DNA from: Blepharisma japonicum
Lineage: Eukaryota > Ciliophora > Heterotrichea > Heterotrichida > Blepharismidae
Length of the DNA: 64,000 bases
Assembly (NCBI GenBank): GCA_949751835.1
Contig: CATKHK010000053.1
Span: 1-64,000 of the forward strand
Direction of reading: 5' to 3'
A program made the translations under genes and the position numbers. The notes under the pieces were generated by a model, which was not told where the DNA came from, did no database searches, and worked only from the letters and a program-made list of their open reading frames with translations. Position 1 is the first letter of the stretch. Each line of letters opens with the position of its first letter. Positions 1-64,000 of the stretch are shown here, piece after piece.

Positions 1-520
1 TTGATATGATCCTCAACTTCAAAAGCATTTGTTAGCTCTTCAGGAAAAACTGGCATCGCAATATTATAATTATCTACCGAAATGATGGTTCAGAATAATT
101 GCATAATTTCATTCTTAGTTTATACTTAATTGAGTAAATATTAGGTCTTTGAGAGCTATTAAACGAATGACTTAAGCTATAAATTATTGTAGCAACAAAT
201 ATGAAGGCAAATGATCTTTTAAGTCTTATAGTTTAAAGGTAAAAATGGTTCAATTTTGACTTCAAATTCTTTAAGTTCAATAGCTTTGTGATTGAACCTG
301 CCTTTGTGAGCAGGCTGAGAGCTGGAGAATATTTAATTTTAAAATAACCTTTAAGGCAATGTAAAACTGGAGTTTAGATGAACAAAACAGTTTTTATCAC
401 CAATAGTAGAATGGGCTGTGCTTTAAATTGTATTTGATAATTTAAGAATTCAACACGTCAAGTAATAAAATCGATTTCAGAAGAGTAATATAGTCACTAA
501 GTTCAGCTATATCTGACAAA

Positions 521-2779
521 ATGCTGAACTCTTTGATTACTTTATCTCTAGAAAAACCTCAAAAATATCTCGGAAAATGTGGGATCATCCCGACAATATT
601 GCAAAAGCACTAGAAGTAATTAATAAAGCAGGATTAGCCCAAAGAAGCCTGCCTCAGAAAATGGAATATCTTTATTCCCTGGAAAATATAAAAGACAGAG
701 CAATAAATCTTGTTGTGGATCAGCATGAAGTACAGCATTATCTAAAAGACCTAATTTTGAACTCAGAAAGATGTGCAGTAATGCTGGAGAGATGGTGTGG
801 GCAAGGAATAATTACTCGTTGAGGAAAAAAGCAGATTTACTTGTAGGCCACCTCAATAAAAGAAAGCTGCAAGACTTGTATTTCTTAGCCTCTGATTTTG
901 AAAAGCTTAAAGAAAAATCCATTGAAAAACTCAGCTGCAGGAACTACTCAAGAACGAATCATCAAAATATTGGCTGCTTGAAGATGATATAAAAAAAGAA
1001 GCATGACTTGGAAATAGTATTCAAATTCTGAATCTGAGCTCCAAAGACTTATAATAGAAGCTGATAATTTAAAAAGCAAATTAAGTGCTGCCACTAATGA
1101 AAATTTAGATTTAAAATCAGAAACTCAAATATTGAGTCTAAAAAGTAGTGATTTAGAGAAAAGGCTCTTAGCTGTAACTAACAGAAGTTTAAGTTTGCAA
1201 ATGAAAATTGAAGAATTCAACAATCGAATAAACAGCTTAGAAAGTAAGAAAAAGATTTAAATGATGAAAATAATAATCTCAAAAAAAAGTGAAGTCACTT
1301 GAAGAGCAAATACGCATTTCTAAAGAGGAAAATTCAATATTTCAATAGAAATTTTTAGCGTTGCTCTCAGAACAGAAGAAATTAGAGGAAAAATTGTTAG
1401 ACTCATCAAAAGAAAATGAATATTATATATTGTAAATAGCACAACTTGATGCAAAAGTAAAAGAGCTACAAGGCAGCTTGGTATTATTGGAGGAGGACAA
1501 TCGAATTTTTGAAGGACTCATAATGAAGCTGAAAGAAGAGATAAATGAAAAAGATTCTCAGATTGATCAGCTAAATAATGGAAATAAAGCACTTGAAAAG
1601 GAAATTTCGGCTGTGAAACTTCATCTTGAAAATGAAATTCAGTCGAATAAAATCTTAGCAAAGAACAATCGAATTTTTGAAGGATACACAAAGAAGATGA
1701 ATGAAGAGATAAATGAAAAAGATTCTCAGATTGATCAGCTAAATAATGGAAATAAAGCACTTGAAAATAAAATTTCGGATATAAAATTTCTTCTTGAAAA
1801 TGAAATTCAGTCGAATAAAGTCTTAGCAGAGAGCAATCGAATTTAAACACCAAGAAGAGATTGACAAAGTTGCCCAATACTTCGAGAAAGTCAAGGACTC
1901 TGAGCTGCAGAGTTGTAAGGAAGTCTTAGAAAAAGAAAAGATTTCAATCATCGGAAAATTCAGCATTGTTATTGCTGCAATCAAAAACGTAAATAGTGTC
2001 AAAAACTCTGTTTTTGGCAAACTAAAAGCAGATATGAATACTATTAGAGACAATTTACTGCAAGTTCAAGATTTTGTATATGATTTTCTCACAAAAGAAA
2101 TGAAAAATCTAATCGACCAAATAGAATATATGAACTCGAAAACAAAATTGATACTGATTGGTATGCTAATCAAAGCAAATTAAAGTTTGAATCTGCAGCT
2201 GAAGAGACCAAGGAAAATTTATTGAGGTTTAAAGAGCAATGTGCTGAAGGTCTTAAAGAGCATCGCAATATGGGGAAATATGAACTTGAGTCATTCGAAA
2301 AAAGGAAAAATGCTTTAGCTACACATGCAGAGTCGCTAGACAGAATTAGTTTTGCTTTTAATGTATTTAAAAATGAGCTTGACACTTCTCCGCATCAATA
2401 TGACGAAAAACACTCAGAATTTTTTGATAAGGAATCTGAACAAATTCTCCATGAAAGATCTAAGCTATTGATTCACAGAGACCTTAAAATTACTGCAGAC
2501 TCTTCCACTTTTACCCTTAGAAAAGAAAAATTTCAACGCTCAAAATAATTCAATCGCGTCTTCTAAATAAATTTTAGAAGAGTTGATGGACAATCGATAC
2601 GAGCTGGAAATGAGACATTTGAAATAGAAAATAGTATGATTGGCCAAGTACTCACTTCTGGCACTAGGTCTTGAATCCATTCTAATGTATACTCCCATAC
2701 TCAAATTATGTACCGGCTCGCACGTGGGGAAGTTTTAACGTGTGGAGCCAAATTCAAAAATCACATTTCTTTTGCTTAA
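521..2779 (+). pseudogene. Coiled-coil protein gene, disrupted
   Basis: Long heptad-rich coding stretches fill this interval, but they lie in several frames with in-frame TAA and TAG codons. Repeats are visible: a block starting with IFEG and containing KDSQIDQLNNGNKALE occurs twice (about 1505-1660 and 1675-1845). Before it is a helical region (WDHPDNIAKALEVINKAGL, from 577). After the coil comes a compact non-coil end in one frame with a TGA read as Trp (SGTRSWIHSNVYSHTQ) that stops at TAA 2777-2779. At least five one-base frame changes are needed, mostly in A-rich runs, and no 15-16 nt GT-AG intron explains them. B-box/TRIM-like or other scaffold proteins have this shape, but I recognise no family. 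The start is uncertain, because coding-like sequence also runs upstream of 577 with stops. It is either a decaying gene or a poorly assembled one. Confidence 0.55.
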
Positions 2780-3004
2780 TTGCTTAAATCATAATTTAAT
2801 ACGGGGTTTTCATCTTGATATTAATCCAACTAAGTATTAACCAAGATGATCTCTAAATTATGACAGAAGAGATTTCAGAGTCTCTGTCTATCTTATTTTA
2901 TATATGCAAACTTCTCACAAGCTGGCTTTCAATTCATTATTTTAGGACTCTTACATTTTCAAACTTTTAATTCATATTTAAAGCATTCTACAATTTATTA
3001 ATAA

Positions 3005-6000
3005 ATGTCAAATCAAGATCATCTCTATTCACGCTCTATTGCTGCTATCGGTATGGCTACTCAAAAAAAGCTCTTCACCTTACGCGTTTTAGTTTCTGGA
3101 CTCCGTGGGGTTGGTCTTGAAGTCGCTAAAAACTTAATATTAACTGGCCTCAATACAGTCACTTTGCATTATGATTCTATAATTTCTCTCTCCGATTTAG
3201 GGACCAATTTTTTCATAAATGAATCCCCCCATATCAGCCAAAACCGAGCTGAATCAGTCATCTCCAAGCTTCAAGCACTCAATCCAAATGTCTCAGTAAA
3301 TATCCACAGAGGAGAAATTACTCAAGAAGTCATTTCTCAACACTCATTAGTCCTTCTCACTGAAAATGATAGCGCCACACTTATAAGAGTTAACTCTATT
3401 AGCCGAAACTTAAGTCCTCAGGTCGGATTTGTATCTGTCGAAACATGGGGGACAGCTGGGCACGTTTTTGTAGATTTTGGGGATAATTTTGAAATTTCCG
3501 ATAAAAATGGATTAGCCTTAAGAATGTATATACTTGGTTGGGAATATAAGCAAAAGCAATCCTGGGGTTGTGGAGCTAAATGATAAGGATAAACATTGGC
3601 TTCAGGATGGAGACTATATAAAGTTCAAAGAAGTCGAAGGAATGACTCCTTTTAATGATGGCAGAGAACGAAAGGTCACTTATATTGACCCGCAGAGCTT
3701 TTCTATAGATGAAGATACCACAGATTACCCTGATTATATAAAATATGGGACAGTTGAAGAAGTAAGAAAACCTTTCCATTATGATTTCCGGCCTTATGAA
3801 ATTTCTATTAAAAATCCTGAAGAATTAAAGCCTTTTATGCATGTTGATTACTTAAAAGAAAACAGACCTGCCAATTTACATTTAGCCGTGCTTGCTATCA
3901 GAAAATTCCAAGAAATCCATAATGAGGACCACGCAAATCTTTGTGTGACTTATGCAAGAGAAATTAATGAAGCCTCAGAAGACTTTTCATTAGAAACAAT
4001 TGATGAATCTGTCATTAAAAACGTCTCAAAATACGCAAGGCTGCAAATTTCTCCAATCACATCAATATTTGGCGGAATTGCAGCTCAAGAAGTCATAAAA
4101 TTCACAGGAAAATTTACCCCAATCCAGCTATGGCTACATATGGACTGGTTTGAGCTAATTCAGCCATCTGCAAGTATTTCTGACTCAAGATATCACGATC
4201 TCCAAGCAATTATAGGAGAAGAAGGACTAAACAAGCTTAAGTCAGCCAATTTATTTATGGTCGGATCTGGTGCTTTAGGCTGCAAATTTTTAAAGCTTTT
4301 TGCATTATCCGGAGTTTGCTGTGGGACTGGAGATCTTACAGCCACTGACGACGATAATGTAGAAATCTCCAATTTGACAAGGCAGTTTTTATTCAATATT
4401 ACCAATGTAGGTCAATCCAAAAGTGAATGTGCCACAAAGATAGCGAAAATTATGAACCCAGAAATAAATGTCACTGCTTTGAAAAACAGAGCTTGCCCAG
4501 AAACAGAAAACTTGTTCAATGATAGGTTTTGGAGAAATTAAATGAAGTTTTTGGGGCTGTTGATAATGCCAGTGCACGAATTTTTATTGACCAAAAATGT
4601 GTTTATTACAAAAAGCCACTTTTTGAAAGCGGAACAGAAGGGACAAAAGCAAACTCCCAAGCAATCATTCCATATCTGACCCAAAGCTATGAAGATACCC
4701 CACAGCCAACAGAAACGAAAGCTAATTCATGCACTTTGAAGCATTATCCATATGAAATTTCTCATTGTATTGATTGGTCAAGAGAAAAATTGTCAGATTT
4801 CTTTACCTCTGGCCCTGATGAGCTGAATAAATATTTAGAAAACCCAGAGGCTTATTTACAAAAATTAGGAAGTATTGGGCATTTTGATATGCAGATAGCC
4901 CAGTTAAAGCTGCTAAAAGAATTTTTAGAACTTTCTGGGATAAGCAGCTTTGATGATTGTATTGTAATAGCAAGCCATAAGTTTAATGAGCTTTTTTATG
5001 AAGAAATAAGGTCTTTACTACATCAATGTCCGCCCAGCACAAAAGACAAGGATGGTAAAGATCTTTGGACAGGGACCAGGAGGCTGCCTGAGCCTTGTAT
5101 TTTTGACACAGAAAAAGAAAATCATATAGGCTTTATAGAATCCTAAGCAAATTTACTAGCCTTTAACCTTAATATCCCTCAGAATAGAGACAGAAATTAC
5201 ATAAAAGAAATTGAGTCTAAAGTTCAGGTTAAGGAATTTATCCCAAGAAAAATTAAAATAGATGATAATGAAGAGCAGCGGTCTGCATCAGAAGCTGAAA
5301 TTGAATTAAAAGAAGAACTAATAAGCTGGCTCAAAGGATTTTCATTAGAAAATATCAAGCCTATGACCCCAATTTCCTTTGAAAAAGATGATGACAGCAA
5401 TTTTCATATCGATTTTATCCACAATGCTTCAAGTTTAAGGGCAAATAACTACCGAATTTCTACTATAGAAAGACACCAAACCAAGGTAATCGCTGGAAAA
5501 ATAATCCCAGCCCTCGCAACAACCACTGCAATTATTGCTGGAATTGTGGTCGCTGAGTTTATTAAATATACTCTTGGGCTTGAAATAGAGAAAATGAGGG
5601 ATTGCTTTATGAACTTGGCCATTTCTTATTTTTCCTTTCTCGAACCTCAGCCTGCAATAATGATTAAATCTGTAGATTATGATGAAACTTCAGCAGGTCC
5701 TAAGAAAGCGTATAATGATGGCTTTACCAAATGGGATGAAATTGTAGTGGATGGGCCTTGCACGATAGAAGAATTAATTGAGAACTTAAAAGAAAAATAC
5801 AAGATTTCTGCAATACAGATTGGTTGTGGTACTAAATGTCTGTTTAATAAATATATGGCAGGTAATAAAGATGAAATACTCAAGAAAGAAGTTTATGAGC
5901 TATATAGAGAAATTAGTGAAGACAAAACAGATGGAAAAACTTCAGTTTGTCTTATCTTATATGCAGTCTCAGCAGAAGATAGGACTCATATGACGTTTCC

Positions 6001-6028
6001 GCCTTTGAAATACATTTTCAGCCATTAA
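3005..6028 (+). pseudogene. UBA1: Ubiquitin-activating enzyme E1, near-complete but interrupted
   Basis: This is the E1 that adenylates ubiquitin and passes it as a thioester to E2 enzymes. The whole architecture is present: inactive adenylation half (RSIAAIGMATQKKL, GLRGVGLEVAKNLIL), first catalytic half (SPITSIFGGIAAQEV), active adenylation domain with nucleotide motif GSGALGCKFLK, catalytic cysteine in SCTLKHYP (TGC 4730-4732), FEKDDDSNFHIDFIHNAS, RHQTKVIAGKIIPALATTTA, and the C-terminal ubiquitin-fold domain to TAA 6026-6028. Three lesions remain: a one-base shift near 3535, a one-base loss near 4525 in a TTTTGGAG run, and an in-frame TAA at 5144-5146. A 25-nt GT-AG intron could be drawn at 3526-3550, but it would delete residues conserved in E1s (ISKSNPGVV), so an indel fits better. 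Conservation is otherwise very high, so decay is recent or the breaks are assembly errors. Confidence 0.9.
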
Positions 6029-6316
6029 ATTTTAATTAATTTCCGTAAAGCTGAACTTAAGATTTAATACGTCTGAATAAATGGTTTAGTTAATTTTTAA
6101 TCATTGAGAGCTTCATAAATAGAGGTCAACTAATAAATATTTTATTTAATAATTAGGCTGATTTTTTGTATATTTATTATATATCTATATAAAATAATTG
6201 TAGAAACTATATGAAAATTCTAAAAAACCAAAATTACTAAAATTGTGTGCTAATATTTGCTTAGCACTTTAACAGATTATCTTAATTTAATTAGCAAAAT
6301 ATATTAATATTAATAA

Positions 6317-7059
6317 TTAATTACTATCTTCAGATGATAACATAGCTTTGAATATTTGTTTTTCTTTGTTTTTAACCCTTGCTACTTTTTAGTTGAGCTC
6401 TCTCAGCAACTCTTGTGCTTCAACATTACTTGAATCTTGCTCAAGAATTTTCTATACTTCTTTTCTGCAGTCATCAATTAAATCTCTTTTAAAAAATACT
6501 TGAGCCCTCCTAAATAGCGCTTTAGGATGATTCGGCTGGACTCTTAAAGCTTGCCCTGCATGTGTTAATGCTTCATCTAACTCATCCATATGGAATTTTG
6601 CCAACGACATATTTAGATTCAAAGTCAATTCCAGTTCTTTGAATTTATCTTCTTCAGAAGGATTTTCTGAGAAAGTGTAGTCTAATTGTACTAACCCTTG
6701 CCTATAATGAAACGCAGCTTTGGAATAATTTTTCTCCTTGAAGGCATCGTTTCCTTGCTTTTTAAATATCGAAGCAGTTTTCAGCTTTTCTGAATTGGGT
6801 CTTTCATATAATTGAATTTCTTTTCCGTGGTTTTTAGAGCACGATGTTTTGGGATATTCCTCTTTTTTCTTTTCTTCTTCCTCTTGTCTGCTTTGAACTC
6901 TTCCCACTTTTTATAATCTGTTAAGCCAATTTTTCTTCCTGGACCTTCGACAGGCTCCCTGGGTTCTCGCTCAATTACTGGCTCTTCTTTTTGTGGCTTA
7001 GGATTTATTAGATCTAGTACTCTTGTGGCAAAATCTCTTACGTAAATTTGAGTTATCAT
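6317..7059 (-). pseudogene. TPR protein, SPAG1/RPAP3-like, interrupted
   Basis: The N-terminal part has DYKKWEEFKADK, a motif resembling the DYxxWDKF segment before the TPRs of SPAG1/RPAP3-type dynein-assembly and R2TP cofactors. Three TPR helices pairs follow (KKQGNDAFKEKNYSKAAFHY, LNLNMSLAKFHMDELDEAL, PNHPKALFRRAQVFFKRDL), then a typical charged C-terminal helix. Such proteins act as Hsp90/Hsp70 co-chaperones in axonemal dynein preassembly; that role is inferred. One frame change lies in an AAG-rich run near 6870. The last TPR helix is crossed by TAG (6452-6454), then TAA 67 bases on, yet clear coding sequence continues to TAA 6317-6319. The stops sit where glutamine would be natural, which keeps readthrough or an odd code as a minor alternative to decay. 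Confidence 0.7.
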
Positions 7060-7086
7060 GGATTTTATATTACGGAAAATATAATT

Positions 7087-7423
7087 ATGACCAAAAGTTC
7101 AGGAAGTCCTGATGATGTCAAAAAGTTCGAATTGAAAAAGATTTTATAGAAAGTTATTGATGATCCAACAGTGGATTTTGAGATTCTCTTCTTTGCATTT
7201 TATATGCCCTTCAATCTTAATTTTTTTAGTGCAATAAAAATACTTCCACACTTCCTCAATTACTTAGAGAAGTCTGGAAAGCTTTCTTGATGCTCTGGCT
7301 TTTTTCCCCAAAATATGAGAAAAATAGCCATTTTTTGGGCAGAGTCTGGCTCTAAGGTATCAATATCAATCAGAGAAGATTGCTCTTGAAGAAATCCAGG
7401 CTTTTAGAAAAGGCTTGCTGTAA
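7087..7423 (+). pseudogene. Small unknown gene, interrupted
   Basis: From ATG 7087 the reading frame gives about 60 residues (MTKSSGSPDDVKKFELKK, then FEILFFAFYMPFNLNFFSAI), crossing one TAG. After a one-base shift near 7277 a second coding stretch follows (FLDALAFFPKIW, ALRYQYQSEKIALEEIQAF) with one TGA read as Trp and one TAG, ending at TAA 7421-7423. I do not recognise the family. The product would be about 110 residues, partly hydrophobic and otherwise helical. It is divergent from the TPR gene, with only 27 bp between the two ATGs, so the two may share a promoter. Confidence 0.35.
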
Positions 7424-7486
7424 TAATTAATTTTTTAAATTTAAATAATCTAGGTGAGCAATGGTATATAAAAGCTTTAACGAAAT

Positions 7487-8233
7487 TTACTTAATTGAGA
7501 TTGGCTTAGAATATTTAGCAATAGTGCTATTAAGTAAAGTTGAATTTTCAAGATCCATATCTCCTATACCTTGCTTTAATGATAAATATATTTTTGCTGT
7601 GTCTGCGATCCCAACTTTCAATCAAAAGTTCAAAATCAGATCAATTGTATCTCTAAAAATATCCGCAGAATGATTTGGCCACGAATTATTTACAATATCT
7701 ATTAAATCTTTGAATTCTTCAATAAAATCGTGGCTATTAGCTTCTAGCTCTGGAATATCAGTCTCCAATTTTCTCATACTGATTTGTGAGATGTAAGGAA
7801 GATTCACAAATTCATTATAATTATTTTGGTAGAGTTTTCCATAATAACTATGAAAAATTTTGGTTTCGTCTTTTGATTTTATGACTATTGCTGAATTCAG
7901 CCATTTTCCTTGTCTGTACCTTGCAGATTCTTCTTCAGACGATACAGATCGGTGGTACATTTTATGGACGTCGCATTTTCTCATGTCTCTTACCGAAAAA
8001 CTTTTGATGCAATCATGATTAAAATAGAATATGTCACCTATATCAAGGTCTGGAGTTTGAGACTTTGGAAGAGGATTTTCTTGAAGAGATTGAAGAAGAT
8101 CTGAGTACTCTTTTCTATTTTGGTAGGCTATATAAGCAAATCCTCCATAAACTGATAGAAAACTTGCCCCTCCGATAATTAGGACTCTTGCAAGCTTTTT
8201 TGTGTAATTTGCTAAACTGAAAATATAAAGCAC
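7487..8233 (-). CDS. Membrane-anchored protein, possible papain-like (NlpC/LRAT-type) fold
   Basis: Intact 248-residue frame with one TGA as Trp (LILNFWLKVG) and no TAA/TAG until the stop at 7487-7489. Residues about 12-38 form one hydrophobic segment (LIIGGASFLSVYGGFAYIAY), so it is probably anchored with the bulk on one side. The DIGDIFYFNHDC stretch followed by a hydrophobic strand (SAIVIKSKDETKIFHSY) and an R-L strand recalls permuted papain-fold enzymes, but the expected histidine before the strand is replaced by Asn-Ser, so catalysis is doubtful and the assignment weak. It is the only unbroken gene among damaged neighbours in the first 10 kb. Confidence 0.6.
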
Positions 8234-8326
8234 CTTTATTTACATAAAATTTTTTCAATATTATTTGTCATTTTACCAATAGATACCTCGGAAAGCAAAA
8301 TCACTCTAAAAATTAATTAATAATTT

Positions 8327-9245
8327 ATGGCAACTGAGAGAAATAGTCCTCTTTATTTAAGAAACGAGCATGCCCATATTATTTCTCCAATTTTGGAAAC
8401 GAAAGATAACATTCATTTCCCAGAAATCAAGTCTCCAGGCATTCAGCCTTCATTTATCACTCAAAACGACGAGTCCTGACAAAGTGGTAAAAAGGACGCT
8501 ATTTCTTTGCAAAGGAAAATTGATTTTTTTTCTAACTGAAATTGAAGACAGATTGGAAAGCATCCGAAAATCCCCTCACAACGATAATTCATTTTACAGA
8601 CAATTTAATGATAATTCATTATACAGCAATCCTTCTCCCACTAATTTTTCTGATATTTCACTTAGGCACATTTCAGTTTACCCCAACATTAAAAAATCCG
8701 CCTATTTCACCTTTAAAAATCCAAGGAAAAATATTGAGGAAAGTTAAAGAAAAAATTGAAAAGAAAAAATCAATTGAAAATTTAATGAGATCTACTAATA
8801 AATTTACTCAGGATACTGAAAAAAATGAAGGATTAATAGAAGATCTCCGAAAAGAATTACAAAACGCTAAAACTCCATTAATAGAAAGCTTATATAGTGA
8901 AATTCAAAGCAAAGAAAATGCTTATGATGCATATCGGAAATATGGCCGATCTAAAAATGAATATGATGAAGACTCCTCTTTATCAGTTTTCAGTAAAAAA
9001 TGTACTGAAGAACAAATCCCTCCGCTTCCAGTGCTCGCACATGCTAAAGAGCATTCTTTAATATAAAATCGCTATAAAATGAATGACCAGCTCTGCAGAG
9101 CAATAAGTGACTTTATAAAAACAATGAAAAATTTAATGCAAATCCATTTGGATGAATGCGGGATTTCTGATCAAGGAGGCGCAAATTTGCTTAAATATCT
9201 TCATAATAATTGCCATTCTTTACTTATTCATCATTTAGCTTTCTT
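8327..9245 (+). pseudogene. Leucine-rich-repeat protein, interrupted
   Basis: Starts at ATG 8327 (MATERNSPLYLRNEHAH) with a TGA as Trp, then moves through three frames. Frame changes fall in a run of eight T near 8530 and in A-rich sequence near 8710. A charged helical region (LIEDLRKELQNAKTPLIESL) leads across an in-frame TAA (9064-9066) into a ribonuclease-inhibitor-type LRR: LMQIHLDECGISDQGGANLL, then LKYLHNNC. After about 9245 the repeat pattern is lost. No GT-AG pair of 15-16 nt accounts for the shifts. LRR proteins of this kind are protein-interaction scaffolds; no specific role can be given. Confidence 0.5.
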
Positions 9246-9529
9246 GCTAGTGAGATCAATAATTAAGTCAGCTTTAAAACCCACTGCTCTAGTGCCAGTA
9301 TACCTTAAAATCTTTTTTGAATTACATATAGTTGGTAAATATTGCTTCCACTTTTGACTTGAGCTGTCCTTCAGAAGTGATAGAAATATTGTACGTCCAA
9401 AATGGAGTAGACTATAATTATCAGCAGATCATTCCTTTGAGTGTCTTTTAAAAAGAAGATCCAGGAAGCGATGCCTACTTCAAGACGTTGATAATTATCG
9501 CAGCATTTCCAGCATATACTTTTTTTTTA

Positions 9530-10380
9530 GCCTTAATTATAATTATAGGATTCCATATTGATATAAAAATAAAATTATCCTGCTGAAGGAACAGTAGAAG
9601 TATCAAGAAAACTTCAGACTTCTTTTTCAATACCAAATAATCATAAATTATTATATCTAATTGCATATTACAATTCATCATCTCTTCCCATTCCTCCGAA
9701 AACAATTAAATAGCTTTCAATTGAAGTCATAGAGAACCTCATTCTTGATGGGGGAGAAGTTCATTGGCCAGACACCGTTTCAAAACAAGGGATCGATAAT
9801 GACAGGTCAATTGATATTAAAGTAACTGTTGATCCACTGAATTGATATAAGCTTGAATTGACAAAAATGTTTGCTGCTGAGCTTCGTGGAGCTGTGGAAG
9901 AATTAGTGAATTTTACAGGCTCTCAGCTGCTTAAGCTTTCTAAGCTTACTCTTCAAATATCCAGGAGGTCTCCATCAGTGTTATAATTGAATCCAGAAAA
10001 AATGTAAAGAGAATCAGAATAAATCTGAAGACTATGAAATATTCTTCCAGGAGGAGAACTTGGGAATTTAAATTATATACATATAAATTTGTGTCATAAA
10101 TAAAATTTGTATCTGATCCTCCTCATACATAAATGGAATCATTATAGCAAGCCATTTCATATTGCATCAATTTTGGAGGGTTACAATTATTTGGCATCAA
10201 TGAAATACTCATATTTCCAATATCAACTCTACATATTATTTACAAATAAAGCCGATCTAGCACATAATCAGTCGTTTCTCCACCAAATATTGAGTAATAA
10301 TTTTATTATTTCATACAAAAGAGCAAGAAGCAGCAAATGTCGTTGGATCAAATTTTGAACCGCTGAAAGACAATTGTTCT
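9530..10380 (-). pseudogene. Kelch-repeat protein, interrupted
   Basis: Kelch blades are clear on the minus strand in order: SIFGGETTDYVLDRLY, then ACYNDSIYVWGGSDTN with DTNLYVYN, then PPGRIFHSLQIYSDSLYIF with LLDIWRVSLESLSSWEPV, then PRSSAANIFVNSSLYQFSG, then YLIVFGGMGRD with NNLWLFGIEKEVWSFL. Six of the blade tryptophans, including VWGG, DIW, SSWEPV, NLW and EVW, are encoded by TGA, strong support for UGA=Trp. At least two frame changes and one or more TAA interrupt it, including a TAA inside the last blade. Both termini are unclear. A beta-propeller interaction module is expected. The opposite strand is also unusually open here and can mislead. Confidence 0.65.
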
Positions 10381-10740
10381 CCCTAAATTTAATTTAATAT
10401 CAAAAATTCCAAATCGAAACTCCAAATTTCTGAAGCAATTCCTAACTTTATAGAATTTACTTTTCATATAAAAATTCTATGCATATTTTTTATGAAAATT
10501 TTTCTTAAATCCCCTTGAATTAAACAAATTTTGTAGCTCAAATTAAACGAGGAGCGAGGATGAGCAGCTTAAGATTCATTCGAAAAAAGCAATTTTTGAT
10601 AAGTTATAATTCATAGAAGTGATCCCATCGTTTTTTAGCTAATCAAGAACTAATATAGATCGTTTCTGATTGTGCTAAGCTGCATATGAGAATTTATAAA
10701 AGAATTAAATGTTTATAATTCCATTCTTTAGAGTGAAGAA
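10381..10740. other. AT-rich spacer
   Basis: About 360 bases between the kelch relic and the stop of the channel gene. I see no gene or repeat shared with the rest of the window. Confidence 0.5.
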
Positions 10741-13700
10741 TTAGCTTAGCTTACTTTGTGCTTCTAACTTCAACTTTATAGCTTCTAAAGTTTCCATAAT
10801 CCCTTTCATTTTTGGTTCCCAATCTTGTCTCATTAGTTCGATTTTGCCTTCTAGCTGAGTTTGCGATTTTATAATTTTTTCGCCAATAATTCTTTCAAAA
10901 TCCCGTCTCATATTTTCTTCTACGCTTTTTAATTCCTTGCCTACATTTTTTTGAATTCCAATGACTCCATCCTTGACTCCATCAATCTTTAATGAAAGCT
11001 CTTTAATTTTCCCTTGCCATTTATCAGACGCATCAGTATCATGAAAAAGGTCGCATCTTTGTAGATACATAAGTTTGTCTTGGCGAACAGCTTTTGCCTT
11101 TTCCGATCTTGCCCAAAATAAAATTGACTCAAATTCAATAACCAAGCTCAGCATTTCTTTAGAGTCAAGCTCAGCTGAGACTGTTTGGAATTTATCGTAA
11201 GTATCTCCTAGCGTTGAGACTAATAAGTTGAGCATCAAGACAACGTTAATTAGAGTAGCTAAGGTAAAGCAAAAATATTGGAGGAACGAAAATCCGTCAT
11301 TGTCAAAGTTGCCCATGCTAAGCTCATACGCCAATGTTCACATTCCACTAAAAGAAAGATTTTTATCAAATGAAGCATAGAGAACTCCAAATGCAAGAGT
11401 AGAGTACAAAAAAATTATTAAAAATGCTAAAGAATCAGAAGCAGCCATCAAAACTAATCTGACGTAAGATCTAGAAAAATCAAACACACGGAAATAAGTC
11501 AGACCTCTAAAGAAGTTAAGCAAAACGGCTGCAGAGACTAAATCTTCTGCATTTTGATCGTAAAGATCTAGAAATGCCCAAGCAAATGACAACAGTATAC
11601 GAATCCAGTCAATAAGATTTCATATTTCTGAGATGTAGTCTTTTGGCTTAACAGCAAGCTGCATGATCTCATAACTTCCTAGCACTCCATTGAGCGAGAT
11701 AAAGGAAATTAAAGCATAAAAGTTGGGATAAAATAGATGCCATACCATCGTGGCAAGGTTAAGCCAGAAAATGATTGAAAGAGCCAGTATCCCTGTCCAT
11801 AAGTAATCTCATTTTTCTTTTATAATTGATTGCACAAATAAAGTGCTGAAAATCTGCTCGTTTTCGCATTGATCTATTTTTTTTAAAAGCAACAAGCTTT
11901 CATCAGATCCCACTGAATAGTTATATCCTAAAGGACTTCCCCAAAACTGAAGGAGGTTTTCGTTCACTGCAGAATTTTCATCAACTGCATTGTTTTTTAT
12001 AGTAAAAGTGCTGACATCAATGATGGGGATAGGAGAAAAAATGGACATCGGCAGTTCTTCTGAAACTTGATAAAAGCCTATTATGTCCTTATCTGCCCTC
12101 CTTCTGAACAGAAGTTCTAAAAATGGCACTAGTGTCTGTGATTGAGAAGTAAACAGCTCTGGAATGTCGCCATGAATGTGGTGGATGCACTGCAATAATT
12201 TTTCTTCGTCTTCCAAATTAATGATAAAATTCAAGATTTCATCTATGCATCTTCTTGATCGTTTTGCAAGTGCGTAGGACAAAGGACTCATACTTTGGTT
12301 GTCTCTGGAAATTTCTGCTCCGTCTTTGAGAGCAGTTAATAGCAACTCTGCTCTATCCTGTACGCATAGTCAATGCAGAAGGTTGCAACCAATAGGATAC
12401 ACGCTTTTTTCAATGAATTTTTTATCATAGGATTCCTTAGTAGGATTTTTTAAGAAATTGATGAATCTTTGCCGAAGGATTTTGTCGTCAGCTGCTCCTG
12501 CTTGATTCACAAAAGGAGGACTGGTGCTGTTGTAGCAGGTGTATTTCTCAAGCCCCTCAATTATAAGATTGTTGAATGTATTTCAGTATAAGTATTTGGA
12601 ATCGGGAGTAAAGTTTTTAGAAAGCAGACCTTCAATTTTCACAATGTATCTTTTTTCTTCAAAGCTTCACAGTCTCGAGTAATTATCATCGCAGCCAATG
12701 ATCATATATTTGCTATTTTTTGATAGGCCAATGTGGTTTATAGAACTGTCTATATTCAGCACTTCGGTCATTTTCATATGTTCAAGGCTTCAAACTTTGA
12801 TTTGCGCATTTTGCCTAAAGACAATGTAATTTTCATCATTGCTGACTAAAAGATTTAATATATTGATTGGATCTTCGCTGTATGTCATAATTTTTTGTCT
12901 GTTTTGAATGCTCCAAATCTCTACTGTATATCTCAGTCCTATCAGCAAAGATTGGCTTTTCTTAATGGCCTTTAACGAAAATATCTCTCTGTCTAAGTGA
13001 AGTGTTTCTTCAGGCTTCTTCTGCAAAAGGCTCCAAAAGGTCAAGTGCTGCTCTTTATCAGCCGTTATGATATATTTATTGGAGTAATCAGCCTCTATTA
13101 ATGAAATTTCGTGCTCTGCTCCTACAATTGTATAAGAGACAGCCTTTTTTTCTATGTCAAAAATCTCCAGACTACCATTTGATTTTCCAACTATGACAAG
13201 TTGGCTATTCTTGCTTAAAGTGAACCGGGATGTATAAGCCGCTACTTCTATTGAGGCAACTTCTTTCAGGTCTTGCAGTGAGTAAACACGTATGCAGGCT
13301 TCAGTCCCAAAAACCAAGTATCTCTCGTCTTCAGTCAGGCTTACGTTAACCAAATAACTCTCGAGCTCAAAAACTGTTTTCTCTTCAGCTAGGCTTCACA
13401 CTAGCAGCTTGTATGCTTCAGCCATTATTAAATACTTGTTATCGCTTGTCCAGAAAGACTGGTTATAGTTGCATGAAACTTTCAGCTTAACTTCTTCACT
13501 TCTTTCTTCAAAAATCTCACGGATTTCAATTTTTCCATTTTCCATTATTAGTACGAGGTATTGCTCCATTTTTCCAGCTACCAAGACTTTTAAGATTTTG
13601 CTGCCAAAGTTTTTCACTGTAATAACATCTTGCGAACTGCTTATATTAAACATAGTCACAGAATTATCTTGAAGTGTATAGTAAACCAAGTTCCCTCGTT

Positions 13701-14700
13701 TCGAGTAGGCAGCTGTAGAAATTGAGAGTGTACATTCCTTGAAAGTGTTGTCTTCAAAGTTAAATATGCGAAATGTATCGAATCCTTGCTTCAGTCATGC
13801 TTGATTGCTTTCTTGCATTATGTCTAAAACTAGAGGTCTGCTGGCAAACGCGTACCATTGCCCTATTTCTTGGTTGTTAATGAGATCCCACAAAACAACT
13901 TGGCCAGAGCCATTAGTAATAATTGCACGGCTGTTATCTGCTGTAATCATAATTTGGTCAATAGTTCCATAATTAATGCGAGCTACGCCAATTTCAGTTT
14001 TATTGAACACACTTCATATTCTCATGGTGCTGTCTTTTGAGCCGGTGAGGAGCAGCTCATTGTTAGGAGAACACTTCATGCATGTAATGCCATCTTCATG
14101 TCCAGTTAACGGATCAAGCTCATTATCTTCATAGATGAACCATCTCCTGACAACCTTCTCATTCAAGGACCCAGTGAAAAATTGATGAAACGAGGTCACT
14201 GCCAAACACAGAACTTCTTCTTGTGTTGTGAAGGTTTTGAAAATACTATAGTCTCCGATATTCCAGACAATGATTGATTTGTCGTCTGAGGCTGAGACAA
14301 GATATGACATTTGAAGAAATTGGATGCAATTAACAGCCTTCGTATGCCCTTTTAGCGCTGTTTGCTCTTGGCTCTCTAAGTTAAAAACTTTGATAATTCC
14401 ATCAGCTCTACCTATTGCAAGGCTATTTTCGTATGAAATTACACAGAGAATGTCTTGACTTACGTAGCTTTGCCCATATAATTGCATTTTTTCGTAAGAA
14501 TTGCTATCATGAGATTCTAAGTCGCAGACAGCGTCTAATTGAAATGCTTTGTATTCTAGGAACAGATCTTTGACGCTTTTCTCTAAATTAGCTAAAGGAC
14601 TGCTCAGGATAACTTTAGGTTGAGGATCTTCAAGGATCTCCTTACTAAGTAATGGCTCAACTAGGGACATTAAATTGTCTCGCCAACAATAATGAAGCAA
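10741..14700 (-). CDS. WD40-ankyrin-TRP-type ion channel fusion protein
   Basis: One unbroken frame of 1,319 residues, with about a dozen TGA codons read as Trp and no TAA/TAG before TAA 10741-10743. Residues about 60-680 are WD40 blades (IVWNIGDYSIFKTF, then DSTMRIWSVFN, whose W is TGA at 14014-14016). About 765-850 is ankyrin-like (GCNLLHWLCVQDRAELLL, SPLSYALAKRS). A cation-channel region follows from about 965: several membrane segments, an S4-like FRGLTYFRVFDFSRSYVRLV, S5, a pore loop (FSGMWTLAYELSMGNF) and S6 running into NLLVSTLGDTYDKF, the TRP-family signature region. About 1190-1315 is coiled coil, probably for tetramerisation. TRP channels pass cations across membranes; gating through the WD40 part is inference. 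No introns are needed. Flanked by the kelch relic and a spacer. Confidence 0.9.
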
Positions 14701-14874
14701 TTAAAAAGCAATGAATTGAAGGGAATCACAATAATATTTAAAAATAGTAAAAGAGTGCTCAATAAAATAGCTTCACCATAAATTTTATGATTATAATAAT
14801 TAGTAATATTTATTACTGACGAATTGCAAGAGAGAAATTTAAAGCTAAAATAATAATATCTTAATAGAGTATAA

Positions 14875-15899
14875 ATGCTTAATCAGTATAATTCACTAAA
14901 TCATTGTGATGCTTATGAATCGTTTCAATTCTTAAAAATTTTTATTAGCCTTTCAGTTCTTTTCATTTGCACTTCGAAGTGTTTTGTGTTCTTGAGAGCT
15001 AATAGAAGAAACTTACTAATTGCTCTTTTACAACTTCTTCCCATCACTCCACCCAATGAAGCTGCCTCATTCATACTTTGTGTTTTACCCACATAGTGCC
15101 TACTTCAGAAACCGTATTGATATTTGGCCAAGCACAATGAGGCAGTATTATAACGCTTTTATTTCTGCTCTAAAAGGATATGCTAGACAGAAATTATTTT
15201 TCATTCCGAAGCAGCCGCATGTGATTAAGTGCTCTTACTGGGAATTTCAGAGACTTATGCATAATATTAATAAAGATAATTGGGAAATATTTTTGATTGA
15301 AGCAAATCCAAACTTAATAAAATTTAAAAGAGATGGTATTAGCTGTTTTTAAGGGCATTCAAAGCTTCGCATTTTTAATCAGTCTACATCGAATTCTGAT
15401 TTTCTCAATTGACAAATACATTATTCCCAGATTAATTACCTGGCTTTTCCTTTAAACTTTTTGTGCTGCTTTCACGATTATGAAACAGATATGGCCATAA
15501 GCAGAATTCCTCAGTTTTGTTTAAATTGCAGTATCTCTTTCCTACGTCTTCTGAATTCATACTTAGCGATTTTTTTATTGAAGCCTTTTTGCAAGGCTTT
15601 CATGCTTGACAATTTCTATAAAATCTTTGTTTCCTTGCAAGGTTCGCCGGTTAAATTTTTTTGGGATGCTTCTTTAGCAATTCATTCTTTTTCTTGCACA
15701 TTTGGAAAGAAATATCGTACTGAGATTTCTCTATTAACGAATTTCTGTTTGCTTCCACTATATCTAATTAAAGCAGATCTGAGCTGATGCTCTATTAGGC
15801 TTGCTAATCTTGAAAAGTATCAAATTGATATGAGCCAAGTCCTATGCATGGCTTATAATTACTATCAACTTTCTTTGAGATACTTGTCGATATCTTAGG
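14875..15899 (+). pseudogene. Unknown membrane-protein gene, frame not continuous
   Basis: From about 15020 to 15897 one frame stays open for roughly 290 codons apart from a single TAA at 15350-15352, with two TGA read as Trp, which is far longer than expected by chance here. An 18-nt GT-AG segment spanning that TAA (about 15336-15353) would keep the frame, but it is longer than the introns proven elsewhere. A preceding stretch from ATG 14875 (hydrophobic ISLSVLFICTSKCFVFL) is in another frame. Recognisable elements are DIWPSTMRQYYNAFISALKG and hydrophobic FLRLLNSYLAIFLLKPF. I do not recognise the family. Confidence 0.4.
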
Positions 15900-16132
15900 G
15901 CATCCCAAAACCCTTGGAATATGAAGTTTGCTGACTTGTAAATTTTATCTGTTATAATTACACTTGAAATAAGATAAGAGACTGACATGGCCAAGTTCAT
16001 TCAAAATACAGCCAATTGCCAATCCTCACAACGGCTTACTATGCTTGTTAAACAAAGAGTGTCAATCATTGAAATTAATATCTTATTTTTCATTGTAATA
16101 TTTATCTAATTATGTATCAACAGATGGATTTA

Positions 16133-16983
16133 TTATATATCATGATTTCCTCCAATTCCAATTAAACCTCCAACTGACCCTATAACACTGCTTCAAAATA
16201 ACAGAAAATCCATATTTATTGTTCTGACTATTAAAAACCCAGTAGTATCTGCATTGAAATTGATGAGAATTGCAAAATATCTATTATATGTCATAGATTC
16301 CACAGTTCCAGTTGATCCGGGAACAGCCTTATCAAAAGAAACTAAATTGCCAGTCTGATTGCTTTTTCAGTGTGAAGATTGAGAAAGAAATAACTATATA
16401 AATATTACGCAAGGAGTCATAATAAAATCAACAGAAGTGGCGGCAGGCCCTAGGAAAAGAGTGCCTGTAGGGGGATATACATAATGGCATAAGAACTGGA
16501 TTCTCCAGGTATTGATGAATCTGAGGTCACATTGACTGAAAAATAGCTTGCATAGCTGCTAGTTTCATATAAATCCAGGCTTATGTTTGAGCTTGAAGAT
16601 AAAACGCAAGATTTACAATCAGAAAATATATAGCAAACTTTATCTATGAAATAACATTTTAATGAGACATCGTCATGGACTGTATTTTCTCAAGATAAAC
16701 TGATCCCATTTGCACAACTATCGTTTGAAACGCAATTTCCACCGTAGTTATGTAAACTTACCACAACTTCTATGTTTGCAGAAATCTCGCCTGCTTCTTG
16801 TGATAAAAATAGAATAGGAACGAGGGCTTTTGTTTCAGTGATGTTATCATAAAATTGCTGCAAAAGTGTCAAAATTACCAAAAAAGCAACTCATAGAAGA
16901 GCCATTAATGAAAAAAGCCCTCAAACTGACGTTTTTCTCTTGACCATTGGCTCATTGTCTTTATTATGCTGTGTGTCAAACAT
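16133..16983 (-). CDS. Two-TM ciliate membrane protein, one frame change unexplained
   Basis: From ATG 16983 (MFDTQHNKDNEPM) a frame with three TGA as Trp runs to TAG 16450-16452: a hydrophobic segment (SLMALLWVAFLVILTLL) then an extracytoplasmic-looking Ser/Cys-rich part. A second frame continues the protein (FLGPAATSVDFIMTPC ... RYFAILINFNADTTGFLIV) and ends with a second membrane segment (SVIGSVGGLIGIGG) at TAA 16133-16135. A TAG in that second part lies inside a perfect 15-nt GT-AG intron (gtaatatttatatag). The remaining frame change could be two candidate 16-nt introns or an indel. Upstream residues FWDWVAKVDMF in the same frame suggest the true start may be further 5', up to about 17098. 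The layout recalls a large family of ciliate surface proteins with one membrane segment near each end. Confidence 0.5.
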
Positions 16984-17097
16984 ATCTACTTTTGCAACTC
17001 AGTCTCAAAACTTTTGGCTGAAGAAGGCCAATAAAATGCAACTTTAATTTTGATTTTTTCAATAGATATTTCATGAAATTTGGCCAAAAAATTTCCA

Positions 17098-17385
17098 TTA
17101 TCAGACATTCATGCTCAAATAATCAGGGAAAATATCATCCTGGAAATTTTTGACTAAAAGACATGTATATAATAAAACTATCAAAAATACTAATACAGAT
17201 ATAATGATCTCAAATATCAAAGACCAATAATTTACAACTCCCACATCACCTTCATAAGGCTCTGGCTGATTAGAGGATTCTAAATATTTTTTGAAATCTA
17301 ATATATACTGTAATACTGAATAATTTAAATATGACCATATTAAGATTTTATATAGCTTAAAGTTGATTTTAAGAGATTCTTTTTA
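17098..17385 (-). pseudogene. 5'-truncated single-TM protein fragment
   Basis: An open frame without a usable ATG ends at TAA 17098-17100. It carries an acidic stretch (YLESSNQPEPYEGDVG), one membrane segment (IIISVLVFLIVLLYTCLLV) and a short tail (DDIFPDYLSMNVW, W by TGA). Upstream, near 17385, it runs into the edge of a dispersed repeat, which probably cut off its 5' end. Family not recognised. Confidence 0.35.
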
Positions 17386-19400
17386 CCATAGATGGTGTTG
17401 GCTTTTTATTTCATTTGATCACCATCATTTTCCATTAGCAGAATTTGAAATTTGAGTATAAGAAATTTCCGCATTCTAGGGCTTTTAATAAAATCCAAAC
17501 ACTATAGCTTATTTGATTGGATTTTTTGACGAAGACATATAGTTGCTATTTTTGAAAATGGTTCAGTCTTTATTTAAGGTCCTAAAGTAAAAAAGAATTT
17601 AATTTGCCTTAAGTTTGACTCAAGTATCTCATTAAAATATGAAGTTAAAATTATAGCAGAAATTAAAAGGAAATAAAAATTTAGTTTTTTCCAATAAATC
17701 AAACACATATAAAGGGATCAAGGATTTGATCATTAAAATTGCATTCAAAATCTTGACTTAAACTTAAAGTTTAATACAAAATATGATAATTTATAAGAAT
17801 TATGCCAAAATATTTAATAAACTTTAAATTATTAACCCTAATTACTCTTTCTTATCTTCTATCTTGAATAAGAACAGACTTACAAGCTTTCCAATATTTA
17901 AATACAAAAGAGGAAAAATAAAGTGCAAACTAAATAAATAGACATTATAAATTTCCCAATTTTAGCAAAATAAGTCACCTAGACATAATTTACTTGGAGA
18001 TCTACATAGAGAAAAGTCAATATTTGCTCGTATCAAAAGCTAAAGACCTCATTAATCTTTGATAAAGCCAAAAGAAATGAAATCTCTGAATATTCCTTAC
18101 ATAAAGCGATGATTCCCAGTTCAATTGACAAATTCGTGTAAATCTCCCACAAATAATAAGAGTTAGCGAGGTTATTGCACAAGCAAAATAATTCTATCCA
18201 AAGCAAACTATATTCCCTGGTGTAAAATTTCAGCTTTAGATTAAAAATTGCGATTACTTTTGCTGTTAATACAATGCCCAAGAAAGGGATTATTTTAGTA
18301 AAATATCTTTCAGATTTTAGAGAATATGTGGCAAATAATAGGTACCATTAAGCTAAGGAGATGATGATAAGAACTAATTATAAAAATCAGTCTCCCTGTA
18401 ATAAAATTTGTAATGATCTGCCAGAGAATTATTAGTATGTGGCAAAAGCCGATCAAATTAGGACTTTGAGAGCTTCTAGAGACTTGGCTTTTGGTAATAT
18501 ACGACAGCTAAAGTATAAATTAGCAGATAAATTGTATAATAATTACTGAATTACATTTATGCTTAATGATGCCAGTATACGAGATGGCCTAATCTTTGCC
18601 TGATTATGGTGATCAATACTTTTCAATTTTTCACTAGATCATTTCAAAATCCGTATGCATATTTTCAAATCAAAGCAATCGTGTCATATATAATTTACAA
18701 AAAAATCTTAAAAGATCTTTTTAGAGAATTATTAAGGATAAATGGAAATTTTTCATGTGCTTGTACAACTATGATGAGCAAAACCTGCATTTTTATAGGA
18801 TTTTTTTGACTGTGCATTATTTGATAGAATGCGCTTGTATTACTTGCTTGACAATAGTGGCAATATTCTATTCTTTACCCAGAGAGAATTAATAATATAT
18901 AGGTCGAGAGATCACACATATGACAAAAGAAGAGGGAGACAAGAGAAAATGCAATATGGGCTCTATGTTTTATTGTTAAAATTGCGATTTAGAGATTGCT
19001 TGGGCTTAAAAGTGGCTTTTATTTATGTATACACTGGAAATGACTGAGAAACTTACAAACTTATTTTGTTCACATTTATTTACTTTAAATTGCATTATAT
19101 CATGCAAATTATCGATTTATCGTTTTTTATATTAAAAAATATCACAAAAATATGCTTTTAATTCCACTAAGAGAAAATTTTATTATGATAATTATGATAA
19201 CAATAAAGACTGGGAATTTCCACAGAAAATACAACTTTTTCCTATTCAAATAATTGCAAAATATCAGAAAGTTTGTTAAAAGATATAAAAATTGATAATT
19301 TAGCCATAAGCGCCTAAATTTTTCATTTAAGTAAGGAGAGTTGAGAACAATGGGAAGCCGAAAAAGTAGGCTTTTGCTTAGCCATTACAAGAAATATTTT
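17380..19400. repeat. Dispersed unit copy A: TMEM164-like relic (-) plus divergent membrane-gene relic (+)
   Basis: Shares order and sequence with 34984-36540 and, inverted, with 52370-54430. The minus strand from about 18560 to 17840 is a decayed TMEM164-like gene, still holding the position of its second intron (gtaaggaatattcag). The plus strand from about 18600 to 19370 is the decayed partner gene (KDLFRELLRINGNF; REKMQYGLYVLL-type segments). Both are broken by many stops. Position 19400-19627 beyond it holds nothing I can name. Confidence 0.6.
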
Positions 19401-19627
19401 TCTTTGAAATTTATTATTAGCTACAATGAAATTTTTATATACAGCCAAGACACCATAGATTTATCAGAATCAATAAAACAAAATCTAACTTCAACCAAGT
19501 TTTCTTTCTTAAATTATGAAATTGAATTATTCTTGAACTTTTCGTTTGTTCAATATATATCTTTAAAGCATTAACTCATAATTACACATATCTACTTTTT
19601 AATTTTAATATTTTTTCAATCATAAGA

Positions 19628-21508
19628 TTAATTATCTGGTGTCTTAATTTCTTGGTCCAGCTCTGTGAACTTCTTTTGTAAGCTAATTTGGTTTGCTTCT
19701 TTTTCCAAAACCTGTAGCGTCCTCTCAAAAATGCTTTTGGCTTCTTCAGGAGAATTTCCAACTGCTGTAAACCCAAACTTCCCATACACAGAAATAGCTG
19801 ATAACAAATGAAAAACCACTCCAGAGGCATTTTCATTGTCAAATTGCAATTCTTTATTGGCATTAACGAAGTCTAAGAAATCGCCAGGAGTCAGCCCTGT
19901 ATACACATCATTTTGGACTGTATCAGTGGCTACATAAAATTTCGCCTGATCATCAGCGCCTATCAGCAGTCCTTCTTCAGTCAAATGGGCATCAGTCAAA
20001 TTTTTTGCAGTTATCATAGGATGGCTAGTCCCTCCCCACCTCAAATTGATTTCAATTGCATAAGCTGCCCACTTTCCTTCTTCCTGCCTCACTACATAAT
20101 CGACTGCAAACCTTTCTTTGCATCCTTTTTTGGCCAAAGCTTGGCCAATCTTCATAGTGTGCTCCATAATAAGTGTCCTATAGTCTCCAGAAGCAGGGAA
20201 AACGCAGCCCATATAAGTCATCCCATCAGCTAAGAGTTGCTCATGGGTTGACAAAATTTCAATTTTCCCTTTAGGGTTTATTAATGCTTGGCAAGAAGGA
20301 GATTCAACAGCATTATCAATCCATTCCTCAGCCAATACCCCTAGATTGATTATTTTTTGGACAAAAGTATGCCACGTTTCTTTTTTGTACACATATTCAA
20401 GGTGGTTAGATAAAGCTTGGAAAATTGAAGGCTCCAAATTGTCATTATCAAAGTACTTTGCCCGTATAAGGGCATTCCCTTCTCCAGAAAACCCAACATT
20501 TAGCTTGACGACATATTTTTCGACCTCAAAATTCTTTTCTCTATGCAGCTTGGCAATCTCGCTGACCAAATTTTCAGGAGAGTGGACAAGTGCAGTTCCT
20601 CTTGGTAATGGGACGCCAGCTTTTTCAAAAGTCTGCCTTGACCCAATTTTTGTGCCCCAATAAGTAAGTGACGGGTCATTTGCAAAAAGCGGCACGTTTA
20701 GCTGGATTGCAAGATCTCTTTCCAAATTTGAGCTTATAAAGCAGATCATATGGGATTTCATAGGATTTATGAAATTTTTTATTTTTTGTAAAAGTTTTGG
20801 CCTCCTAAGTATTTTTGATGATAAAGGTATAGGGGAATTGTCATTGCAGCTTAATAATAGTAATCGTTTTGATGCTTGGTTTGCGGTCACAATGGAGTTG
20901 TCTTCAAGTAAAGCTAGGTAATAGTCAACAATTGCTTTATCAACTGGCATGCTCGTGACGTAGACAAGTCTACACCTTGGATTTTTAAGGTAAAACAAGG
21001 TGCATAACTGACGTTCTTCATAGCAGCCAACTGCTGTAATTTTTTCAAGTTCCCCTTTATCTAAAGATAAAGAAGGGATGACTATAATGTCTTCTTCTTG
21101 TTGGCGATTATCAATCCAGCTTTCTCTTTGACTGAATTCATGGCTTTGGACCAGTCGATTTAGCATATCTCGAGAAGCTGTCCTTGGGATTGAGGCTTGA
21201 AGCTCTTGCCTTACTTGGTATCTTAAAGCGTCTTCAGTCTCGTCAATGGTAGAATTCCCACTGCTATCTGAGGAATCAGGAATTAATGGGGCGTTTTTAT
21301 TTTGGTTATTTTCAGCAGGCACTTTTTTAGGCTGAATATTCCCTTGAGGGTGTTTCCATCTGACTAATGATCCACAAGTCAAGACAAAAACTGCAGTATT
21401 GAATGATAAACGAAAAGCGCCACCAATGAGCTTCAAGAAAACCTTACCTCCGAGGGCTATGCTGCTAAAAAGCTCTATGTATTGTTCTTTGAGGCCTTGA
21501 TCACTCAT
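19628..21508 (-). CDS. ATP-grasp protein of the PGM1/IQCH type
   Basis: Intact 626-residue frame ending at TAA 19628-19630. Near the N-terminus is a hydrophobic stretch (FNTAVFVLTCGSLV), then a disordered Asn/Ser/Asp-rich linker. The C-terminal 400 residues match the ATP-grasp fold seen in IQCH and bacterial PGM1-related ligases: SSNLERDLAIQLNVPLFAND, GTKIGSRQTFEKAGVPLPRG, EKYVVKLNVGFSGEGNA (ATP lysine), AEEWIDN, and the metal/phosphate end AYAIEINLRWGGTSHPM. Such enzymes join a carboxylate to an amine or thiol with ATP; the substrate is unknown. Trp codons here are TGG and none is TGA. It is head to tail with the glutaredoxin gene upstream on the same strand, with about 130 bp between. Confidence 0.85.
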   Translation of the reverse strand: MSDQGLKEQYIELFSSIALGGKVFLKLIGGAFRLSFNTAVFVLTCGSLVRWKHPQGNIQPKKVPAENNQNKNAPLIPDSSDSSGNSTIDETEDALRYQVRQELQASIPRTASRDMLNRLVQSHEFSQRESWIDNRQQEEDIIVIPSLSLDKGELEKITAVGCYEERQLCTLFYLKNPRCRLVYVTSMPVDKAIVDYYLALLEDNSIVTANQASKRLLLLSCNDNSPIPLSSKILRRPKLLQKIKNFINPMKSHMICFISSNLERDLAIQLNVPLFANDPSLTYWGTKIGSRQTFEKAGVPLPRGTALVHSPENLVSEIAKLHREKNFEVEKYVVKLNVGFSGEGNALIRAKYFDNDNLEPSIFQALSNHLEYVYKKETWHTFVQKIINLGVLAEEWIDNAVESPSCQALINPKGKIEILSTHEQLLADGMTYMGCVFPASGDYRTLIMEHTMKIGQALAKKGCKERFAVDYVVRQEEGKWAAYAIEINLRWGGTSHPMITAKNLTDAHLTEEGLLIGADDQAKFYVATDTVQNDVYTGLTPGDFLDFVNANKELQFDNENASGVVFHLLSAISVYGKFGFTAVGNSPEEAKSIFERTLQVLEKEANQISLQKKFTELDQEIKTPDN

Positions 21509-21641
21509 AATTGTAAATAAAAATTAACAGGCTGTTTATTATCCAATGTTAAATGGAGTTTAGAAGTCTCTTTAATCGTTAAATTTTATTTATGGAATAA
21601 CCGCTGCTTATATTCAACTATAATGGAAAATCTTAAAATTA

Positions 21642-21983
21642 TTAAGGATCTTGGAGTTTGGTTTGGATTTCTTTATTTTTAAGCATTTTTCTGAGATCAC
21701 CTAAGCCTCCGATGCTTTCTCCTTTAATAAAGATCATTGGAGTTCGCTTTTGTTTTGTTAAGTATTCTACTGCTTCACGCAGTGAAGCAGCATCTTCTTG
21801 TTGATCTATCTCAATTGCATATGGGGTCAAATTGTATTCAGAAAACAAGAGTTTAGCTTTATTGCACTGCTGGCAAGTTGTCCGTGAATACATTACGATT
21901 GGATGAGATTTTACTTGTTGGGTTATAAGAGAAGAATAGTCTTTATTGGTACTTAAAAATCGAAATGCCAAACTAAGCCTCAT
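21642..21983 (-). CDS. Glutaredoxin, probably mitochondrial
   Basis: Thioredoxin-fold oxidoreductase using glutathione. The frame shows strand HPIVMYSRTTCQQC with active site CQQC (usual CPYC or CGFS), the cis-proline TPMIFIKG, and the GGLGDL glutathione-binding corner. I choose the ATG at 21983 (MRLSLAFRFLSTNKDYSS), which gives 113 residues and an Arg/Ser-rich amphipathic presequence. The in-frame ATG at 22025 would start only six bases after the stop of the upstream gene. The CQQC motif keeps both cysteines, so dithiol chemistry is possible. Stop TAA 21642-21644. Confidence 0.88.
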   Translation of the reverse strand: MRLSLAFRFLSTNKDYSSLITQQVKSHPIVMYSRTTCQQCNKAKLLFSEYNLTPYAIEIDQQEDAASLREAVEYLTKQKRTPMIFIKGESIGGLGDLRKMLKNKEIQTKLQDP

Positions 21984-22031
21984 ATTTTTATTGCATTTAT
22001 ATGGAATTTTGATTAAAAAATACACTTAATT

Positions 22032-24719
22032 TTAATTAGAAAGGAATCTTTCAGACTCCAAAGAATATAATTTGAATGCTAACACCCCAACCCCTTTTTT
22101 CTTCAAACAAAAGTTCGTTAGGATGTCCAATTTCTGCAGCCAAGCAACCATCGTATAAGATGATTTGCTTGCAAGATTTTTATCCCCAATTTTATTGAAC
22201 ACCTCCATTAGCCCAGACACCTTAGATATCGTGGCTGCCATCTCTTCATCGCTGACATTATCTATATCACATACCTTTTTGATATCTTCTATAAGAAAAA
22301 TCCCTTTTAAAAGTGACAAATCTTCAACTGCCCTCAGAGAAACCAAAGTTTTTGACTGAGATTCTGGCTTTAAAAAGCTGAATTTGTTATAGAGAGACTT
22401 GTCTCCTACAATTTCCAAATACCTTGAAGGATAAAGGCAGCGCAGTGCCAAAATATAGTCACATTTATTGATAAAGCTTGAAACTTGGTTCCCAGTGATA
22501 GCCCAGGCAACAACTCTAATACCTTCTAATACAGATTCATGATATTTCTGATAGTGTTCTGCAATAATTTCGATAAAAGTATCATTTTGTATAAGCCCGT
22601 CCTTATTTATTCTATCATCTACTGAGACTTGATTAATCCTGTTTAATAACTCTAAATAAAATGGCCTGGTATAGACTTTTTCGAATTTTTCTTTAATGCA
22701 TTCTATAGCCCTCAGCTTAGGATATAGTGCTTTCTGTATAGAATCTTCTATCATAATGCCAAGGTTTGCATTATTCATAAAATGAATACACTCAATTATC
22801 ACCTTAAAAGTCCTTATCTTAAAACTTGTCATTGACATAATTTCTCCAGCCCCAATAAGCCTCAGAAAAACCCTGAATTTTGGGTCAGTGCTGTATCTGA
22901 AGCAGCTTGCGATAATTTCTATCAGTTTTTTATCAGCGACTTTAGATGCTGCGTATTTCTTAGCCAGCTCTTTGTGGATGAATTCTAGTAAATAATCATT
23001 GTGGAGGTTCTCAATTTTTTCTATGTCTAAGCTGTTGTAAATGCCTTCTAGCACCTTATGCAGCATTTTTTTGGAAAAAATGGATTTTGAGCTCATTTTT
23101 TGTTTTGAGAGTTTAAAGCATTCTTCTAAAATTTGGATCGCAGGGCTGTTTTTAATTGTTATTTTACTGTGTCTTTTGCTAAACATGAGTACATTGGCAG
23201 AAAATGTGCCTCGTCTTTCTTTTTTAGGGTTTGGGGAAAGGTCTTTTGGATTATTAGACCCTCTAGAAGAAGCTTTAAAAAATATTGAATTTCTTCCAAC
23301 TTTTCTAGAAGGAGGTTTTAGCTCTTCTTCAGGCCCTTCATCAATTTTTTCCATAAGTGTATCTTCACTCCTTAATGGGCTTTCACTTCTTGATACTCTT
23401 TCCTCATATTCTTTATGAGGAGAATTGTTTTCTTGCCACTCAGCTCTTTCTGAGCTCAAAATTTTGATTTTAGCATTCATAACTTGTTGGTCCAGCTCGC
23501 TCAGCTGGGCATTTTTTTCAGAAATTTCTTGATCTAAGCTAGTCAGCCTATTTTTCAATTCCTCAATTTTTTGAGCTAAGGCGTTGCCAAGCTTCTCCAT
23601 CTGCAGAACTTTCCCAGTGGACGAAATATTGAACTCAAAGGTCTGGTTTTCTGCCATTGAATCAGTCTGTACCGATTTTGATACTAATTTTGGTTTTTCT
23701 GATTTTCCTTCTTTATTGTCAATATTGATTCCTACATCATTAAAAACTGCAGGCTCTCCAACCAGTTTATAAGACTTAAAAGGGTCAATATACCCTACTG
23801 ATTTATTTATTTCGTCATTTAGCTGGAAAATAACTTGTTTTAGATTTGTATTTTCTTGCTCTTGGTCTTGGACTTTTTGTAAAGCTGCTTTTAGCTGAGT
23901 GTTAGCTTTGGTTAGTTTTGCATTTATTTTGGTCAAAATTTCAGAGTGCTGGCTTTCGAGTTTCAGAATTTCTTCTTCTAATTTTTTTTCTTTTTCAATT
24001 TCAAGCTCTGCTTGGAAATCAAGCTTGCTTTTTCATATTTTGAAGAGGACTGATACAACTTCCATAATAAGATTGCCTCTGTCTAAGCAAAAAACAGACA
24101 CCTGCCGGATAACTTCTTTGAGGCAGGCTTTATAAATGTTTTCAATTGCTTCACGTTTTAGCTCATTAAGGCTGTGACCATTGTAAAGTTCTTCTAAATA
24201 GTCGTTAATATACTTGTTTTTCATGGTATCAAGTCAATATTTTAGATTTTTTGCTTGGATTCTTCCAGCTGGCAAGCCTAGGCTTCCTTTTTCTTCTTCT
24301 GATTGGGTTGACCCTGTGTCGAGAAAAATGCTGGAGTCAAACATAAAATTATTTTTGACATAATTCTTGATTTCTTCATAGTCTGTGGGTAGACTTGAGC
24401 TAGAAGTCCCTCGATAAATCGAGTGTAAGGTGTCTATATCGCTCATATTTTGCTTTAATTTCTGGGAATCAAGCACATGCGAGATATCTCGAGTTGTTTT
24501 ATTAAAAGAATAATTAGTTCTTGACTTTATAAGTGGGTCTGGAGTTAAGGATCTTAAGGTCCTTTCTGAAGAAATCGTTTTTAGCTTTTGGATTTGTTTG
24601 ACTTTGTAGGTTCCCAAAACGTCGAAGGCTTTATTTTCAATTAAATTAAATGAGACTTTTCTGTTCAGCATTTTGTCCATGTTGTAATTATTAGAAGAGA
24701 AATTTAAATAATTCGGCAA
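22032..24719 (-). CDS. Coiled-coil protein with axonemal dynein light-chain (p28-type) domain
   Basis: One frame of 895 residues from ATG 24719 to TAA 22032-22034, crossed only by two TGA codons as Trp (NLKYWLDT at about 24234; LFKIWKSKLDF at about 24033). Residues about 165-260 hold EVIRQVSVFCLDRGNLIMEVV, matching the core of the Ax_dynein_light family (DNALI1/p28 and AXDND1), followed by coiled coil (AELEIEKEKKLEEEILKLES) and a second coil around 380-420. The middle is Ser/Lys-rich and disordered, and the last 350 residues are helical without a known match. Long size and extra domains resemble AXDND1 more than the 28-kDa light chain. It probably acts in the axoneme, inferred from the domain. 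The glutaredoxin gene follows after 48 bp. Confidence 0.75.
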
Positions 24720-24798
24720 CTTTTGAAATAGAGAAATTTATGAATTATTAAATTTAAATTTAACTATATGGAGTATTAGAGAAAAAATAAAATTTTCA

Positions 24799-25687
24799 AT
24801 GAATGCTATAAGAGATGTCTTTTTAGCAGGTGCTTATACATTGGATGCCACATTCATTGAAGACGGAGGACCTCACTGTGCAGCCCAGCTTAATAATTTC
24901 TATCGCCTAAGCATAAGTGCCATATCAGTAATTTTTATGCAGTTCACTATTCATCTGTTAATTTATTTATACTTTAGTCGTCCTTACATTATCAAAAGCC
25001 AAATCCCTAGCAAACCTCAAAGTCCTTTTTTAATCGAAAAAATCCTTGGCATTTGCCACATACTCATAATCCTCTGGCAGATAATTACGAAATCTATTAC
25101 AGGGAGGCTGATTTTTATAATTAGTCCTTGCCACCTAGTCACCTTAGCCCAATGCTACCTGCTCTTTACCACATCTTCTTTAAAATCTGAAAGGCATTTT
25201 ACGAAAATAATCTCCCTTTCTTGGGCACCGTAATTAATAGTCAGAGCAATTGCACTATTTTTGCCTGCAGCTGGAAACCTTACACTCCCTGGGGAATATG
25301 CATTGTTTTGGATCCAGCATTATTTGGCTGGGGTAATAAGCCCAATGACTCTTATTCTTTGTGGGAGATTTACAAGAAGTTATCAGTTAAATATACAATC
25401 AATGCTTTATGTAAAGATATATTCAGGGATTTCATTTCTTTTGGTTTTATCAAAGATTGGTGACGCCTTTAGCGATTTTAACATGGGCGAATATTGATTT
25501 TTCTCTATGTGGATCTCCAAGTAATTTATATTTAGGCGATTTTATTTTTGCTAAAATTGGGAAACTTTACTATGTAGCTGCTGAGCTCTATTTGTTTAGT
25601 TTGAATTTTCTTTTCCCGCTTTTATATTTGAATATTGGCAAGCTTATACGTCCGTCCTTATTCGAGATAAAAGATAAGAAAGAGTAA
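24799..25687 (+). CDS. TMEM164-like multi-pass membrane protein (three exons)
   Basis: Exons 24799-25229, 25245-25410 and 25427-25687 are separated by a 15-nt intron (25230-25244, which contains an in-frame TAA) and a 16-nt intron (25411-25426). Splicing yields 285 residues, close to human TMEM164 in length. Matches include EDGGPHCAAQLNNFYRL (family NGGPxCAA), SPCHLVTLAQCYLL (family NPCHxVT), LPGEYALFWIQHYL, and after the second intron GFHFFWFYQRLVTPLAILTW then FSLCGSPS (family FxHFxxLQ...LCP). TMEM164 is described as an ether-phospholipid acyltransferase in animals; activity here is unproven. This is the only intact copy in the window, with relics at 17.8, 35.5 and 53.2 kb. Confidence 0.85.
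25230..25244 (+). other. 15-nt spliceosomal intron
   Basis: GT-AG, contains TAA in the exon frame. Removal joins WAP to AIALFLPAAGN, restoring the TMEM164-like protein. A matching segment (gtaattaatagctag) is kept in the relic near 53.5 kb. Confidence 0.85.
25411..25426 (+). other. 16-nt spliceosomal intron
   Basis: gtaaagatatattcag. Its length is not a multiple of three, so splicing alone explains the apparent frameshift between SMLY and GFHFFWFYQ. Confidence 0.85.
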
Positions 25688-26202
25688 TTAGGGTTAATAA
25701 TTTACAGTTTATTAAATATTTTGCTATAATTCTTAAGTTTTAAGCTTATTATGATTAGGGTTAAATTAAATATCTACTCAAAGCTGATAGTAAAACCATT
25801 TTTAATTTAAAAGCAGCAAGCCTCTTATGTCCTAAAATTCGAATTTATTAAATATGATATAGAATACCATTAGACCGCTAATCTTGCATCTAAGTCATAA
25901 TAAATAAAATTGAAGTAATTACTTGAGAAAGCTTGCTTGCATTTCTAAACTTTTAGATCATTTAGGAGATTAAGCTGGAAATCTCAAAAGGAGTTAATTG
26001 TTGAAGACTCAAGAATTTTGTACTAAAGTCAAGAAAAGTTTAAGCTTTTTGAAGCTTATAATTTTAAAATTTTATATATTTATAGCTAGCAAAGCCTTTT
26101 GGTGATAGCTAGTCTATTAAGGTTTTTGAATTTTTAACTAAATTAGCTTCATCATATTTTTCGTCAAGCTAATATTTGAGTCGATAAAAATCCTTTATAA
26201 AT

Positions 26203-27589
26203 ATGAGTTTGATTGTACCACTAATTGCAATCCTTGCCTTCTTGTTACCAGCTGCTGAAAGCAACTGAATTAATAAATGAGAGCTGAAGAAAACTAAACT
26301 TAGCTCTAACAGCTACACGGGCATAATAGCCGGATCTTTAACCCCGAATCCATCATCTCAAGATATTTCAAGTGCTGCTACGTGCTATGCACATGTAAAG
26401 CAAGGTGAAACTTGGGGCCTTGAATTAGATTTTAACAGCAATGTGTCTGATTTAACAGATCAGATATCAGTGGTATATGGGGTGAAATTTTCATCTACTC
26501 TAAGTGACAACATTTTCCAGTTTGGAAAGAGCTCTGGGCCTCATTATGTTTTTTCCTCAACAGCAAATGGGGTTATCGATGGAAAATTTTATAAAGATGC
26601 TACTACTACTGACTCAGCCAACAACTTTCAATTTACAGTCGATTTGAGTAATTGCTATACAGATAAGGTTTTATATATTTCATTTAATTGGGTAAAGGAT
26701 GCTGCTTCAGCTGTCACGTTGAATGTTTTTATTTCAAAAAAATGAAAAATTCCCTTCAGTTCTGTTTGAGGATCGACTTCACCTTTCGAGCTTCCTTATG
26801 GCTATATGTTTTTCGGGAAGTTAGTTTATGCAGAATTTTATTATGTCTATCTTGCCAAATCGGCAGGTTATGTAAACGGATACACAGTTACCTCAGACAA
26901 AAGTGATAATGCTAACTTTGTGAGCACTAGCACATGCAATGGTGATTGTATTGATGATACGTGCGATGAGGATAAAGCTTGTATCAGCTCTAAGAAATTG
27001 TGCCAGTGTACTCAAACAAATGATTGTCCAAGTTGTTCTCAGCCCAGTCGCGATCCTCAAAAAAATTGCGATTCATGCTTGACTGGATTCTCATTTAAGA
27101 ATCATCTCTGTATTTTTTACTTTAGGCTGTTCTGATGCCCTCACCAATTGTCTTGCTTGCTCACCCTCATCAGGAACTGTTTGCGTTTTATGTCCAGCAG
27201 GCTCCTTTCTTTACGACAATGGATCAGGCACAACATCTTGTGTTTGTAATTTTTATTTAGTGTGTGCGGCTTCATGCACTGCTTGCGATGCTAGCACTTG
27301 CTATGAATGTGCGGAAATAGTTAATCAAGATTCACCTACATGCAGGGTTGATAAGCTAGGATTCAAATATCATTTCAGTGATCCTTATTTCATCATTGAC
27401 TTCGCTCATGCGAGCACAAATACTTACACCATTGAAAGCCTTGTAGCTAGCTATGATGATGGGCGAACTAAAGACACTAGCGGTTGGACGGTATATTCAA
27501 GCACAAGCAAGCAGATACAGATACTAACCACAGATTTTAGTGAAGCAGATCTTCCGATTAAAATTGACTTTATCTTTGGATATTCTTAA
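26203..27589 (+). CDS. Secreted LamG-like and cysteine-rich protein, member 1
   Basis: Exons 26203-27109, 27126-27245 and 27261-27589 with 16-nt and 15-nt introns give an intact 451-residue protein with four TGA as Trp. Signal peptide: LIVPLIAILAFLLPAAES. Residues about 70-210 form a LamG/concanavalin-like beta domain (VKFSSTLSDNIFQFG, LSNCYTDKVLYISFNW). Next come closely spaced cysteines like furin/growth-factor-receptor repeats (CDEDKACISSKKLCQC; CTACDASTCYECA). A C-terminal beta module ends FSEADLPIKIDFIFGYS with no membrane anchor. Likely secreted or cell-coat protein; ligand unknown. Closest to the member at 32617, and the pair is more distant from the members at 40-63 kb. Confidence 0.8.
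27110..27125 (+). other. 16-nt intron
   Basis: gtattttttactttag. Removal changes the frame and creates the Cys-Cys junction (HLC-CSDALTNC) shared by the whole family. The equivalent intron in members 3-6 is the 15-nt gtaaattctacttag or gtaaattttacttag. Confidence 0.85.
27246..27260 (+). other. 15-nt intron
   Basis: gtaatttttatttag, joining SCV to LCAASCTACD. The same intron stands at 33657-33671. Members 3-5 have the 16-nt gtaagtttttatttag here. Confidence 0.85.
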
Positions 27590-27984
27590 AAACTAGCTAT
27601 TAAGCATCGATTAGTAATAAAGCTAATTTATTAAAAACTAAAATACTAGAACTATATCCTTATAATTTATTGTTGTTCACTAACTCCTATAATATTTAGA
27701 TCAAAAACCCTGAAAAGCATAAAGTGAAAGAATTATTTACTCTAAGCATTACATTTCATAGCCATAATAACAAAAATCAAATTTATTATAGAAGATTCAA
27801 ATAATTACTATAATCTAATAGCTCTCTAAATTCTAAAGAGAATATAGGGATCAGCATTCTTTTGATTATTTTCAAAATGTTTATTATATTATCAAATCCC
27901 TATTAAATTAAAGAATAAAGCAACAGTTTTCATATTTAATTGATATATATTTTTCTTATCCTTAAATTAGAAATCAATGCCAAA

Positions 27985-28390
27985 ATGAGCCTTAAAAAAT
28001 TCAAACTTATAGGACTTATTTTAGATTTACTTCCAAAAATAAGAAAGAAAAATTAAGCATTAACTTGCAAAGCAATAACTTTAAAGGAAGTTAAATTAGA
28101 AGCTCTTATAAAAGAAATTGGATAGAAAAGTAACTTCAACTACATAAAGAGTATCTATCACAAATATCTGCGCCAAAATTCCATAAAGGAAAGAATTATC
28201 CATTCGAAGAAAAGCACAATATAAAGTCAAAAAATCTCAGTAATTGATTAAAAACCCAAAAATGATTCCTGAAGCAGCCGAGAAAGAAGATTTTCGCCTT
28301 AAAATTATCAAAGCTTGCAGTCATGAAAAGCTCTATTGATACAGCAATCTCAAGTGCTAAATAATTCACTCAAACATTAGGTTTGAGCCT
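27985..28390 (+). pseudogene. Decayed helical ORF in the duplicated 3' flank
   Basis: One frame from ATG 27985 keeps coding-like stretches between several stops (LIGLILDLLPKIRKKN; LKEVKLEALIKEIG; YLRQNSIKERIIHSKKST). A second decayed copy lies at about 34370-34740. The spacing faintly recalls the helix-turn-helix start of Tc1/mariner-type transposases, but no catalytic part is visible, so this is only a suggestion. Confidence 0.25.
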
Positions 28391-28960
28391 TTAAGCAGTG
28401 CCTCAGTTGAATGCCTTTTCTAGCATTATATAAAATAAATAGGCCTTGGCACTGACTTTTCAAGTCCATCGGCTAACTTAACGGAGCTTTCAGGGGTTAT
28501 AGGGTAAAATTTACATCGACTCTCACAGACAAGTTTTTTAAGTTTAATCAGTTATGATGTTTATTGTGTTTTTTCTAGCAATTAATTGGGCCTACTGAAG
28601 CTGACTCAACGAATAACTTTTCTTTTTCCCTTTTGAGTAGTTCATATGCAGATAAGTTTGTCTTCATTGTATTTATTTGGGCACAGGCTGCAGATTCTTC
28701 AGTTTTTCATATTAAATATCCTTATTTAAAGATTAGGTAAATTTTCTATGTTTCTATGGGATCCCTTCAGCTTCCTGATGGCTATATGCTTTTTAGGAAG
28801 CAATTTTATGAAGCTTTTATACTGTTTTTACTGCAAAATCTGTTTACGGGATCAGAATACGAAGACGTAATAACGACAAAAATAAGAAGTCTGAAGCCAT
28901 TAGGAATTTCTGTGAAAAAATCAATATGCATAAAACAAGCTGCTTTCTATAGTTATAATT
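28391..28960 (+). pseudogene. Decayed cysteine-rich family relic
   Basis: Translations in shifting frames match the LamG region of the members at 26203 and 32617 (GLGTDFSS; LSSSYADKFVFIVFIW; SLQLPDGYMLF; AFILFLLQ). Many stops and shifts. The counterpart in the second duplication is cut short at about 34983 by dispersed unit copy C. Confidence 0.55.
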
Positions 28961-29204
28961 GATAAAAATAGTGTCAAAGTTAATGTATAGGGAGGATCGT
29001 AATTATGATTGCAAGACCTAGAATAAGTCTCTAAAAGAGGATGACTTCTGTTTGGCTAAGTTTAAACATATAAAAATGATAGAGTTCAAATAAGCACTAC
29101 TGTTTTTAGTATCAATAATTTTTTAGCCATCTTCCATTCAAGCCTTGGTAGTTTTATTATAAGAAGAGTTCCAGGAATAGTGTCTTCCAAGATTTTAATT
29201 AATA

Positions 29205-29315
29205 AATGAGTACCGGAGTGAGCAGGTCTGGTCGATAACGACCAATGTTGAAAGTGACAGTGAAGTGCATTTAATAAAAGTAGCTCAGAGTCGGTTGAGC
29301 TACATTTATTATGGC
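29205..29315. other. Two strong hairpins, possible structured RNA
   Basis: 29229-29244 is TGGTCG-ATAA-CGACCA, a perfect six-pair stem with a four-base loop. 29273-29310 folds into fourteen pairs with one A-A mismatch around an eight-base loop (arms GTAGCTCA and TGAGCTAC). The block is richer in G+C than its surroundings. The second arm resembles a tRNA D-arm (tagctcagag) but I cannot complete a tRNA. It could be an RNA gene, a palindrome or an element end. Confidence 0.35.
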
Positions 29316-29454
29316 CTATATTTTCTGTAAAACATTTTCAGCACACCTCACAATCTGGCCAAATAAGTATCCTTCCTCAAATTTTCTGCACCCAACTAGA
29401 TTGAGATCAGCTATATGAGTTTAAAGGGTAGTTTGTTTGTCATGCCATTTTATT

Positions 29455-29814
29455 TTATACTATCACCAGTGTATACATATAATGAAAAAGTCAATAAAGC
29501 ATCAAAGCAATTCCGAAGCAGAAATTGTGGAATTTTTGGCATACGAACCATAAATATTGAGATTCCCCTTTTCTTTCGTCATCCTCTACATTTTTCAGTC
29601 CTTCTTTAATTAAGTATAAGTATGGGAGAGTACATAGCACTATTGCCAAACCTACAATGCCAACTCATCCTATCAATGGCCGTACAATCAAAAAAGATTC
29701 GATGAAACGTACAAGTGCTCATAGTTGGCAAGCCCGTGCAAAAATTCCAGTTCAGCCTCTATCAAACTTCGGACAGCCCTTTATAATACCTTGAAAAATT
29801 TCTAAAAAGATGTT
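29455..29814 (-). pseudogene. Fragment of dispersed multi-TM protein
   Basis: 119 open codons without an ATG, five TGA read as Trp, stop TAA 29455-29457. Membrane segments LIVRPLIGWVGIVGLAIVL and FCFGIALMLYWLFHYMYTL flank a short acidic linker. Homologous, more damaged pieces lie at 49400-49810 (-), 52720-53100 (-), 18600-19080 (+) and 36200-36540 (+), where the gene is the divergent partner of TMEM164-like relics. Family not recognised. Confidence 0.4.
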
Positions 29815-30049
29815 TTAATACTTTTTTTTAATATATGGTTGCTTCCAGAAATAAGTATGCAGAAATTTAAATGCCAAAGAGAGGAAAATTGTGATTTCCA
29901 ATTAGCAGGCAAAGATAAGACTAAGCGTAAGTGTATTTCAGTATCTTATACAATTCACTATTTATCTCTAAAATTTAAAACGTTTTGCCTAAAATTATCT
30001 TTCTTTCTTCGTTACCGAAAATAATAGCAAGGGCAATTGCGCTTTTTCG

Positions 30050-30340
30050 TTTATAAGTCAAGTTTAATTTATTTCATCATAGATTTAACTTAAACAGAGC
30101 GTTCGATTTATCAAAATAAGCAGAAGTATATTGAAGATCAAGCTTGATTGCTTCATCATAGCATTCTATCGTTTTAGGGAATTTACCCAATTCAAAAAGG
30201 GCATTGCCTTTTTTACATAAATAATAGCATTATCAGAATCAAGCATGACTGATTAATTATAAAATTCATTGTCTCAAGATTTTATCCAATTCTTTTTTCA
30301 CTAATATTAATGTGGCCAGCAACATCATCATCTTTATAGC
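30050..30340 (-). pseudogene. TPR repeat relic
   Basis: Minus-strand translation gives a clean TPR: GNALFELGKFPKTIECYDEA, then IKLDLQYTSAYFDKSNALFK, preceded in another frame by a second half-repeat (MLDSDNAIIYVKK). No intact ends. It abuts the duplicated block starting near 30345. Confidence 0.5.
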
Positions 30341-30344
30341 TAAG

Positions 30345-31170
30345 AATAATTACTACGCCTCTCACAAGAAATCAGCTATAAAGATATTTTTTAAGAATTA
30401 GTGATAGAAAATAGATATAGGAGAGCTTAAAAGTAAAGAAATTTCAATTGCAGATATTATTGTAGGGTTAAACTGTTATAGAACTTTAAAACTCATTTCG
30501 CAGGGGTCTAATGCTAATTTAATGAACTTTTTTATTGCTATTATTTAGATGCTGTGTCTTTGGACATTAGAAATTTATAAATTTCTATAATGAGATTTTT
30601 GATACTTGTTAACTGTGATTAATTAATATTTTGTGTGGAACTTCGGTGAGTTTTTGACTTGAACATTTTTTCAATTAGGTGAAAAATTCAGTGATATTTT
30701 AACTCAAAGTTTATAAAAGCCTTAAATCATAGCATCTGTATTGCTCAACCCCTTAAGTGACAATTATTTTTTGCAAAGGGTTTCCAAAATCTGGATTTCC
30801 TTAATTGATAGTAAAATCATCATTGCAGCTTATCAAAACATATGCAGCTGTATTCACAATTTTCTTACCTAGATCTCAACAAATATTAATTAGGCAATCT
30901 CGGCTAGCTATTAAAAGTGAATTTTGCTCTTTCCCTAACGAAAACCAATATATTTATCTGGCTCAGTTTTTTTTCTAAGCCTTTTCAGAGAATTATTAAA
31001 AGGCTTCTCTATTGCTTATCTGCTTTGTTAAGCCAAATGAGGCCAATTCTTTTTACTATGATGATGCTTCAAACTAGATTTTCTACCTTAACTTTATTAA
31101 GAAGCATGCCAGCAAGCTTGATCTTGAGCACTCAATCGAAATTTAATATTTTTATATAATTGTAAATAGA
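30345..31170. repeat. Duplicated AT-rich block, copy 1
   Basis: Collinear with 36568-38160, where about 840 bases carrying a carbonic anhydrase gene interrupt it. No intact gene is visible in this copy. Confidence 0.7.
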
Positions 31171-31199
31171 AACCCTCATAGAGGTTTTAATTTTATAAT

Positions 31200-31600
31200 C
31201 CAGCAACACTTAATAATTCCTTATTAGGAGGTATGGGGAAGCAGCAAATCATAGTCTTGAAACCAAACTTGGGAGATGCTTGAAAGTGAAATAATTGCAA
31301 ACTTTGGGCTCTAAATGTGTGGATGCAGTATGGGCTGGAGTAATGAAGTGAATTTATAGATGATGTGGAAGGAATTGCTGAAAGCATAACTCAATAAAAG
31401 TTGAAATAGAAAGATGATGGGACCACACAGAGTTTTACAGGGCAGCATACAAGATATTGCCGGATAAAATGGGAGCCTTGGGATGATGCCGAAAATGGAA
31501 CAGAAGGTCATGAAGAGTATCAATGTGAGACTGCTTTAGGGCTTCTAGCAGCAGAAGTCATCTGCTTATTCTGATCTTGTAGACGTAAATTCATAATCCA
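31200..31600 (+). pseudogene. Unidentified GC-richer coding relic
   Basis: One plus frame shows coding-like text broken by TAA/TAG: GGMGKQQIIVLKPNLGDAW, DDVEGIAESITQ, then TRYCRIKWEPWDDAENGTEG and YQCETALGLLAAEVICLF. Not recognised. 31600-32300 after it holds nothing I can name. Confidence 0.25.
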
Positions 31601-32311
31601 GTGAGGAATCTGCTGGAAATAATTACTTGGGTTGCTTCATTTCTTTAGCTCAACAAAATTATCCTAGCACTCTTTATTTCGTAAAATCATTCTGAATTTA
31701 CTACTGTACATTTCAAGGACATAGTAAAAAGACCAACTATATTGAAAAGATTCACAATGAGCCTTCTAGGAGACGCGGATCATAGTAGCACAGAGGTATA
31801 GACCATTTTTTGCCCCTAGGCAACAAATGAAAATGTGACTAATAGAAGAGGAGTAATAGGCAATAACTGTTAAGTATTATTACTGTTTAGGATTCTCTTT
31901 CCAAATAAAATTTGACTTTACTAAAAAATAATCAATTACTGAAATTAACTTTTAAACATCCAGCCTTTTCTTTCAGTGAGGAGGCAATAATCTCAAGACT
32001 TGCTGTAAAATAATTTCGTTTAAATATTTATTATGCTCCTTGAGTGCTCTCGTCTATGGATAGCAATCTCTACTTCACTTGGCTTTAATAGGATCAAAAG
32101 CTTAGATATACTTCTCTTAGCTTTAATGAGATCAAAAATCCGTAATATAAGCATATTTCTTAGCACTTCTTCATGGAATAGGCTTATCTATTGAGTTTTT
32201 AGTTCTAATGCTCATTCTTGATAGCAAACTTGGAGCTTTCTAATTTTGAAACTTTCAAAGAGAAAAAAATTTACCGTTTTTTATAAGTGCTTAAAATGGA
32301 TGATTAAATTA

Positions 32312-34983
32312 TAATAAATAAAATTGAAGTAATTACTTGAGAAAGCTTGCTTGCATTTCTAAACTTTTAGATCATTTATGAGATTAAGCTGGAAATTTCA
32401 AAAGGAGTTAATTGTTGATGACTCAAGAATTTTTGACTAAAGTCGAGAAAAGTTTAAGCTTTTTGAAGCTTATAATTTTAAAATTTTATATATTTATTGC
32501 TGGCAGAGCCTTTTGGTACTAGCTAGTCTATTAAGGTTTTTGAATTTTTAACTAAATTAGCTTCACCATATTTTTCGTCAAGCTAATATTTGAGTCGATG
32601 AAAATCCTTTATAAATATGGGTTTGATTAGACCACTAATTGCAATCCTTGCCTTCTTGCTACCAGCTGCCGAAAGCAACTACATTGATAGATGTATGCTT
32701 AAGAAAACTAAACTTAGCAACAACCAATACTCATGTGATTCGTCAATTTATTTAAAATCAAATCCATCATCTCAAGGTCTTTCAAGTGCTGCTATGTGCC
32801 ATACAATTGCAAAGCAAGGTGAAGTTTGGGGCCTTGATGCCGATTTTAGCATCCTATTAACTAGTTCAACAGAGTATTCAGTTGCATATTCGGTGAAATT
32901 TTCATCTACTCTAAGTGACAACATTTTCCAGTTTGGAAAGAGCTCTCAACCTCATTATGTTTTTTCCTCAACAGAAAATGGGGTTATAGATGGAAAGTTT
33001 TATAAAGATGCTACTACTACTGACTCAGCCAACAACTTTCAATTTAAAGTCCCTTTGAGTAATTGCTATACAGATAAGTTTATCTTCATTGGATTTAATT
33101 GGGTAAAGGATGCTGCTTCAGCTGTCACGTTAAATGTTCTTATTGTAGGAGTAGGAAAAAATGCCTACACTTCTGCTGCAGGATCGACTTCATCTTTCGA
33201 GCTTCCTAATGGTTATGTACTTTTCGGGAAGTCAGTTTATGCAGAATTTTATGTTGTCTATATTGCCAAATCGATTTATTTTACAGGCTCAGACTATTGA
33301 GGTTTAATCGCATTAGGCAATGCCGGTTCTCCTAGCTATGTGAGCAGTAGCTCTTGCAATTATGATTGTACTGATGATGTGTGCGATGAGAATAAAGATT
33401 GTATTAGTTCTAAGAAATTATGCCAGTGTACTTCGTCAGATAATTGTATAAGTTGTTCTCAGAATCGAGATTTTCATACCAGCTGCAATACATGCTCGAC
33501 TGGATTCTCATTTAAGAATCATAATTGTATTTTTTACTTTAGGCTGTTCTGATGCCCTTAATTGTCTTGATTGCTCACCCTCAGGAACTAGTTGCAATTT
33601 ATGTGCAGCAGGCAACTTTCTTTATGACAATGGATCAGGCACAGCATCTTGTGTTTGTAATTTTTATTTAGTGTGTGCGGCTTCATGCACTGCTTGCGAT
33701 GCTAGCACTTGTTATAAATGTGCGGGAATAGTTTATCAAGATTCAACTACATGCAGGGTTGATTCGCTAGGATTCAAATATCATTTCAGTGATCCTTATA
33801 TCATCATTGACTTCGCTATTGCGAGCACAAATACTTACACCATTGAAAGCCTTGTAGCTAGCTATGATGATGGGCGAACTAAAGATACTAGTAGCTGGAC
33901 GGTAGATTCAAGCACAAGCAAGCAGATGCAGATAAAAACCACAGGTTTTAGTGAAGCAGATCTTCCGATTAAAATTGACTTTATCTTTGGATATTCTTAA
34001 AAACTGCTATCAAGCATCGATTAGTAATAAAGCTAATTTATTAAAAACTAAAATACTAGAACTATATCCTTATAATATTTAGATCAAAAACCCTGAAAAG
34101 CATAAAGTGAAAGAATTATTTACTCTAAGCATTACATTTCATAGCCATAATAGCAAAAATCAAATTTATTATAGAAGATTCAAATAATTACTATAATCTA
34201 ATAGCTCATTAAATTCTAAAGAGAATATAGGGATCTGCATTCTTTTGATTATTTTCAAAATGTTTATTATATTCTCAAATCCCTATTAAATTAAAGAATA
34301 AAGCAACAGTCTTCATATTTAATTGATATATATTTTTTTTATTCTTAAATTAGAAACCAATGCCAAAATGAGCCTTTAAAAAATTCAAATTTATAGGACT
34401 TATTTTAGATTTACTTCCGAAAAATAAAGAAAAGAAAATTAAGCATTAACTTGCAGAGCAATAATTTTAAAGGAAGTTAAATTAGAAGCTCTTATAAAAG
34501 AAATTGGATAGAAAAGTAACTTCAACTACATAAAGAGTATCTATCACAAATATCTGCGCCAAAATTCCATAAAGGAAAGAATTATTCATTTGAAAAAAAG
34601 CACAATATAAAGTAAAAAAATGCCAGTAATTGATTAAAAATCCCAAAAATGATTCCTGAAGCAGCCGAGAAAGAATGTTTTCTCCTTAAAATTATCAAAG
34701 CTTGCAGTCATGAAACTCTTTATTGATGCAACAATCTCAAGTGCTAAATAGTTCACTCAAACATTAGGTTTGAGCCTTTAAGCAGCGCCTCAGTTGAATG
34801 CCTTTTCTAGCATTATATAAAATAAATATTGGGGCCTTGGCACTGACTGTTCAAGTCCAACAGTTAAATTAACAGAGCTTTCAGGGGTTATAGGGTAAAA
34901 TTTACATAGACTCTCAGAGTATTTTTTTTAAGTTTAATCAGTTATGATGTTTATTGTTTTTTTCTAACAATTAATTGGGTCTT
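32312..34983. repeat. Segmental duplication, copy 2
   Basis: Second copy of 25897-28590. The right end stops abruptly at about 34983, where dispersed unit copy C begins. Confidence 0.85.
32617..34000 (+). CDS. Secreted LamG-like and cysteine-rich protein, member 2
   Basis: Exons 32617-33526, 33543-33656 and 33672-34000 (introns 16 and 15 nt) give an intact 450-residue protein with one TGA as Trp (33298-33300). Signal peptide PLIAILAFLLPAAESNY, LamG-like domain (SVAYSVKFSSTLSDNIFQFG), Cys-rich region (CDENKDCISSKKLCQC, CNTCSTGFSFKNHNC) and the C-terminal beta module ending IDFIFGYS. It arose with member 1 by segmental duplication. Differences cluster in the N-terminal third and the linker after the LamG domain. 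Confidence 0.82.
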
Positions 34984-36540
34984 TTCTTTCTACTATAGAT
35001 AGTGTTGTTTTTCTTATATATTTGATCACTATTAATTTCACAATAGCAAATTCGAAAATGAAGTATAAGATTTTATCGCATTCTAAGGCTTTAAATGTAA
35101 TGCAAATTCAATGGCATATTCTATTAAATTTTTTGTTCAAACACAAAGTTGCTATTTTTGAAAATCACTCTGTCTTTATTTAAGATCCTAGAGGAGAGAA
35201 TAATTTTATTTGCTTTAAGTTTCAGTTTAGCTTAAGAATAAATTCAATAATCTTTATCAAAAGAAATAAAAAGGGAGATATAGCTTATGGTAGAAGCTGA
35301 AAAGAAAATAATGAAGAAAAGTAGAGAAATTATCTCTTTTCCAAAAAAACAAACACAAAGAAAGACTATTAAGGACAATGGACTGCTCATTAAAATTCTA
35401 TGTAAAATTTAGATTAACTTTTTAAAGTTTAATAAAAAATGAATTTATGTGCAAAATTTTAACAAAATATTTATAAACTGTAAATTATAAACCTTTATTA
35501 CGCTTATTTATTTTCTATCTTGAATAAGGACGGAAATATAAACATTCTAATATTCAAATACAAAAGTGGAAAAATGAAGAATATACGAATAAAAATTTAG
35601 AACTCAGCCATTACACAATAAAATTTCTTAATTTAGAAAAATCAGATCTTTAATTGGAGATTCACATAATGCAAACTCAATATTTTCCCACATCAAAATC
35701 GCTAAAGGCTCACCAATCTTTGAGAAAAATAATGAAATCCTGAATATCCCTCACATAACAATGATTTCCAGTTTAACTGATAACTTCTTGTAAATCTCCC
35801 ACAAGCAATAAAAATCAACAAGGTTATCACCCAGCCAAATAGTGCTGGATCAAAACAACATTATTCACCAGTGATTGTAAGGTTTCCAATTGCAGGCTAA
35901 AAAATCATAATTGCTCTAGCTGTTAATTACAATGCCTAAGAAAGGAGGATTATTTTGGCGGATTTTAGAGAAAATGTGGTAAATAATTGTATCATTGGGC
36001 TAAGGTGACAGGTGTCAAGGAATAATTAGAAAAATCAGTCTTCCTGTAATAGATTTTGTAATGAGCTGCCAGAGGACTATAAGTATAAGCAAAAGCTGAG
36101 GATTTTTCGATTAATAAGACGATAAGGGTTTTTAAAACTTGGTTTTCGATAATGTAAGGACGGATAAAGTATAAATAAATTCAGAGATGAATAATGAATT
36201 ATATACTGATACGCTTTTGGTGCAGTAAGATTTTACTTTTAGATTCCATTTTATCAGTCAGAGTGAGTGTTTTATTATTTTTCATATCTATTAAAAATAT
36301 TCACCATAGAGAGAATGGCAAATTATGCTTTTAAGTGAAAAACTGGATAATGATAATTCTGATAGCAATAAAGACTTGGCGGTGTTCCCAGAAAAATGCA
36401 CATTTTCTTATTAAAGCAAGTTGCAAAAAATGAGAGATAAGAAAATTCATTTGAAGTTAGTTAAAGATAAAAAAGTGATGGCTTAGCCAAAACCGCCTGA
36501 ATATTTCATTAAAGCAAGGAGAGTTGAGGACCTATAGAAA
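34984..36540. repeat. Dispersed unit copy C: TMEM164-like relic (-) plus divergent membrane-gene relic (+)
   Basis: Same arrangement as copy A. The TMEM164-like relic reads on the minus strand at about 35490-36180. The partner relic reads on the plus strand at about 36200-36540 (LDNDNSDSNKDLAVF; KIHLKLVKDKKVMA). Both are heavily broken. Its left edge truncates duplication copy 2. Confidence 0.6.
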
Positions 36541-36567
36541 GTGAAAAATATGTTCTAATTGTAATAA

Positions 36568-38160
36568 TTTAAGAATAATTCCTACACCTCTCACAAGAAA
36601 TCAGCTATAAAGATATTTTCCAAGAATTAGTTATGGAATATAGATATAGGAGAGCTTAAAAGTAAAGAAATTTCAATTGCAGATATTGTTGTAAGGTTAA
36701 AACTGTTATAGAATTTTTCAAGCTCATTTCACAGAGCTCTAATGCTAATTTTATGAATTCTTTTATTGCTATTATTTTAGATGCTGCGTCTGTGGACATT
36801 AGAAATTTGATAAATTTCGATAATGAGATTTTTGATAGTTCTTAACTGTGATTAATTAATGAACTTTAGTGAGTTTTTGAAATTTTTTTCAATTAGGTGA
36901 AAAATTCAGCTATATTTTAATTCAAAGTTTATAAAAGCCTTAAATCATAGCATCTGTATTGCTCCACTCTTAAAGTGACATTGTTTTTTTGAAAGGGTTT
37001 CCAAATCTGGATTTCCTTAATTGATAGAAATAAAAACCATTATGCTTTTATTTGAACTTTTATGTTTCCTGAGCATTGGAAGTGCAGAAAATTATATACA
37101 AAGTGCAAAGACTGGACTCTGCAAAACTGGTCACATTCAGTCCCCAATAAACTTGAAATCCTCTGATGCAGATTTCATCAAAAAGGATTCAGCCATCTCA
37201 TCTTCAATATCTCTAGAATTTCTCATTGCAGCATCTACTGGCTTATTTACAAATACGTCTTATCAACTACTTGGAAACTTCGGTGGCATTATGCTTGACA
37301 TAGGCAAAAATAATGAAATCAAGCATTTTTCATCAAAAATTGAGCTCCATTCTCTTTCAGAGCACTACATTCAAGATAAGCAATTTGACTTGGAAATTCA
37401 AATTTTCTTAAGCGATGGCGAAACAGATGAATTTTCTTATATTTTATTAGTCTTCTACCAAGAATCAAATCAAGCAAGTAAATTTCTTAAAAAAAATTGA
37501 TTCAGAAGGCAAAACACTGAAAATTAATTTAGGAACCGCCTTTGGAGGCATTGAAAAAATGTACAATTGTTAGCTTTATGAAGGCTCATATGCAGCACCA
37601 CCCTGCACTGAAGATATCGGCTGGATTATCTGGCCTCAAATCCAAAAAATGAACAAATCTCAGCATGATTTTTTTAAAGTCAATGGCAAAATAATACAGA
37701 TTTCGACGAAGGAAAAGGGAATAACTGCGAAATTCAAGCACCTGGGAGCAGAATCATCATCTATTTTGATAGAGTAGACAAACTATCATCATCTTCACTC
37801 TTTTTCCTGCTGCCTTCCAGTTTCTATTTCATACTATATTTTTAATAAATAAATCTTGAATTGATAATAAAATTACTATGGTAGTTTATCAAAACATATG
37901 CAGCTATATTTACTATTTTCTTACCTAGATCTCAACAAATACTAATCAGGCAATCTAAGCTAGCTACTCAAATGGAATTTTGCTCTTTTCCTAAGAAAAC
38001 CAATATATTTCTCTGATTCAGTTCTTTTCGAAACTTTTTAAGAGAATTATGAAAAGGCTTCTCTCTAATTCTTATATGCTTTTGTTAAGAAGCATGTCGA
38101 AAAGCTCGATCTCGAGCACTCAATTGAAATTTAATATTTTTCTATCATTTCTAGCACTCA
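36568..38160. repeat. Duplicated AT-rich block, copy 2, interrupted
   Basis: Matches 30345-31170 on both sides of an inserted segment at about 37027-37866. The insert is flanked by AATTGATA on both sides, while copy 1 has the sequence once. Confidence 0.65.
37021..37849 (+). pseudogene. Alpha-carbonic anhydrase-related protein, interrupted
   Basis: ATG 37042 starts a signal peptide (LLFELLCFLSIGSA) followed by CKTGHIQSPINL, the alpha-CA N-terminal signature. Later parts are LHSLSEHYIQDKQFDLEIQI and, after a shift in a run of eight A near 37495, YEGSYAAPPCTEDIGW. A hydrophobic C-terminal tail (SLFFLLPSSFYFILYF) suggests a GPI or membrane anchor. Two of the three zinc histidines are replaced (FHFH gives IELH; ELHLVH gives DLEIQIF), so even the intact form would be a non-catalytic CA-related protein. 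A TAG lies before the YEGS motif, and a second frame change occurs near the tail. Confidence 0.7.
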
Positions 38161-38179
38161 AACAATTGAAGCTCCCACT

Positions 38180-39600
38180 ATATTTTTAGACTGAGAGAAG
38201 TACTCTATAATATTGAGTCTGAGCCTAATAAGAAATGAATAAAACTCAGAATTTCAGCACTGCTATTGGATTTATTAAAACGACGAAATAAGGACACTGC
38301 TTGAAGGATTAAGATATCTAGCAAAACTAAAAAATGTAAATTTCTAAAGCTTGGAAACCTTTTTTTTGATGCAGCTTGTGAATTAATAGAAGATATTATT
38401 GATTTTAATGTAATAAAGCATGAAAATGAAATGAAATTCGATATTAATGTGGCAAGGATTACACTTAGGATATCAAAGGCAAGAAAAGTATAAAACAGGA
38501 GCGGATATACTTCTTGAAAAATACATCTTTATTCCTGCAAAATTCGATGAAAAATCTTTAAGGATTTTCTAAAGCTCAATTTTTTGTTGCTTTAAATTCA
38601 TACTCAACTCAGTCAGGATCTCAATAAAATTGGTTTCGCATTCGAATTAAGAAAAATTTAAAATAACATGAATAAAGCTTAATTCTTGATATCTTTATTA
38701 GACAAATATTATCTTTTACTCTATTCTATGGCGATTTCTATAACATAAATAAATGCATAGATACAACCTAGTCATGAAGCTTTTCCAGAGAGAAAGTCTT
38801 TTTAATAGCATCTTAGAAAGGGAAAAGGCCCAAACGTACTATGCTGATGGAGAATATTAATATTTTTAGCTACTTTGCTAGATTTTATCGTGCTTTTATC
38901 ATAGAGATATCAAATCTCGAAATTATTTATTTACGATAGATGGGGATGTAAAAATGGTTGATTTAATGTGGTAAAGCTTTAGATTTACCGATAGGGCTAC
39001 TTAACAGAAATCTATTACAGGAACAGTTTATATGTCCCTTGAAATACGTAAAGCCTTCTAATAGAGCGTAAAAAGATGGAAGCAAGGTTAAAAATCAATT
39101 TTTATGGTTTGATGTGTATTCTTGGCCTGATACTTTAGAAGTAAGAAATTTAGGAGATAATAATAGCATAAGTTTAAAAAATGACTAAGCAATAGATGAA
39201 CTTGCATTTCTACTAAACTCGCTGATAAAGCAATTTGCAGGCATTACTGGAAATATGTTGAGAGAAATTGGAAAATTCTTCATATATGGATGCTCAGCAA
39301 CTCCAGCAATTCTGTCTCTACAACGATTATAAATCTGGGGTGTCTTGCAGAGCAATGCAGCAAAAATGAGACTGAGTACTCAGATGTTTACGTTAGTGCC
39401 TGGCTTATGGAGGTTATTACCTAATATAATCTTTATTAGTGCCAAGCCAAGAAATATGGTCACTGTAGTTGCTGTCTGGGTAAATATTTCAATTCATATT
39501 TTGATGACTATTAATATAATGATAAACTTCAATTCATGTTGGTTTAGGCTTCAGACGTGACACTAGCTGCACTTTAAAAATCAAATATCAGCCTGAGCAG
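38180..39600 (+). pseudogene. LRR and protein-kinase relics
   Basis: At 38265-38470 an LRR piece can be read (LLEGLRYLAKLKNVNF; DAACELIEDIIDFN). At about 38910-39060 a kinase catalytic core follows: HRDIKSRNYLFTIDGDVKMV, with the usual DFG changed to DLM, then ITGTVYMSLEI for the GTxxYMxPE segment. Downstream text to 39570 looks coding (TTIINLGCLAEQCSKNETEY) but is unassigned. Many stops. It may be one LRR-kinase gene or two neighbours. Confidence 0.5.
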
Positions 39601-40390
39601 AGAAATTCTCTGATAAAAATTAAATTAAAGTGAAAATTGCCACTGTGGCTTCTTAGAATGAGATCAATGAGACTAAGGCGAGATGAAGATTTTGAAGATT
39701 AAAAGTATGAAAAAACTGCTTTGTGCTAAAGACACTGAAAAAAAGTGTTTTAGTATGTCAAAAAGATTTTCGTCATGGGCCTAGTTCCCCTACTTGACTT
39801 TAAATAGATGAGATCAACTGCATTAACAAAAATAACAGCATATAAATAGATATTATAGTTTAAATAATCATATAGCACTCAAAAAATTAAACTACTTATA
39901 AAATTTTGAGTAGATCTGCTTCAGATATTAAAAAGCTACAATTTAAATCATTAAGTATTGTTTAAGAAAATGAATAAAGTTCTGAAAGCATTAATTGTGT
40001 GTTTAGAGGTTCTAATTTCATGATTTTTAATAAGTATCTCAGGAATGCAAGATTTATTGCGATTTAAAGCTCTCATTTATTTACCCATTATAATCTACCT
40101 GATACTCCATTACGCCAGCAAAAACCTATCCAAGTGCATATCTCGGGAAGCTAAACTTCCTTATGGGTTCCAAGGTCTCTGGGAGCTTATCCTGCTACAC
40201 TTGTGTTAAGAGAGTGGATTAATTCGCGATGCCATTTCAATAAATTCTAAAGCACTAGCTGCCAATTAAATTTGAGACCAATGTCTTAAGCTGAATGCAT
40301 AAGTATTTATAATTTCTATTTAGGCCTAAAAATCATAAATTTGAAAACATCGAATTTAATTGGCAGAATTTTAATAGTAAAATTCCTTAA
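39600..40390. other. AT-rich spacer
   Basis: No gene recognised. The last 90 bases match the region upstream of the inverted member at 63326-63480. Confidence 0.4.
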
Positions 40391-40398
40391 CAAGCACT

Positions 40399-40406
40399 TA
40401 TAAAAG
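40399..40406 (+). promoter_or_regulatory. TATA box of cysteine-rich member 3
   Basis: TATAAAAG, followed by the conserved TGAAATAAA, 27-34 bases before the ATG at 40433. The same box occurs at 55527-55534, 58735-58742 and, inverted, 63353-63360. This spacing implies transcription starting almost at the ATG. Confidence 0.5.
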
Positions 40407-40432
40407 TGAAATAAATTAGGTTTATATATAAA

Positions 40433-41833
40433 ATGGTTTATTCAAAACCGCTAAATACTCTTGTCATCCTTGCTCTCTTATCACTTGCCAAATCATTTGC
40501 ATGATTTGGCTACTGGGATTTGTTTAAATATACAGGGGAGAGCTTGCCGACTTTTGGTTTCAAAAATGGAGATAGTTTTAGCTCTCCTTATATAGCCCCA
40601 GATACTACTGCAGACTTTGGCAGCCTTGCTGGCTGTGCCTCAACAAGCCTTAGTAGCCAAGCCTGGAGCTTAACAGCAGATACTAGCAGTTTAATCGGAG
40701 CCGAAACAGAGTTTGCATTTGGATTTTGGGTAAAATTTGAATCAACTATCAGTACCAAAGTTTTTCAATTCGGAGATAGCACTGGCCCACATTATATAGT
40801 CTCATCAACAAAAGATGGTGCTTTAAAAGTTTCCTTCTACTCAGATGCCACAACAACCTCTTCATCTAATGATGTCCCCATAACTGTTCCTTTAAGTAAT
40901 TTTTACACAGATAAGTGGATCTTTATTGTGTTTCATTTTAAGCAGGCATCAACTGTTACATTGGATGTCATATTGCCTAAAACCGCTATGATTACCAAAA
41001 CTTCAGCTGATTTTGCATTGCCTGGAGGAAAATTCTATTTTGGTATGTCAATTAAGGCAAAGTTCAGGGGGGTTACACTTACAAAGAGTGCATCAATAAA
41101 TGCGAGTTATGATACAATAACATTAAGTGATGGATCTGCTCAAAAATCTATAGCTATGCCTTGCAATAATCCTGGAGCTTACAGTGATGATGTATGCCTT
41201 GATAGTGGCGCTACATGCTTAGTAACAAGAGATTATTGCACCACTTGTAGTTCTAGTACATGCAGTGCTTGTGACGCTGACTCAGCCAGAGATCCATCTA
41301 CTTAGTGTAGTAACTGCAAGGATTCTACTGTTGAACTTAAAAACTTTCACTGTAAATTCTACTTAGGTTGTGCTAAAGACCACAATTGTGCTGATGCTCG
41401 AAAAAAAGCACTCAATGCGATGTATGTGCGACTGAATACTTCCTTTATGACGAGAGTCCCACTTCTACAACTTGTCTTTGTAAGTTTTTATTTAGCTTGT
41501 ACAAGTTCATGCACAAGTTGCTTACCTGGCCCTACTTGCTATACTTGTGCTAATACAATAACTCAAACTGGAAGCACTTGCAGAGTCGATTCTATTGGAT
41601 TCCAGATTAGCGTCGATCTTCCAAATATTGTACTAGACTTTGCTCATCCTCTCTCAACTGGGTTGACAAAAAGTTCATTTACAGCTTCTTCAACCTCAAC
41701 TCCATCAATCGCTACAACAGGATGGACTTTCACTGGCTGTGTAGCAGGGAATATACAATGCAATATTGTGACTGATAATGTTCACGAGAGTGATCTCCCA
41801 ATTACGCTTGACATCGAGTTTACTCAAGTTTAG
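40433..41833 (+). pseudogene. LamG-like and cysteine-rich protein, member 3, interrupted
   Basis: Exons 40433-41351, 41367-41479 and 41496-41833 are recognisable, with introns of 15 nt (41352-41366) and 16 nt (41480-41495). N-terminal signal (LNTLVILALLSLAKSFA, W by TGA next), LamG-like domain (FGFWVKFESTISTKVFQFG, FYTDKWIFIVFHF), Cys-rich region and C-terminal module (VLDFAHPLSTGLTKSS). Two lesions: TAG at 41303-41305, where members 4 and 5 have Trp and member 6 has Lys, and a one-base loss near 41396 in exon 2 (members 4 and 5 read GCTGGATGC). Otherwise as well conserved as the intact members, so the damage is recent. Confidence 0.75.
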
Positions 41834-42800
41834 CAAATCTTACTAAGGTAACTAACCTTTCTAAAAAATCGATAATAGTTTTAATTCTCATATTTTTTTC
41901 TCATCATTTAGTTTTCTTCAACAGTTAGAGCTCAACACTCCTGCAAGCATTATCTCAATCAAATTAGTCATGAAAGAGACAACATAGAGAGCATAAGAAA
42001 AGAAAAAGCCATATCAACGAATCTCATTCTCAATAGAGTCAGAATAGTTGAGTATATATAAATTCCTAAGTTAGTTCAATTATTGAATTAAAACATAAAG
42101 ATCATTGTTCTTGTTTTATATGGACTTAATATTTCTTAATCGGAATTTTATTTTGGTTAAACTAGATATTTTTAACACGCAAAATATTTTAAAAGCCTAA
42201 ATTTAGATTAACTCTATAAGAAATAAATATGAAAAATCAATTAAAATATAGAATATTGATCTAAAACATTGACCTGTGTAATTAAAATGTATCTATGTCA
42301 TCAGAAAATGAAATTTCAAATAATTTCTATCATGCTAAACATAGTTGGTGCTTTCTATGGTCAGATGAAAGTGTTGAATTACAAAAGTATTTACTTAGTA
42401 TGTCGATTCAAAAACCCATAAAATCTCTTAATTATGAAGAAGATTAAGTGCACATAGCTTTTAAAAAATGAATCCTTTTCTTCAATATTCTTCTGATAAA
42501 TCCAGCCAATATTCCTCAATGTAAGTTTTATTAAATTATTAATTCTGTTTCGCTATTTTCTAAAGAGGCATCCTTAGCCAAGCCAACTATCACAAAAAAG
42601 GCGAGATCTTCAAGAACAGCAAAATTGAATATTACTGTTTAAAAATTAAGCCCTATCTACTAGCTTTGTTAAAGATTAAAATTTTATCAGCTTGAGAAAT
42701 GATAAGTTACGGTTTTTCCATTTTAGAAATTTTTAAAAAGTATTTGAATGATAACTAATGTGTGTCTAAACTATTTAAAAGCAGAAAAAATATGGCTATT
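41834..42800. repeat. Shared 3' flank of members 3, 4 and 5
   Basis: Matches 56978-58010 and 60182-60730 almost base for base. It contains an ORF relic (SWCFLWSDESVELQKYLL), so each gene was copied together with about 1 kb of downstream DNA. Confidence 0.75.
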
Positions 42801-42944
42801 CACCCCATTATTATAATAAGGATCCACATGAGAGATTCAAATTTGATTGCTTTTTATATATAGCATTTTTGCCTCAAGAATTTTATCCAATCAGCAACCC
42901 AGTCATTGATTTTTTTAAAAAGATTAATTGCCTGAGTAAGATTT

Positions 42945-43045
42945 AGTTAAGCTTGAGTAAACTCGATTTCAAGAGTAACTGGAAGTTCGCTTTCTTGAAG
43001 ATTATCAGTCAAAATTTTGCATTGTGACAAGCCTGCTGAGCAATC
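42945..43045 (-). pseudogene. 3'-end fragment of the cysteine-rich family
   Basis: About 100 bases matching the end of exon 3 (ending FTQA-like), with nothing of the rest of the gene. Confidence 0.45.
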
Positions 43046-43238
43046 AGAGTTATCCTAAAAAACTATAGAATGGCAATTTCATGTATTTATTTATGACTAT
43101 TTTTTTTAAAATCCTAAAGAGAATATCATAATTAAACTGATTTTCAATAAGAAGAAGAAAGAATACCGAATTTGCAAGGATCAGGAATAATTTAAATGTG
43201 AGGCTGAGTATCAAGGGAAAAGCAACAATTCTGTAGTA

Positions 43239-43454
43239 ATGAGATATAGCACGATATTGAGGTTTCACACCAGGTCATATGTTTCCAGACCAAGTCGAAA
43301 CTTATGAAATTTATTTTTAGAATTCAACTCAGGAAGGCCTAGCATGGCACATCGCAGCAAGACCGAACATGTGGTGATTTGTGAAGCTGCAGTCGCCTTG
43401 TGCCTCAGAGGATTCAGGTTAGAAGGCAAGACTCGAGGTACTTTTCATCTTTAG
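43239..43454 (+). CDS. Short GC-rich ORF, unknown
   Basis: 71 codons, one TGA as Trp, ending at TAG. Text includes RSKTEHVVICEAAVALCLRG and FRLEGKTRGTFHL. G+C is clearly higher than the flanks. It begins 200 bases from a cysteine-rich fragment. Not recognised. It could be the remnant of a larger gene, since coding-like text (SLEMIFIPYDEHPST) continues after the stop. Confidence 0.25.
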
Positions 43455-43849
43455 GTAAGCTTGGAAATGATCTTTATACCATACGATGAGCATCCAAGCA
43501 CAGCTAATTAATATTAAGATGGGTTAAAAATGAAAAGGTTTGTAAAAGAAGAAAAGCATAATTGTAAAAATTCCAATCATGCATATTGTATTAAATAGTT
43601 TTTGAAATTCAATATCAGAAAGCATTACTGAATAATCTATACTGCGATATTATAGCTTTTTATTTAATTCCCTTCTTTAGATTTAAGAGTAAAAAATAAC
43701 TGGTAAAAATCCAATCATGCATATTTATAAAATTTTTTTTTTGAAATTCAATTTAAGGCAGGAGTATTGAGCAATGCAACTGCATATATTTTATAGCTTT
43801 TATCTAGCTAAAAGATCATTTTAAGAAATTCTTTTACATAAATGGCAAG

Positions 43850-44300
43850 CGACTAGCAATCCATCTTTTAGCGTTAGGTGTCTTATGTATATTCATTTTC
43901 TAATTGTTTTTGAATCATATAGAGTTCGAAATTAAAGTTGGAGAATTTCCCTGCATTCTGAGTTTTAAATAATATTCAAGTGCAATTGTTTATTGATTGG
44001 ATTTAAGATCTAATAGGAGAAAATTTAATTTCCGTTTAAGCTTGATCCAAATAATCTTTGTCAAAAGAAATTAATAAATTACCTTAAAAGCTGAATAAGA
44101 AATTATGCAGAAATGCATAGAATTTTATTTTCAAGCAAAGCATAATGTACAAAGGCTATGAATCTGCTCTTTTAAATGCTAATCATTTATTTAGCAAAAT
44201 ATTAAAAAGCCATATTAACTTTAATTACTTTTTCTTACCATTTATCTTGATAAAAGACTTATAAGCTTCCAAATACTCAAAATCACTTAGATAAAATACC
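43850..44300. repeat. Partial copy of the dispersed TMEM164-like unit tail
   Basis: Similar to 17400-17900 and 35000-35550. Another partial copy is at about 45580-46270. Neither keeps a readable frame. Confidence 0.4.
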
Positions 44301-44489
44301 ATTAATTCGTGATTTGAAAAGAATTATTAGCTTTGCGTCGCATAAATGTACTTTTTAATTCATAAAAGCTCATGATATTAAAATATTATATTGATTTTAA
44401 AGAAAATCAACTAGATGAAGAACTAATATTATACCCTAATTGAAATAATTGATTTTTTTAGAAAGGTTAGTTAACTTGGCAGACTTGGC

Positions 44490-44590
44490 TTATACTTGAG
44501 TAAGCTCAACTTCTAGTGTAATTGGGAGATTGCTTTCATGAAGATTATCAGCCACAATTATGCATTGCTTTAAGCCAGCTATGCAATAAA
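44490..44590 (-). pseudogene. 3'-end fragment of the cysteine-rich family
   Basis: End of exon 3 (DNLHESNLPITLEVELTQV-type text) with stop TAA 44490-44492 and the usual 3' flank. The rest of the gene is absent. It lies directly upstream of the GC-rich gene at 44832. Confidence 0.5.
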
Positions 44591-44831
44591 AAATAAGCCT
44601 AAAGACATGGAAAGACAAGAATTTCAAAGCTCACCCGATTTCAGAAAATCAGAGACAAATACCTAGCTATAACCCTAGAACACTAGATTCATATAGCACT
44701 CTTACGTCTACAATACAAAATCCTCCAAATGTCTCAAATTCTCTTGATTTTAAATTTGAAAATGCTGATGAAATTAAAACAAGTGATAATGTCTAAAAAG
44801 CACCCAACCCAAACACAAGATTTAGGAACCC

Positions 44832-45356
44832 ATGAGAAGGCAAGACAATAGAGCCCAGAGCAGCAGGGTTCAGCGTCCTGAGGTTGAAGGCCGGAATCGC
44901 GGGAAGGAAAATGAAAATGGCGGCAAATTTCAGCAGAAAAGCCTACAGGTAGTGAAGGAAGAAATAATGGGCAGCATCATGACTTACTCTCAAGGGAAGC
45001 CTCAGAAGGTGTCACTTGCTCCTAGAGAATCTGCAAGGAGAGCACCGAACGAATGAGATGGGAGTATTTTTGACTTGATTAACCTGAGTGAGAACCACAA
45101 GATTCAAAAAGTGCAGCTTATGATAAAAGAGGCACTGTGATATATGGAGAATGAAGCACTTAAGGACAAAAATCTTATAAAATACATCAAGCTATATCTG
45201 GAACTTAGTCTAAAAGAGAGATATGGAAATGCAATTTGTAAGAAAAGTGGAGTAAGTATTTTCCAATGCGATGAAGGAATCAGCAATAGCATATCTGACT
45301 CTTTTATAAGACATGATTGCACTACTTACTGCTGAAATCATAAATATATATTATAA
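44832..45356 (+). CDS. Possible LC8-type dynein light chain with a basic N-terminal extension
   Basis: 174-residue frame with three TGA (two as Trp inside the domain region) and stop TAA 45354-45356. The first 75 residues are basic and Gly/Gln-rich (RAQSSRVQRPEVEGRNRGK), with much higher G+C than the surroundings. The C-terminal 95 residues (KIQKVQLMIKEALWYM, then ALKDKNLIKYIKLYLELSLK and ERYGNAICKKSGVSI) resemble in spacing the dynein light chain fold (IAxYIKKEFDKKYxxxWHCIVG), but the diagnostic Trp-His is missing. If right, it is a divergent dimeric adaptor. The family call is tentative. Confidence 0.4.
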
Positions 45357-46279
45357 GCATTTTTTCTTTAATTTCACTGATCACATATATACTTATTTTA
45401 GATACCATTATGAAAAACACAAATGATCATATCAATATTCGAACAAACCCAAATTTTATTTTGCAAAAATCAGTTTTATAGGTAAATATTGTTGTTATGA
45501 GCCAGGCCATAAAACCTACAGCCACTCCTTACATGGTCTTTGCTGCAGCATACTTTTACTTAGATTTATTTTCCCTTGCTTGATCTTAAATGCAAATTAA
45601 ATTATCAAACGAAATTAAATGTAAAGCAATAAATTACGGTAGAAGATGAAATAAAATAAACCAAAATGCATAAAAAATTTTACTTTTTCCAACAGGGCAT
45701 GATGCTAAAGACTATCAAGGGTTATAAATCTGTCATTTAAATACCATGAAGGAAATGTAACTGATTTTAAAGATTAAAACAAAATAGAATAGTTTATTTA
45801 ACAAAAATATTTAATAATCTATAAAATATAAATTCTAATTAATATTTTTTTCTTTTAGCTTGAATATGCACAGACTTATAAGCTTCCTAATATTCAAAAA
45901 CAAAAGTATAAAAATAGTGCATAAACTAAGGATTTCCAGCTGCAGAAAAAGAATCCTAATTGCTCTGGAGACTAATTACAGTGCACAAGAAAGGCATATT
46001 ATTTTTTCAGATCTTAGAGATTATATGACAAATAATAGGTAGCATTGAACTAAGATGACGAGTTTGCAAGGAATAAATATAAAAATCAGCCTTCCTGTAA
46101 TAGACTTTTTAATAAACAGCTAGAAGATTATGATTACGCTGCAAAAGTGAGGATTTTTTCAATCAAATAAGGACTTTGGGCTTTTCTAGAGACTTAATAT
46201 TTTGATAATGTATAGAGGGCTAAAGTATAAATAAATCAATTGATGAATAATAATTACTGATATGCCACTTATACTTAGC

Positions 46280-47825
46280 AATTTTAATAATTAGCTTCAT
46301 TTAATAACCCATATTAATACTCATTCAATTTTCTGTTTATTTCATTTATTTGGCTTTAATTTTTGCTCATTGGTCATGCTTACTACAAGTCATGAGTAAG
46401 ACATATTCTAAAATTTTAGTAAGTGCTGACGAGCTGCTTGGAAATTGCTTGGGGGTAATATTACAATAATCAGCTAAATTTATCTTATTCTGTAGATTAA
46501 TGTGAAAACTCGAATATAATATTCATATAGTAAAACTGAGCTCTTATCCTATTGAATTACTCTCTAATTGTTTCTATCTTGAAATATTTCTTCAGATTAC
46601 CTCTAAAATACTTACGAGCTTGTTGAATATTTGTGCGCGAAATTACAAATCAGTAAAACTGATTAGTATAAGATTTTAATGGCTATGCAATTATAAAGAA
46701 GTATCAGTAGGAAATAAATTGCAAGCAGAATCTCTTGTTAAAAATCAACGTTTATAAAAATATTTTTCAAAAGGATTTCGAGCGTGACAATATTAAATTC
46801 AAAGGTAGTGGCTTAAACAATTAAATCATTAAAAAGCTTTTTTCTAGAAAAAATAAACCAGAGCATCTAAAACAATTTTTGCTAGACTTAAATTAAACTC
46901 TCTAAAAATAGGTAAAAAGTTAAATAAAAGCCCCCATCCATAATTTTGATGGGATTATATAAAATTTTTCAACTTTTAAACAACACTAAAATTCACATCG
47001 TTATTGATGCTTAAGTAATGAGAGCAACAAACAATGTTCTAAAAAATGCTTTATCTGGCATATTATGATTTATTATAATATTTAGCCTCTAGCAATTTTT
47101 TTGAGAAGTCTTAGTAGGAATGTTGTATACTTTTTATTCAAGGTGAATAAAGCTACTATCTACTTGAAAAAGCATGGCGATAGGTTTGATAATTTAGATT
47201 GTAATAATTTATTGTAAATTGAGTTTATTAATAACAAATAAATAAAAAATAGATAAAAAGCTCAATATTTTTTTAAAATGACTTTTATTAGAAAAATTGT
47301 GACTTAATTAGCAGTTGACTTTCTATAATTTCCTTTCATATTTTGGCTACAATTGAGTATAAATAATTATTTAAAAGTCACCTTAGTTCCAATTTTCATT
47401 CAATAAAATAAAACTTTTTCTGAGTCTCTCTTTATAAAGCTGTTTCCAGTGGATTTGCAAAGTCAATTGTAATATCAGCAAAGCTGAGCTTTCGGTAAAT
47501 ATAGTCAGCTTTTATATAGCCTCTATATTGAATATTCCATCTAGAATGCTTACTTAAAGATTATAGCTATATGAAACTATAAAGAATCTATTCTCTATTG
47601 TCTCTTAGGCATAAAGCATTAAGCCTCTGAATTTTTATATAAAAGCGAAGAATTTTTAAGATAATCAAAATGAAGGTACCCCCTAAGTTGAAAAATCTTT
47701 ATCAAATTTTAAAGGTTCAATTTCTTAAAACATCATGCAAAATATATTCTCAAAGTTATGTTTGCATTTAAATAAAATCTCCTATGTAAAATGCTACGGT
47801 ATACCCTAGTTGAGATAAAAGGGGA
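46280..47825. other. AT-rich region without recognised genes
   Basis: Low-complexity AT-rich DNA. No long frame on either strand and no match to the other repeats that I could see. Confidence 0.4.
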
Positions 47826-47830
47826 TTACA

Positions 47831-48239
47831 TTATGATCTTTCTCCTCTGATTCTTAGGGCTAATTGCATGTCTCTTGGCATAATAGTCACTCTTTTACCA
47901 TGGATTGCGCAAAGGTTGGTGTTCTCAAAAAGTCCGATAAGGTAAGCTTCAGCAGCTTCTTGGAGTGAGGGCAACTGAGCTTTGGAATCTGAGATCTGTC
48001 TTGTATTCTTAAAAAATTTCTCTCACAAGTCTTTGGAAAGGAAGTTTTCTGACTAAAAGTTAAGTACTCTTTTGGCATTTTCTAATTTCTCTTTAAGCCA
48101 CTGTGCCTGGTCTAAATCTTTGTTTTTCTTAACACCTGAGATGTTGGCTGAGACCTTCTAAGCGGCCTTAGTTGCGAGGTGCTTTTAGCGGGTTTTCTGC
48201 TGAGGTAGTCTTTCTTGCTGTTTGTTTTGTTCTTGCCAT
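47831..48239 (-). pseudogene. Histone H3 pseudogene
   Basis: Starts MARTKQTARKTT at ATG 48239 and ends [16 protein letters not shown] at TAA 47831-47833. The span of 409 bases is only two less than a normal H3 gene, so insertions and losses nearly cancel. Inner parts are in other frames: [40 protein letters not shown], then [18 protein letters not shown] and AIHGKRVTI. Several TAA codons replace conserved residues. An N-terminal tail with TTSA instead of STGG suggests an H3 variant as ancestor. A 60-base spacer separates its start from a cysteine-rich fragment. Confidence 0.85.
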
Positions 48240-48302
48240 TTAATATAGTTAAGATAAGAGAGTTATTAATTTTTTTAAAATGGTTAGTTACCTTAGGCAG
48301 AC

Positions 48303-48645
48303 TTAAGCTTGAGTAAATTCAAACTCAAACGAAATTGGGAGATCACTTTTGTTAAGATTATCAGTCGTAATACTGCATTGCTTCAAGCCTGCTGTGCATC
48401 CAGTGAGTGTCCATCCAGCTGTTGGTATTGGTGCATTTGAGTTTGAAGTAGTTGTAAATGAATTTTTTGTCAACCCAGTTGAAAGAGGATTAGCAAAGTC
48501 GAATACAATGTTTAGAAGATTAGCACTGATTTTGAATCCAAGAGAATCGACTCTACAAGTCTTTCTGTTAGGATTATTATTTCAGCACATTTATAGCAAG
48601 TAGGGCCAGAACTGCATTGTACGCAGGAATCAGAACAAGCTAAGA
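48303..48645 (-). pseudogene. Cysteine-rich family fragment (exon 3 only)
   Basis: Nearly whole exon 3, ending about where the second intron would lie, with stop TAA 48303-48305 and conserved 3' flank. Text such as CVQCSSGPTCYKCAEI and TSNSNAPIPTAGWTLTGC is close to member 6. A small deletion breaks the frame near the RVDS motif. Confidence 0.6.
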
Positions 48646-48699
48646 AAATTAGTAATTCACCAAATTCACATCATTCCCCAAACCGATAAAAATTTAGTC

Positions 48700-49180
48700 C
48701 TAAATTAACTAAGCAAATGTTTTCGAGACATATGAAAAGCAGTAGAAAAGAATTGCTTTTTATTCTAGAGGAGCTTAAAAAGAAGGATAAAATAGAGTAT
48801 GATGTGAGGAAAATGAGAGTAGAAGAGATGCAAAGTAGAAATAAAGGAGAAAAGGTTATAGTGCTTCAAGGAATGAAAACACACTGGAAGATGCCACGTT
48901 GCAACTTATTATAAGCATTTTAAGTTCAGATTTACCCCAATGCGGGGATATGAGGCTTTGTGATATTTACACAAGCCGCTTGCTCAGCTCCAGTGTTGTG
49001 GCTTGCGATATGGACTAATCAGGCGATGTTAAAGATGAAATGCAAAATTTCTGGTTTTTGTATTGCAATTTTTTATTATATCTTTTTACATACATCAGAT
49101 ATTGTGTATTAATTTATGAGATTATGAAGGGAGTAGAAAAATTTGCAATAAAGCTCTTGAGAAATTACAAAGACTAAACC
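48700..49180 (+). pseudogene. Dispersed membrane-protein relic
   Basis: Coding-like text KSSRKELLFILEELKKKDK, RVEEMQSRNKGEKVIVLQG, then a frame change to DATFVIYYKYFKF-type sequence. Copies at 51690-52100 (-), where the end is better preserved (FGLRVAFVIFTQAICSATVL, W in VLWLAILT), and 61060-61350 (-). Helical N-terminal part, at least one membrane segment. Family not recognised. Confidence 0.4.
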
Positions 49181-49819
49181 GACCTTTTTTGATAAAAATC
49201 CTTCTAAAAGAATGCTAAATCGCTTTTCAAAAGATAGATTTCTGATAGATAAAGCTTTTCTTTATTCTTCCTAACATTTTATTAGACTGAATTGGTTTAT
49301 TTCTATTTTAGTCACAATAATAATTTTTATACTTCCTATATGGTGCTAAATTTTATATATATTATGTGTCATATGACTTTTTAAAAGCTTTTTGATATTA
49401 CAAAAGCACTTATTCTTCCAACTCTCAGTTTCATTTTCCTATGAAGCAAAACTTTAAACATTTTTAGTTATCTCAGCATTATGAAATCCACTAAAGCGCA
49501 AAAGCAATTTAATTTCTCTCTATTTTTCCTTCATCATAAGTGCCCATAGCTTTACCTGTATAGTTTTTAATCCTTCTTTACTAAAAGCAGAGTAGAGTAT
49601 AATCACCATTGCAAAACCTAAAATATCGGCCTATTCTATCAAATAGCATAGAATCAAAAATGATCAGATCAAAATTGCAATAGATTTTATATCATCATAG
49701 TGGATGCAAGCCCATGCAAAATCCCAGCTCAGTTGTTATCAAACTTGATCCTTTTATAGTCTTTTTGGGAAATTCTTAAAAAAGATGTTTTAAGACTTTT
49801 TTGTAATTTAATCAGATGC

Positions 49820-51020
49820 AAGCCTATCTTCTTTAAGAGTAATCAGCCTTTCTAATAAGAAAATACATCTCTTTATATTTAAGAATTGATATTATATATT
49901 ATGATTTAATCAAAATTATTTTTATTGAAAAAGTTTTTTAAATGGATTAGTTAAATATGCCTTACACTAATTCTCACAATAAAGATGACAATACCGTATA
50001 CAATTTTATGATTATAGGAGTTAATTGTGCCATTTCTTTTATTAAAGGAAATTTATAGATTTTTTGCAATCATATCCTTTGTTGCTCCTCTAGTCGCTAG
50101 TTTCCAAGTCTTTCTTCTAACAGAAATATTAAAATGCAGACAAGAAGTAGTGTATATATTCTGATAATCCCATTTCAATAACGCATTCGATTGCATTTAT
50201 CTGATCAATTTTTTTCATGTTTATATCAAAAATTAATATGTATTTATAGAGATTTAATGCTAGATAGGCCTTAATTTTTCTATCTTATCTAGCTTTAAAC
50301 TTTGCCTTTAAATTTAGCATTTTTTATGTCATTTTATTAAGTTATTGAGCAGCTATGCAAGCCAAGTAAACTGATCCATTTCCCTAGATAAATTTTTGCT
50401 TAATCCTGACACTTTTTTCACTTATTTTTTTCATTAAGCTTATTTTCTTTGTTTTTTTGAATTTTATGGAATTTTTTTTTTTAAGTTAAGCCCCCCCCTA
50501 TAAGTCATACAAGCCAGCCACTTACTTAAGTTTTTCCTTAATATTTAATCATATTAAGCAATAAAAAGCCATTCTTGCTCTAACTAAAATTATTTAATTT
50601 CAATTTGAAGTATTTATTTCTTAGCAAATTTCATGACTTTTTCATGATAAAATTCCTAAAAAATGAATCTTTTTTCCCAGTTCTTTCGGGGCTATCTCTT
50701 TTCAAGTTGCTTCTTCCATTAAAATGATCACATCCTATTTAATAATTTTCCTAAGTCTATGCGTAAAAATAAGCAAAAATCCAGTTTTTAGCTTCTTTGT
50801 TTATTCTAGCATGAATAATTTATCAGTTTTATGGCTGACATTTAAATCTAGCTTCATTTTGTTACGACGATTTTATTATTCTAATAAAAGCCTTTCCAGA
50901 ACTAACTAATTGTTTTGCTTCTTCATAGATACTTCATCACCTATGAAAATAGATTGAGGCCGTCAGATAAAGAAGCTATAAACTTAGATAAGTGTGCCCT
51001 TTTGCTGGATCTTATTTGAG
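49820..51020. other. AT-rich region without recognised genes
   Basis: T-rich low-complexity sequence. Nothing supported. Confidence 0.35.
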
Positions 51021-51686
51021 AGCTCATAGAAGGGTCGACATCTCTATAAAAAAAATATTGAGCAATTTCAGATATTTAGAGAAGCATGCTGTGAAGACTG
51101 ACTTTTCTGTAGTCTTGGTTATTAATAAAGATTGTTGCGACAGATAAGTTAATAATCCTGAAAAAGAGATGGTATGATTGAGGCTTTTTTTTGGGCGCCA
51201 ACGATTCCACATTTTTATTCTAGGGTTTATTAAAATATTAGAATTAAAAGATGCACCATTTCCAAATTCTCCTTCAGGAGTAACTCTGCATGCTCCATTA
51301 GCTGTTGAGGAAAAGCAATCAAATTGCTGTATTCTATTAGGGATTCTGACAAAAATCAATAGATGGCCCAAGAAATTAGTAACAAATATGCATCAGCTAA
51401 GCTTTTGTCAGCTTAGTCTTTATATAAATTTAACAAGTCCATTTTAGGGTGCATGAGATAGCAGGATCAAGAGCCACATGTATTTCATAGAACTTACTAA
51501 AAGCCCGACGCTGATGTTGTATCTAAGATATTAAATAATAGCAGCCTTCATATCAGAATAAATTCCTTTTTAAAGACTTAGGGATCTTATGGTTACAATT
51601 TCATGTAAGGTAGTATTCTCATTGATAAAATAGGGCTTTAGAGATAGCGCAATAATTTTTAAAAAAAATAAAAACAATTTGATTTA

Positions 51687-52100
51687 TTAAAACTTTAAAA
51701 TTATTATTGTGACTAAGATCCAAAAATTTTGCATTTCATCTTGAACATCGCCTGATTCATTAGTTAATATCGCAAGCCATAGCACAGTAGCTGAACAAAT
51801 GGCTTGTGTAAATATCACAAAAGCCACTCGCAGCCCAAAGTTCTGCGCCGAGGTAAATCCGTACTTAAAATACCTATAATAAATCACAAACGTGGCATCT
51901 TCCAGTGTTTTCTCATCTCCTGCAGTACCATAATTTTTTCTCCTTTATCTGTGCTTTGAACTTCTTCTACTCTCATTTCCATCACATCTTGCTCTTTTCA
52001 TTTTTCTGTTTAAGCTCCTCTAGAATATAAAGCAATTCTTCTCAACTGCTTTCATATGTCTTGAAAAATTTTTGCTTCCTTGACTTATGACTAAAATTTT
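51687..52100 (-). pseudogene. Dispersed membrane-protein relic, second copy
   Basis: Open for about 80 codons at its end: DEKTLEDATFVIYYRYFKYG, LRVAFVIFTQAICSATVLW, ESGDVQDEMQNFWILVTIII, stop near 51687. Two membrane segments. The upstream part matches 48700-48900 but is broken. Confidence 0.4.
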
Positions 52101-52369
52101 TTATCAGCTTGAGAAATGATTTGAACTTTTTGGGTTAACTAAATATATGAGAATCAACTTGTGTATCTGCAGCACTTAAAGAATCATCAAGCAAAGCAAT
52201 GTCTTTTGCCAAGCTAATTCTCGCTTTTTAATCTTGACTTAGAGTATCTTAATTGTGACCTATAGGTGTTTCATCACCTGATCTGAGTATAATAAATACA
52301 TAATTTCGCTTAAAGGATAAAATTTGTATTAAAGCACATAAAAGACTATTTTTTCAATTTTATAGGCTC

Positions 52370-54430
52370 AACTCTCCTTGCTTTAAAGCAAAATTCAGGT
52401 ACTTTTTGGCTAAGTCATCACTTTTTTTATCTTTAATTAACTTCAAATGAATTTTCTTATCTCTCATTTTTGCAAATTGCTTTAATAAGAAAATGACATT
52501 TTTCTAAGAACACTGCCAAGCCTATATTTCTATCAGAATTATCATTATCCAGTTTTTCACTTAAAAGCATAATTTGGCATTCTCTCTATGGTGAATTTTA
52601 TCATAGTTAATGAAAAACAATAAAAGTTCATTCTGACTGATAAAATGGGAAATCTTTACTGCACCAAAAGTTTATCAGCATCTAATTCATTCCCAGTGCA
52701 TAGATATGATGAAAACCCACTATAGCACCCCAAAAAATACCAATACAGTAATTGTAACAGTTGTAATATAGGCATACATATTGTATTTCTCTCTATTTTC
52801 TCTTCTTCTTCTTTCGTTATACTCGCCAAAAAAATCTACATACTTTTTAATCCTTGCATAGAAGAGTGTATAATCACTATTTCCAAACCTAAAATATCGG
52901 CCCATCTTATCAAACACCATAAAATAAAAAATGATCATATAAAAAAGCAAGTGGTACTATATCATCATAGTGGCTGCAAGCACATGAAAAATTTCAGCTC
53001 AGCTGGAAAAATTCCTTTATAGTCTCCTAAGAAAATTCGTAAAAAAGACGTTTTGTAAATTACGGCACTATAGCTTTGATTTAGGAAACAGTATTCGAAC
53101 TTTAAAATGGCACCAGTGAGAAATGTAAAATGAAAGAAAAATCGTGTTTGCCCCAAAAAATGGTAAATCAAAAGCGATCTCATACACTGGCATCATTAAG
53201 TCTAGGTGGTGTTAGTTAAGTGATCTTATAAAGTTCATTATTCATCTCTGAATTTATTTATACTTTATCCGTCCTTACATTATCGAAAGCCAAGTTTTAA
53301 AAACCCTCATCGTCTTATTAATCGAAAAATATCAGCTTTGCTTATACTTATAATCCTCTGGCAACTCTTTACAAAATCTATTATAGGAAGACTGATTTTT
53401 CTAATTATTCCTCGACACCTGGTCACCTTAGCTCAATGATACAATTATTTGCAGCATCTTCTCTAAAATCCGAAAGGGATTCTCCCAAATAATCTCCTTT
53501 CTTAGGCATCGTAATTAATAGCTAGAGCAATTATGAATTTTTTAGCTTGCAATTGGAAACCTTACAATCCCTGGTGAATATATGCTGTTTCGATCCAGCA
53601 CTATTTTACCTCGTTGACTCTTATTGCTTGTGGGAGATTTACAAGAAGTTATCAGTTAAACTGGAAATCATTGCTTAATGTGAGGGATATTTAGGGATTT
53701 CATTACTTTTATCAAAGTTGGTGACGCCTTTAGCGATTTTGATGCAGGAAAATATTGAGTTTGCATTATGAGAATCTTCAAGTAAAGATCTTATTTTTTC
53801 TGAATTAAGAAATTTTATTATGAAATAGCTGAGTTCTATTTTTTTATTCTTTTATTCTTCATTTTCCCACTTTTGTATTTGATTATTATCCTTATTCAAG
53901 ATAGAAAATAAATAAGAGTAATAAAGGTTAATAATTTACAGGTTATTAATATTTTGTTTAAATTTTGCGCATAAATTTCATTTTTGTAATAAACTTTAAA
54001 AAGTCAATCTAAACTTTTACATAGAATTTTAATGAGCAGATCCTTTGTCCTTAATAGTCTTTATTTGTGTTTGTTTCATTGGAAAAGAGAAAATTTCTAT
54101 ACTTTTCTGCATGATTTTCTATTCAGCTTCTACCATAAGCTATATCTCCCTTTTTAATTTCTTTTGATAAAGATTATTGAGCTAAACTGAAACTTAAAGC
54201 AAATACAATTATTCTCTCCTCTAGGATCTTAAATAAAGCCTGAGCGATTTTCAAAAATAGCAACTACCTGTTTGAGAAAAAAAATTCAATAGAATATGCC
54301 ATGGTTTTTGCACTGCATTTAAAGCCTTAGAATGCGGTACATTCTTATACTTTATTTTCGAATTTGCTATTGCATTTAATTGTGCTCAAATGAATAAGAA
54401 AAACAAACTATCTATGGTAAAAAGAATCTC
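52370..54430. repeat. Dispersed unit copy D: membrane-gene relic (-) plus TMEM164-like relic (+)
   Basis: Inverted relative to copies A and C. The minus-strand partner gene (about 53190 down to 52370) reads in shifting frames: KTSFLRIFLGDYKGIF, IWSFFILWCLIRWADILGLE, then LDNDNSDRNIGLAVFLEKC and DKKSDDLAKKYLNFALKQGE. The plus-strand TMEM164-like relic (53220-53930) keeps both intron positions (gtaattaatagctag; gtgagggatatttag) but has many stops. Confidence 0.6.
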
Positions 54431-55526
54431 TAAAATCAACTTTTAGTTAGAATAAAAATTTATAAGATAGCCATAGTTAGGAATTGCTCAGTACTATAGT
54501 CTGATATTGAATTTCAAAATATCTTATATAAAATATGCTTGATGGAATTTTTATCAACTAGATTTGACTTATTTTTGATCCCTTTTCATTTTAATCCCAT
54601 TAAATATTGGAAACATTACCTTTGTATTGCTTGATCCAGAGCATAGATTGTATTAAATTAATTAAAAATTTATAAAGACTTGTTAAAATTTTTGCTTATT
54701 CCACTTCGATACTTTAAATATTTAAATTAAAAAATTGTATTTTTGGGCTTGCTTTCGATTATTTGTTTATTTAAGCTTTTAATTTGTTGGTTTGGATGAA
54801 TTTTAAAATAGATTGTTTCTAAGTCTAAAATGATTAAGAAGTTTCTTAGGACATTTTAATTTTATTCGATCTTTTTAGGTCGAATTATTTAAGCAAGTTT
54901 ATAGGTTTCAAAAAATGGCAATCAAATTTTTTTGTAATTATGAATTAGAAACCTTCAAATATTTATTTACCCATTTAAATTTATCATAGCTGTATTTCAC
55001 TTTTTTTTTTCATCAGTTTAATTTTATATCAGTTTTTAGACTCTGGTTTAATTATTAAAAGGCAGTGCCTCAGTTGAAATCTGATAATGAAATAAAATTC
55101 TTAACTAAAATATCAAGTCCTTAGGAGATTCAAGTTGTAGCACAATCTATAGTGCTATATTTTAATTAGTGGGAAGATTTGGATTAAATTTCCTTATTAG
55201 AAACCATTTTCTTTATTAGAAATTTGAATGATGGCGAGGAATAAGGCTTAAGTTATATCTATTCACTAATTATAAGACTTATTCAATATCCAAACTCTCT
55301 ATAACTGCATTAAGACAAAATATAAGTAGTTAATCTAGGAAGAGCCTGACTTTTCCAAGAACTCGGAAATACTAGCCAAAAATTAAAATTTCTAAGCAAG
55401 GCCTTGAATCAAATATTATAGGAATTGTATATTTTTTCCATTCTGGCCACCCAAATCATTTATTTGAAAAAAATCAACAGAAATTTTAGGCAGAATTTTA
55501 ATATTAAAATTTTCTTAATAAACATT

Positions 55527-55534
55527 TATAAAAG
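55527..55534 (+). promoter_or_regulatory. TATA box of member 4
   Basis: TATAAAAG followed by TGAAATAAA, 27-34 bases before ATG 55561. Shared with members 3, 5 and 6. Confidence 0.5.
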
Positions 55535-55560
55535 TGAAATAAATGTCTTTTATAAATAAA

Positions 55561-56977
55561 ATGGTTTATTTAAAACCTCTCAATACTCTTGTCATCCTCA
55601 TCTTCTTATCATTTGCCAATGGAGTATTTACACCACTAGGCAATTGACATTGTTACAAAAATACAGCAGATAGCCGACCGAATGGCATCCCATCGACGAC
55701 TCCTAGTTCCGGTGGTCCTTATATAACCACAGTCGACAATTCAAATATCGATAGCCGGCTTGGCTGTGAGTCAATAAAACTGGATGGTAGTCAAAATTGG
55801 AGTTTAAATGCAGACGCTAGCAGTTTAATTACTGGTACAGAGTATTCATTTGGATTTTTGGTAAATTTTCAATCAACTATCAGTGACATTGTTTTTCAAT
55901 TCGGACCTGACACTGGCCCAAAATATGTTATCTCATCAACAAAAGATGGCACTTTAACAGCTTCCTTCTACTCAGATCCAGCTACAACCTCTTCATCTAA
56001 TGATGTCCTGATAACTGTTCCTTTAAGTAATTTTTATACAGACAAGTGAATCCTTATTGTATTTCATTTTAAGAAGGCTGCTTCAGGGAGTGGTGCCACA
56101 TTGGAGGTTATATTGCCTAAAACTTCCATAATTACCAAAACTTCAGCTGATTTTGCATTACCTGGAGGTAACTTCAATTTTGGTAGAAGAATTAAGGCAA
56201 ACTTCCGTGAAGTGGTACTTACGAAAACTGCGTCAATAAATATAAATCTTGATACAATAACATTAGATGATGGAACAAGCATAGAAACTGCAGTCGAGCC
56301 TTGCATGTCGCCATCAGATTGCAGTGATGACGTATGCATTCAGGGTGGCTCTATATGCGTTGCAACAATGGAGTATTGCACCACTTGTGATGCTACTAAT
56401 GGCTGCACTGCTTGTGATTCTGACTCAGCAAGAGATCCATCAGCTTGGTGTCAAAATTGCTTGGGTACTTCTGTTGAACTTAAAGACTTTCACTGTAAAT
56501 TCTACTTAGGTTGTGCTGTAGACCACAATTGTGCTGGATGCTCGAAAAAAAGCACTCAATGCGATGTATGTGCAACTGGATCCTTCCTTTATGATGAGAG
56601 TCCCACTTCTACAACTTGTCTTTGTAAGTTTTTATTTAGCTTGTACTGATTCTTGCACAAGTTGCCTACCTGGCCCTACTTGCTATACTTGTGCTAATAC
56701 AATAACTCAAACTGGAAGCACTTGCAGAGTCGATTCTGTTGGATTCGAGATCAGCGCCGATCTTCCAAATATTGTACTAGACTTTGCTCATCCTCTCTCA
56801 ACTGGGTTGACAAAAAATTCATTTACAGCTACTTCAGCCTCAACTCAATCAATCCCTACAACAGGATGGACTCTCACTGGCTGTGTAGCAGGGAGTTTAC
56901 AATGCAATATTGTGACTAATAACGTTCACGAGAGTGATCTCCCAATTACGCTTGACTTCGAGTTTACTCAAGTTTAG
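55561..56977 (+). CDS. Secreted LamG-like and cysteine-rich protein, member 4
   Basis: Exons 55561-56494, 56510-56623 and 56640-56977 with introns of 15 nt (gtaaattctacttag) and 16 nt (gtaagtttttatttag) give an intact 461-residue protein, stop TAG. Two TGA are Trp, one at 56047-56049 in FYTDKW, where members 3 and 6 have TGG. Signal peptide (TLVILIFLSFANGVF), LamG-like domain, Cys-rich region with CSDDVC, CTTCDATNGCTACDSDSARD and CAGCSKKSTQCDVCATG, then the C-terminal beta module (DLPNIVLDFAHPLSTGL). No anchor is seen, so the product is probably exported to the cell coat or medium. Confidence 0.85.
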
Positions 56978-57812
56978 AGAGTCTTATTAAGGTAACTAAC
57001 CTTTCTAAAAAATCGATAATAGTTTTAATTCTCATATTTTTTTCTCAGCATTTAATTTTCTTCAACAGTTAGAGCTCAACCCTCTTGCAAGCATTATCTC
57101 AATCAAATTAGTCATGAGAGAGACAACATAGAGAGCATAGGAAAAGAGAAAGCCATATCAACGAATCTCATTCTCAATCGAGTCAGAAATAGCTGAGTAT
57201 ATAAAATTCTAAAGTTAGTTCAATTATTGAATTAAACATAAAGATCATTGTTCTGATTTTATATGGACTTAATATTTCTTAATCGGAATTTTATTTTGGT
57301 TAAACTAGATATTTTTAGCACGCAAAATATTTTAAAAGCCTTAATTTGGATTAACCCTATAAGAAATAAATATGAAAAATCAATTAAAATATGACATTTT
57401 GATGTAAAACATTGATCTGTGCAATCAAAATGTATCTGTGTCATCAGAAAATGAAATTTAAAATAATTTCTATCATGCTAAACATTTTTATAATTGATGC
57501 TTTCCATGGTCAGATGAAAGTGTTGAATTACAAAAGTATTTTCTTACTATGTCGATTTAAAAATGCTTAAAATCTCTTAATTATGAAGAAGATTAAGATA
57601 CATATAGCTTTTAAAAAATGAATCCTTTTCTTCAATATACTTCTGATAAATCCAATCAATATTCCTCAATGAAAGTTTTATTAAATTATTAATTCTGTTT
57701 CGCTACTTTCTAAAGAGGTATCCTTAGCCAAGCCAACTATCACAAAAAAGGCGAGATCTTCAAGAACAGCAAAATTTAATATTACTGTTTAAAAATTAAG
57801 CCCTATCTAGTA

Positions 57813-57899
57813 TGACACTGGCAGCAACGGATTATATTATATATTTAAAAAAATATAAATATAATTTCTATTTTTTGTATTATTTAGTGTGGAGAGTTA
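57813..57899. other. TA-flanked insertion, IES-like
   Basis: 87 bases present in the 3' flank of member 4 and absent from the aligned flank of member 3 (42650-42670), where CTATCTA-C-TA continues straight on. Bracketed by TA on both sides and very AT-rich, as expected of a short ciliate internal eliminated sequence, but an ordinary indel or small MITE would look similar. Confidence 0.35.
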
Positions 57900-58734
57900 T
57901 CTTTGTTAAAGATTAAATTTTATCAGCTTGAGAAATGATAAGTTACGGTTTTTATATTTTAGAAATTTTTAAAAAGTATTTGAATGATAACTAATGTGTG
58001 TCTAAACTATTTAGTTGCAAGAGTTACGATTGCTGATTAGTTCGCCAATTTAATGCATATGAAAATTAGCAATCAAATTTTTTTCTAGTTATCAATTAGA
58101 AACCTTCAAATATTTATTTGTCGATTTAAAAATATCATAGCTGTATTTCACTTTTTTGATTTATCAGTTTAATTTTATGTAAGTTTTTAGCCTCTGGTTT
58201 AATTATTAAAAGGTAGTGCCTCGGTTCAAAGCTGATAGTGAAACAAAATTTTTAACTAAAAGTATCAAGTCTTTATGACTTAAACTTTGAATTTATTAGT
58301 GTAAATAAAATAGTCCTCACAATATCTTTCTCTTAAATCGAATTTCATACAGAAATATTACATTTCAAAATTGTTAAATAATTATTACTTAGGATTAAAT
58401 TTCCTTATTAGAAACCATTTTCTTTATTAGAAGTCTAATAATGGTGTGGAATAAGACTTAGGCTAAAGCTATCCACTAATTATCAGACTTATTCAATATC
58501 CAAACTCCCTGGAACTGCATTAAGACAAAATATAAGTAGTTAATCTAGGAAGAATCTGGCTTTTTCAAGAACTCAGAAATACTAGCCAGTAATTCAAATT
58601 TCTAAGCAAGGCCTTGAATCAAATATTATAGGAATTGTAAATTTTTCATTCTGGCTATCCAAATCATTCATTTGAAAACAATCAAAAGAAATTTTTGGCA
58701 GAATTTTAATATTAAAATTTTCTTAACAAACAAT

Positions 58735-58742
58735 TATAAAAG
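58735..58742 (+). promoter_or_regulatory. TATA box of member 5
   Basis: TATAAAAG 26-33 bases before ATG 58768, in the same conserved block as at 55527. Confidence 0.5.
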
Positions 58743-58767
58743 TGAAATAAATGTCTTTATAAATAAA

Positions 58768-60181
58768 ATGGTTTACTTAAAACCTCTCAATACTCTTGTC
58801 GTCCTCATCCTCTTATCATTTGCCAATGGACAATTAGCACCACTAGGCGATTGACTTTGTTCCAAAAATACAGCAGATACCCTATCGATAGGCATCCCAT
58901 TGAAGTCTCCTACTCAGGGTATACCTTATATAACCACTGATGATCCTTCATTAGTCAATAGCATCGCTGGTTGTAACTCAATAAAACTGGCTGGTGGTCA
59001 AACTTGGATTTTAAATACAGACGCAAGCAGTTTAATTAGTGGCCTTACAGAGTATTCATTTGGATTTTGGGTAAATTTTCAATCAACTATCAGTGCCAAA
59101 GTTTTTCAATTCGGAGCTGACGCAGGCCCAAAATATGTTGTCTCATCAACAAAAGATGGCGCTTTAAAAATTTCCTTCTACTCAGATGCCACAACAACTG
59201 ACTCATCTAATGATATCTCCATAACTGTTCCTTTAAGTAATTTTTATACAGACAAGTGAATCTTTATTGTATTTCATTTTAATAGTGCTTCAGGAAGTGG
59301 TGCCACTTTGGATGTTATATTGCCTAAAACTTCCATAATTACCAAAACTTCAGCTACTTTTGCATTACCTGGAGGCAAATTCTATTTTGGTAAAGGAATT
59401 AAGGCAAACTTGCATGAAGTTATACTTACAAAGACTGCGACAATAAATGCAGGTCTTGATACAATAACATTAGATGATGGGATAAATCAGCAAGCTGTAG
59501 CCAAGCCTTGCAATATTCCTGGAGCTTGCAGTGATGATGTATGCGCTGATAGTGGTGCTACTTGCTTGGCAACAAAAGAGTATTGCACCACTTGCGATTC
59601 TAATGGATGCAGTGCTTGTGATGCTGACTCAGCCAGAGATCCATCAGCTTGGTGTAAAAATTGCTTGGGTACTTCTGTTGAACTTTTAGACTTTCACTGT
59701 AAATTTTACTTAGGTTGTGCTGTAGACCACCATTGTGCTGGATGCTCGAAAAAAAGCACTCAATGCGATGTATGTGCAACTGGATCCTTCCTTTATGATG
59801 AGAGTCCCACTTCTACAACTTGTCTTTGTAAGTTTTTATTTAGCTTGTACTGATTCCTGCACACTCTGCAAACCTGGCCCTACTTGTTATGCTTGTGCTG
59901 AAACAATAACTCAAACTGGAAGCACTTGCAGAGTCGATTCTATTGGATTCGAGATCAGCGCCGATCTTCCAAATATTGTACTAGACTTTGCTCATCCTCT
60001 CTCAACTGGGTTGACAAAAAGCTCATTTACAGCTACTTCAGCCTCAACTTCAGCAATCCCTACAACAGGATGGACTCTTACTGGCTGCGTAGCAGGTAAT
60101 ATACAATGCAACATTGTGACTGATAATGTTCACGAGAGTGATCTCCCACTTACGCTTAACATCGAGTTTACTCAAGCTTAG
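58768..60181 (+). CDS. Secreted LamG-like and cysteine-rich protein, member 5
   Basis: Exons 58768-59698, 59714-59827 and 59844-60181 (introns 15 and 16 nt) give an intact 460-residue protein ending at TAG. TGA codes Trp after PLGD (near 58852) and at 59257-59259 in FYTDKW. Signal peptide (NTLVVLILLSFANGQL), LamG-like domain (YSFGFWVNFQSTISAKVFQF), Cys-rich region (CTTCDSNGCSACDADSARD) and C-terminal module ending FTQA. Exons 2 and 3 are nearly identical to member 4 while the N-terminal third differs more, suggesting faster change in the exposed part or gene conversion of the 3' half. Confidence 0.85.
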
Positions 60182-61059
60182 AGAGTCTTACTAAGGTAAC
60201 TAACCTTTCTTAAAAATCAATAATAATTTCAATTCAACTATTTTTTTCTCAACATTTAGTTTTGTTTTCAACAGTTTGAGTTCAACGCTCTTGCAGCATT
60301 ATCTCAGTCAAATTAGCCATGTGAGAGACAACATAGAGAGTATAAGAAAAGAGAAAGCTATATCAACGAATTTAATTCTAAATCGAGTCAGAAATAGCTG
60401 AGTATATATAAAATTCTAAAGTTAGTTCAATTTTTGAAAAAAAAATAAAGATCATTGTTCTAGTTTTATATGGACTTAATATTTCTAAATCGAAATAATG
60501 AATCTATGGTATCAGAAAATGAAATTTAAAATAATTTCTATATCTAAACATTTTTATATTGATGCTTTCCATAGTCAGATGAAAGTGTTGAATTTACAAA
60601 AGTATTTTCTTACTATGTCGATTCAAAAATGCTTAAATCTCTTAATTATGAAGAAGATTAAGATACATATAGCTTTTAAAAACTTGAATCCTTTTCTTCA
60701 ATATTCTTCTGATAAATCCAAAAATAAGCGCCCAAGTATTAGGAATTAGGTTTTTTAGCATATCATATATATAATATAAAAAGAGCTATATTTTGAGGAT
60801 AAAAAATTAGTATTGTGATGAAATCAGAAATAAACATTCAAGTCAAATAAGAAAATAGAAACGCATTCATCCATTCGAAATATATTTTTATTTCAGCAGG
60901 GCTTTTATCATAATAACTAATTAAATCTTGAGAATTTATATAAATTTGCCTTGAAAATTCCTTATTTAATTCTTAAATTACAGCTTATAGCTTTTGTGTT
61001 TATAAATACTGTAAAAATTATAGTACAAAAATTCACTATTTTTCATTTATCTTGATCAT

Positions 61060-61350
61060 CAATCATTAGCCTATATCACAAGCCACAACACTGTGCTAAA
61101 CAAATAGCTTGTCTAACAATTATAGCAGCTTCTAGCAGCTCAAAATTCCCTATCGAGATATATCCACACTTTAAAAAACTTAATAATCCAAAGCGTGGCA
61201 TCATTGAATACTTTTCATCTTCCTGCTATATCATTGCTTTTTCACCTTTATCTTTGCTTTGTATCTCTTGCACCCTCATTTTTCTCAAATCTTATTCTTT
61301 TTCATCTTCGGTTTTAGCCATCTAGAATAAAAATTTAAAATCTTTTCTTC
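61060..61350 (-). pseudogene. Dispersed membrane-protein relic, third copy
   Basis: The most decayed relative of 48700-49180 and 51687-52100; recognised by nucleotide similarity. No usable frame. Confidence 0.35.
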
Positions 61351-61384
61351 TTTTCATTTGGCCAGAAAATAATTGCTTAGAAGA

Positions 61385-61849
61385 TTAAAAGTCTGCCCTG
61401 TGAGCAATACGATTGCAATCTTCTAAAACTCGATTTCTTTCAGCTCCAAGCTCAAATTCTGTCCCAGCATTGAGCATTTCAAAAAAGTGCCTGTTGTGCT
61501 AATTGAACCTCTTCCCAATTTACCGATAGTAAACTGCAGGCCAAGCCAAAAACAAAGGAGAGAAAACAAGTCTTTTGCAGCTGAAGTTTACAGCAAGCTG
61601 AAGGAGATTCCCTAAAAACATGCTATCAAAAAAGGACTTTAAAATTACGGCAAATCTGTATTTTCTCTTGACAATATAAGCCCAATCTCTTTCAGCATTA
61701 GTTTTATAGGTATCTAAGTTCTTGTTTAGTGCCTAGTCTTTAATAAATTTCATACGCAAATTGTCGCAAACGTGGTTAGGGTCTTTTTCAGCCTCAGGAG
61801 GTAGTTCAGTCTTCTCCTTATAGAAGTATTCTTCATCCATAACGCCCAT
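61385..61849 (-). pseudogene. Unknown 154-codon gene with three internal stops
   Basis: A single unshifted frame runs from MGVMDEEYFYKEKTELPPE to TAA 61385-61387 through one TAG and then a TAA and a TAG near the middle. The text is strongly protein-like: NAERDWAYIVKRKYRFAVIL, FFDSMFLGNLLQLAVNF, HFFEMLNAGTEFELGAERNR. It may have one or two membrane-inserted helices. Glutamine would fit all three stop positions. Not recognised. Its start lies just downstream of member 6, after the same spacer that separates the 48303 fragment from histone H3. Confidence 0.4.
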
Positions 61850-61924
61850 AATATTAAATTGTTAGTTGAGATAAGAGAGTTATTGATTTTTTTAGAAAGG
61901 TTAGTTACCTTAGTCAGACTTGAC

Positions 61925-63326
61925 TTAAGCTCGAGTAAGATCGAATTCAAACGAAATTGGGAGATCAGTTTCGAGAAGATTATTAGTTGTAATACTGCAT
62001 TGCTTCAAGCCTGCTGTGCATCCAGTTAATGTCCATCCAGCTGTAGGTATTGGTGCATTTGAGCTTGAAAAAGCTGTAAATGAATTTTTTGTCAACCCAG
62101 TCGCAAGAGGATAAGCAAAGTCCAATACAATGTTTGGAAGATTAGCACTGATTTGGAATCCAACAGAATCGACTCTACAAGCACTTTCTGTTAGAGTTAT
62201 TGTTTCAGCACAATTATAGCAAGCAGGGCCAGGACTGCATTGTATGCAGGAATCAGCACAAGCTAAATAAAAACATGCAAAGACAAGTTGTTGAAGTGGG
62301 ACTCTCTTGATTAAGGAAATATCCAATTGCACATACATCGCATTGGGTGCTTGTTGTTGAGCATCTATCACAATGGTGGTCTTTGGCGCAACCTAAGTAG
62401 AATTTACAGTGGTAATTTTTAACTTCAAAAGTACTATCAAGACAATCCTTGCACTTATTAGCTGGATTTCTGGCTGAGTTAGAATCGCAAGAAGTGCATC
62501 CATTGCTATTACAAGCGGTGCAATAGTTCAATAATGTGAAGCATGAATCATAACCATCGCATACATCATCACTGCAAACTCCAGGATTATTGCAAGGTCT
62601 AGCTTCAATATTTGTAGTAGATCCATCATCTAATGTTATTGTATCATAACTCCCATTTATTGTTGCAGTCTTTGTAAGTATAACTTTGCTGAACTTTGCC
62701 TTAATCGACATACCAAAATAGAATTTCCCTCCAGGCAATGCAAAATCAGCCGAAGTTTTGGTAATCATAGAGGCTTTAGGCAATATGATATCCAATGTAA
62801 CAGTGGTTGATATCTGCTTAAAATGAAACACAATAAAGATCCACTTATCTATGTAAAAATTACTTAAAGGAACAGTTATGGGGACGTCATTAGCTGGATC
62901 AGCTTGTGAGGAGCCTGATTGGAAGGAAACTTTTAAAGCACCATCTTTTGTTGATGAGACTATATAGTGTGGGCCAGCGCTATTTCCGAATTGAAAAACT
63001 TTGGTACTGATAGTTGATTGAAATCTTACCCAAAATCTAAATGCATACTCTGTTTCGGTTCCAATTAAACTGCTAGTGTCTGCTGTTAAACTCCAGGCTT
63101 GGCTACTAAGACCTGTTGAGAAACAGCCAACAAGATTTTCAATGTTTACAGTAGTATCTGGGGCTATATTAGGACCGTTGGAAGAAAGCTCATTTTCGAA
63201 ACCATTCGGCTAGCTAACAGCTGTATTTTTATATAAACTCCAGTAGCCTAGTGGTGTAAATAATCCATTGGCAAATGATAGGAGAACAAGAACGACAAGA
63301 GTATTTAGCGGTTTTGAATAAACCAT
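61925..63326 (-). pseudogene. LamG-like and cysteine-rich protein, member 6, one internal TAG
   Basis: Exons 63326-62408, 62392-62279 and 62262-61925 keep the frame for 456 residues apart from a TAG at 63212-63210 (about codon 39, between the signal peptide and the LamG-like domain). The first intron is the usual 15-nt gtaaattctacttag. The second is 16 nt but begins GC instead of GT (gcatgtttttatttag). Domains as in the other members: YAFRFWVRFQSTISTKVFQF, FYIDKWIFIVFHF, CTACNSNGCTSCDSNSARN, CDRCSTTSTQCDVCAIG. If translation started after the TAG the signal peptide would be lost. It lies tail to tail with member 5. Confidence 0.75.
62263..62278 (-). other. GC-AG 16-nt intron
   Basis: gcatgtttttatttag at the exact place of gtaagtttttatttag in members 3-5. 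It is either a tolerated GC donor or a lost splice site. Confidence 0.5.
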
Positions 63327-63352
63327 TTTATTTATAAGCCTAATTTATTTCA

Positions 63353-63360
63353 CTTTTATA
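63353..63360 (-). promoter_or_regulatory. TATA box of member 6
   Basis: Reads TATAAAAG on the minus strand, then TGAAATAAA, 27-34 bases before ATG 63326. Beyond it, 63380-64000 is AT-rich with no gene seen. Confidence 0.5.
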
Positions 63361-64000
63361 AATGTTTGTTAAGGAAATTTTACTATCAAAATTCTGCCAA
63401 TTAATTTTGATGTTTTCAAATTTATGATTTTTAGGCCAGAATAGAAATTATAAATTCTTATGCATTCAGCTTAAAAAATTGCTTTCAAATTTGAATTTGT
63501 CGCTAGGCTTTCGAGCTTTTGAAAAAATTCAGACTTCTCCCTAGTTAAAAAAATCATATTTTGGCTCTAACGCATTCCAAGAAGGACTTGGATATCGAAA
63601 ACAAGTCAAATATTTTGAAATCACTATATACCTAAGCTGCATTCTATGTCAGTCATTCAATTTCTAATAAAGAAAATGGTTTCTAATAAAGATAAAAATT
63701 CTAAGAACTATTTAATTATTTTATTTTGAGATTTCAAGGATTGGTATAAATTTTGTGGGATTTTTTTACTCATAATAATTGAAATTTATTGAATAAGGAT
63801 TGCTGCTTATAGATTAAAAATTATTTCACCATCATCTTTGAATTGAGGGATTGCTTAATAATTAGCAACTTAAACAAAATAGGCTTAAAACTTTTATAAA
63901 ATTAAATTGAATTATCAAAAAGGGAAATTTAGCTACGATTTACTTAGTTAGTTTAGGACTGAATTTTTATCGGTTTGGGGAATGATGTAAATTTGGTGAG

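What the first reader, a model, noticed from the sequence alone, without database searches (positions are those of the whole stretch)
26203..63326. Expanding family of secreted LamG plus cysteine-rich proteins with tiny introns
Six full-length members plus at least four fragments lie within 37 kb on both strands. All share signal peptide, LamG-like domain, furin-like cysteine region and a C-terminal beta module, and two introns at the same places. Four are intact. Variation is greatest in the N-terminal third and least in exons 2-3. A tandem locus of variable exported proteins with pseudogene copies recalls surface-antigen repertoires, and could serve recognition or mating; this role is inference.
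Basis: partly seen in the sequence, partly recalled or inferred. Interest (0 to 1): 0.7.

Follow-up and report, generated by a model that had tools for sequence, protein, structure and literature searches.

The report
Fast-diversifying secreted lectin-like ciliate proteins
A single-celled pond ciliate (Blepharisma) carries a growing cluster of genes for secreted, lectin-like proteins in which some short stretches change much faster than the rest, as expected for molecules that recognise something that keeps changing.

Summary
In a Blepharisma genome (TGA=Trp, 15/16-nt introns, one exact gamone 1 primer site) the window carries six full-length genes (four intact, two broken) and four fragments. 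The genes share a signal peptide, a LamG-like beta-sandwich, a CxxC-rich region and a C-terminal beta module, with two introns at the same phase-1 sites. The array runs on to contig position 81,848; relatives lie on at least 11 other contigs. Two new results stand out. (1) Codon site models reject neutrality in both subfamilies (2dlnL 76 and 180; at most 9.3 in 12 null simulations each). Selected sites cluster at residues 21-75 and 233-310; in subfamily A the second half of LamG also shows it. In four close pairs the DNA of these patches differs by 16-29%, against 2-12% in non-coding flanks. (2) The two broken full-length copies are mosaics of other members. So the family evolves by duplication, recombination, decay and diversifying selection. 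Best reading: soluble secreted recognition or adhesion proteins with variable contact patches. No GPI or membrane anchor was seen and gamone 1 is unrelated, so 'surface antigen' is unproven and 'mating' has no support. Ligand and expression are unknown.

The parts
26203..27586 (+). subfamily A member, intact, 451 aa; introns 27110-27125 (16 nt) and 27246-27260 (15 nt)
28442..28877 (+). subfamily A fragment (LamG part) with stops and frameshifts
32617..33997 (+). subfamily A member, intact, 450 aa; introns 33527-33542 and 33657-33671; lies in a segmental duplicate of the 26 kb copy (25891-28593 vs 32305-34982, 88%)
40433..41830 (+). subfamily B member, broken (TAG 41303-41305, frameshift near 41393); mosaic: 5' part like the 65 kb copy, 3' part and downstream flank like the 55 kb copy
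42950..43042 (-). remnant of exon 3
44494..44585 (-). remnant of exon 3
48306..48654 (-). exon 3 fragment with a frameshift, subfamily B
55561..56974 (+). subfamily B member, intact, 461 aa; introns 56495-56509 and 56624-56639
58768..60178 (+). subfamily B member, intact, 460 aa; introns 59699-59713 (15 nt) and 59828-59843 (16 nt)
61928..63326 (-). subfamily B member, broken (TAG 63210-63212; intron 2 begins GC, about 62263-62278); mosaic: 5' part like the 65 kb copy, 3' part like the 73 kb copy
58828..58992 (+). variable patch 1 (residues 21-75) of the 58 kb copy
59464..59697 (+). variable patch 2 (residues 233-310, first Cys-rich stretch) of the 58 kb copy
58993..59475 (+). LamG-like beta-sandwich (about residues 76-236) of the 58 kb copy
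59846..60178 (+). exon 3: last Cys pairs and C-terminal beta module (111 aa) of the 58 kb copy

Best explanation
This is a birth-and-death family of soluble, secreted recognition or adhesion proteins in Blepharisma. Shown by sequence: signal-type N terminus, CxxC-rich region, conserved C-terminal module, no membrane anchor; supported by a predicted fold: a LamG-like domain. The genes duplicate in a tandem array, exchange segments (conversion or unequal recombination) and decay often. Shown by codon models: amino-acid changes are favoured at about 12% of sites, mostly just after the signal peptide (21-75) and in the first Cys-rich stretch (233-310), with part of LamG added in subfamily A; exons 2-3 are on average constrained. 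Inferred: the patches form a contact surface, the LamG core holds it, and exons 2-3 are the constant part (folding, oligomerisation or docking). Inferred: the partner itself varies (prey or bacterial surface, predator, parasite, or another Blepharisma cell), which drives the change.
For: M2a over M1a: 2dlnL 75.8 (B, 6 intact genes) and 180.3 (A, 6 intact genes); M8 over M8a: 72.0 and 175.3. The signal survives strict gap filtering (56.8, 128.3) and own trees per segment; null simulations reach at most 9.34 (B) and 2.14 (A) in 12 each. Sites with P>0.9 under M8: 16 of 19 (B) and 25 of 32 (A) fall in residues 21-75 and 233-310. Flank check, four close pairs (26k/32k, 55k/58k, 55k/81k, 58k/81k): patch DNA differs 16-29%, 330-nt flanks 2-12%, exons 2-3 6-8%. 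Mosaics of 40k and 63k: 0 of 2000 permutations. Fold: 24 PDB hits at E<=0.001, 11 of them LG/LNS entries by title (agrin, neurexin, laminin, perlecan). One signal-type segment, no hydrophobic tail. Decayed copies here and elsewhere.
Against: No expression, localisation or ligand data. The fold model is weak overall (mean pLDDT 51.7; core blocks near 80) and most of both patches is in its low-confidence part. Simple counting does not single out patch 2: dN/dS in the first Cys-rich stretch is 1.02 (B1), 0.89 (A), 1.41 (65/73 pair). In A the segment 151-232 of LamG gives a larger signal than 233-310 (51.2 vs 21.9), and 311-460 is not free of it (11.1, p 0.004). The C-terminal module gives 0.91 (B1) and 1.37 (65/73) by counting. 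Recombination can inflate site tests; own trees per segment reduce but do not remove this. Flanks may be homogenised by conversion, and in the other five of nine pairs at least one flank differs by 25-52%, so the flank argument rests on four close pairs, three of them sharing members. A tetratricopeptide-repeat frame pair near members also shows dN/dS above 1 by counting.
Confidence: 0.6

Rival explanations
1. Surface-antigen repertoire of the immobilisation-antigen kind, with one or few members expressed at a time and switched.
For: Tandem array, Cys-rich exported proteins and diversity, as in the Tetrahymena Ser family (passages of PMC4136848). The loose Ser cysteine pattern occurs in 12 of 12 intact members. 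Members lie nearer contig ends than kinases do.
Against: No GPI-type hydrophobic tail in 12 of 12, and a GPI signal is one of the two search criteria for Ser. No expression data. The exact telomere matches that were listed (up to C89; 100 of 178) include no contig end that bears the family.
Confidence: 0.18
2. Relaxed constraint: a decaying family of dispensable genes, with variation simply not removed.
For: Many broken copies (2 of 6 full-length in the window; 9 of 15 A/B copies modelled outside C53); overall dN/dS 0.85-1.04 by counting.
Against: Relaxation gives omega up to 1, not a class at 5-9; M1a and M8a already allow neutral sites and are rejected. Residues 311-460 keep a one-ratio omega of 0.58 (B) and 0.62 (A). 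In four close pairs the patches diverge more than flanks.
Confidence: 0.08
3. Mating or allorecognition factor: variable secreted proteins that tell strains or mating partners apart, for example the unknown factor for pair formation.
For: A species barrier at pair formation is reported without a named molecule in the passages seen (PMC9866912). Diversifying selection suits self/non-self recognition.
Against: Gamone 1 is unrelated. [quoted passage not shown] No expression data.
Confidence: 0.1
4. Structural secreted material (cyst wall, extrusome matrix) with loose sequence requirements.
For: Soluble by sequence, Cys-rich, many copies.
Against: A LamG-like fold and positively selected patches are not typical of structural matrix (general knowledge, from no call).
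Confidence: 0.04

Closest known systems
Tetrahymena Ser / ciliate immobilisation antigens
   Same: Exported, Cys-rich, tandem arrays, high sequence diversity (PMC4136848, passages)
   Different: No GPI-type tail here; a LamG-like domain and a C-terminal beta module beside the Cys-rich part; no sequence comparison with Ser proteins was made
LamG / LNS domains (laminin, agrin, neurexin, perlecan) and other ConA-like lectins such as CBM66
   Same: Predicted fold of residues about 80-236; Laminin_G_3 weakly in 2 of 6
   Different: No sequence match in the PDB at E<=1; TM-score by query length only 0.22-0.33 for the 24 hits at E<=0.001
Blepharisma gamone 1
   Same: Secreted glycoprotein of the same genus
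   Different: One primer site in this genome; no similarity to the family
Rapidly evolving secreted families whose coding parts outpace their non-coding parts, such as snake venom and cone snail peptides (recalled, from no call)
   Same: Variable part more divergent than flanks; duplication and diversifying selection
   Different: A free-living ciliate, larger lectin-like proteins, no known target

Membership tests
Ciliate immobilisation antigens (Ser type) | C-terminal GPI signal (hydrophobic tail) | tested here: not met
   Highest 12-residue mean hydropathy in the last 30 residues 0.49-1.19 in 12 of 12 intact members; tails printed. No GPI predictor was run
Ciliate immobilisation antigens (Ser type) | Cys pattern CX>=6CX>=1CX>=1CX>=1CX>=1C within 120 aa | tested here: met
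   12 of 12 intact members; the pattern is loose and no control set was scanned
Ciliate immobilisation antigens (Ser type) | Tandem arrays | tested here: met
Ciliate immobilisation antigens (Ser type) | Exclusive, switchable expression | not testable with these tools
   No RNA data held
LamG / ConA-like fold | Beta-sandwich fold | tested here: met
   Foldseek: 11 of 24 hits at E<=0.001 are LG/LNS entries by title, on a model of low overall confidence with a better core
LamG / ConA-like fold | Pfam match above gathering score | tested here: not met
   Laminin_G_3 in 2 of 6 exon-1 proteins, best E 0.0099; none in 2 of 2 full proteins nor in two more
Furin-like cysteine-rich domain | Pfam furin-like / growth-factor receptor match | tested here: not met
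   No such match at E<=1 (HMMER filters drop most matches above E 0.1)
Gamone 1 | Sequence similarity to gamone 1 | tested here: not met
   Best blastp E 1.4 among 12 members
Diversifying recognition family | Site class with omega above 1 | tested here: met
Diversifying recognition family | Binding to a variable partner | not testable with these tools
   Needs biochemistry

The most novel reading that the evidence does not exclude
Blepharisma keeps a germline-encoded repertoire of secreted lectin-like recognition molecules with a constant half (exons 2-3) and variable contact patches in exon 1. The array re-assorts them by recombination, working as a single-celled counterpart of a diversified innate recognition system, for self/non-self, prey or parasite.
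Probability: 0.3. Interest if true: 0.85.

Novelty: new variant of a known kind. Interest (0 to 1): 0.6.

Why it matters
Diversified recognition families are best known from animals, plants and parasites (general knowledge). Here a free-living heterotrich ciliate shows strong, localised positive selection together with mosaic copies in one 56-kb array. It offers concrete candidate molecules for what a single cell recognises outside itself, which bears on prey, parasites and pair formation in Blepharisma.

Tried and rejected
Mating pheromone: gamone 1 was located with a published primer and is unrelated. GPI or transmembrane anchoring: not found by hydropathy. Relaxed constraint: rejected by M1a/M2a and M8a/M8. 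Mosaic tests on intact copies were weaker than on the broken ones: 58 kb 2 of 2000 permutations, 81 kb 21 of 2000.

Subtelomeric location: 21 family places on 19 contigs lie nearer contig ends than 21 of the 134 kinase matches (median relative distance 0.19 core, 0.12 distant, 0.55 kinases; Mann-Whitney p 1.3e-4). Only contigs whose length I held were used, so family places on C1, C2, C34, C41, C116, C121, C154 and C190 and 113 kinase matches were left out. The exact telomere matches listed (100 of 178, up to C89) include no family-bearing end. Assembly breaks at duplicated DNA explain the excess equally well, so no claim is made.

C-terminal module: no PDB fold match at E<=0.001; weak egg-coat and uromodulin hits (E 0.24 and above) were not used. 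The repeat near 17283-19345 showed no frame over 122 codons in the three copies translated. Control ORF pairs from the held DNA are a poor control: several are antisense to family genes; among the rest, one kelch-like pair (recalled label) gives 0.34, one pair on C42 0.35 and the TPR pair 1.2-1.6. No proper control gene family was run through the site models; the controls are null simulations and the 3' half of the same genes.

Paper searches for earlier descriptions. No title or abstract start in the listings names this family. The two Blepharisma genome papers hold no 'laminin' and PMC9942806 no 'furin' in the main text. I saw passages and abstracts with outlines; supplements could not be read.
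Full report
Source. The window is C53:1-64000 of a 45.2-Mb, 224-contig assembly. Long frames open when TGA is read as sense, introns are 15/16 nt and some contigs carry (CCCTAACA)n, including at their first bases. UGA as tryptophan, 15/16-bp introns and this telomere repeat are reported for the Blepharisma somatic genome (PMC9942806, passages). A published gamone 1 primer matches once, exactly, at C9:502221-502239, beside a 305-aa frame with four N-X-S/T sites. The paper gives 305 aa for B. undulans, japonicum and stoltei, and four sites for strain R1072 of B. japonicum and the B. undulans strains but six for ATCC 30299 and five for HT-IV (PMC10892320, passages). So the genome is Blepharisma and perhaps not B. 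stoltei ATCC 30299.

The genes. A protein-to-DNA alignment that allows tiny GT-AG introns was run on 14 places of C53 and 20 places elsewhere. In the window it gives six full-length copies: four intact (26, 32, 55 and 58 kb) and two broken (40 and 63 kb). A DNA search adds two small remnants, making four fragments. Outside the window the array holds three more intact copies (65, 73 and 81 kb) and two fragments, up to C53:81848; searches list nothing further along C53. There are two subfamilies: A (26 and 32 kb) and B (the other full-length copies). Introns 1 and 2 are both phase 1 at the same places (16+15 nt in A, 15+16 nt in B as far as intact), so exon 2 is a symmetrical Cys-rich unit. Elsewhere, A relatives lie on C11, C60, C73, C103, C119, C126, C149, C153 and C160, and B relatives on C31 and C63; more distant ones lie on C12, C14, C32, C42, C120 and others, many not modelled. 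Of the 15 copies outside C53 that I assign to A or B, five run from ATG to stop without a break (C31, C60, C119c, C153, C160a); C11 has no break in the part found but its 5' end was not found; nine are broken or fragments. Search counts on this genome are lower bounds.

Protein. The 12 intact A and B proteins have 450-461 aa. At a 19-residue hydropathy cut-off of 1.6, 11 of 12 show one segment at the N terminus (65 kb does not pass, though its N terminus looks alike by eye) and none shows a second (highest 1.56, in C31). There is no hydrophobic tail, and mature Cys number 24-27. A fold model of exon 1 of the 58 kb copy, from six window sequences, has a confident core only (mean pLDDT 51.7, pTM 0.50, core blocks near 80). 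Foldseek gives 24 PDB hits at E<=0.001, 11 of them agrin, neurexin, laminin or perlecan entries by title; others are CBM66, pentraxin, a sialidase lectin domain, clostridial toxin binding domains and a pilin. Pfam finds Laminin_G_3 weakly in 2 of 6 exon-1 proteins and nothing furin-like. The C-terminal module is predicted as beta strands (mean pLDDT 67) without a significant match.

Selection. By NG86 counting, residues 22-72 give dN/dS 1.65 (four B genes), 0.82 (65/73 kb pair) and 1.37 (six A genes); LamG 0.72, 0.98, 1.13; first Cys-rich stretch 1.02, 1.41, 0.89; Cys part of exons 2-3 0.47, 0.80, 0.57; C-terminal module 0.91, 1.37, 0.52; whole gene 0.88, 1.04, 0.85. Counting is crude, so I wrote codon site models for this code and ran them on the 12 intact genes, six per subfamily, with trees from IQ-TREE. 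M2a beats M1a by 75.8 (B: 12.3% of sites at omega 4.9) and 180.3 (A: 11.6% at 8.9). M8 beats M8a by 72.0 and 175.3. Dropping every column within three of a gap leaves 56.8 and 128.3. With own trees for each segment, B gives 23.7, 6.6, 7.1, 28.8 and 3.0 for residues 1-75, 76-150, 151-232, 233-310 and 311-460, and A gives 69.1, 20.6, 51.2, 21.9 and 11.1. So in B the signal sits in the two patches, and in A also in LamG, with a small part in the 3' half. One-ratio omega for 311-460 is 0.58 (B) and 0.62 (A). Twelve simulations per subfamily under M1a reach at most 9.34 (B) and 2.14 (A) (a larger run timed out). Under M8, 16 of 19 (B) and 25 of 32 (A) sites with P>0.9 fall in residues 21-75 and 233-310, and none in the signal peptide.

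Flank test and mosaics. Nine pairs were compared. In 26k/32k, 55k/58k, 55k/81k and 58k/81k, DNA of residues 21-75 differs by 19-29%, of 236-310 by 16-23% and of LamG by 10-18%. The 330 bases upstream differ by 6-9%, downstream by 2-12%, and exons 2-3 by 6-8%. In the other five pairs at least one flank differs by 25-52%, so they do not serve as a yardstick. That same pattern exposes mosaics: the 40 kb copy resembles 65 kb up to about gene position 772 (0.77 of 227 informative sites) and 55 kb after it (0.89 of 262); the 63 kb copy resembles 65 kb up to about 854 (0.71 of 179) and 73 kb after it (0.92 of 160); 0 of 2000 permutations reach either. The intact 58 and 81 kb copies gave weaker signals (2 and 21 of 2000).

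Reading. Shown: a multi-copy, mosaic, fast-diversifying family with signal-type N termini and a more constant 3' half. Inferred: secretion itself, and recognition of a changing partner through the variable patches. Not shown: ligand, expression, site of action. The membership tests do not allow filing it as immobilisation antigens (no GPI-type tail) or as gamone 1. The paper searches listed under Tried and rejected returned no listing that names this family; only listings, abstracts and passages were seen.

Noticed in passing
window 17283-19345, 24908-25735, 34984-36205, 52367-54525; C53:77749-79357: A dispersed repeat of about 0.8-2 kb, 67-87% alike between copies, interleaved with the array; three copies translated show no frame over 122 codons.
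   Followed up: partly
C53 49508-52655 vs 67339-70550; 52544-55123 vs 77359-79953; 58058-61380 vs 79738-83096: Segmental duplications of 2.6-3.4 kb at 90-93% identity, which suggest how the array grows.
   Followed up: partly
window 37021-37524: Short frame with a sub-threshold carbonic anhydrase match (E 3.8e-5, 23.9 bits against a cut-off of 27), possibly a gene remnant or exon.
   Followed up: no
window 10744-14700(-), 19631-21523(-), 22035-24737(-), 3522-6025(+): Ordinary neighbours by Pfam: WD40 propeller protein, IQCH-like ATP-grasp, axonemal dynein light chain-like, ubiquitin-activating enzyme E1 parts.
   Followed up: no
L032 near 844(-) and L034 near 4447(-): Tetratricopeptide-like repeat frames (label recalled from the sequence, no Pfam run) beside family members on C31 and C11, with NG86 dN/dS 1.2-1.6 between aligned repeats.
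   Followed up: no
21 family places on 19 contigs: Family places lie closer to contig ends than 21 kinase genes; telomere capping of those ends was not seen among the listed exact matches.
   Followed up: partly
L049 2548-4668(-), L051 5924-8155(-): Longer frames (707 and 744 aa) on C48 and C138 that match the Cys-rich part and lie next to the same C-terminal module; they may be larger relatives; Pfam gave nothing of note.
   Followed up: no
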